DNA from: a virus
Virus record (IMG/VR): IMGVR_UViG_3300006805_000178
Location: 1 to 22,722 of that record
Direction: 5' to 3' (one strand)
DNA: 22,722 bases
The notes under the pieces were generated by a model. That model searched no databases, was not told where the DNA came from, and saw nothing but the letters and a program-made list of their open reading frames with translations. Both the position numbers and the translations under genes were made by a program. Below are positions 1 through 22,722 of the stretch, piece by piece. Numbering within the stretch: the stretch's first letter is position 1; each line of letters opens with the position of its first letter.

Positions 1-26
1 GTCTAAATTTAACAGAGGTGGGGCGA

Positions 27-49
27 CCTCCCCCCCTCCTCTCCCCCTA
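27..49. other. pyrimidine-only tract near the left edge
   Basis: Almost every base from 27 to 49 is C or T, mostly C. It lies just after a short hairpin (GAGGT at 15-19, ACCTC at 26-30), in otherwise AT-rich non-coding DNA. It could be a boundary, a packaging feature or part of a terminator for a gene to the left. I see no coding sequence in 1-178. Confidence 0.3.
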
Positions 50-117
50 TTTATTTATGAATTAAAAAACAAATTGAATACAAAATTTATTTACATTTAT
101 TTGCCAGTCACCGGCGC

Positions 118-146
118 TTGGTGGGGCTTGGTGGCGGTGATATAAT
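118..146 (+). promoter_or_regulatory. promoter of the glycan-modification operon
   Basis: A -35 element TTGGTG (118-123) and a perfect -10 TATAAT (141-146) are separated by 17 bases, and TG at 138-139 makes it an extended -10. Transcription would start near 153, about 26 bases before the GTG start at 179, leaving room for the GGAG ribosome binding site at 166-169. Confidence 0.75.
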
Positions 147-178
147 CATAAGTAATAAAAGAATTGGAGTATAAAAAG

Positions 179-1519
179 GTGATTGATTTAAGCATACTAG
201 TCTGCAGTGTTCACTCAAGATACAAAACATTTTTACCTAAGATACAAGAGCAGTTGTATGACCAACTTGCAGCGCTCTCAGAGGATGACCAGCAGCGCGT
301 AGAAATAATAGTGCTGACTGATAACAAACAGATGATGCTAGGTCACAAGCGCAATACAATGATTGATATTGCCCAAGGTAACTACATAGTCTTTGTAGAT
401 GATGATGACCGCATTGCTGATGACTACATAAGCACACTGCTCAATGCCACTGCCAAGGGTACTGATGCCATAGTATTTACAGCTATGGTGAGCCTCAATG
501 GTGAGCCAGCCAAGCCATGTTACTACTCTAAGGTGCATAGGCGTGACTACAATAAGCCTGATGCATACTACCGAATACCTAACCATATCTGCTGTGTTAA
601 GCGCTCAGTGAGCCTTAAAAGCAGCTTTCCTAACATCCTATACGGTGAGGATGCTGGCTATGGTAAGCTCTTGCTGCCACATCTAAAGACTGAGCATGTT
701 ATTGATAAGGTGCTTTACTACTATGACTACAACATTGACACCACAGAAACCCAAGGCTGGCGCAATAACAGCACCAAACAGCGACCCGGCAAGGCTATTG
801 TAGATGTGGTGATACTCTCTAAGGCTAGCAAATATAGAGATAGCCTAATGACTCAAAAAGCCATTGATAGCTGTATAAAGGGCGCTAATGGCTTGCCTAT
901 CAACATCATTGTCATGGAGGGTGGTGTTGGTCAGTACCATAACGCTGTTACCATTCCAAAGCGCGGCAAATTCAACTATAACCAATATGCTAATGAGGGT
1001 GCTGCGCTAGGTAAGGCTGATTGGATTATGATAGCCAACAATGACCTAGAATTTACTGATGGGTGGCTACATAACCTGCTCTCTGCTGACAATCCAGTAG
1101 TTAGCCCACATGAGCCAACTGATATGCGACAAAAGGGCATTATTGATAACCAGCTAGGCTTTGAATGCGGTAGGCACTTTAGTGGATGGTGCTTTATGGT
1201 GAGCCGCGAGTTATGGCTTAAGATTGGTAAGTTTGATGAGGATGTAGATTTTTGGTGCAGTGATGATGTTGTTATAGAGCAGGTCAGAGCAGCCGGTGTG
1301 ACACCAATGCTGGTAAAAGAGTCCATAGTGCGACATGCAGGCTCTGTGACCCTTAAACAGCAGCCAGAGGAAACAGCCAATGATTTAAAGTGGCGCAATG
1401 TGTTTATTTACAATACCAAGTACACTAAAAATAAGTTTGCGGACCATCCAAGTTACATTGCTTGGCTGCGCGACAATAAGGCATTAATAGAGGAGTTACA
1501 AAATGGGCTTACTAAATGA
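179..1519 (+). CDS. tandem-domain family 2 glycosyltransferase
   Basis: About 446 residues carrying two glycosyltransferase (GT-A fold) halves. The first half opens with the strand LSILVCSVHSR and has the acidic sugar-nucleotide/metal motif VDDDD. The second, from about residue 205, has DVVILSK, a second metal-type motif ANNDLEF and the late motif WCSDDV. Family knowledge: GT2 enzymes move a sugar from a nucleotide sugar to an acceptor, here unknown. An upstream TTG at 164 also opens the frame, but TTGGAG there is the ribosome binding site, so I choose GTG at 179. It is first in a four-gene operon and overlaps the methyltransferase by 17 bases. The acceptor could be virion protein, cell-surface glycan or DNA; the sequence does not say which. 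Soluble, with no membrane segment or signal peptide. Confidence 0.8.
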   Translation: MIDLSILVCSVHSRYKTFLPKIQEQLYDQLAALSEDDQQRVEIIVLTDNKQMMLGHKRNTMIDIAQGNYIVFVDDDDRIADDYISTLLNATAKGTDAIVFTAMVSLNGEPAKPCYYSKVHRRDYNKPDAYYRIPNHICCVKRSVSLKSSFPNILYGEDAGYGKLLLPHLKTEHVIDKVLYYYDYNIDTTETQGWRNNSTKQRPGKAIVDVVILSKASKYRDSLMTQKAIDSCIKGANGLPINIIVMEGGVGQYHNAVTIPKRGKFNYNQYANEGAALGKADWIMIANNDLEFTDGWLHNLLSADNPVVSPHEPTDMRQKGIIDNQLGFECGRHFSGWCFMVSRELWLKIGKFDEDVDFWCSDDVVIEQVRAAGVTPMLVKESIVRHAGSVTLKQQPEETANDLKWRNVFIYNTKYTKNKFADHPSYIAWLRDNKALIEELQNGLTK

Positions 1520-2120
1520 TATTGGGCTAAAGTACGATGCTGATAAGAGCAGCCGTTTGCATCATTACCTAGATTTTTACCAAAAGCATCTGCCGGACCA
1601 GTCATTTAGCGGCAGGCTGCTAGAGATTGGTGTTATGGATGGTCTGAGCATGAAAATGTGGCGCGAGTATTACCCTAATGCTGAGATTGTGGGCATTGAC
1701 ATTAAAGAGGATATGGCTAGCTATATGCATAACTCTGATTGGCAAGTGCCTGAAAGCGTTAAGCTCATTACCTGTGATGCAACTGACCCTAAGCAAGTAA
1801 AGGCTCTAGGCAAGTTTGACATTATCCTTGATGATGGTAGCCACTATTGGAGTCACCAGCAAAAGAGTTTTGAACTACTTTATTACTCACAGCTCAATAA
1901 AGGCGGCATCTACATAATTGAGGATTTATGGACCAGTGAGATAGACTTTTACGCTGATGCCAAAATTAATACACTAGAGTATTTAAACCAGCTCAAGAAA
2001 AAAGGCTTTAAAATGACATTCTTTAAACACAAACATAATGGACCGGGCATATCGGTTGCATTCCCTGATTACAAAGATTTGGATAGCCAAACTGTAGTTA
2101 TAAAGGCAGGGCAGAAATGA
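1503..2120 (+). CDS. class I SAM-dependent methyltransferase
   Basis: A 205-residue protein with the Rossmann-type motif I LLEIGVMDGLS (about 41-51), a following acidic residue at the end of strand 2 (VGIDI) and a motif IV-like FDIILDDGSHYW. These mark a class I S-adenosylmethionine methyltransferase; the DDGSH pattern resembles small sugar O-methyltransferases of antibiotic and cell-surface pathways. It starts inside the end of the glycosyltransferase gene with a good GGAG site 8 bases upstream and is joined to the next gene by an ATGA overlap, so the genes are translationally coupled. Inference: it methylates the sugar being transferred or built by its neighbours. Soluble, with no signal peptide. 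Confidence 0.78.
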   Translation: MGLLNDIGLKYDADKSSRLHHYLDFYQKHLPDQSFSGRLLEIGVMDGLSMKMWREYYPNAEIVGIDIKEDMASYMHNSDWQVPESVKLITCDATDPKQVKALGKFDIILDDGSHYWSHQQKSFELLYYSQLNKGGIYIIEDLWTSEIDFYADAKINTLEYLNQLKKKGFKMTFFKHKHNGPGISVAFPDYKDLDSQTVVIKAGQK

Positions 2121-2860
2121 TACTTATAGCCGGTGGCAAAGGCTTTATTGGTAGTCATGTTGCTAAGGTATTTGATGGGCTAGATGCCGGACTTTACGAC
2201 ATTGTAGACCTTAAGGATGGGCAAGACATTTGCAACCTTAAAGACACCAGCAAATATGATGTGATTGTGCTGCTTGCAGCCAACCTAGGGCATGATATGG
2301 ATATGTTCCAAGACAACCTAGCAATATACCGCTGGGCTGCCCGGCAATCTGCACACATTATTTATACAAGCTCTGCAGCGGTGTATGGTGACAACAATGC
2401 AGCTCATACAGAGAATGAGGCAACACCAGCACCTACTTTATACGGCAGGTCTAAGCTGATTGGTGAGCAAATCATTAGCCAAGCCTGCCAGCGCCGCACT
2501 ATTTTACGACTCGCTAATGTTTACGGTAATGGTGATGGTAATGGCGCAATAGACATATTTAAGCGTGGTGGTAATAAGATTTATGGCAATGGTGAGGATG
2601 TGCGCGATTATGTACATGTTTCTGTTGTGGCTGAGGCTATCAAGCGCATTGCTCTAAATCCAAGTGCCTACAATAAAGAAATATTTAATATATCTAGCTT
2701 TGTGCCAGTTACTACTAATGAGGCATACATGAAATACGCTAAAGCCTATCTGACTGAGGGCTTGCCGGCTGAATACCTGCCAGCGCGCGGTTTTGATGTT
2801 AGCTACTCACTGCTTTGGAATGCCAAGGCTAAAGAGGCTGGGCTGATAGATGCAAATTAG
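2117..2860 (+). CDS. NAD-dependent sugar epimerase/dehydratase (extended SDR)
   Basis: A 247-residue extended short-chain dehydrogenase/reductase. The N-terminal NAD-binding motif is GGKGFIGSH (about 6-14), a conserved TSSAAVYG segment carries the catalytic Ser region, and YGRSK gives the Tyr-x3-Lys catalytic pair. Family members epimerise or dehydrate nucleotide sugars such as UDP-glucose or GDP-mannose. It is somewhat shorter than typical GalE-type enzymes (about 310-330 aa), mainly in the C-terminal substrate lobe, so the substrate cannot be named. ATGA coupling to the methyltransferase and an 11-base overlap with the next gene place it in the glycan operon, where it would make the nucleotide-sugar donor. 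Confidence 0.8.
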   Translation: MILIAGGKGFIGSHVAKVFDGLDAGLYDIVDLKDGQDICNLKDTSKYDVIVLLAANLGHDMDMFQDNLAIYRWAARQSAHIIYTSSAAVYGDNNAAHTENEATPAPTLYGRSKLIGEQIISQACQRRTILRLANVYGNGDGNGAIDIFKRGGNKIYGNGEDVRDYVHVSVVAEAIKRIALNPSAYNKEIFNISSFVPVTTNEAYMKYAKAYLTEGLPAEYLPARGFDVSYSLLWNAKAKEAGLIDAN

Positions 2861-3500
2861 TGTTACCGTCATGGCTGTGCCAGCGCGTAAGCTGCAGGCT
2901 GAGTATCTAGCGGCTATATTGCGGTATTACCCATTTAGCGATGTTTCAGTTACCTATGATGAGGTTGCAGCCGGTACGCATGAGTCAGAATGGCTTAATG
3001 GTAAAAGCTCGCTACTGGCTGGTGTTGGTAAAGGTGATTGGCATGTAGTTATTCAGGATGATGCCATACTGACACCTAATTTGTATGAAAACATTGAGGG
3101 CGCTATAAACAATGTGCCTACTAAATCAATCATATCGCTCTACACTGGCAAAGCGCGCCCATTCCCTGAAAGGGTCAAAGAGGCGGTCAATAAAGTGGTA
3201 GATGAGACCTTTTTGCAGTACATCCTGCTTATGTGGGGTGTGGGCATCGTAATACCTACTAGCCACATTGAGCCATTGCTTGATTTTGTTGCGGACCGCA
3301 CAGAGCCTTATGACACTCGCATTGGTATCTTTTACCAGCGCAACCGCTTGCCTGTTTATTACACTATGCCAAGCCTTGTAGACCATGATGATGACTTAGG
3401 CACTGCAATACCCGGACATGGCACAAAGCCCGGTGCTAGAGTCGCACATAGGCTTGCTACAGGACCAGTCAAATGGCACAACAAAGTAATCACCATCTAA
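2850..3500 (+). CDS. glycosyltransferase-like protein
   Basis: A 216-residue soluble protein starting with a strand (QISVTVMAVPAR) and carrying WHVVIQDDAIL at about 63-73, a DxD-like acidic motif at the end of a beta strand as in GT-A enzymes. Later segments (SLYTGKARPFP, MWGVGIVIP) and the C-terminal VDHDDDLG look like the GT25-like or phage-specific glycosyltransferase group known from other siphophages. The ATG overlaps the end of the epimerase gene by 11 bases. It is last in the operon and followed by a terminator. The acceptor is unknown. The assignment rests on the motif pattern and context, so it is less certain than for the first gene. Confidence 0.6.
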   Translation: MQISVTVMAVPARKLQAEYLAAILRYYPFSDVSVTYDEVAAGTHESEWLNGKSSLLAGVGKGDWHVVIQDDAILTPNLYENIEGAINNVPTKSIISLYTGKARPFPERVKEAVNKVVDETFLQYILLMWGVGIVIPTSHIEPLLDFVADRTEPYDTRIGIFYQRNRLPVYYTMPSLVDHDDDLGTAIPGHGTKPGARVAHRLATGPVKWHNKVITI

Positions 3501-3504
3501 TACA

Positions 3505-3529
3505 GAAAAACGCCCCTAAAGGCGCTTTC
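3505..3529. terminator. bidirectional intrinsic terminator
   Basis: CGCC (3511-3514) pairs with GGCG (3521-3524) around a six-base loop, extended by flanking A and T bases. The run of five A on the left (3506-3510) becomes a U-tract for minus-strand transcripts, and the TTT on the right serves the plus strand more weakly. It sits between convergent operons ending at 3500 (+) and 3647 (-). Confidence 0.65.
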
Positions 3530-3552
3530 CTGCTTTAAACCACACCTCACGA

Positions 3553-3636
3553 GTGGGTTAGGGCTGGCTGCTGCAACTGCATTACTGCATTCGGACCATT
3601 GAACTATATTAAACCCACATGGGGTACGCACCAGCC
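3553..3636. repeat. interleaved inverted repeats, possible structured RNA
   Basis: GTGGGTT (3553-3559) is complementary to AACCCAC (3612-3618), and GGCTGG (3562-3567) to CCAGCC (3631-3636). The two pairs interlock, a pseudoknot arrangement. A small TGCA-loop-TGCA hairpin (about 3576-3590) lies between. The stretch is non-coding on both strands and would be the 3' untranslated end of the minus-strand operon. Confidence 0.4.
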
Positions 3637-3646
3637 TTGTGCTATT

Positions 3647-4069
3647 TTACTCAGCTAAATCAGACAGGGCAAATACAACGCCCCGGCAAAATTTATCACC
3701 ATCCTCTAGGACATCAAAATAAGCAGCGTTTGGTATGTTGGTCTCAATGTACCAACTGTAATCATTGGTAGACCACTGAGCATCAATTTTAAGTTTGGCA
3801 TTCAAGCCGCGTTGTATAGCGCTGCAATGGTCACAAGCCTCATCACAGCCAGTAATCATGCAATCTTTATCAAACATGATAACAACACCATCATAAGCGC
3901 CTACCTCATCATAAATAGCGCCCTCAAATTCTACATTGTCATCAGAGTAGCCAGTTACAATAACCAAGCCATTGGCTTTAGCCATGTTTAAATCATCCTC
4001 TGCGATTTTATTACCATATTCCATGCCATTTAGCTTTTGCGCTAGGTACTGTGGGTGTGTTAGTTCCAT
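3647..4069 (-). CDS. conserved phage protein of unknown function
   Basis: A 140-residue acidic, soluble protein. It has a segment GAIYDEVGAYDG, a cysteine cluster CDEACDHC (about 75-82) and a C-terminal part ending in CRGVVFALSDL. I recall similar small proteins (KANGLVIV, EIGAY, CRGIVFAL) in many phages, always as hypothetical proteins; no function is known to me. The clustered cysteines could bind a metal. A GGAG site 10 bases before the ATG sets the start. It is the last gene of the long minus-strand operon, followed by structured non-coding DNA and a terminator. Confidence 0.7.
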   Translation of the reverse strand: MELTHPQYLAQKLNGMEYGNKIAEDDLNMAKANGLVIVTGYSDDNVEFEGAIYDEVGAYDGVVIMFDKDCMITGCDEACDHCSAIQRGLNAKLKIDAQWSTNDYSWYIETNIPNAAYFDVLEDGDKFCRGVVFALSDLAE

Positions 4070-4075
4070 AATTAT

Positions 4076-4216
4076 TTACTCCTTAATTTCGTAATAACAG
4101 GTTATGTTTGCACAAATTACTTGTTCATATTTGTTTGTGGGTGGCTTAGTGGACATTGCAGCAATGATAAATATTGCCACAAAAAGAAACAGTACAAATG
4201 CTACAAAGTCTCTCAT
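4076..4216 (-). CDS. 46-residue single-pass membrane peptide
   Basis: A short gene: an N-terminal hydrophobic helix (FVAFVLFLFVAIFIIAAM, about residues 3-21) followed by a polar tail with two cysteines (ICANITC). Its ATG overlaps the stop of the winged-helix gene (ATGA at 4213-4216), and its own 3' end carries the GGAG site of the next gene, so it is embedded in the operon and very likely translated. Topology probably puts the cysteine tail outside the membrane. Function unknown; small phage membrane peptides often act in superinfection exclusion or host inhibition, but nothing here proves it. Confidence 0.7.
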   Translation of the reverse strand: MRDFVAFVLFLFVAIFIIAAMSTKPPTNKYEQVICANITCYYEIKE

Positions 4217-4710
4217 TGCCCTGCAATCCTATAGAGGAATGTGTTACTAGCTCTGCCATTCTTAAGGTATTGGCGCTCTGTTACGATGTTATGCCCATCC
4301 TTGCGTAACTCAAATATAGTGCCACCATATCGCAAGCTAATGCGTGACAGCTCAAAATTGAATGCACCGCCGGGGCGCTTAATCATTTCAAGCACTCTAC
4401 CATGCTGGGTTTTATTCTTGAGCTTTGTTTTGCCTATATGTGCTGGCAACTCATACTGCGGTAGCCTAGCCCTGCCATTGAGCTTAATGCCCTCTTGCAG
4501 ATACGCCAGTATTACTTTGTTAGCAGTTTGAATGCCTGTTTGCCTACGCATCTGCAGCACAATGCTTTTTGTACCAGCCGCGCACATCGCAATGTATTCC
4601 ATTTGGTGTGTAGTCAGCTCTATATTGAAATACGCTTTGGCAAAGCGCTCAATGTCTGATATTTGCCTTTTGCCCATTGGTTGTATTGCCGGTGGTTTAA
4701 CTTGCGGCAT
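4213..4710 (-). CDS. winged-helix DNA-binding-like protein
   Basis: A 165-residue basic protein. The N-terminal part (about 17-75) is helical, with MRRQTGIQTANKVILAYL resembling a helix-turn-helix. The C-terminal part, from TQHGRVLEMIKR (about residue 103), has the order helix, helix, LRYGGTIFELRKDGHNI, then a beta hairpin, the pattern of a winged helix seen in many phage proteins (recognition helix followed by ELRxxGxxI). Start chosen by AAGGAGG nine bases upstream; it overlaps the preceding gene by 14 bases and the next by 4. Likely a DNA-binding regulator or replication accessory, but the target is unknown. Confidence 0.65.
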   Translation of the reverse strand: MPQVKPPAIQPMGKRQISDIERFAKAYFNIELTTHQMEYIAMCAAGTKSIVLQMRRQTGIQTANKVILAYLQEGIKLNGRARLPQYELPAHIGKTKLKNKTQHGRVLEMIKRPGGAFNFELSRISLRYGGTIFELRKDGHNIVTERQYLKNGRASNTFLYRIAGQ

Positions 4711-5143
4711 AAAAATTACCCTCCTTAGCTATTAATGGTATCTGTTTAGCCCATGAATTATCATAAGCACCAATACCGCTGTTACTGATTACAATGCCCT
4801 GTGGCTTATCCGCTGGCGCATCGTACTTTTTAAGCTCATTAAGCCGGGGTAGCCATTCAGGTATTAGCTCTAGTAGCTTTATGCACCGGCTGCGGTCATC
4901 CCTATCACTAGGCGGCATAAATCCAAATGCTTGCTCACTGCTAAAGCCAGTCATGTGTTTGGCTATGGCTTTTGACGATGTGCCAGTAGAGCCAGCCAGC
5001 GCCCAAAACAATGCGCGTTGCTCTACACTCTTGCCATGACAGATAGCCGGCTGATTGCAGCTAGGGCAGCAGCCAACACCATCTATTTGCTTAACACTGT
5101 ACATGGCATTGCCATCATAGTTGCGGTCACATATTTTACTCAT
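4697..5143 (-). CDS. conserved phage protein with N-terminal zinc-like site
   Basis: A 148-residue protein with a CCPSC cysteine cluster near residue 25, then the segment GTSSKAIAKHMTG and a RCIKLLELIPEWLPRLNEL block. The latter two recall a small hypothetical protein common in tailed phages (SSKxIxxxMTG, then RCxxLLxxxPEW). Function unknown. A GGAG site precedes the ATG, which overlaps the stop of the previous gene by 8 bases. The C-terminal 40 residues look variable and may be specific to this phage. Confidence 0.65.
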   Translation of the reverse strand: MSKICDRNYDGNAMYSVKQIDGVGCCPSCNQPAICHGKSVEQRALFWALAGSTGTSSKAIAKHMTGFSSEQAFGFMPPSDRDDRSRCIKLLELIPEWLPRLNELKKYDAPADKPQGIVISNSGIGAYDNSWAKQIPLIAKEGNFYAAS

Positions 5144-5285
5144 ATCCGCACTCCTTTTTACCGTTGCTCATTGTACGGTGGTGGCAGTTATAGCCGGCTT
5201 GCTCTTTAGGGCAAGGCTGCCAGCTATCTAGCCAGTCTTGGAATGCCAGCCGTTTAAGCTCAATCCATGCAATTAATTTATTCAC
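5136..5285 (-). CDS. 49-residue cysteine-rich protein, start uncertain
   Basis: The frame is open from 5366, but the first 27 codons overlap the preceding gene in another frame. A GAGG site lies six bases before GTG at 5285, which gives the usual short overlap (8 bases) with the upstream gene, so I start there. The product is an amphipathic Trp-rich helix (IAWIELKRLAFQDWLDSW) followed by a small cluster with three cysteines and two histidines (CPKEQ..NCHH..KKEC) that could hold a metal. Function unknown. Confidence 0.5.
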   Translation of the reverse strand: MNKLIAWIELKRLAFQDWLDSWQPCPKEQAGYNCHHRTMSNGKKECGYE

Positions 5286-5559
5286 CACATGCCTCACTTT
5301 CATGCTCATGCTTACAGGGCTTATAAATATTGCTTTTCCATAGAGCCTTTTTAGATATTCGCTCAATCTTGGTAATGATGCCTTTTTTAGATGCTCGCTT
5401 AAATGCGCCGCCTAGTGGGGTGTAATCATCTAAGCCATAGCCAGCGGACTCAAGAAACATAATTAGAATATCGGCTATTATGTATTGATTGTCTCGCGCA
5501 AATGCCTCTAGCAATCGGTCTGCTGCATCTGCCCATGCTTGGGTTTTTCCATCAATCAT
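5278..5559 (-). CDS. 93-residue hypothetical phage protein
   Basis: The N-terminal 45 residues are acidic and helical (WADAADRLLEAFARDNQYIIADILIMFLESAGYG); the rest is strongly basic (KRASKKGIITKIERISKKALWKS). A charge split of this kind suits a small helical DNA- or protein-binding factor. The FKRASKKGIITKI stretch can be read as a short wing-helix pattern, which makes nucleic-acid binding plausible but unproven. AAGGAGG precedes the ATG. It overlaps both neighbours by eight bases, so it is coupled in the operon. Confidence 0.6.
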   Translation of the reverse strand: MIDGKTQAWADAADRLLEAFARDNQYIIADILIMFLESAGYGLDDYTPLGGAFKRASKKGIITKIERISKKALWKSNIYKPCKHEHESEACGE

Positions 5560-5740
5560 GTAAACCCTCCTTATGACCTTTATTTAATGCTGCTCTGAGC
5601 TTTTGCCTAGCCCGGCTGTCTATCTTAGGCTGTATTTCTTTTTCTGGCACAACTAACACCTGCACAAATGCTTTTGCATCACAGCCAGCCTTTGGGCATT
5701 TCATGGTGATGTGCTTAACGCCGGGCTTTTCATTGGGCAT
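5552..5740 (-). CDS. 62-residue hypothetical protein
   Basis: The frame opens further upstream, but the ATG at 5740 has GAGGAG just before it and leaves only an 11-base overlap with the upstream gene, so it is the likely start. The product has TMKCPKAGC near the N-terminus (a CX4C pair that could bind metal), a short strand-rich part (AFVQVLVV) and a basic helical C-terminus (RARQKLRAALNKGHKEG). Function unknown. Confidence 0.6.
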   Translation of the reverse strand: MPNEKPGVKHITMKCPKAGCDAKAFVQVLVVPEKEIQPKIDSRARQKLRAALNKGHKEGLHD

Positions 5741-6092
5741 TTGTATACTCCTCAAGTTTTGCCAGAGCATCTACTGACCTTTGTTTTTGCTCATCAGTCA
5801 TGTGCTTTAAGTGGTAATTATCCCCATCAGTGGTACATTTCTCACAGTCTTTGCGCCAAAATCTACCAAGGGCTATGTCTGGACTAATCTCATCCCACAA
5901 CTTGCGCTCTTTTTTGGCTAACTTTTTAAGCTCTGGTGTTGCTTTGACCGTATGACCAGTACCTAATGCGCCGCCAGAATGACCGCCGGACATACAATAA
6001 TATTCAGCGTATGGAAATTTGAAAGTCCATATAAGCGGTGTTTCGTGATTATTGCAAACTATTATCTCTGCTGGTTTTGTTTGCTCAGGCAT
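5730..6092 (-). CDS. small zinc-ribbon-like phage protein
   Basis: A 120-residue soluble protein. Its first half has CNNHETPLIWTF...YAEYYCMSGGH, the outline of a degenerate zinc ribbon seen in small siphophage proteins (CxxHxxPL, then a second C/H pair); here the usual second cysteine is replaced by glycine (CMSGGH). A further CEKC pair lies near residue 84. The C-terminus is a charged helix. The start codon shares a base with the upstream stop (TAATG) and has GAGGTAAG before it. Function unknown; a nucleic-acid-binding role is a guess. Confidence 0.6.
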   Translation of the reverse strand: MPEQTKPAEIIVCNNHETPLIWTFKFPYAEYYCMSGGHSGGALGTGHTVKATPELKKLAKKERKLWDEISPDIALGRFWRKDCEKCTTDGDNYHLKHMTDEQKQRSVDALAKLEEYTNAQ

Positions 6093-6442
6093 TACTTACC
6101 TCCGCACTCAGACACCTTTGCTGGCGCTGTATTAAAGGCTGCATCATGCTCTGCAATCGCTTGCTGCTTTTCTGCTGTGCCTTGGTTTTGTGCTACAAAT
6201 TCTGCAATGCAGGCATCCTCACCGGCTTTGGTACTAAATGCCTTAATGCACTCTGGCACTGCTGGGTCTGAGTTATCACAGCTATCTACCGGGTTACTCC
6301 ATCGGTCTGGGTATTGGCAGTTGCTGTGGTCAAATGTCTGGGCTGCGCTGGCTGGCTGTGGGCGCGTTTGGACCGGCAAAGCGGTACTTATGCCAACTAT
6401 CAGGATTGATACGCCTAGAGCGCTTAATATAAGCCGTTTCAT
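6092..6442 (-). CDS. secreted five-cysteine protein
   Basis: A 116-residue protein with a clear Sec signal peptide: basic MKR, hydrophobic LILSALGVSILIVGISTAL, then a probable signal-peptidase I site around PASAA (about 30-34). The mature part of about 80 residues has five cysteines and the phrase DSCDNSDPAVPEC, suggesting an extracellular disulfide-bonded fold with one free cysteine. An exported protein among early phage genes may modify the cell surface or block superinfection; I know no named family. ATGA coupling to the 29-residue gene upstream and TAATG coupling downstream place it in the operon. Confidence 0.7.
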   Translation of the reverse strand: MKRLILSALGVSILIVGISTALPVQTRPQPASAAQTFDHSNCQYPDRWSNPVDSCDNSDPAVPECIKAFSTKAGEDACIAEFVAQNQGTAEKQQAIAEHDAAFNTAPAKVSECGGK

Positions 6443-6528
6443 CTGCGCTTGTTACCTTTCAGTGCCTGCATACATAGTGTTGCAAAAAACATTAAGCCTA
6501 GTATTTGAAAAAATAGTGTCCACTCCAT
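6439..6528 (-). CDS. 29-residue membrane peptide
   Basis: A very short gene supported by one of the best ribosome binding sites in the window (AGGAGG, spacing 8) and by ATGA coupling to the secreted-protein gene. The peptide is one hydrophobic helix (WTLFFQILGLMFFATLCMQAL) with a basic tail KGNKRR, so it should sit in the membrane with the C-terminus inside. It may be a coupling peptide or a toxin-like phage membrane peptide. Function unknown. Confidence 0.6.
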   Translation of the reverse strand: MEWTLFFQILGLMFFATLCMQALKGNKRR

Positions 6529-6529
6529 G

Positions 6530-7183
6530 TTATTTGCCTCCTAAGATTGCATCTGCTTGGGCAAGTAATTGCTCTGGGTCAGTATCATTAATTAGTTTCT
6601 CTGCACCCTCCATTGATATTTCAAGATTGGTGTATTCAATAGCACCACCCTTGGCGCGAGTCCGGGCGCTTACTAATGACTCACCGGCTAGCTGCAGTTG
6701 CTTGCCTGCTTTTGCATATGCGGCTGTTTCAGCTACCCTAGCCTCTGCCTCCACAATCTGTAGCTCTAAATCACCTTTAATCATTTCTAGGCGCTCTCTG
6801 GTGCTTGTCATGCGGTTTTTCATATCCACTAGACCTTTGCGCGTATTGTCAGCAACAACCAAGCGGCGCGCCCACTCGCGTTTTTTGATTGGGTCTTTAG
6901 TGTTTCGGTATGTTGCAGCGGCAACTGACCTAGCGCTTTGAGCCTTTTTAATTTGATTACCAACTTCTATTGAGCGAGTCACGCCAATGGCTGACAACAC
7001 TTCTTGCTGGTTATCTTTAAGAATTTTTACATCCTCACGCTGTATGTCTACCAATGCCTCTGTTTCGCCTTGGCTCAACCTGACACCATGCGGCGCTTTG
7101 AGCTTGATGCCCACTTTAAAGCGATTAATAAAGCCACTCATGCCAGTGGAATATGGTGTTACTACTTTTGCTTTAGTTGCCAT
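6530..7183 (-). CDS. coiled-coil protein of unknown function
   Basis: A 217-residue highly charged, almost fully helical protein. From about residue 40 to 190 it shows heptad-like spacing (EDVKILKDNQQEVLSAI, TSTRERLEMIKGDLELQI, EAEARVAETAAYAKAG). No catalytic motif and no membrane segment are visible; the N-terminus STGMSGFINRFKVGIKLK is basic. In length and helix content it resembles PspA-type or phage scaffold-like proteins, but I do not see enough to assign either. GGAGG eight bases before the ATG supports the start. Downstream the 29-residue gene begins at its stop. Confidence 0.65.
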   Translation of the reverse strand: MATKAKVVTPYSTGMSGFINRFKVGIKLKAPHGVRLSQGETEALVDIQREDVKILKDNQQEVLSAIGVTRSIEVGNQIKKAQSARSVAAATYRNTKDPIKKREWARRLVVADNTRKGLVDMKNRMTSTRERLEMIKGDLELQIVEAEARVAETAAYAKAGKQLQLAGESLVSARTRAKGGAIEYTNLEISMEGAEKLINDTDPEQLLAQADAILGGK

Positions 7184-7184
7184 T

Positions 7185-7358
7185 TCAAACCTCCATTTCG
7201 TTTGTTAAACCTAATAAATAAAGCTCATCGCCGGTGTGTAAGTAAGCCTCAAATGCCTCACAGTTTTCGCCGGTAGCCGGATAGTATTTACCATCCACTT
7301 TGAATAGGGTAATTACTTCTGCGTTTTTCCGCATAACTTTGCCAACTAATTGAGCCAT
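7185..7358 (-). CDS. 57-residue hypothetical protein
   Basis: The frame could open at a GTG at 7367, but the AGAGGTG site is correctly spaced (7 bases) for the ATG at 7358. The product is a small beta-rich protein (AQLVGKVMRKNAEVITLFKVDGKYYPA) with one cysteine. No family recognised. It is followed almost immediately by the coiled-coil gene and overlaps nothing, but lies in the same operon. Confidence 0.55.
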   Translation of the reverse strand: MAQLVGKVMRKNAEVITLFKVDGKYYPATGENCEAFEAYLHTGDELYLLGLTNEMEV

Positions 7359-7363
7359 CTTAA

Positions 7364-7636
7364 TCACCTCTTGCCTTTTTTAAGTTGCCTGTAAGCAGCA
7401 TTTAGTGCTTGTGGCTCACCTTTTAATATTACGACTGTACCGCGCATAGTGCTATCTACAATGATGCCTGAGCTGTACATTAGCTTGGCTAGCTGGTTTG
7501 CCTTACCAAAGCCTATGCCCATCTTGCGGCTGAAACTAACAGCATCTGCATAGCCTGTGCTGATTGTTATAAGTACAGCCTGCCGGACCTCAGCTTTAGT
7601 GAGTGGTTTTTTAATCAGTGCTGCGTAACCTTTCAT
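7364..7636 (-). CDS. stand-alone FtsK-gamma-like winged-helix protein
   Basis: A 90-residue protein whose core, from LTKAEVRQAVLITISTG to GTVVILKG (about 12-73), follows the pattern of the C-terminal gamma domain of FtsK/SpoIIIE translocases: helix with xxAVxIxxxTG, helix, then IGFGKANQLAKLMYSSGIIV matching the IGYNRAARLxxxLExxGIV recognition helix, and a small wing. In FtsK this domain reads polar DNA motifs and contacts recombinases. Here the motor is absent. It might read phage or host motifs or compete with host FtsK; both are inference. It overlaps the preceding gene by 26 bases; the ribosome binding site is weak (AAGG). Confidence 0.6.
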   Translation of the reverse strand: MKGYAALIKKPLTKAEVRQAVLITISTGYADAVSFSRKMGIGFGKANQLAKLMYSSGIIVDSTMRGTVVILKGEPQALNAAYRQLKKGKR

Positions 7637-7847
7637 TTTTTTTGGCTACCTTTTTAGGTTGCTCGCCAATTTCCTCATACTCAAGCTGGTAATCAGATAA
7701 TTTGCCGCCTAGCACTGCCCTAACGCTCTTTTCAGCGCCCCGGTATGTTCGGACCACTTTAGTTAGCTTTTGATATTCTACCTCGCTTAAATGTGTCACA
7801 AAATGTACCACATCTGCGTAGTTTGGTTTTTTAGTAAATAGACCCAT
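7611..7847 (-). CDS. 78-residue hypothetical protein, first in its transcription unit
   Basis: A small helical protein (YADVVHFVTHLSEVEYQKLTKVVRTYRGAEKSVRAVLGG) with a lysine-rich tail. No family recognised. The TTGGAGGG site upstream is strong. A promoter with a perfect -35 and an inverted repeat lies just upstream (7877-7905), so this gene may head a second transcript that re-drives the rest of the operon. Confidence 0.6.
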   Translation of the reverse strand: MGLFTKKPNYADVVHFVTHLSEVEYQKLTKVVRTYRGAEKSVRAVLGGKLSDYQLEYEEIGEQPKKVAKKNERLRSTD

Positions 7848-7876
7848 GTAATCCCTCCAATTCAGATTACCTTTAG

Positions 7877-7905
7877 CGTAACATAAACTACCTATAGTTT
7901 GTCAA
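7877..7905 (-). promoter_or_regulatory. promoter with operator-like inverted repeat
   Basis: On the minus strand TTGACA occupies 7905-7900, inside the last codons of the HAD gene. A -10 candidate (TATGTT or TGTTAC) lies 14-16 bases on, around 7885-7878, so the spacing is not ideal. Between them AAACTA-CCTA-TAGTTT (7885-7900) is a perfect six-base inverted repeat, a likely operator covering the promoter. Confidence 0.45.
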
Positions 7906-8350
7906 TACTATTTAGGTGTTTTATCACATTATCTGCAATCTCATCTGTTAAACCATCCTGCCATGTAGTGCGAAACAAATGCTGACCCCACAAAAAATCA
8001 TAGCTATCATCCAATATGGCGTACTGCTTTGTGCCGGGGTGTCGCTCTAGCCATTCCTTGATTTCAAAGCCCCGGTAGACCATACCCCACACTGCGCCGC
8101 GCTGCAGGTCTGCAGTCACATCAAAGAATTCGCACACCTCTTGCTCTGCCCATTTATGGCTATCAGGAAATAAGCGCCAGCTAGAGCTTAGGACCACTTT
8201 GCAGTTAGTCTCAGCTACTATGCGCCGTACCCGGTCAGCCATTACAGGATTTATGCCAATGAATTTAGTATTGCCTTGGCGCTCTCGCGTTTTTTGGTGG
8301 TTACAAACTCCATCAATGTCTAAAAACAATATTTTCAGATGCTGCCTCAC
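7892..8350 (-). CDS. HAD-family phosphatase domain protein
   Basis: From GTG at 8350 this is a 152-residue single-domain HAD hydrolase without a cap. Motif I is LFLDIDGV (D11 nucleophile, D13 acid), motif II is VVLSSSW and motif III/IV is AILDDSYDF. Such small HAD proteins in phages and RNA-repair systems remove phosphate from nucleotides or nucleic-acid ends (the polynucleotide-kinase 3'-phosphatase and Swiss-army-knife RNA repair groups). The substrate here is unknown. The frame extends to a TTG at 8383, but AAAGG is spaced 7 bases before the GTG, so I prefer that. The start overlaps the 48-residue membrane gene by 38 bases. Confidence 0.75.
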   Translation of the reverse strand: MRQHLKILFLDIDGVCNHQKTRERQGNTKFIGINPVMADRVRRIVAETNCKVVLSSSWRLFPDSHKWAEQEVCEFFDVTADLQRGAVWGMVYRGFEIKEWLERHPGTKQYAILDDSYDFLWGQHLFRTTWQDGLTDEIADNVIKHLNSIDKL

Positions 8351-8459
8351 GCCGTTGCCTTTCAAAATTATTATTACCCTCAATCCACCAAGAGTAGACC
8401 ACTAAGCTATATAGTACCAAAGCCACTAGCAATAACAGCCACCATAACCGCCGGCGCAT
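8313..8459 (-). CDS. 48-residue membrane peptide
   Basis: The peptide begins MRRRLWWLLLLVALVLYSLVV, a basic anchor followed by one hydrophobic helix, and ends in a charged tail of about 25 residues. Its ATG shares a base with the stop of the upstream gene (TAATG at 8457-8461), a clear coupling signal. Topology is probably N-terminus inside, tail outside, as in spanin-like or exclusion peptides, but no function can be assigned. Confidence 0.6.
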   Translation of the reverse strand: MRRRLWWLLLLVALVLYSLVVYSWWIEGNNNFERQRREAASENIVFRH

Positions 8460-8650
8460 TATTTCCAGCCACCCTTTTTTGCAGACTTAACTAGATGGGT
8501 AATAAATTCCTCAATATCTAGTGTGTAAAAAGTAAAAGCAATAAAACCCAAACAGAGCCGGGCGCTGTATGTCTCAATTTTTGCATGTGGTTTTGCCCAT
8601 TTACCTATTGCTACCGTAAATGAGACACCACGCATTGGGTGCATTTTCAT
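8459..8650 (-). CDS. 63-residue conserved phage protein
   Basis: A small protein with two beta segments (GVSFTVAIGKWAK, HAKIETYSARLCLGFIAFTFYTLDIEEFI). The phrases FTxxIG and CLGFIAFTxYxxDIE recall a short hypothetical protein family frequent in phages, with no known function. ATGA coupling to the upstream gene (8647-8650) and TAATG coupling to the downstream peptide fix both ends. Confidence 0.6.
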   Translation of the reverse strand: MKMHPMRGVSFTVAIGKWAKPHAKIETYSARLCLGFIAFTFYTLDIEEFITHLVKSAKKGGWK

Positions 8651-9150
8651 TGTGCAGTACCTAGTACATTTTCTTGGTAATATTGGCGCGGACTTTTGCA
8701 GTTTTTCAATGCGGTAGCCATCTGCTTTTGACTAATGCCCTTTTTCTGAGCGTAATATAGCAGCTCCTCAAAGCCTGCCTGCCCATTCACATTGATAAAT
8801 TCCTGTGCTTTGCGTACCCAATAGCGCTGAAACTTGCCAAACTGGAATTTAATTAGCTTGTCATGCACATAAAGGCGCAAATCTGCCTGCACCTCTTTGA
8901 CCTTTTCAACAAATTTATAAGTGCCATCCTTAACCATTTTGCACATCTTAGCAAAGTACCGGCTGGGTTGCTCTTTGGTAAGTGCTGTCTCTACCATATT
9001 TGCCCACTCAGCGCCCTTGTCCATGCGCTCTAATTTGATTTGTATACTTCGGTAGAATGGCAAAAAGCGCTGGTCATCAATGAGCTGCGCTGCATCCCCT
9101 AACCTCTCTAACATTGTTTTTTTTCTTTGGTCGTTAAGACTATAAGACAT
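8647..9150 (-). CDS. 167-residue hypothetical protein, first gene of the early operon
   Basis: A basic, mostly helical soluble protein. No motif I recognise; it has many lysine and aromatic residues (LRLYVHDKLIKFQFGKFQRYWVRKAQEFI) and a C-terminal repeat-like helix pair (FEELLYYAQKKGISQKQMATALKN) that resembles a small helix-turn-helix. It is the first gene downstream of the origin-like region and its promoter, with GGAGG eight bases before the ATG. Its position next to DnaA-box-like sequences makes a replication-initiator or replication-control role conceivable; that is inference from place only. Confidence 0.6.
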   Translation of the reverse strand: MSYSLNDQRKKTMLERLGDAAQLIDDQRFLPFYRSIQIKLERMDKGAEWANMVETALTKEQPSRYFAKMCKMVKDGTYKFVEKVKEVQADLRLYVHDKLIKFQFGKFQRYWVRKAQEFINVNGQAGFEELLYYAQKKGISQKQMATALKNCKSPRQYYQENVLGTAQ

Positions 9151-9181
9151 TAGTACCCTCCAATTTCTTTGTCTGAATTAA

Positions 9182-9211
9182 AGCATAACACCAACACATT
9201 TAAATTGCCAA
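9182..9211 (-). promoter_or_regulatory. promoter of the early minus-strand operon
   Basis: Minus strand: TTGGCA (9211-9206, five of six consensus bases), 18-base spacer, TATGCT (9187-9182). Transcription would begin near 9175, 25 bases before the ATG at 9150, with GGAGG between. It directly adjoins the DnaA-box-like 9-mers. Confidence 0.55.
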
Positions 9212-9268
9212 ATGGCTGTGTGCATAAGCCTGTGCAAACTGTGGAAAACTACCCATAGTTACTGTGTT

Positions 9269-9322
9269 TCTATATAGTATGTAAAAATGTTCTAATTGAA
9301 CATATCTATATAGTATGTAAAA
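9269..9322. repeat. two 18-bp direct repeats
   Basis: TCTATATAGTATGTAAAA occurs at 9269-9286 and again at 9305-9322, starts 36 bases apart. Each copy contains the palindrome CTATATAG. They flank the inverted repeat at 9287-9303. Confidence 0.85.
9287..9303. promoter_or_regulatory. operator-like palindrome
   Basis: ATGTTCTAATTGAACAT is a six-base inverted repeat around a five-base AT spacer, placed exactly between the two 18-bp repeats. It has the size of a dimeric repressor or initiator site. The half-sites GTTC/GAAC are in the opposite order to a Gram-positive SOS box. Confidence 0.5.
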
Positions 9323-9343
9323 GCAGGCAACTAACAGAGGTGG

Positions 9344-9514
9344 TTAGCCGCGTGAGTGGGTAAGCTGGTAAGCAAAGGCGCTGTGGTTTTTAATAATCCA
9401 CACTACCTTGTACTTATGGAATTCTTTGCGATTGGCTAATTTACCATCCATGTAGATAGGTAGGAATTCGCCGGGTTGGTAACTGTAATATTTGTTTTTG
9501 ATTGAATTAATCAT
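9344..9514 (-). CDS. 56-residue protein from a likely leaderless transcript
   Basis: The frame from ATG at 9514 to TAA at 9344 encodes a small basic, aromatic-rich protein (INSIKNKYYSYQPGEFLPIYMDGK, then VVWIIKNHSAFAYQL). No Shine-Dalgarno sequence precedes it. Instead a near-consensus promoter ends six bases before the ATG, so transcription should start at or next to the A of the start codon. The gene points toward the putative origin and ends 22 bases from the repeats. No family recognised; an SH3-like or wHTH-type small beta fold is possible. Confidence 0.6.
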   Translation of the reverse strand: MINSIKNKYYSYQPGEFLPIYMDGKLANRKEFHKYKVVWIIKNHSAFAYQLTHSRG

Positions 9515-9520
9515 AGGTAC

Positions 9521-9549
9521 ATATTAGCACACAATGCCCTTTTTGTCAA
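9521..9549 (-). promoter_or_regulatory. near-consensus promoter of the 56-residue gene
   Basis: Minus strand: TTGACA (9549-9544), a 17-base spacer and TAATAT (9526-9521). The predicted start site is at about 9514, the first base of the ATG. It is back to back with the plus-strand promoter beginning at 9560. Confidence 0.75.
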
Positions 9550-9559
9550 TAGCTAGGGC

Positions 9560-9588
9560 TTGACTCGCAACAGCATGAGCGTGATAAA
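9560..9588 (+). promoter_or_regulatory. promoter of the LysM-CHAP gene
   Basis: TTGACT (9560-9565), 17-base spacer, GATAAA (9583-9588; TGATAA at 16). The start site would be near 9595, giving a 65-base leader that contains a GAGCC/GGCTC stem (about 9624-9656) close to the ribosome binding site. Confidence 0.5.
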
Positions 9589-9661
9589 CTGAAATGGTCA
9601 ATAATTTTATTGGAGACAAAAAACGAGCCGCGCCACTTACCTACCTTGAGGCTCATGGATT

Positions 9662-10402
9662 ATGAAACGCTTACTAACTACACTGCTGACCGTATCAATC
9701 ATAGCTACGCCATCAGCCGCTGCAGCGCAATCAACATTGCCAATATCAAAGCAGTTTGACCTATTTACTTTACAGGTATTAGATAAACCTGCAGTACAAA
9801 ACATTACAATCACGCCACCTAAAGAAACAAAGCCGGTTGCAGAGCCTACAAAGCCTGAGCCGGTTATTTATTTGGTGGTCAGTGGTGACAACCTCACTAA
9901 GATTGGTAGCGCCTACAATGTGGAATGGCAACGCCTGTGGGCTAAAAACACTCAGCTCACTCACCCGGACCTTATACATGTTGGTGACCAAATAACCATT
10001 CCTGAGCCGTATGAGCAGCTTACGCGCGAAATACCGGCACAAGTATCACTGCCAGCCACAACGCCCAATGCAGCGCCTGTGCGCGACTATGGCGGTGGTA
10101 ATGGCTATGACTATGGGTACTGCACTTGGTATGTTAAAAACCGGCGGGGCGCATCAATCCCTAATAACCTAGGCAATGCCAATACTTGGTATAGCCGGGC
10201 TGCAGCAGCCGGCATGTCTGTAGGCTCTGTGCCTAGAGCTGGCGCTGTTGGTACAACTACTCGCGGCTCACTTGGGCATGTCATCTATGTGGAAAGCGTA
10301 AATGCTGATGGGTCTGCCAATATATCTGAAATGAATGCACCTACATGGGGCGCTGTGACATATCGCACAGCCGGCGCTGGTGAGTTCGTATACATCTACT
10401 AA
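9662..10402 (+). CDS. secreted LysM-CHAP peptidoglycan hydrolase
   Basis: A 246-residue exported wall enzyme. A Sec signal peptide covers about 1-22 (MKRLL, hydrophobic core, SAAAAQ). A proline/lysine-rich linker leads to one LysM domain (about 68-114: YLVVSGDNLTKIG...LIHVGDQITIP), which binds glycan chains of peptidoglycan. The C-terminal CHAP domain (about 146-246) has the catalytic cysteine in YCTWYV (C154), the histidine in GHVIYV (H206) and SEMN. CHAP enzymes cut peptide cross-links or act as amidases. GAGG lies nine bases before the ATG. It is alone on the plus strand with its own promoter and terminator, away from the holin/endolysin pair, so it may serve wall remodelling, entry exclusion or release rather than timed lysis. 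Similar proteins are common in Saccharibacteria (from memory). Confidence 0.85.
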   Translation: MKRLLTTLLTVSIIATPSAAAAQSTLPISKQFDLFTLQVLDKPAVQNITITPPKETKPVAEPTKPEPVIYLVVSGDNLTKIGSAYNVEWQRLWAKNTQLTHPDLIHVGDQITIPEPYEQLTREIPAQVSLPATTPNAAPVRDYGGGNGYDYGYCTWYVKNRRGASIPNNLGNANTWYSRAAAAGMSVGSVPRAGAVGTTTRGSLGHVIYVESVNADGSANISEMNAPTWGAVTYRTAGAGEFVYIY

Positions 10403-10569
10403 GCAGCGCCATCTGGTGGCTGTGGGCGCTCAAAGATTACTAGGTTACGCATATCATGCAGCGCGGCTCTAAGTGCCGGGCGCGCCAGCCTCTGTAGCCT
10501 TAGCTTTTCCTCTAGCTCTGGGTATTCGTCTATGTACACTACATTTTCTATGTCTGGTTGCTTTTCCAT
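10399..10569 (-). CDS. 56-residue protein, likely leaderless, tail-to-tail with the CHAP gene
   Basis: ATG at 10569 to TAG at 10399; an in-frame ATG at 10575 is also possible. The peptide is charged and helical (DEYPELEEKLRLQRLARPALRAALHDM) with a proline-rich end. A TGTTATACT element (10585-10577) ends seven bases before the 10569 ATG and no ribosome binding site is seen, so the message is probably leaderless. Its stop overlaps the stop of the convergent CHAP gene. No family recognised. The coding call rests on codon pattern and promoter fit. Confidence 0.5.
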   Translation of the reverse strand: MEKQPDIENVVYIDEYPELEEKLRLQRLARPALRAALHDMRNLVIFERPQPPDGAA

Positions 10570-10576
10570 AAGCATA

Positions 10577-10585
10577 AGTATAACA
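10577..10585 (-). promoter_or_regulatory. extended -10 promoter
   Basis: TGTTATACT on the minus strand, just downstream of the terminator at 10591-10617. No good -35 is visible; the TG extension may compensate. The start site falls at the ATG of the 56-residue gene. Confidence 0.45.
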
Positions 10586-10590
10586 AACCA

Positions 10591-10617
10591 AAAAGCCCAC
10601 CAGCGCGATGGGCTTTT
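10591..10617. terminator. strong bidirectional intrinsic terminator
   Basis: AAAAGCCCA (10591-10599) pairs perfectly with TGGGCTTTT (10609-10617) around a nine-base loop, with A-runs on the left and T-runs on the right. It ends the terminase transcript on the minus strand and can end the LysM-CHAP transcript on the plus strand. Confidence 0.85.
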
Positions 10618-10677
10618 ATTTGGCGAATTGGAGTTCTAGGCAAGAGGCTGTCTTATGACCTCAAGCCCTAGGCTACA

Positions 10678-12198
10678 TCATACCATTATGGATTGACTGC
10701 TACCACTGGTAGTTTTTTCTTTTTTAAACCTGATTGCACCGTAGTAAGCAAAAGCGGCTGCCTCTGTGGGGTCACTCTGTATATCTGCATTCATACTGGC
10801 ATAACCAAACATACCATCTTTACCAATGGACCGCTTTTTAACAGTACGGATTGAGACATTGAGCGCCGGCTGATTAAAATGAGTCAGTAGTTTTTGCTCA
10901 ATGGCATTGTGGAATGCAGCATAAGCCGCGCCAGCCTCTTTTACATTAGGTGTGAGTATGCGCTTGGACATTTTCTTTTCAGTCCTAACTAACTCCTCTA
11001 CCAGTAGCTGTGTGCCGGCTGCGCCATCAATGATGATTTTGTTGCACTTACGCCAGCGGTTATTTTCCATGAAAAACATTACTAGCCATTGAGTGCCGGC
11101 GCTCATGGGCTTATGGTCTAGTATCTCAACATGGATTTTGGCATTATTCCAAACACCCACCGCTAAAGATACGCTGCTGCCGTCTGGCGCAAACTTAACC
11201 GCATACACTAGGCTTGGGTTATCATCCAGCTCTACTTTTTCAACTGCCAGCGCGGACCACAGCTCATCAGAGATAGCGCGCAATGTTTCTACCCCGGCAA
11301 TCCAGCCAAGGCGCATTTTATTAAAGCTATCCACTGCCATTTTGACAGCCTCATTTTTAACAGCGCGGACCATTAAGAAATAGCCAAGGCTTGGGTTAGC
11401 CTCATACCATGCATCCTCATCTTGTGGGTCTCGCATAGTTTCAACTGACCACTCTTGCCAGCAGGTCTCAACATCCTTGCCATCAATAACTGATTTTCTT
11501 ACGCGCATGAATACAGTACCGCTAGAGCCACCGCTTGGCGGTGTACCTGCCCTGATGGTTTGGCTGTTTTGTGATTTACCGGCTGAAATGGTAGGTAGCA
11601 ATGCCTCCTGCTGGGCATCGGTTTCCTCTTGGTCCTCATCCAGTATTAGGCAGTCATTGGTCATACCCAAGCCCCCGGTGCGTGTCCTAGTACGGAATTG
11701 GCATACACCTTTGTTGCGTAATTCTACATAGTCAAAGCTCTTAGGCTCTTTATCAAATTCCTCAGTTAGTAGGTCTCTAATTTCCTCCTCAGCATCATAG
11801 AAAAACCTGAGTACGCGTCGCTTAATGGCTGACACTGTTTTATCAGAGTGGGCGGTGTATACTAGCGACTCACCCAAAAAGACCATGCCGCCAATGATGC
11901 GCGCAATAAGCAGCTCTGATTTACCGTTTTGCCGGGGTACTAGCAAGCCACACTCTGGGTTTACCCATTTCCATTGACCATCAGCATCTTGCTCTACCGC
12001 CATCCACCTATAGAGAATTGCTTTTTGCCAAGGTAGCAGCACAATGCCGTAATGCTCAAGCAGCCGTATTGTTTTGTCAGCAAGCCAGATGTCACCATTT
12101 TTATAAATATCTATGCGCGGCTTTTGATTGCCATAACGCTTTTTAGGTGTCTGGCTATTGGCTTTGGGTGTGCCTTTAGATTTGCTGGCTTTTATCAT
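10678..12198 (-). CDS. terL: terminase large subunit
   Basis: A 506-residue two-domain packaging motor. The ATPase half has Walker A VPRQNGKS (87-94), Walker B LILDEDQ (184-190) and a coupling-type motif QTIRAGTP (213-220). The C-terminal RuvC-like nuclease half has candidate metal-binding acidic residues at D339, IIIDG (D391) and DPTEAAAFAYYGAIR (D477). In phage assembly TerL docks on the portal, pumps DNA into the procapsid and cuts the concatemer. Length is normal for the family (about 450-600). The ATG overlaps the TerS stop by 4 bases. Downstream is only a terminator: the portal gene that usually follows terL is not here. Confidence 0.95.
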   Translation of the reverse strand: MIKASKSKGTPKANSQTPKKRYGNQKPRIDIYKNGDIWLADKTIRLLEHYGIVLLPWQKAILYRWMAVEQDADGQWKWVNPECGLLVPRQNGKSELLIARIIGGMVFLGESLVYTAHSDKTVSAIKRRVLRFFYDAEEEIRDLLTEEFDKEPKSFDYVELRNKGVCQFRTRTRTGGLGMTNDCLILDEDQEETDAQQEALLPTISAGKSQNSQTIRAGTPPSGGSSGTVFMRVRKSVIDGKDVETCWQEWSVETMRDPQDEDAWYEANPSLGYFLMVRAVKNEAVKMAVDSFNKMRLGWIAGVETLRAISDELWSALAVEKVELDDNPSLVYAVKFAPDGSSVSLAVGVWNNAKIHVEILDHKPMSAGTQWLVMFFMENNRWRKCNKIIIDGAAGTQLLVEELVRTEKKMSKRILTPNVKEAGAAYAAFHNAIEQKLLTHFNQPALNVSIRTVKKRSIGKDGMFGYASMNADIQSDPTEAAAFAYYGAIRFKKEKTTSGSSQSIMV

Positions 12199-12989
12199 TT
12201 CTCAACATCCTCAATGGTTACTCTTGATGCAAAACTAGTGTTACGCCTACCCCCACCATTTGATGCAGGGCGCTTTTTGCCCTCAGTATTAGCGACCTTT
12301 GCGCCGGGCATACCCTCTAGCAACTGCCCAAGCACTGTAGTCTTTTTAGGACCAATGCGCTTTTCATAATCACTAATGGCTGTCATAACCTCAGTCAATT
12401 CACGCGCCAGAGCCGCCGTATCGCGCGCCCCTGCGCCTTTTTCTAGTTTCTCGGCTAACTTATCGCGTGTTGCCATTAAAACGCCCATACGGTCATTCTT
12501 GAGCGCCATAGCCATAATGCCAGTACCCTCTTTGGCTTTTGGACCACTCAAAGTAGATTGGTGGATTTTAGCAATGCGCTGCGGATTACTGATAATGTCG
12601 TGCCACATGCGTAACGCGCTGTATGCCTCAGCATCTAGCATGTCCTGCCCAATTTTTACCAGTAAGCGAATGTGACTAGCCGGAAAGCTCTTAAAGTAAT
12701 TAAGCCAGTGGTCATAGTCTGGCTGCTTTTTAATCTTAATCTTTAGTTGTTGCTCATTGTAGATTTCGCACAGTGCTTTAAATTCATCTATTCCTAGTGA
12801 GTAAAAACGCTTTTCAAACATTGCCTGCGTAAATACTGGTTTTGCAGGTTTCTTTTTCTGAGCAACTTTTTTACTCGGTTTTTTGACAGCAGCTTTAGTA
12901 GCTGCCTTTTTTTTAACAGGCAGTGACTTATTTTCTAACACCTCTTTTATAGGGGTGGGCTTTTCACTCGCCTTGCGCTGTTTTGGCAT
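12195..12989 (-). CDS. terS: terminase small subunit
   Basis: A 264-residue protein directly upstream of terL. The first 55 residues are very rich in Lys and Ala (TKAAVKKPSKKVAQKKKPAKP), a flexible DNA-binding tail. The core contains ALRMWHDIISN and MGVLMATRDKLAEKLEKGAGARDTAALARELTEVMTAISDYEKRIG; the pattern of LxxxRDxLAxxL, then ARDxAALxRxLxEVxxxI is typical of small terminase subunits of siphophages of actinobacteria and relatives. TerS binds the packaging-initiation site and loads TerL. Longer than many TerS (about 150-180 aa) because of the tails at both ends. Confidence 0.78.
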   Translation of the reverse strand: MPKQRKASEKPTPIKEVLENKSLPVKKKAATKAAVKKPSKKVAQKKKPAKPVFTQAMFEKRFYSLGIDEFKALCEIYNEQQLKIKIKKQPDYDHWLNYFKSFPASHIRLLVKIGQDMLDAEAYSALRMWHDIISNPQRIAKIHQSTLSGPKAKEGTGIMAMALKNDRMGVLMATRDKLAEKLEKGAGARDTAALARELTEVMTAISDYEKRIGPKKTTVLGQLLEGMPGAKVANTEGKKRPASNGGGRRNTSFASRVTIEDVEK

Positions 12990-13001
12990 GGTGGTGTAAA
13001 C

Positions 13002-13496
13002 CTACTCCGTTGGTGACTCTGATAATTCAAAATGATGCCCACAGTTTGGGCATGTTACCTCATGCGTTTTGTAATCATCTTTGTCAGCTTTATCATCATC
13101 ACCGCCGCCGGTAAATTTAAAGTCAGCGCCCCAATCCTGCAGCTCATCCATATCCCACTCATTGGCTAATATGTCGCTATCCCAATCACCGCTGTGGGCA
13201 TTGTCTTTAATGATAAACTCACGCTTTTTGGCATCAGTTAAACCTAGGACTTGCTTAACTCGCACATCCTCATATTGTAATTCCTCTAGCGCATAGGTGC
13301 GTTTGTCACCGGCTAGAATAAGCAGGTTTTCATCAACAACAATTTCCCTGATGTCTTTCATTTCAGGAAATTCTTGCAGAGATTTCACCAGCTCTTTATG
13401 CTTTTTTGATTTTATATAGCGAGGGTTTTTAGTGTTGTGTACTAGATTAGCTAGCTTTTCAACATAAATTTTTACCTCAAACTCTTGCTTGCCCAT
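13002..13496 (-). CDS. ParB/Srx-like N-terminal domain protein with C-terminal zinc-ribbon half
   Basis: A 164-residue protein. The ParB/sulfiredoxin-like fold shows NPR (24-26) and LAGDKRTYALEEL (61-73, the place of the GxxRxxAxxxL nucleotide-binding motif). Then comes DNAHSGDWDSDILANEWDMDELQDWG (98-123 region), a stretch I know mainly from phage proteins in which the ParB domain is followed by an adenine/cytosine DNA methyltransferase. Here no methyltransferase follows; an acidic linker leads to CPNCGHHF (149-156). The AAAGGAGGAGG site is very strong. It heads the ParB-TerS-TerL operon, consistent with a role near DNA packaging or DNA modification. Nuclease activity is possible but unproven. 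Confidence 0.75.
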   Translation of the reverse strand: MGKQEFEVKIYVEKLANLVHNTKNPRYIKSKKHKELVKSLQEFPEMKDIREIVVDENLLILAGDKRTYALEELQYEDVRVKQVLGLTDAKKREFIIKDNAHSGDWDSDILANEWDMDELQDWGADFKFTGGGDDDKADKDDYKTHEVTCPNCGHHFELSESPTE

Positions 13497-13519
13497 AATT
13501 CGCCTCCTCCTTTATTGAC

Positions 13520-13532
13520 CGGGTAGTACCCG
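13520..13532. promoter_or_regulatory. operator-like palindrome
   Basis: CGGGTAGTACCCG is a perfect 13-base palindrome around a central base, located between the start site and start codon of the ParB-TerS-TerL operon. It could bind a repressor (perhaps the ParB-like protein itself) or form a small hairpin in the leader. Confidence 0.4.
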
Positions 13533-13560
13533 TATGCGACTCTGGTTAGTTTGTGGTGTA

Positions 13561-13569
13561 ATTATAACA
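13561..13569 (-). promoter_or_regulatory. extended -10 promoter of the ParB-terminase operon
   Basis: TGTTATAAT on the minus strand (13569-13561), a perfect -10 with TG extension. A good -35 is not obvious. The start site would be near 13554, about 58 bases before the ATG. Confidence 0.6.
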
Positions 13570-13618
13570 TAAGGATTACTGTACAATATAAGTATTCAGA
13601 TTGGAGGTAAAACAACTA

Positions 13619-14038
13619 ATGGACCGTACACCAAAAAAGCCATGCAAGCATTGCGGCTTGATGGGTCACTTTGCATATGCTTGCTACCAAAACCCTAAGC
13701 GCGCACTAAAACAGCTCAAGCGCACTGAGCTAAAACGCTCTACCAAACCAATCAATAAAGTAGGTAAACAAACTAAGCAATGGCTGGTAACTCGCGCCTC
13801 ATGGATTAGGCATAACCCACCGCCTATTGAGGGCAAATATTGGATGTGCTACCTGCGTATACATCCTTGGTGTCCGGGGCGCATTGATGTGGCACACCTT
13901 ACCTTGGACCATGTTGTTAGCCGGTCACGCGACCCAAGCAAGCGGTTTAAAGCGGATAATCTCAAGCCTGCCTGCATATATTGCAATGGTGAAAAAGGCA
14001 GTAAATCACTTGACCAAGTTAAGCCTGATGCTGTATAA
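13619..14038 (+). CDS. HNH endonuclease with N-terminal zinc knuckle
   Basis: A 139-residue protein. The N-terminus has C9-x2-C12-x4-H17-x4-C22, an exact CCHC zinc-knuckle spacing better known from retroviral and RNA-binding proteins. A basic helix follows (RALKQLKRTELKRSTK). The C-terminal half is an HNH nuclease: C77 and C85, LDHVVSRSR (D97, H98), N114 in ADNLKP, then CIYC (C119, C122). HNH proteins next to terminase can help terminase cut DNA during packaging; others are homing enzymes. The frame opens at a TTG at 13601, but that lies within the TTGGAGG ribosome binding site, so the ATG at 13619 is the start. It is the only plus-strand gene in a minus-strand block. Confidence 0.82.
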   Translation: MDRTPKKPCKHCGLMGHFAYACYQNPKRALKQLKRTELKRSTKPINKVGKQTKQWLVTRASWIRHNPPPIEGKYWMCYLRIHPWCPGRIDVAHLTLDHVVSRSRDPSKRFKADNLKPACIYCNGEKGSKSLDQVKPDAV

Positions 14039-14075
14039 AATAGTTATTCAATAACAAAATAAATATTGACCAATA

Positions 14076-14107
14076 AAAAAGAGCGCTGTTGCGAGGGCGC
14101 TCTTTTT
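14076..14107. terminator. bidirectional intrinsic terminator
   Basis: AAAAAGAGCGC (14076-14086) pairs with GCGCTCTTTTT (14097-14107) around a ten-base loop, an 11-bp perfect stem counting the A/T flanks. It separates the convergent HNH (+) and holin (-) genes and serves both. Confidence 0.88.
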
Positions 14108-14113
14108 GGTTAC

Positions 14114-14380
14114 TTACTTAGTAAGTGGTGTGCTGGGTGTTGGTGTACTGCGTTTGCCAATGATACCAAGGGCAGACAAGCTACCCGATGTACCAAAGCC
14201 GGCAGCGATGCCAGAGACTAATGTAAGCCCCTCAACTCCGAACAGTCCGAATAGTCCACCAATGGCGGCGGCTGTGGCTACTGTTAGCGCTGTCCAATAA
14301 TCTTTTGCGCGTAAACGGTTTAAGAATTCCGTTACACCAGCAATGACTGCTGCCAGTAAAACATATTGGGTAATATCCAT
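14114..14380 (-). CDS. holin
   Basis: An 88-residue hydrophobic protein with three likely membrane helices: about 5-22 (YVLLAAVIAGVTEFLNRL), 29-49 (WTALTVATAAAIGGLFGLFG) and 51-72 (GLTLVSGIAAGFGTSGSLSALG), then a short polar tail. It lies directly downstream of the endolysin gene with AAGGAG eight bases before its ATG. Size, hydrophobicity and place match a phage holin, which opens the membrane at a set time so that the endolysin reaches the wall. Holins have no strict motif, so the call depends on context. Confidence 0.75.
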   Translation of the reverse strand: MDITQYVLLAAVIAGVTEFLNRLRAKDYWTALTVATAAAIGGLFGLFGVEGLTLVSGIAAGFGTSGSLSALGIIGKRSTPTPSTPLTK

Positions 14381-14395
14381 ATTAATACTCCTTAT

Positions 14396-15253
14396 TTACT
14401 TAGTTTTCCCTACGCTGTAAAGCCCATCAGCCAGAGGCGTGGCAACAGCGCCGGTGGTTTTGAGCTTATCAACTGCGGTTTTAATACTTGCTGGGCTTAC
14501 ATCTTGGATGCCTAGGTTTGCGCGGATTGCATCAATGGCTGGGTAGCAAAATGTATCACGCTCATTAACTAAGCCCTTAATTGTTTCGGCGCGGTTATTG
14601 TTATCAGTAATTACAGCGCGGATATAATTAACATATTCTTTATGAGGTGGCGCATTTCGCAATTCGTTATACACCTCATTGAAAGGTCTGCCAACATAAG
14701 TTTTTAGTTGCTCTTTAGTTGGACCAGTTCCAAATAGGTCAATAAAGAATGCTGTTACAAAGTTTTCGTCTGTCATCGGGATATTCCCTCCTTTTTCATT
14801 ATACGACTTTAATCTATAAATGTTAGGTACTGGACTGCGCCAGCTCTCATTTAAGCTGCCAGTGCGTGATGCATAAACATACGCCCCATCAACTAATTTG
14901 CGAGCAACACCGCCAACATTAACATTTTGCTCAAATGTTCTGTCATCACTAAGCACTACAGTAATATGCCCATAGATGCCAAACTTATACACAGCTATGT
15001 CACCGCGTTTGTGCTGGCTGTAAGGTACTTCAATGGCATGACCCTCAGCAACTAGCCTGTCACCTACATAACGCGCATCACCGCGCGCATTGAATGGATT
15101 AGGCACACTGGACATTTCAGCCATAAACCATTTAACCAGAGTCACACATTGCCCGGTTAAATTACCGTCAGCCGGTGTTTGATTGTTGGCAGTAAAGAAT
15201 ATGCCATTGCGCGTTGCTGCGTAGTCATCAGCGTTATTCGCTACTTGGCTCAT
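14396..15253 (-). CDS. CHAP-domain endolysin
   Basis: A 285-residue lysis enzyme without a signal peptide, so it needs the neighbouring holin. The N-terminal CHAP domain (about 8-140) has C36 in TGQCVTLVKWF and H96 in YGHITVVLS, with the KRGDIAVY motif between. A linker near 150 leads to a helical region DENFVTAFFIDLFGTGPTKEQLKTYVG that recalls the DUF4214-type FVxxxYxDLxGRxPD repeat, and a final helical part that may bind the wall. Start at ATG 15253 with AAGGTG six bases upstream; it overlaps the end of the 40-residue gene by 20 bases, a sign of coupled translation. Confidence 0.88.
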   Translation of the reverse strand: MSQVANNADDYAATRNGIFFTANNQTPADGNLTGQCVTLVKWFMAEMSSVPNPFNARGDARYVGDRLVAEGHAIEVPYSQHKRGDIAVYKFGIYGHITVVLSDDRTFEQNVNVGGVARKLVDGAYVYASRTGSLNESWRSPVPNIYRLKSYNEKGGNIPMTDENFVTAFFIDLFGTGPTKEQLKTYVGRPFNEVYNELRNAPPHKEYVNYIRAVITDNNNRAETIKGLVNERDTFCYPAIDAIRANLGIQDVSPASIKTAVDKLKTTGAVATPLADGLYSVGKTK

Positions 15254-15356
15254 ATATCACCTTACCCTGTTTAATAACATCATCCTCAAGCACTTCAATA
15301 GGTGGCGCTGGGCGGTCTGACTTTGGTTTTTCTGGTGGTGTAATGTCGTTTATCAT
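15234..15356 (-). CDS. 40-residue leader ORF of the lysis operon
   Basis: ATG at 15356 with TTGGAG seven bases upstream, ending at TAA 15234 inside the endolysin gene. The peptide is short, proline-rich and acidic (INDITPPEKPKSDRPAPPIEVLEDD). It may be a true small lysis or tail-related protein or a translated leader that sets endolysin expression by coupling. No homolog recognised. Confidence 0.55.
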   Translation of the reverse strand: MINDITPPEKPKSDRPAPPIEVLEDDVIKQGKVIYEPSSE

Positions 15357-15381
15357 GGTACTCCAATCCGTTTATGTTCTA

Positions 15382-15390
15382 ATTATAGCA
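15382..15390 (-). promoter_or_regulatory. extended -10 promoter of the lysis genes
   Basis: TGCTATAAT on the minus strand (15390-15382), beginning within two bases of the HNH stop codon and 25 bases before the ATG of the 40-residue gene. It would give the lysis cassette its own transcript besides read-through from the tail genes. No good -35. Confidence 0.6.
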
Positions 15391-15391
15391 T

Positions 15392-15706
15392 CTACCAAGG
15401 GTTTGATAGTGGTACAGGGTTTGTAATCACCTGCCCTGCGTAATCCTCAGCCATCTTAGCGCCCTTTTTACGGTTGCACCTATGATGTGTAAGTTGTAGG
15501 TTTTCTAAGGCATACAGTGACCCACCACGCGACCTAGGCACAATATGGTCTACCTCTACTGCAAATGGGGTATTCTTTGCAGCCTCTAGGTCAATAGGTC
15601 TGTGACATATCGCACACACAGCATCTAGGCTGGCTATGGCGCGCTTGCGAGCTGCCGCCCATTCAGTACCATTTAACTTTGGCTGCGCTGGTATATAGCC
15701 ATCCAT
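15392..15706 (-). CDS. HNH endonuclease
   Basis: A 104-residue classic phage HNH protein. It has the zinc pair C31/C34 (AVCAICHRPI), the core EVDHIVPRSRGG (D53, H54), N69 in ALENLQLTHHRCNRKKG and C77 with N78. It would bind and nick or cut double-stranded DNA. The gene follows the fibre gene with a 3-base gap and poor ribosome binding site. This is the second HNH nuclease in the window and it lacks the zinc knuckle. It may be a packaging helper or a mobile homing gene inserted between tail and lysis genes. Confidence 0.88.
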   Translation of the reverse strand: MDGYIPAQPKLNGTEWAAARKRAIASLDAVCAICHRPIDLEAAKNTPFAVEVDHIVPRSRGGSLYALENLQLTHHRCNRKKGAKMAEDYAGQVITNPVPLSNPW

Positions 15707-15709
15707 ATG

Positions 15710-16237
15710 CTATAGGTATTCAATTAGCGTAACATCAAAGGTGAATGCGCCAGTAGCTAATGTACCACCTGCATAGTTGTTACCAACTAGACCTGTAATA
15801 GATGTGGCAGATGTAAAACTTCCTACACCTACACCTACAAAGAAGTTACCGGGATAACCAGTACCGCGAATTTCAAGGCTTGAAATAAGGGTGTTAGTTA
15901 GATTGGTCATGCCTGTAGGTAAGGTGATAGCCGTAAAGCCAGCGCGGTCAGATGCGCCAATATTAAAAGTGGCTTGCGATACTGACTTTGTATAGACTTT
16001 GTACTTACCCATGTTTATAACGCGCCAGCCTGCGGCATCAGTAGTAACACGCGCCGCCATAGATGCTGCTGACCAATCAATCATGCCGCCAGTAATCCAA
16101 GCTGTTAGCGACTGTAGCCACTCTTTCATTTTGGTAAGCGTGATTTTTTTTGTGCTACCGGCGCTATCATCAACAATAGGGGCTGGGTCTGCTCCGTCTG
16201 CTGATGTCATTGCTGGTAGTGCGCTAATCTTTGGCAT
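15710..16237 (-). CDS. tail fibre or receptor-binding protein
   Basis: A 175-residue beta-rich protein. The N-terminus MPKISALPAMTSADGADPAP...STKKITLTKMKEWL is the attachment motif found in many phage fibre proteins (ISxLP, then TKKITLxxL). The C-terminal 110 residues are Gly/Thr-rich strands (SDRAGFTAITLPTGMTNL...ATGAFTFDVTLIEYL) suited to a trimeric tip. Downstream of the tail-associated protein gene, the usual place. An AAGGA site precedes the ATG, and a TATAAT (16262-16257) without good -35 lies upstream. It is short for a fibre, so it may be a tip or an adaptor. Confidence 0.7.
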   Translation of the reverse strand: MPKISALPAMTSADGADPAPIVDDSAGSTKKITLTKMKEWLQSLTAWITGGMIDWSAASMAARVTTDAAGWRVINMGKYKVYTKSVSQATFNIGASDRAGFTAITLPTGMTNLTNTLISSLEIRGTGYPGNFFVGVGVGSFTSATSITGLVGNNYAGGTLATGAFTFDVTLIEYL

Positions 16238-16256
16238 AGTTTAATTCCTTATGGTT

Positions 16257-16262
16257 ATTATA
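16257..16262 (-). promoter_or_regulatory. possible weak promoter before the fibre gene
   Basis: A perfect TATAAT on the minus strand between the tail-associated and fibre genes, without TG extension and without recognisable -35. The match is exact but could be chance in this AT-rich gap. Confidence 0.3.
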
Positions 16263-16264
16263 CC

Positions 16265-18448
16265 CTAACTTGGTGCTGATGGGTTAGCAATAGTCTGCTC
16301 ATTGGTCATTTCTCTGTTTAGGCGCTGCACCTCATCATTCATGCGAATTGGTAGCCTACCCAAAGTAAGATTAACAATGCCATCACTAAAATTAGGCTCT
16401 CGGCGCACAATCTGCAGCACCATATCATCAATAAAGTTGCCAAAGTTTTTAAAGCCTATGGTCTTGCCCGGCGTAAGCAGGGTAATATCAATGTGCTTAT
16501 TTAGAATGGTTAGTGTAGTCTCTTGTATTTCGCTTGAATTTTCCTCAATGAAAGTATCACCAATGGCATCTGCGGTAGCCGCAAGAGTTATACGGTTATC
16601 GGATTTTGTAGATGTCCTAATGCCATAGTTGCTGGCGCTTTGAGTATCAGTATAGTCGCGGTAAAGGTTTACGCCTGCAGTTGGACCACCAGAAAGCAGC
16701 AGGTAGTTTTTAACCTGTTCAATGCTCATGGCTAAGTTTAGCTCATTAATATGCCTACCACGCACTACTGTAAAATCTGCAGTTGTAGATATTTGCTTAA
16801 TGTCTATCTCAGCTTTGCCAAGGTCAATATAGTAATAGTAACCAGTAGGGCAAAGCTCTAGTATTTTTCTAAGGGCATCTAATATAGTAGCAACCACAAA
16901 AGTATAAGTGAGTGATAAGCCAGTAGCCTCAAAATCACCCTCTGTTATATAGCCACCGCGCGAGTTGTAATCAAGTAGAATGCCATGAGCCATATCTGCC
17001 ACAGGGTCATCAGTGCTGTAGGTTGTAGTCGTGGTAGGCGCGCCATATTTGGTAACAAACATTAAATCACCAGCCATAGAGCTATATGAGCCACCGCCTG
17101 AGCCGCCAGAATAACTTGACTCATACATTGCGCCGCCGGCATATACGCTACTTGTCCAGTAATACAAATCAAGAGATTGCCCCGGCTCTACACTAACTGT
17201 AAAAAAGTATTCTGTGCTTGGTGACACTGGTATGAGTTGTGGAAATTCAAATTGTATGTCATCCACCTCTGTCATGTTCATATCTCTTGTAACTGAGCCA
17301 AGGAAGTTGCCTATTGGACCATCATAGAGCGAAACGGTTACTCTTGCTGTACCAAAAATGACTATTACTATAGCCCCAATGTTTGTAACTGCACCACCAG
17401 TAGTAAATGTTTGCCCATAGCGTTGCCACTCACCATGAATGCCCTGAGACACAACAACATGCCCATTTTGGTTAGTTTGTGACTGGTCTACTGAATAAGA
17501 GAATGGATAGCCGCGAGTAATATAGTTGTTCAGGTCTAAACCATCGCTGTATACAGTCAGCTTAACGGTAGGGTCTGCGCCGCCATATTTAAATTCAACG
17601 CGATTTACCTGACCGCTAAATACCAGCTTGCCGTTAGGGTAATACTGGTTATACATCCAAACCTTTAGCCGGTTTGAATTCTTAAATATTGCATCATCTG
17701 GTGAGTCACCAGTAGTAACTAATAGCTCTGTAGAGGTGGTTAAAATTGGCAAATCACTCTCAGTTGTAATAACATCACCTGCCTCAGTGAGTAATGGGCT
17801 TACAGTCACTTCATTTTTTACGAATTTTCCGCAAGTAACTTGTATTGATGACCCGGCGCTATTTATATCCTGTGAAAAACCAAATTTGCTGGTCACTTTT
17901 GGCAGTAGCCCTAAATACCTGCCATCGCGTGAATACATTTTGTAGTCAAAGCGAGTAGGTACATCTGTTGGCACTGATGCCATTTCAATATGCCAGAATA
18001 CAGTTATAGACAGATAATCAATAGAGGCAATGCCATCACCGCCGGACACATCGCTTGCGCTAACAGCCACTGAAATACTTGCTATAGCAGCCGGGCTTAT
18101 GCTACTAGCGCCCCATAAATCAGTAGGACCGCCATAAACACCACTTAAAGCACCCAAGTCTTTGTAAGTTGTACCAGATATGTTTAGTGTTAAATCGCCA
18201 TAGCAGCCAGTCTGTGAGCCATCCACAAATACAGAGATACCATCAATGACTGCGCCATCTGGTAATTGCTGAAAGCCAAATGTAGAGCCAGTAATAAGTG
18301 AATGCTGACCGCCTGCAAATGCGCCCCAAGATGCAGAGCTACCATCATCTGCTGTTATACGGCTTGGGTTACTCCATGCACTTGCACCGCCAATAGCTGA
18401 TGATGCGCCAACTGTGGGTAATTTAGTGCTAGAGTAATTTTGCTCCAT
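16265..18448 (-). CDS. tail-associated (baseplate hub) protein with added beta domains
   Basis: A 727-residue structural protein. Residues 1-155 form a separate beta-sandwich (SAWSNPSRITADDG...ATIDGI-type IDGISVFVDG...SITVFW) seen as a module on various tail proteins. From M156 (MASVPTDVPTRFDYKMYSRDGRYLG) the hub-like part runs with GKLVFSGQVNRVEF and VKLTVYSDGLDLNNYITRG, is interrupted at about 327-470 by a Gly/Thr-rich beta domain resembling carbohydrate-binding modules, and continues with ALRKILELCPTGYYYYID and a C-terminal strand-rich end. It is expected at the tail tip, next to Dit, contacting the host surface. Start by AAAGGTGG upstream. Confidence 0.75.
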   Translation of the reverse strand: MEQNYSSTKLPTVGASSAIGGASAWSNPSRITADDGSSASWGAFAGGQHSLITGSTFGFQQLPDGAVIDGISVFVDGSQTGCYGDLTLNISGTTYKDLGALSGVYGGPTDLWGASSISPAAIASISVAVSASDVSGGDGIASIDYLSITVFWHIEMASVPTDVPTRFDYKMYSRDGRYLGLLPKVTSKFGFSQDINSAGSSIQVTCGKFVKNEVTVSPLLTEAGDVITTESDLPILTTSTELLVTTGDSPDDAIFKNSNRLKVWMYNQYYPNGKLVFSGQVNRVEFKYGGADPTVKLTVYSDGLDLNNYITRGYPFSYSVDQSQTNQNGHVVVSQGIHGEWQRYGQTFTTGGAVTNIGAIVIVIFGTARVTVSLYDGPIGNFLGSVTRDMNMTEVDDIQFEFPQLIPVSPSTEYFFTVSVEPGQSLDLYYWTSSVYAGGAMYESSYSGGSGGGSYSSMAGDLMFVTKYGAPTTTTTYSTDDPVADMAHGILLDYNSRGGYITEGDFEATGLSLTYTFVVATILDALRKILELCPTGYYYYIDLGKAEIDIKQISTTADFTVVRGRHINELNLAMSIEQVKNYLLLSGGPTAGVNLYRDYTDTQSASNYGIRTSTKSDNRITLAATADAIGDTFIEENSSEIQETTLTILNKHIDITLLTPGKTIGFKNFGNFIDDMVLQIVRREPNFSDGIVNLTLGRLPIRMNDEVQRLNREMTNEQTIANPSAPS

Positions 18449-18451
18449 AAC

Positions 18452-19246
18452 CTAAAGCCACCTTTTTGTATAGATTGCTGCCACATCCACTGTGCGAGTT
18501 GTAAAACCGTCTGTATAAGTAATTGAGTTAGCGCCCGGCTCTAGCTCTAAGAATGTGCCATAATAATCTACTTCATTACCATTAATGGTAACTATGCGCT
18601 CTACACAATCAATTACTATTACATCGCCGGCTGTTAGACCCAAGCCATAAATCATCAATTCTTGGTTGTTATTATCATTTGAGATTTGCACATAGTCACC
18701 TGCGCCAGTCAAAGCATCTATAGTGATTGTGATTACTGGTAGCTGTGAGGGTGCATTTCCGCCCACTGTAGGCGTTTCAGTAAAGGTAGCAGATGTAAAG
18801 TTATTCTTAATAGTCCATAGGTCTGTAGTGCTTGTATCAAGCCCAAATGGATTAGTGCAGGTAATAGGCACTTGGAATACGGCAATATATGCGTTTTGCC
18901 GGCGCTGTATTCTTGGTGTACCTGCAGTGGCAATATAGCGCCTAGTGCCTGCGCCATATGTAATATCTAGGTTTTTATCTTTGCCAGTAAAATAGCCCTT
19001 AAAAGTATCAATGCGGCTGTCTAGGTCTGCTTGGCTACTGCCCTTTATAACGCCAGCTAGAGCTATAGGCTTGCTTGGGTAGTTGATTGCCGGTATTGAG
19101 CTGCCATCAGCATCTGCCAAGCCAAAAAGCCCCATGACCATATCAGGACCATCAGTATGGTCAATGACATTGGTAATAATGCCAGTGTCTGTTGCCGGGC
19201 TATAGGTCTGCAAGTTATTAGTATTAAAAGTTAGTGCGCCATTCAT
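18452..19246 (-). CDS. distal tail protein (Dit-like)
   Basis: A 264-residue protein located between tape measure and tail-associated genes, the standard place of Dit. The N-terminal part has short strands with KPIALAGVIKGSSQADLDSRIDTFKGYF and ITYGAGTRRYIAT, typical of the Dit ring domain (the loop-strand before the LDxxIDxF helix). The C-terminal part (about 150-264) is beta-rich, with GDYVQISNDNNNQELMIYGL and ITINGNEV-like segments of the second, galectin-like domain. It forms the hexameric ring joining tail tube to tip. Overlaps the tape-measure gene by 4 bases (ATGA). Confidence 0.8.
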   Translation of the reverse strand: MNGALTFNTNNLQTYSPATDTGIITNVIDHTDGPDMVMGLFGLADADGSSIPAINYPSKPIALAGVIKGSSQADLDSRIDTFKGYFTGKDKNLDITYGAGTRRYIATAGTPRIQRRQNAYIAVFQVPITCTNPFGLDTSTTDLWTIKNNFTSATFTETPTVGGNAPSQLPVITITIDALTGAGDYVQISNDNNNQELMIYGLGLTAGDVIVIDCVERIVTINGNEVDYYGTFLELEPGANSITYTDGFTTRTVDVAAIYTKRWL

Positions 19247-21171
19247 GCTGTTGCCCCTTGGTTTGGTGTCATCCCCATATCTACATAGATTGTATCGCGG
19301 TTAAGCTGTCTAAAGAATTCTTTTACAGCACTTTCATCAGCAAGCACAACTTTTTCAATATTTGTGGTTTGGTTTCTAGTAGTGTTGCCCATGCCTGCAG
19401 CGCCTGCGCCATAACCGCCGCTAGAGCCAAATGCTACTGATGCATCTACTACCGGGCTAGTCATGCCAGCTAGAGCCTTATTAGCCATGCTGTCTGCTGC
19501 TTTGGCTACCATATCGCTATTGGCATCAATACCCTGCGCTAAACCTGCAGGCACTTGCTTACCAAGCGCTGCAGCTACCCTTGATGGTGAGTGGATGCCT
19601 AGAGCTGATTTAATTGGACCGGGTATTTTATCCTTTACAAATCCAATGATTTTGTCTTTGAGCCATCCGCCCATATCTTGTATACCATTCCACAAGCCTT
19701 TGACTACATCTTTACCAATGTTAAGCAAGCTGCTTGGGCTGAGTACATTACCAATAGATTTAATAATATCCCATGATGCTTTTACTATGCCGCTTACCAT
19801 GCTCACCATGCCTGATATGACAGCTTTAAGTAGTTGCACACCTGCATTAATCATTGCGGCAATAAATGTAGGGTTGGTCAGCACAGCCAGAATGTTTTTA
19901 ATGATGACCGGCAGAGCCGCGACTAGGGCATTTACAATAATTGGTATTGCGGTAATCAGTGCCATCATAAGCTGCACCATGCCCATTAGGATAGCTTGCA
20001 GTGATGCTGGGTCAGTTAGGCTGGTAACAATGGCATTTACTATCTCTGGTATGGCTGTAGCAATGATTTGGATGATTTGCGGTAATGCCTGCAGTAGCGC
20101 TAGGAATAGCTGCACAAAGGCTTTAATTAGCATAGGCAATGCAGCAACCAATGTTTGGAATACGGTAGGCAGGGCAGTGATAAGCGCATTTAAGAGGTCT
20201 TGGACTGCAGTAATCAGAGCAGGTACTAATACAGGCAGTGCTTTAGCCAATGCCGGCACAAGCGCCTTTAGGACCGCGCCAATGCCTTGGACAATCTTAG
20301 GTAGCATGGCAACAATCTGCGGTATGGCAATCTCTATAGTGCCAAGCAGCGAGTCTACAAAGCCGTCAATATCGCCTTGCCCGGCTAGTAAGTTATCAAA
20401 TGCTTTTTTGGTTGTGTTTAGGCTGCCTGATAGTGTCTCATTCTCTTTTGCGTAGTTACCGGCATACTTAGCCGTCTTTTCCATAAACATCTGCTGTGCC
20501 AAGCCAATTTTCTCTTGGGCAGTCATTGATGCGGTAGATTTATCAATGCCCTTGGAAACTGCGTATGCTTGGATGCTGGTATCATTCATAGCCACACCTA
20601 AGTTATCCATCATGGTAAAGTTGCCCTTAGCCATGCCGGTGACAGCCTCTAGCGCATCAGTTGTGCTAATACCCATGATAGATGCAATGTCTGAGGCGCG
20701 CTGCATACTGTCCGCGCTCATGGTCATTGACTGTTGGACACTAAAGCCAGCGCCTTGGAATAGAGACCCCATTTTGTTTGCGCCCTGCAAAAATTCTTGC
20801 TGTGATAACCCGGCGCTTGAATAGGCTGTTTTGGCTTTTTCTTGGATGCCCTTAGCAAACTCACCAAATACTGCCTCAGAGCCGCCTAGTTGCTGCTCTA
20901 GCTCTGCTGCTGACATAACGGCTTTAGTAGTCAGTGCGGCAAGCCCTGCAGCGCCTGCAAGCATACCGCCGGCAATGGCAATGCCAGCGCCCTTAGCAAA
21001 ACCGCCTAGCTTACCTAGTGCGTTTTGAAATGGACCGCTGCTTTTCTCTACCTCCTCGCCCAATGCAGCAGTAGCCGGACCAGCAGAGCCTTTAAATCCA
21101 GCGGCAATTTTGCCTTGGATGCCCTGCATGTTCGGGGTTACTCTAACTGTTGCTGTTCCAATGTCTGCCAT
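19243..21171 (-). CDS. tape measure protein
   Basis: A 642-residue protein rich in Ala, Ile and Leu. The N-terminus ADIGTATVRVTPNMQG is a common tape-measure start; a glycine-rich hydrophobic segment follows at about 60-85; the part around 90-260 (EQQLGGSEAVFGEFAKGIQEKA...ASDIASIMG) is the conserved PhageMin_Tail-type domain. The middle (about 285-470) is a long run of hydrophobic helices; the C-terminus has GIHSPSRVAAALGKQVPAGLAQGI. It sets tail length and is ejected with DNA. Using about 0.15 nm per residue, a tail of roughly 95 nm is expected (inference). The ribosome binding site is weak. Confidence 0.93.
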   Translation of the reverse strand: MADIGTATVRVTPNMQGIQGKIAAGFKGSAGPATAALGEEVEKSSGPFQNALGKLGGFAKGAGIAIAGGMLAGAAGLAALTTKAVMSAAELEQQLGGSEAVFGEFAKGIQEKAKTAYSSAGLSQQEFLQGANKMGSLFQGAGFSVQQSMTMSADSMQRASDIASIMGISTTDALEAVTGMAKGNFTMMDNLGVAMNDTSIQAYAVSKGIDKSTASMTAQEKIGLAQQMFMEKTAKYAGNYAKENETLSGSLNTTKKAFDNLLAGQGDIDGFVDSLLGTIEIAIPQIVAMLPKIVQGIGAVLKALVPALAKALPVLVPALITAVQDLLNALITALPTVFQTLVAALPMLIKAFVQLFLALLQALPQIIQIIATAIPEIVNAIVTSLTDPASLQAILMGMVQLMMALITAIPIIVNALVAALPVIIKNILAVLTNPTFIAAMINAGVQLLKAVISGMVSMVSGIVKASWDIIKSIGNVLSPSSLLNIGKDVVKGLWNGIQDMGGWLKDKIIGFVKDKIPGPIKSALGIHSPSRVAAALGKQVPAGLAQGIDANSDMVAKAADSMANKALAGMTSPVVDASVAFGSSGGYGAGAAGMGNTTRNQTTNIEKVVLADESAVKEFFRQLNRDTIYVDMGMTPNQGATA

Positions 21172-21237
21172 ATGGTTGGGTTTCTACCTTTTATTAAGCC
21201 AGTTTTACCGCAACCGTAGCGTGGTTTTATATTGTAA

Positions 21238-21246
21238 ATTATAACA
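21238..21246 (-). promoter_or_regulatory. extended -10 promoter of the tape-measure operon
   Basis: TGTTATAAT on the minus strand in the gap upstream of the tape-measure gene. The leader to the ATG at 21171 would be about 60 bases. No clear -35. Confidence 0.55.
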
Positions 21247-21259
21247 TAACCTGTTTGAG

Positions 21260-21547
21260 TTAGCGCCCGGCATCTTTTGCCCTAGCCAGCACATAATGCC
21301 CAATGTAGTTTTGGTGGGCATTGCCGCCCTCAGCTTTGATTTCAGCAATGGCGCGCACACCGCGCTTAATAGTGCCTATCCTAGTGCTTACAGAAATGGT
21401 AGGCGGTGTCTTTGACATACTGCCTGCCATTGAATTGGCGCGCGCTGCAATAGCCTCAGCCTTTTGTTTTACAACTGGCATTGCCATGACTGTAAGTATT
21501 TCCTCAGCGGCTGCAGTGTCCAAATAAAATGATGTGTCACTACTCAT
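21260..21547 (-). CDS. small head-tail connector-like (HK97 gp10-like) protein, probably leaderless
   Basis: A 95-residue protein: acidic N-terminus, one long helix (AAEEILTVMAMPVVKQKAEAIAARANSMAG), then strands (TISVSTRIGTIKRGVRAIAEIKAEG) and HQNYIGHYVLARAKDAGR. The order of helix with ARAxxxA, beta hairpin and short C-terminal helix matches the small neck/tail-completion proteins of siphophages. These usually lie upstream of the major tail protein; here it is between chaperone and tape measure. No ribosome binding site; TATACT ends seven bases before the ATG. The assignment is tentative. Confidence 0.5.
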   Translation of the reverse strand: MSSDTSFYLDTAAAEEILTVMAMPVVKQKAEAIAARANSMAGSMSKTPPTISVSTRIGTIKRGVRAIAEIKAEGGNAHQNYIGHYVLARAKDAGR

Positions 21548-21554
21548 GCTTATA

Positions 21555-21560
21555 AGTATA
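21555..21560 (-). promoter_or_regulatory. -10 element placing transcription start at the ATG
   Basis: TATACT on the minus strand seven bases before the ATG at 21547, the same geometry as at 10577-10569. No convincing -35. Confidence 0.4.
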
Positions 21561-21586
21561 GCTCATGCGTAATGGTGATGCTATTG

Positions 21587-21756
21587 GTTACTCCCCTGCT
21601 CTGCCTTGGGTGTCGCTATAAAAAAAGCTGTAAGGTGTTTGACAGGCTGTAAATTTTATTATGATAGGGCAGGGGAGTGGTCACCACCCCTGTTAAGCGT
21701 TGCAATGCATACAATGCCACTTTTTGGCTAAAAAAGCCAGCAGGGGAGTGGTTTTA
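21587..21756. repeat. three copies of GCAGGGGAGT in hairpin-forming context
   Basis: GCAGGGGAGT occurs at 21669-21678 and 21740-21749 and, inverted, at 21590-21599. Each of the two direct copies begins a local hairpin with the same shape (AGGG, two-base bulge, GTG(G), loop, CAC, CCCT), and either can instead pair for ten bases with the inverted copy. A further TGGCT/AGCCA stem lies at about 21725-21739. The 206-base stretch 21548-21753 has no gene on either strand that I can support. Confidence 0.6.
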
Positions 21757-22167
21757 CACCCCTCGCGGTAGGGCAAGAATGCTTTTAATGTCATCCACAG
21801 TGCGCTTTTCAGTTTCCTTATTAATCTCACTAACAGGCTGGTCACCTTTAAGGAATTCAGGCACAAATGGCTTTGGCTTTTTGCGGTTGTGGGCGGCTCT
21901 CTCGCCTTTTTTAACCGGCGTATCTTGCCACAGTTTCAGCTCAAGTAGGTAATTGGCTTTGTTTAAAAAGGTCTCTTGCCATCCCCACTGTGCTGCAGGA
22001 TTAATGGCAGTAAACACCCGGCACTCACGCGGTAACTGAAACATCAGCCGCGCTGCTCTTTTGCGGCTGGTGGTTAGAATATCCGCGATGTCTAAATTAT
22101 AGTATTGCTGAAAGTCCGCCTCTAATTCGTCAGGATGCTCGCGGAGTACCTTGATTAGAGCTAGCCT
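21754..22167 (-). CDS. tail assembly chaperone, frameshift-expressed C-terminal part (T-type, DUF5361-like)
   Basis: This 137-residue segment has no start of its own with a ribosome binding site; it is read by a -1 shift from the upstream frame. It begins RLALIKVLREHPDELEADFQ and continues with YYNLDIADILTTSRKRAARL, LPRECRVFTAINPAAQWGW and LNKANYLLELKLWQDTP. The order HPExxxxDxxxYY, DIADIL and WGWxExxLNKxxYLLExLxWQ is that of the DUF5361-type proteins that form the C-terminal half of siphophage chaperones. The full fusion would be about 243 residues. The G and GT forms bind the tape measure and recruit tail-tube protein; neither is in the virion. An internal ATG at 22044 could give a shorter product but lies inside the domain. 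Confidence 0.8.
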   Translation of the reverse strand, partial: RLALIKVLREHPDELEADFQQYYNLDIADILTTSRKRAARLMFQLPRECRVFTAINPAAQWGWQETFLNKANYLLELKLWQDTPVKKGERAAHNRKKPKPFVPEFLKGDQPVSEINKETEKRTVDDIKSILALPRGV

Positions 22168-22484
22168 TTTGGGTCAAACTTCTCAATGATTGCAAGGTAA
22201 ACATCACTCAGCACTTCAATACGCATACGCGCTTTGTAGCCCTCTTGGTCTTTATGCGCCTCACCATCAGCAGCAACAAAGTGAGCTTTCAATTTCTCAA
22301 ATTCTTGCGCGCCCATGATGTGCTTAAGCAATGACAATACTACTGCAGTCTGCCCTTGGCTCTCAATGCGCTCAATATATTCTAGTGAGTCTACATCATC
22401 CAATAGGTCAGTATCTACATTAAATTTGTAGCCCTTAACATCAATTTCTTTTACGGTGTTTTGTGCTTGGTTGTTTTCATCCAC
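22161..22484 (-). CDS. tail assembly chaperone (G-type)
   Basis: A 107-residue acidic protein starting at GTG 22484 with GGAG eight bases upstream. It has IDVKGYKFNVDTDLLDDVDSLEYIERI and a helical second half (TAVVLSLLKHIMGAQEFEKLKAHF, RIEVLSDVYLAIIEKFDPKG). It lies between the major tail protein and tape-measure genes and has the low complexity and length of the G-type chaperone. The end of the gene holds a CCCAAAA slippery site that gives the longer GT product. The stop TAG follows six bases after the heptamer region. Confidence 0.78.
   Translation of the reverse strand: MDENNQAQNTVKEIDVKGYKFNVDTDLLDDVDSLEYIERIESQGQTAVVLSLLKHIMGAQEFEKLKAHFVAADGEAHKDQEGYKARMRIEVLSDVYLAIIEKFDPKG
22167..22173 (-). 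promoter_or_regulatory. -1 ribosomal frameshift site CCCAAAA
   Basis: On the minus strand the heptamer C-CCA-AAA (22173-22167) fits the X-XXY-YYZ rule in the frame of the chaperone gene, with TAG three bases beyond it. After slipping, the tRNAs re-pair perfectly with CCC and AAA, and reading enters the open frame that encodes the DUF5361-like half. G and GT proteins made this way are a hallmark of siphophage tail assembly. Confidence 0.82.
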
Positions 22485-22516
22485 AGCGATTGCTCCAATC
22501 CTTAATTAATATCCAA

Positions 22517-22525
22517 ATTATAGCA
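22517..22525 (-). promoter_or_regulatory. extended -10 promoter of the chaperone genes
   Basis: TGCTATAAT on the minus strand immediately after the terminator at 22531-22552. It restarts transcription for chaperone and downstream tail genes. The -35 region falls inside the terminator and is not consensus. Confidence 0.6.
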
Positions 22526-22530
22526 TAAAC

Positions 22531-22552
22531 AAAAACGCCCCGGATAGGGGCG
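22531..22552 (-). terminator. intrinsic terminator after the major tail protein gene
   Basis: Minus strand: CGCCCC pairs with GGGGCG (22552-22547 with 22541-22536) around five bases, followed by TTTTT (22535-22531). It lies 23 bases after the stop of the partial tail-protein gene, so that abundant transcript ends here and the chaperone is made from a separate, probably weaker, message. Confidence 0.8.
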
Positions 22553-22574
22553 CTCTTGCTGGCTGTGGTTGCTA

Positions 22575-22722
22575 CTAGCTACTAAGAGCTGTTGCAATAT
22601 ACTCTTTGTGAGTATCACCGTTTTCATCGGGATAAGCGACAAATACGGCAGGGTAGGCAATAGCCTCACCATCCACATAAGTGATTTCGCCACTGCGGTC
22701 TGCGATTTGTGCGTAAGGCACA
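22575..22722 (-). CDS. C-terminal end of a tail protein, probably the major tail protein (partial)
   Basis: Only the last 48 codons are inside the window: VPYAQIADRSGEITYVDGEA, then AYPAVFVAYPDENGDTHKEYIATALSS, followed by a double stop TAG TAG. Its place, directly upstream of the tail chaperone and ended by a strong terminator, is that of the major tail tube protein. The 5' part lies beyond the right edge, so the assignment is by position only. Confidence 0.55.
   Translation of the reverse strand, partial: VPYAQIADRSGEITYVDGEAIAYPAVFVAYPDENGDTHKEYIATALSS

Follow-up and report, generated by a model that had tools for sequence, protein, structure and literature searches.

Loss of the recognition words of many Type II restriction enzymes in a tailed phage probably associated with Saccharibacteria

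In this study, the whole stretch of phage DNA that was analysed (22,722 bp, hereafter the window) was observed to contain no GATC, GGCC, TCGA or ACGT, and, judging from sequence, we consider it very probable that this tailed phage, which probably infects Saccharibacteria, is still losing the sites cut by a large number of its hosts' Type II restriction enzymes. The preliminary description, made by eye, had reported the four words as missing, and this proved exact. All four are likewise at zero in G002, a longer record of this phage (33,759 bp) whose first 22.7 kb are 99.97% identical to the window. The zero-order expectation in the window is 86 for GATC, 56 for GGCC, 86 for TCGA and 86 for ACGT, and a tetramer count against the second-order Markov expectation, the check that had been proposed, sets the four zeros against 47, 94, 7 and 11, respectively. 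The accompanying remarks that CTAG is ordinary and that CCGG and GCGC are common also held, with 101, 94 and 198 occurrences for 86, 56 and 56 expected.

Codon shuffles that kept the proteins and the codon usage (29 ORFs, 19.4 kb, n=200) gave means of 58 GATC, 69 GGCC, 37 TCGA and 36 ACGT, and zero was reached in none of the 200. By this test, eleven recognition sites stand below 0.1 of an expectation of more than about 15; GGCC, GATC, TCGA, ACGT, GGNNCC, CCWGG, GAAGA, CCTTC, GAWTC, GDGCHC and CTGRAG all number 0, compared with 17-69 in the shuffles. Over the genome, CCWGG, GGNNCC, GDGCHC, GAWTC, CCTTC and GAAGA are absent or nearly so, as are GGGAC, CCCGC, GACGC, CTGRAG and many 6-bp palindromes. 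The four words first noticed are thus a true part of the avoided set, but that set was drawn too small, since about 25 specificities, including asymmetric sites, are involved.

The loss acts on words, and not on codons or composition. The aspartate codon preceding a C is GAC in 56 of 56 cases, while elsewhere GAT is used in 258 of 331, and codon choice flips only at those junctions where an avoided word would be completed. A bias in mutation, base composition or codon usage, on the side of the phage or its host, stripping these words without any restriction enzyme, is highly improbable on this evidence, as shuffles that retain codon usage still expect 36-69 sites. Such a bias would find some footing in the low dinucleotides GA/TC and CG (0.58-0.67 in the window) and in the trinucleotides CGA (0.23 of expectation) and ACG (0.29), so that some of the shortfall in TCGA and ACGT is already present at the trinucleotide level. 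Against it also stand 15 Saccharibacteria chromosome stretches of 8-20 kb (5 of 20 were left out as shorter than 8 kb), belonging to the host group and not to a proven host, in which GATC, GGCC and TCGA lie near expectation; the depletion sought in the host group, as had been suggested, is not shared to the same degree by these stretches.

We also found it scarcely credible that palindromes or DNA structures in general, rather than enzyme targets, are being avoided. It is true that 37 of the 64 six-base palindromes have no occurrence in the window, and that in G002, among hexamers free of shorter avoided words, 10 of 35 palindromic ones are purged compared with 62 of 1723 non-palindromic ones. 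Nevertheless, CTGCAG (24), GCGCGC (16), TTTAAA (16) and GCCGGC (15) are common in the window, 12 of the 16 palindromic tetramers lie near or above zero-order expectation, in agreement with the earlier statement that this is no simple palindrome depletion, and asymmetric pentamers are purged as well. Counted per orientation, GAAGC, GACGC and GGGAC are 0/0, CCCGC 1/1, CCTTC 1/0, ACGGG 0/1, and GAAGA 0/5 of about 36 each. Avoidance of the Type III kind, affecting one orientation only, was rejected, because the asymmetric sites are lost or nearly lost in both orientations. The expectation that non-palindromic tetramers would not share the depletion was borne out in part: GAAG (13 observed, 177 expected), GACG (12, 140) and GAAC (20, 174) are strongly low in the window, but none is at zero, and the eight non-palindromic pairs composed of the letters A, C, G and T, which range from 43 of 174 (ATCG) to 296 of 174 (ATGC), do not approach it. 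Where GAAG and GACG are concerned, the window has no GAAGA, CCTTC or GAAGC and a single GACGC; the GAAC depletion matches no single well-known site.

The gene content is that of a tailed phage. The minus strand carries the genes of the predicted terminase large subunit, TerL (10678..12198; phrog_9, E 1.3e-46), which served as the query for relatives and for the tree, the terminase small subunit (12195..12989; phrog_1459, E 6.5e-07), a HAD-domain protein (7892..8383; PF18143) and the tail tape-measure protein (19243..21171; phrog_58, E 1.5e-54). A Dit (phrog_33) is found among the tail genes, and the tape-measure gene together with the genes at 16265-19246 shows this to be a long-tailed phage. 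No tRNA was detected in a scan of the window, nor did the window match any named phage by megablast; TerL matched 944 records of named phages, all below 60% identity and about 34-35% among the 20 matches listed.

The hosts are probably Saccharibacteria (TM7), tiny and mostly uncultured bacteria of the Candidate Phyla Radiation. This assignment comes from gene homology of TerL and of a LysM-CHAP-like protein (9662..10402, plus strand); the earlier hope that the avoided words would identify the host was disappointed, as no host strain was found and the set did not point to one. Homologues of the LysM-CHAP protein occur in 163 of 185 Saccharibacteria-class genomes (E up to 1e-10), and its search against plasmids gave 495 records, below 60% identity and none covering 80% of the protein. 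A TerL relative with 63% identity (the TerL of G008) lies in one Saccharibacteria MAG, the only one of 392 genomes to have it. With positions 2801-22700 of the window searched against 294 Saccharibacteria-class genomes, no convincing match to a CRISPR spacer or integrated copy was obtained: 44 genomes had a match (E up to 0.01), the best two being of 63% (again the TerL of G008) and 70% (213 bases), many others fell within the LysM-CHAP gene, and the 100% matches were of just 22 and 24 bases.

The relatives purge differing sets of motifs. On the TerL tree, GGCC and RGGNCCY needed at least five changes and CCWGG, TCGA and GACGC at least four each, while as few as two are needed for GATC (L003, which is this very phage, had no row of its own). 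GGCC numbers 50 in relative G003 and 0 in G002, although both come from metagenome 3300025896; close relatives thus drop or keep single motifs independently, which is a further argument against bias. The same pair, together with the recurrence of purging in contigs of several metagenomes, makes the chance of a library or assembly artefact, for example a digestion step removing site-bearing DNA, as good as negligible, and no support for one was found. As the elimination is complete, acts at word level, is seen in the phage only and changes its targets from one relative to another, selection by several restriction enzymes appears to fit best, as the preliminary description had proposed; a host methyl-directed cause outside restriction-modification received no support here.

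Several relatives carry a DNA methyltransferase, but none was detected in the phage studied here. The ParB-like protein (13002..13496, minus strand; 164 aa; phrog_620, 2.7e-23) has no methyltransferase domain, and it also matches phrog_498, a family of DNA methyltransferases 633 aa long, over that family's positions 30-161 (1.4e-21). The HAD-domain gene adjoins the slot where some relatives have a C5 DNA methyltransferase, and in seven relatives a D12-class DNA methyltransferase, absent here, sits between the ParB-like gene and the small terminase. That a C5 methyltransferase replaces the GGCC purge was not supported, because G004, L316, L318 and L005 carry C5 and yet purge GGCC; the C5 of G004 matches the HhaI and HaeIII methylases in the shared catalytic part only. 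For D12 as a substitute for GATC purging, the data are suggestive only: GATC is kept in all 7 contigs with D12, whereas of 13 contigs with ParB and small terminase but without D12, 8 purge GATC and 5 (L024, L030, G007, L031 and L316) do not, and both D12 presence and the GATC traits follow the tree. The D12 protein had no match among PDB sequences.

The phage has purged the targets of DpnII-, HaeIII-, NgoPII-, EcoRII-, BpuJI-, EcoO109I- and TaqI-type enzymes, all of which are encoded in genomes of Saccharibacteria. Among ORFs near host-group methyltransferases (54 of 189 scanned, taking the first 25 of the 32 Pfam, 82 PADLOC and 57 NCBIfam families), the DpnII, AlwI, HaeIII, NgoPII, EcoRII-C, BpuJI and EcoO109I families adjoin methyltransferases, and the targets of these seven families stand at 0-0.04 of expectation in G002. 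The suggested search for matching enzymes also brought exceptions: a ThaI-type enzyme occurs in a host-group genome, yet CGCG is at 2.05 of expectation, and the NgoBV family was detected in 0 of 175 genomes though GGNNCC is widely purged, a weak negative since the control was silent. Purged sites make up 70 of the 387 listed and 41 of the 104 palindromic ones, a base rate that the host-enzyme match exceeds only modestly.

TaqI was noticed in 1 and DpnII in 8 of 175 genomes, and methyltransferases of the C5, D12 and N6_N4 classes in 54 of 195, 30 of 195 and 64 of 185, frequencies from which it follows that no typical host would carry 25 systems. Unlikely, though it would account for so few methyltransferases per genome, is a breadth drawn from two hosts, with enzymes of a Saccharibacterium added to those of the bacterium on which it lives; no phage link to a second host was found, the named-phage TerL matches being below 60% identity, and families for many purged targets are already present in Saccharibacteria. 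A wider proposal, that the genome mirrors in negative the joint Type II repertoire of a Saccharibacterium and its partner bacterium, and that the family switches between self-methylation, with methyltransferase cassettes at fixed slots, and total purging, is doubtful; were it to hold, the words absent from phages of uncultured bacteria could serve to map host immunity and host range.

Under the restriction reading, hosts of this phage lineage would carry many differing Type II enzymes, unmodified phage DNA with a site could be cut on entry so that site-free genomes survive, and mainly synonymous changes would have cleared almost every site for about 25 specificities. We infer that so wide a purge most likely stems from a varied population of hosts encountered in succession, given that most single host genomes searched have few such systems. 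The purge is probably maintained now, as drift would soon recreate sites: for 26 motifs, about 14.8 sites are expected to arise per 1% synonymous divergence, and 4 are present. According to PMC4742961, bacteria of the Candidate Phyla Radiation are mostly without CRISPR-Cas, with restriction systems well represented; a purge so broad would make restriction a strong, currently acting defence there. If this is true, the genome may be legible as a negative of its hosts' enzymes, the restriction specificities of hard-to-culture bacteria would become predictable from words lacking in their phages, and this phage family would serve as a natural experiment in target gain and loss.

Site loss as such is not new. 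Rusinov et al. 2018 (PMC6286503) describe phages, mainly unmodified double-stranded DNA phages, as losing Type II sites, some completely, gauged by observed over expected counts, and report elimination for 7.1% of orthodox Type II site-phage pairs. In the present case one genome has purged about 25 specificities, asymmetric ones included, although the figures are not directly comparable, being based on Markov expectations and codon shuffles here and on Burge compositional bias there. Target avoidance with apparently the same selective cause is described in PMC10359461 for plasmids, also mobile DNA, whereas this is a phage genome with many targets totally lost. Among the open-access papers searched, we saw none that deals with site avoidance by phages of Saccharibacteria or of the Candidate Phyla Radiation. 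Self-methylation by ParB-methyltransferase, C5 or D12 genes, as carried by relatives, is another escape from the same enzymes. Six Saccharibacteria chromosome stretches have a purge index of 0-1, as do nine in a wider comparison, and the index is 26 here, compared with 74 T7-like contigs whose median is 7.5 and whose highest value is 15 (6 of 80 T7-like, 4 of 11 Twort-like and 8 of 13 LMM01-like loci, shorter than 18 kb or N-containing, were left out, and the 80 lambda TerL loci, near-identical prophages, were dropped before counting). Several of the named phages T7, phi29, Twort, lambda, KHP30 and Ma-LMM01 likewise lack some sites, such as GATC in Twort and GGCC in phi29, yet by the same count at the same length these six purge 1-12 non-redundant listed specificities, compared with 25 in 19.3 kb of the phage described here. 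The best reading is therefore that of a known strategy, restriction-site elimination, pursued with unusual breadth, and not of a new system.

In the window (22,722 bp, 44.7% GC), which is a whole virus record, exact counting gave zero for each of GATC, GGCC, TCGA and ACGT, as the preliminary description had claimed, and CTAG, CCGG and GCGC, described there as common, occur 101, 94 and 198 times. The same four tetramers are missing from G002, a 33,759-bp record of the same phage whose first 22.7 kb are 99.97% identical to the window. When the codons of 29 ORFs (19.4 kb) were shuffled 200 times, with proteins and codon usage preserved, the mean counts were 58 for GATC, 69 for GGCC, 37 for TCGA and 36 for ACGT, and zero was never reached. 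Under a maximal-order Markov model the window is expected to hold only 7 TCGA and 11 ACGT, because the trinucleotides of these two words are already scarce. Codon choice shifts where an avoided word would be completed: before C, Asp is never encoded by GAT (0/56; other positions 258/331) nor Gly by GGC (0/61; 246/448); after G, Ile is never ATC (0/54; 80/392) nor Ala GCC (0/128; 136/486); TCG is unused among the TCN codons of Ser before A (0/63; 13/124), and ACG for Thr before T (0/61; 24/361).

The avoided set is far larger than the four tetramers to which it had been limited. Restriction sites from the Biopython listing were scored against the same shuffles, and the window was found to lack GGNNCC (35 expected), GAAGA (28), CCWGG (27), CCTTC (26), GAWTC (21), GGYRCC (20), GDGCHC (19.5), CTGRAG (17.5), GRCGYC (13), GTYRAC (11), GGGAC (11), CAGCTG (10.5), CCRYGG (10) and CAATTG (10), while CCCGC and GACGC occur once each, with about 22 expected. 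Stray sites appear in G002 (CCWGG 1, CCTTC 1, GAAGA 5, CCCGC 2). Though 37 of the 64 six-base palindromes are missing from the window, CTGCAG (24), GCGCGC (16), TTTAAA (16) and GCCGGC (15) are plentiful, which rules out a blanket avoidance of palindromes. Among G002 hexamers free of shorter avoided words, 10 of 35 palindromic and 62 of 1723 non-palindromic ones are purged, and by a maximal-order test of this record 4 tetramers, 6 pentamers and 21 hexamers are still missing or almost missing. Some sites are over-represented in the window, namely CTGCAG (24 versus 4.3), GCGC (198 versus 57) and CCSGG (42 versus 25). GAAC/GTTC is scarce in G002 (34 versus 258 expected; GAACG 0, GAACC 1, GAACA 19, GAACT 14), a depletion that is not known to match any one familiar Type II site.

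Selection by several restriction enzymes, the cause proposed in the preliminary description, is most likely right, as indicated by codon choice at the junctions and by the asymmetric sites, which are absent or almost so in either orientation. Loss in both orientations favours Type II over Type III enzymes. Depletion shared with candidate hosts, which had also been envisaged, was not seen in 15 chromosome stretches of Saccharibacteria, the probable host group: relative to zero-order expectation, GATC stood at 0.68-1.53, GGCC at 0.44-2.08, TCGA at 0.59-1.88 and ACGT at 0.26-0.80, so that this group is mildly low for ACGT only. The purging is current: from a list of all single changes, synonymous or intergenic, by which one of 26 motifs could arise, about 14.8 sites are expected per 1% synonymous divergence without selection, and 4 are present; the figure is rough, as overlapping motifs were counted repeatedly and all substitutions treated as equally likely.

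With reference to the host, one relative of the terminase large subunit (TerL), at 63%, lies on a contig binned into a Saccharibacteria MAG, where it may be integrated or misbinned; of 392 genomes of the class, this MAG alone gave a TerL match at E <=1e-30. It carries a second, distinct TerL gene on another contig (G008:C8 and G008:C9; loci L050 and L051). Independent host evidence is offered by the LysM-CHAP gene (window 9662..10402, +): of 185 class genomes, 163 contain homologues, the best at 49% over residues 14-246. No convincing spacer or prophage match was found when window 2801-22700 was compared with 294 Saccharibacteria-class genomes.

Burstein et al. 2016 (PMC4742961) describe Candidate Phyla Radiation lineages as largely without CRISPR, with restriction systems well represented. 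Among Saccharibacteria-class genomes, many of them MAGs of unstated completeness, we detected methyltransferases of the C5 (54/195), D12 (30/195) and N6_N4 (64/185) classes. In four loci two or three C5 genes are clustered (L098:6935-10418, L099:6361-8474, L106:5393-9113, L107:7207-9229), and those of L106 flank a BpuJI-type enzyme gene. The 54 ORFs scanned from 20 neighbourhoods of host methyltransferase genes included DpnII (2), AlwI (2), one each of HaeIII, NgoPII, BpuJI, EcoRII-C, EcoO109I and ThaI, and a BbrUII/HgiDII-type enzyme; most families were pinned to single ORFs, AlwI not. We take their prototype targets to be GATC, GGATC, GGCC, CCWGG, CCCGT, RGGNCCY, CGCG (ThaI) and GTCGAC. In G002 the first six stand at 0-0.04 of expectation, CGCG stands at 2.05 and GTCGAC is too rare for testing; as a base rate, such purging affects 70 of the 387 sites listed, and 41 of the 104 that are palindromic. 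Among 175 genomes, DpnII turned up in 8 and TaqI in 1; NgoBV (GGNNCC) turned up in none, in a search whose control was silent. TaqI and NgoBV were picked for their avoided targets and are therefore not an unbiased sample. Enzyme families with purged targets occur in Saccharibacteria, with ThaI and NgoBV on the other side, and the agreement between host enzymes and purged sites is suggestive, not decisive.

Self-methylation, with a phage methyltransferase gene in place of purging, was considered with profiles built from Saccharibacteria methyltransferases. These detected no C5, D12 or N6 gene in G002, the N6 absence being weak because that profile consists of two sequences and matched no control. 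Among relatives, C5 genes were detected in G004, L005, L027, L036, L316 and L318 (weaker in L031 and L032), D12 genes in L012, L014, L026, L028, L029 and G006 (with part of one in G005); L023 showed an N6 domain. A C5 gene in place of GGCC purging is rejected, as G004, L005, L316 and L318 carry C5 yet purge GGCC. The gene order is ParB - [D12] - TerS - TerL (TerS, the small subunit), the window being without D12; its ParB-like protein matches phrog_620 best, and the N-terminal part alone of the DNA methyltransferase family phrog_498. GATC is kept in 7 of 7 D12-bearing contigs and purged in 8 of 13 without D12 at that slot; both D12 and GATC follow the tree, so a D12 gene in place of GATC purging may be taken as a lead only. 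The methyltransferase-fold gene at 1503-2120 of the window has its matches among methyltransferase families of general type, none of them DNA-specific. A cassette at one phage end (164-3500, +) comprises glycosyltransferase, methyltransferase-fold, NAD-dependent epimerase and glucosyltransferase genes. Two HNH endonuclease genes lie at 13601-14038 (+), with a weak zinc-knuckle match besides, and at 15392-15706.

Relatives exchange targets. TerL searches retrieved 27 viral loci, of which one belongs to this very phage, plus a single locus from a cellular genome collection; in the TerL tree of 28 rows the window falls inside a 10-row clade (support 100/99). The minimum numbers of motif-state changes were 5 for GGCC and RGGNCCY, 4 for CCWGG, TCGA and GACGC, and 2 for GATC; GCGC, CGCG, CTAG, CATG, GTAC, AGCT and TTAA were purged in no row. 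G003, which lies within the 10-row clade, has 50 GGCC (39 expected); the 4.8-kb locus L005 has GATC 13, TCGA 6 and ACGT 4 (18 expected each). The purged sets differ in remoter relatives (CCGG, TCGA and GGCC in G007, CCGG in L024), and L316, found via the LysM-CHAP gene, purges GGCC, CGCG and TCGA. In L322, also found via that gene and a candidate member of the family, with no TerL relative found in the stretch examined, six palindromic tetramers (CATG, GATC, CGCG, GCGC, CCGG, GGCC) are simultaneously at 0-1 each.

Comparatively, breadth was indexed as the non-redundant specificities among 436 listed sites at observed/expected <=0.05 with >=6 expected under a first-order Markov null, which inflates the index in real genomes through higher-order biases. 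Over the leading 19,282 bp the window scored 25, its relatives G001 26, G004 28, G005 12, G006 15, G007 17, L030 22 and L034 10 (18,601 bp), and the named phages T7 11, lambda 12, phi29 8, Helicobacter phage KHP30 6, Twort 4 and Microcystis phage Ma-LMM01 1; six Saccharibacteria chromosome stretches scored 0-1, and the entire G002 35. Over 18,000 bp the window scored 26, T7-like contigs a median of 7.5 (maximum 15; 74 of 80 used), Twort-like 6 (maximum 7; 7 of 11) and LMM01-like 1 (maximum 2; 5 of 13), with nine chromosome stretches and 20 simulated sequences at 0-1. Three groups of phages plus the six named ones make up this background, which does not sample phages at large. Among open-access papers, our searches found none that addresses the avoidance of sites in phages of this kind. 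Rusinov et al. 2018 (PMC6286503) define elimination as a compositional bias <0.1 with >15 expected sites; by that definition they see it in 7.1% of site-phage pairs for Type II systems, as against <0.5% for the remaining types, and more often in non-temperate phages. What the window displays is a familiar type of adaptation taken to an extreme.
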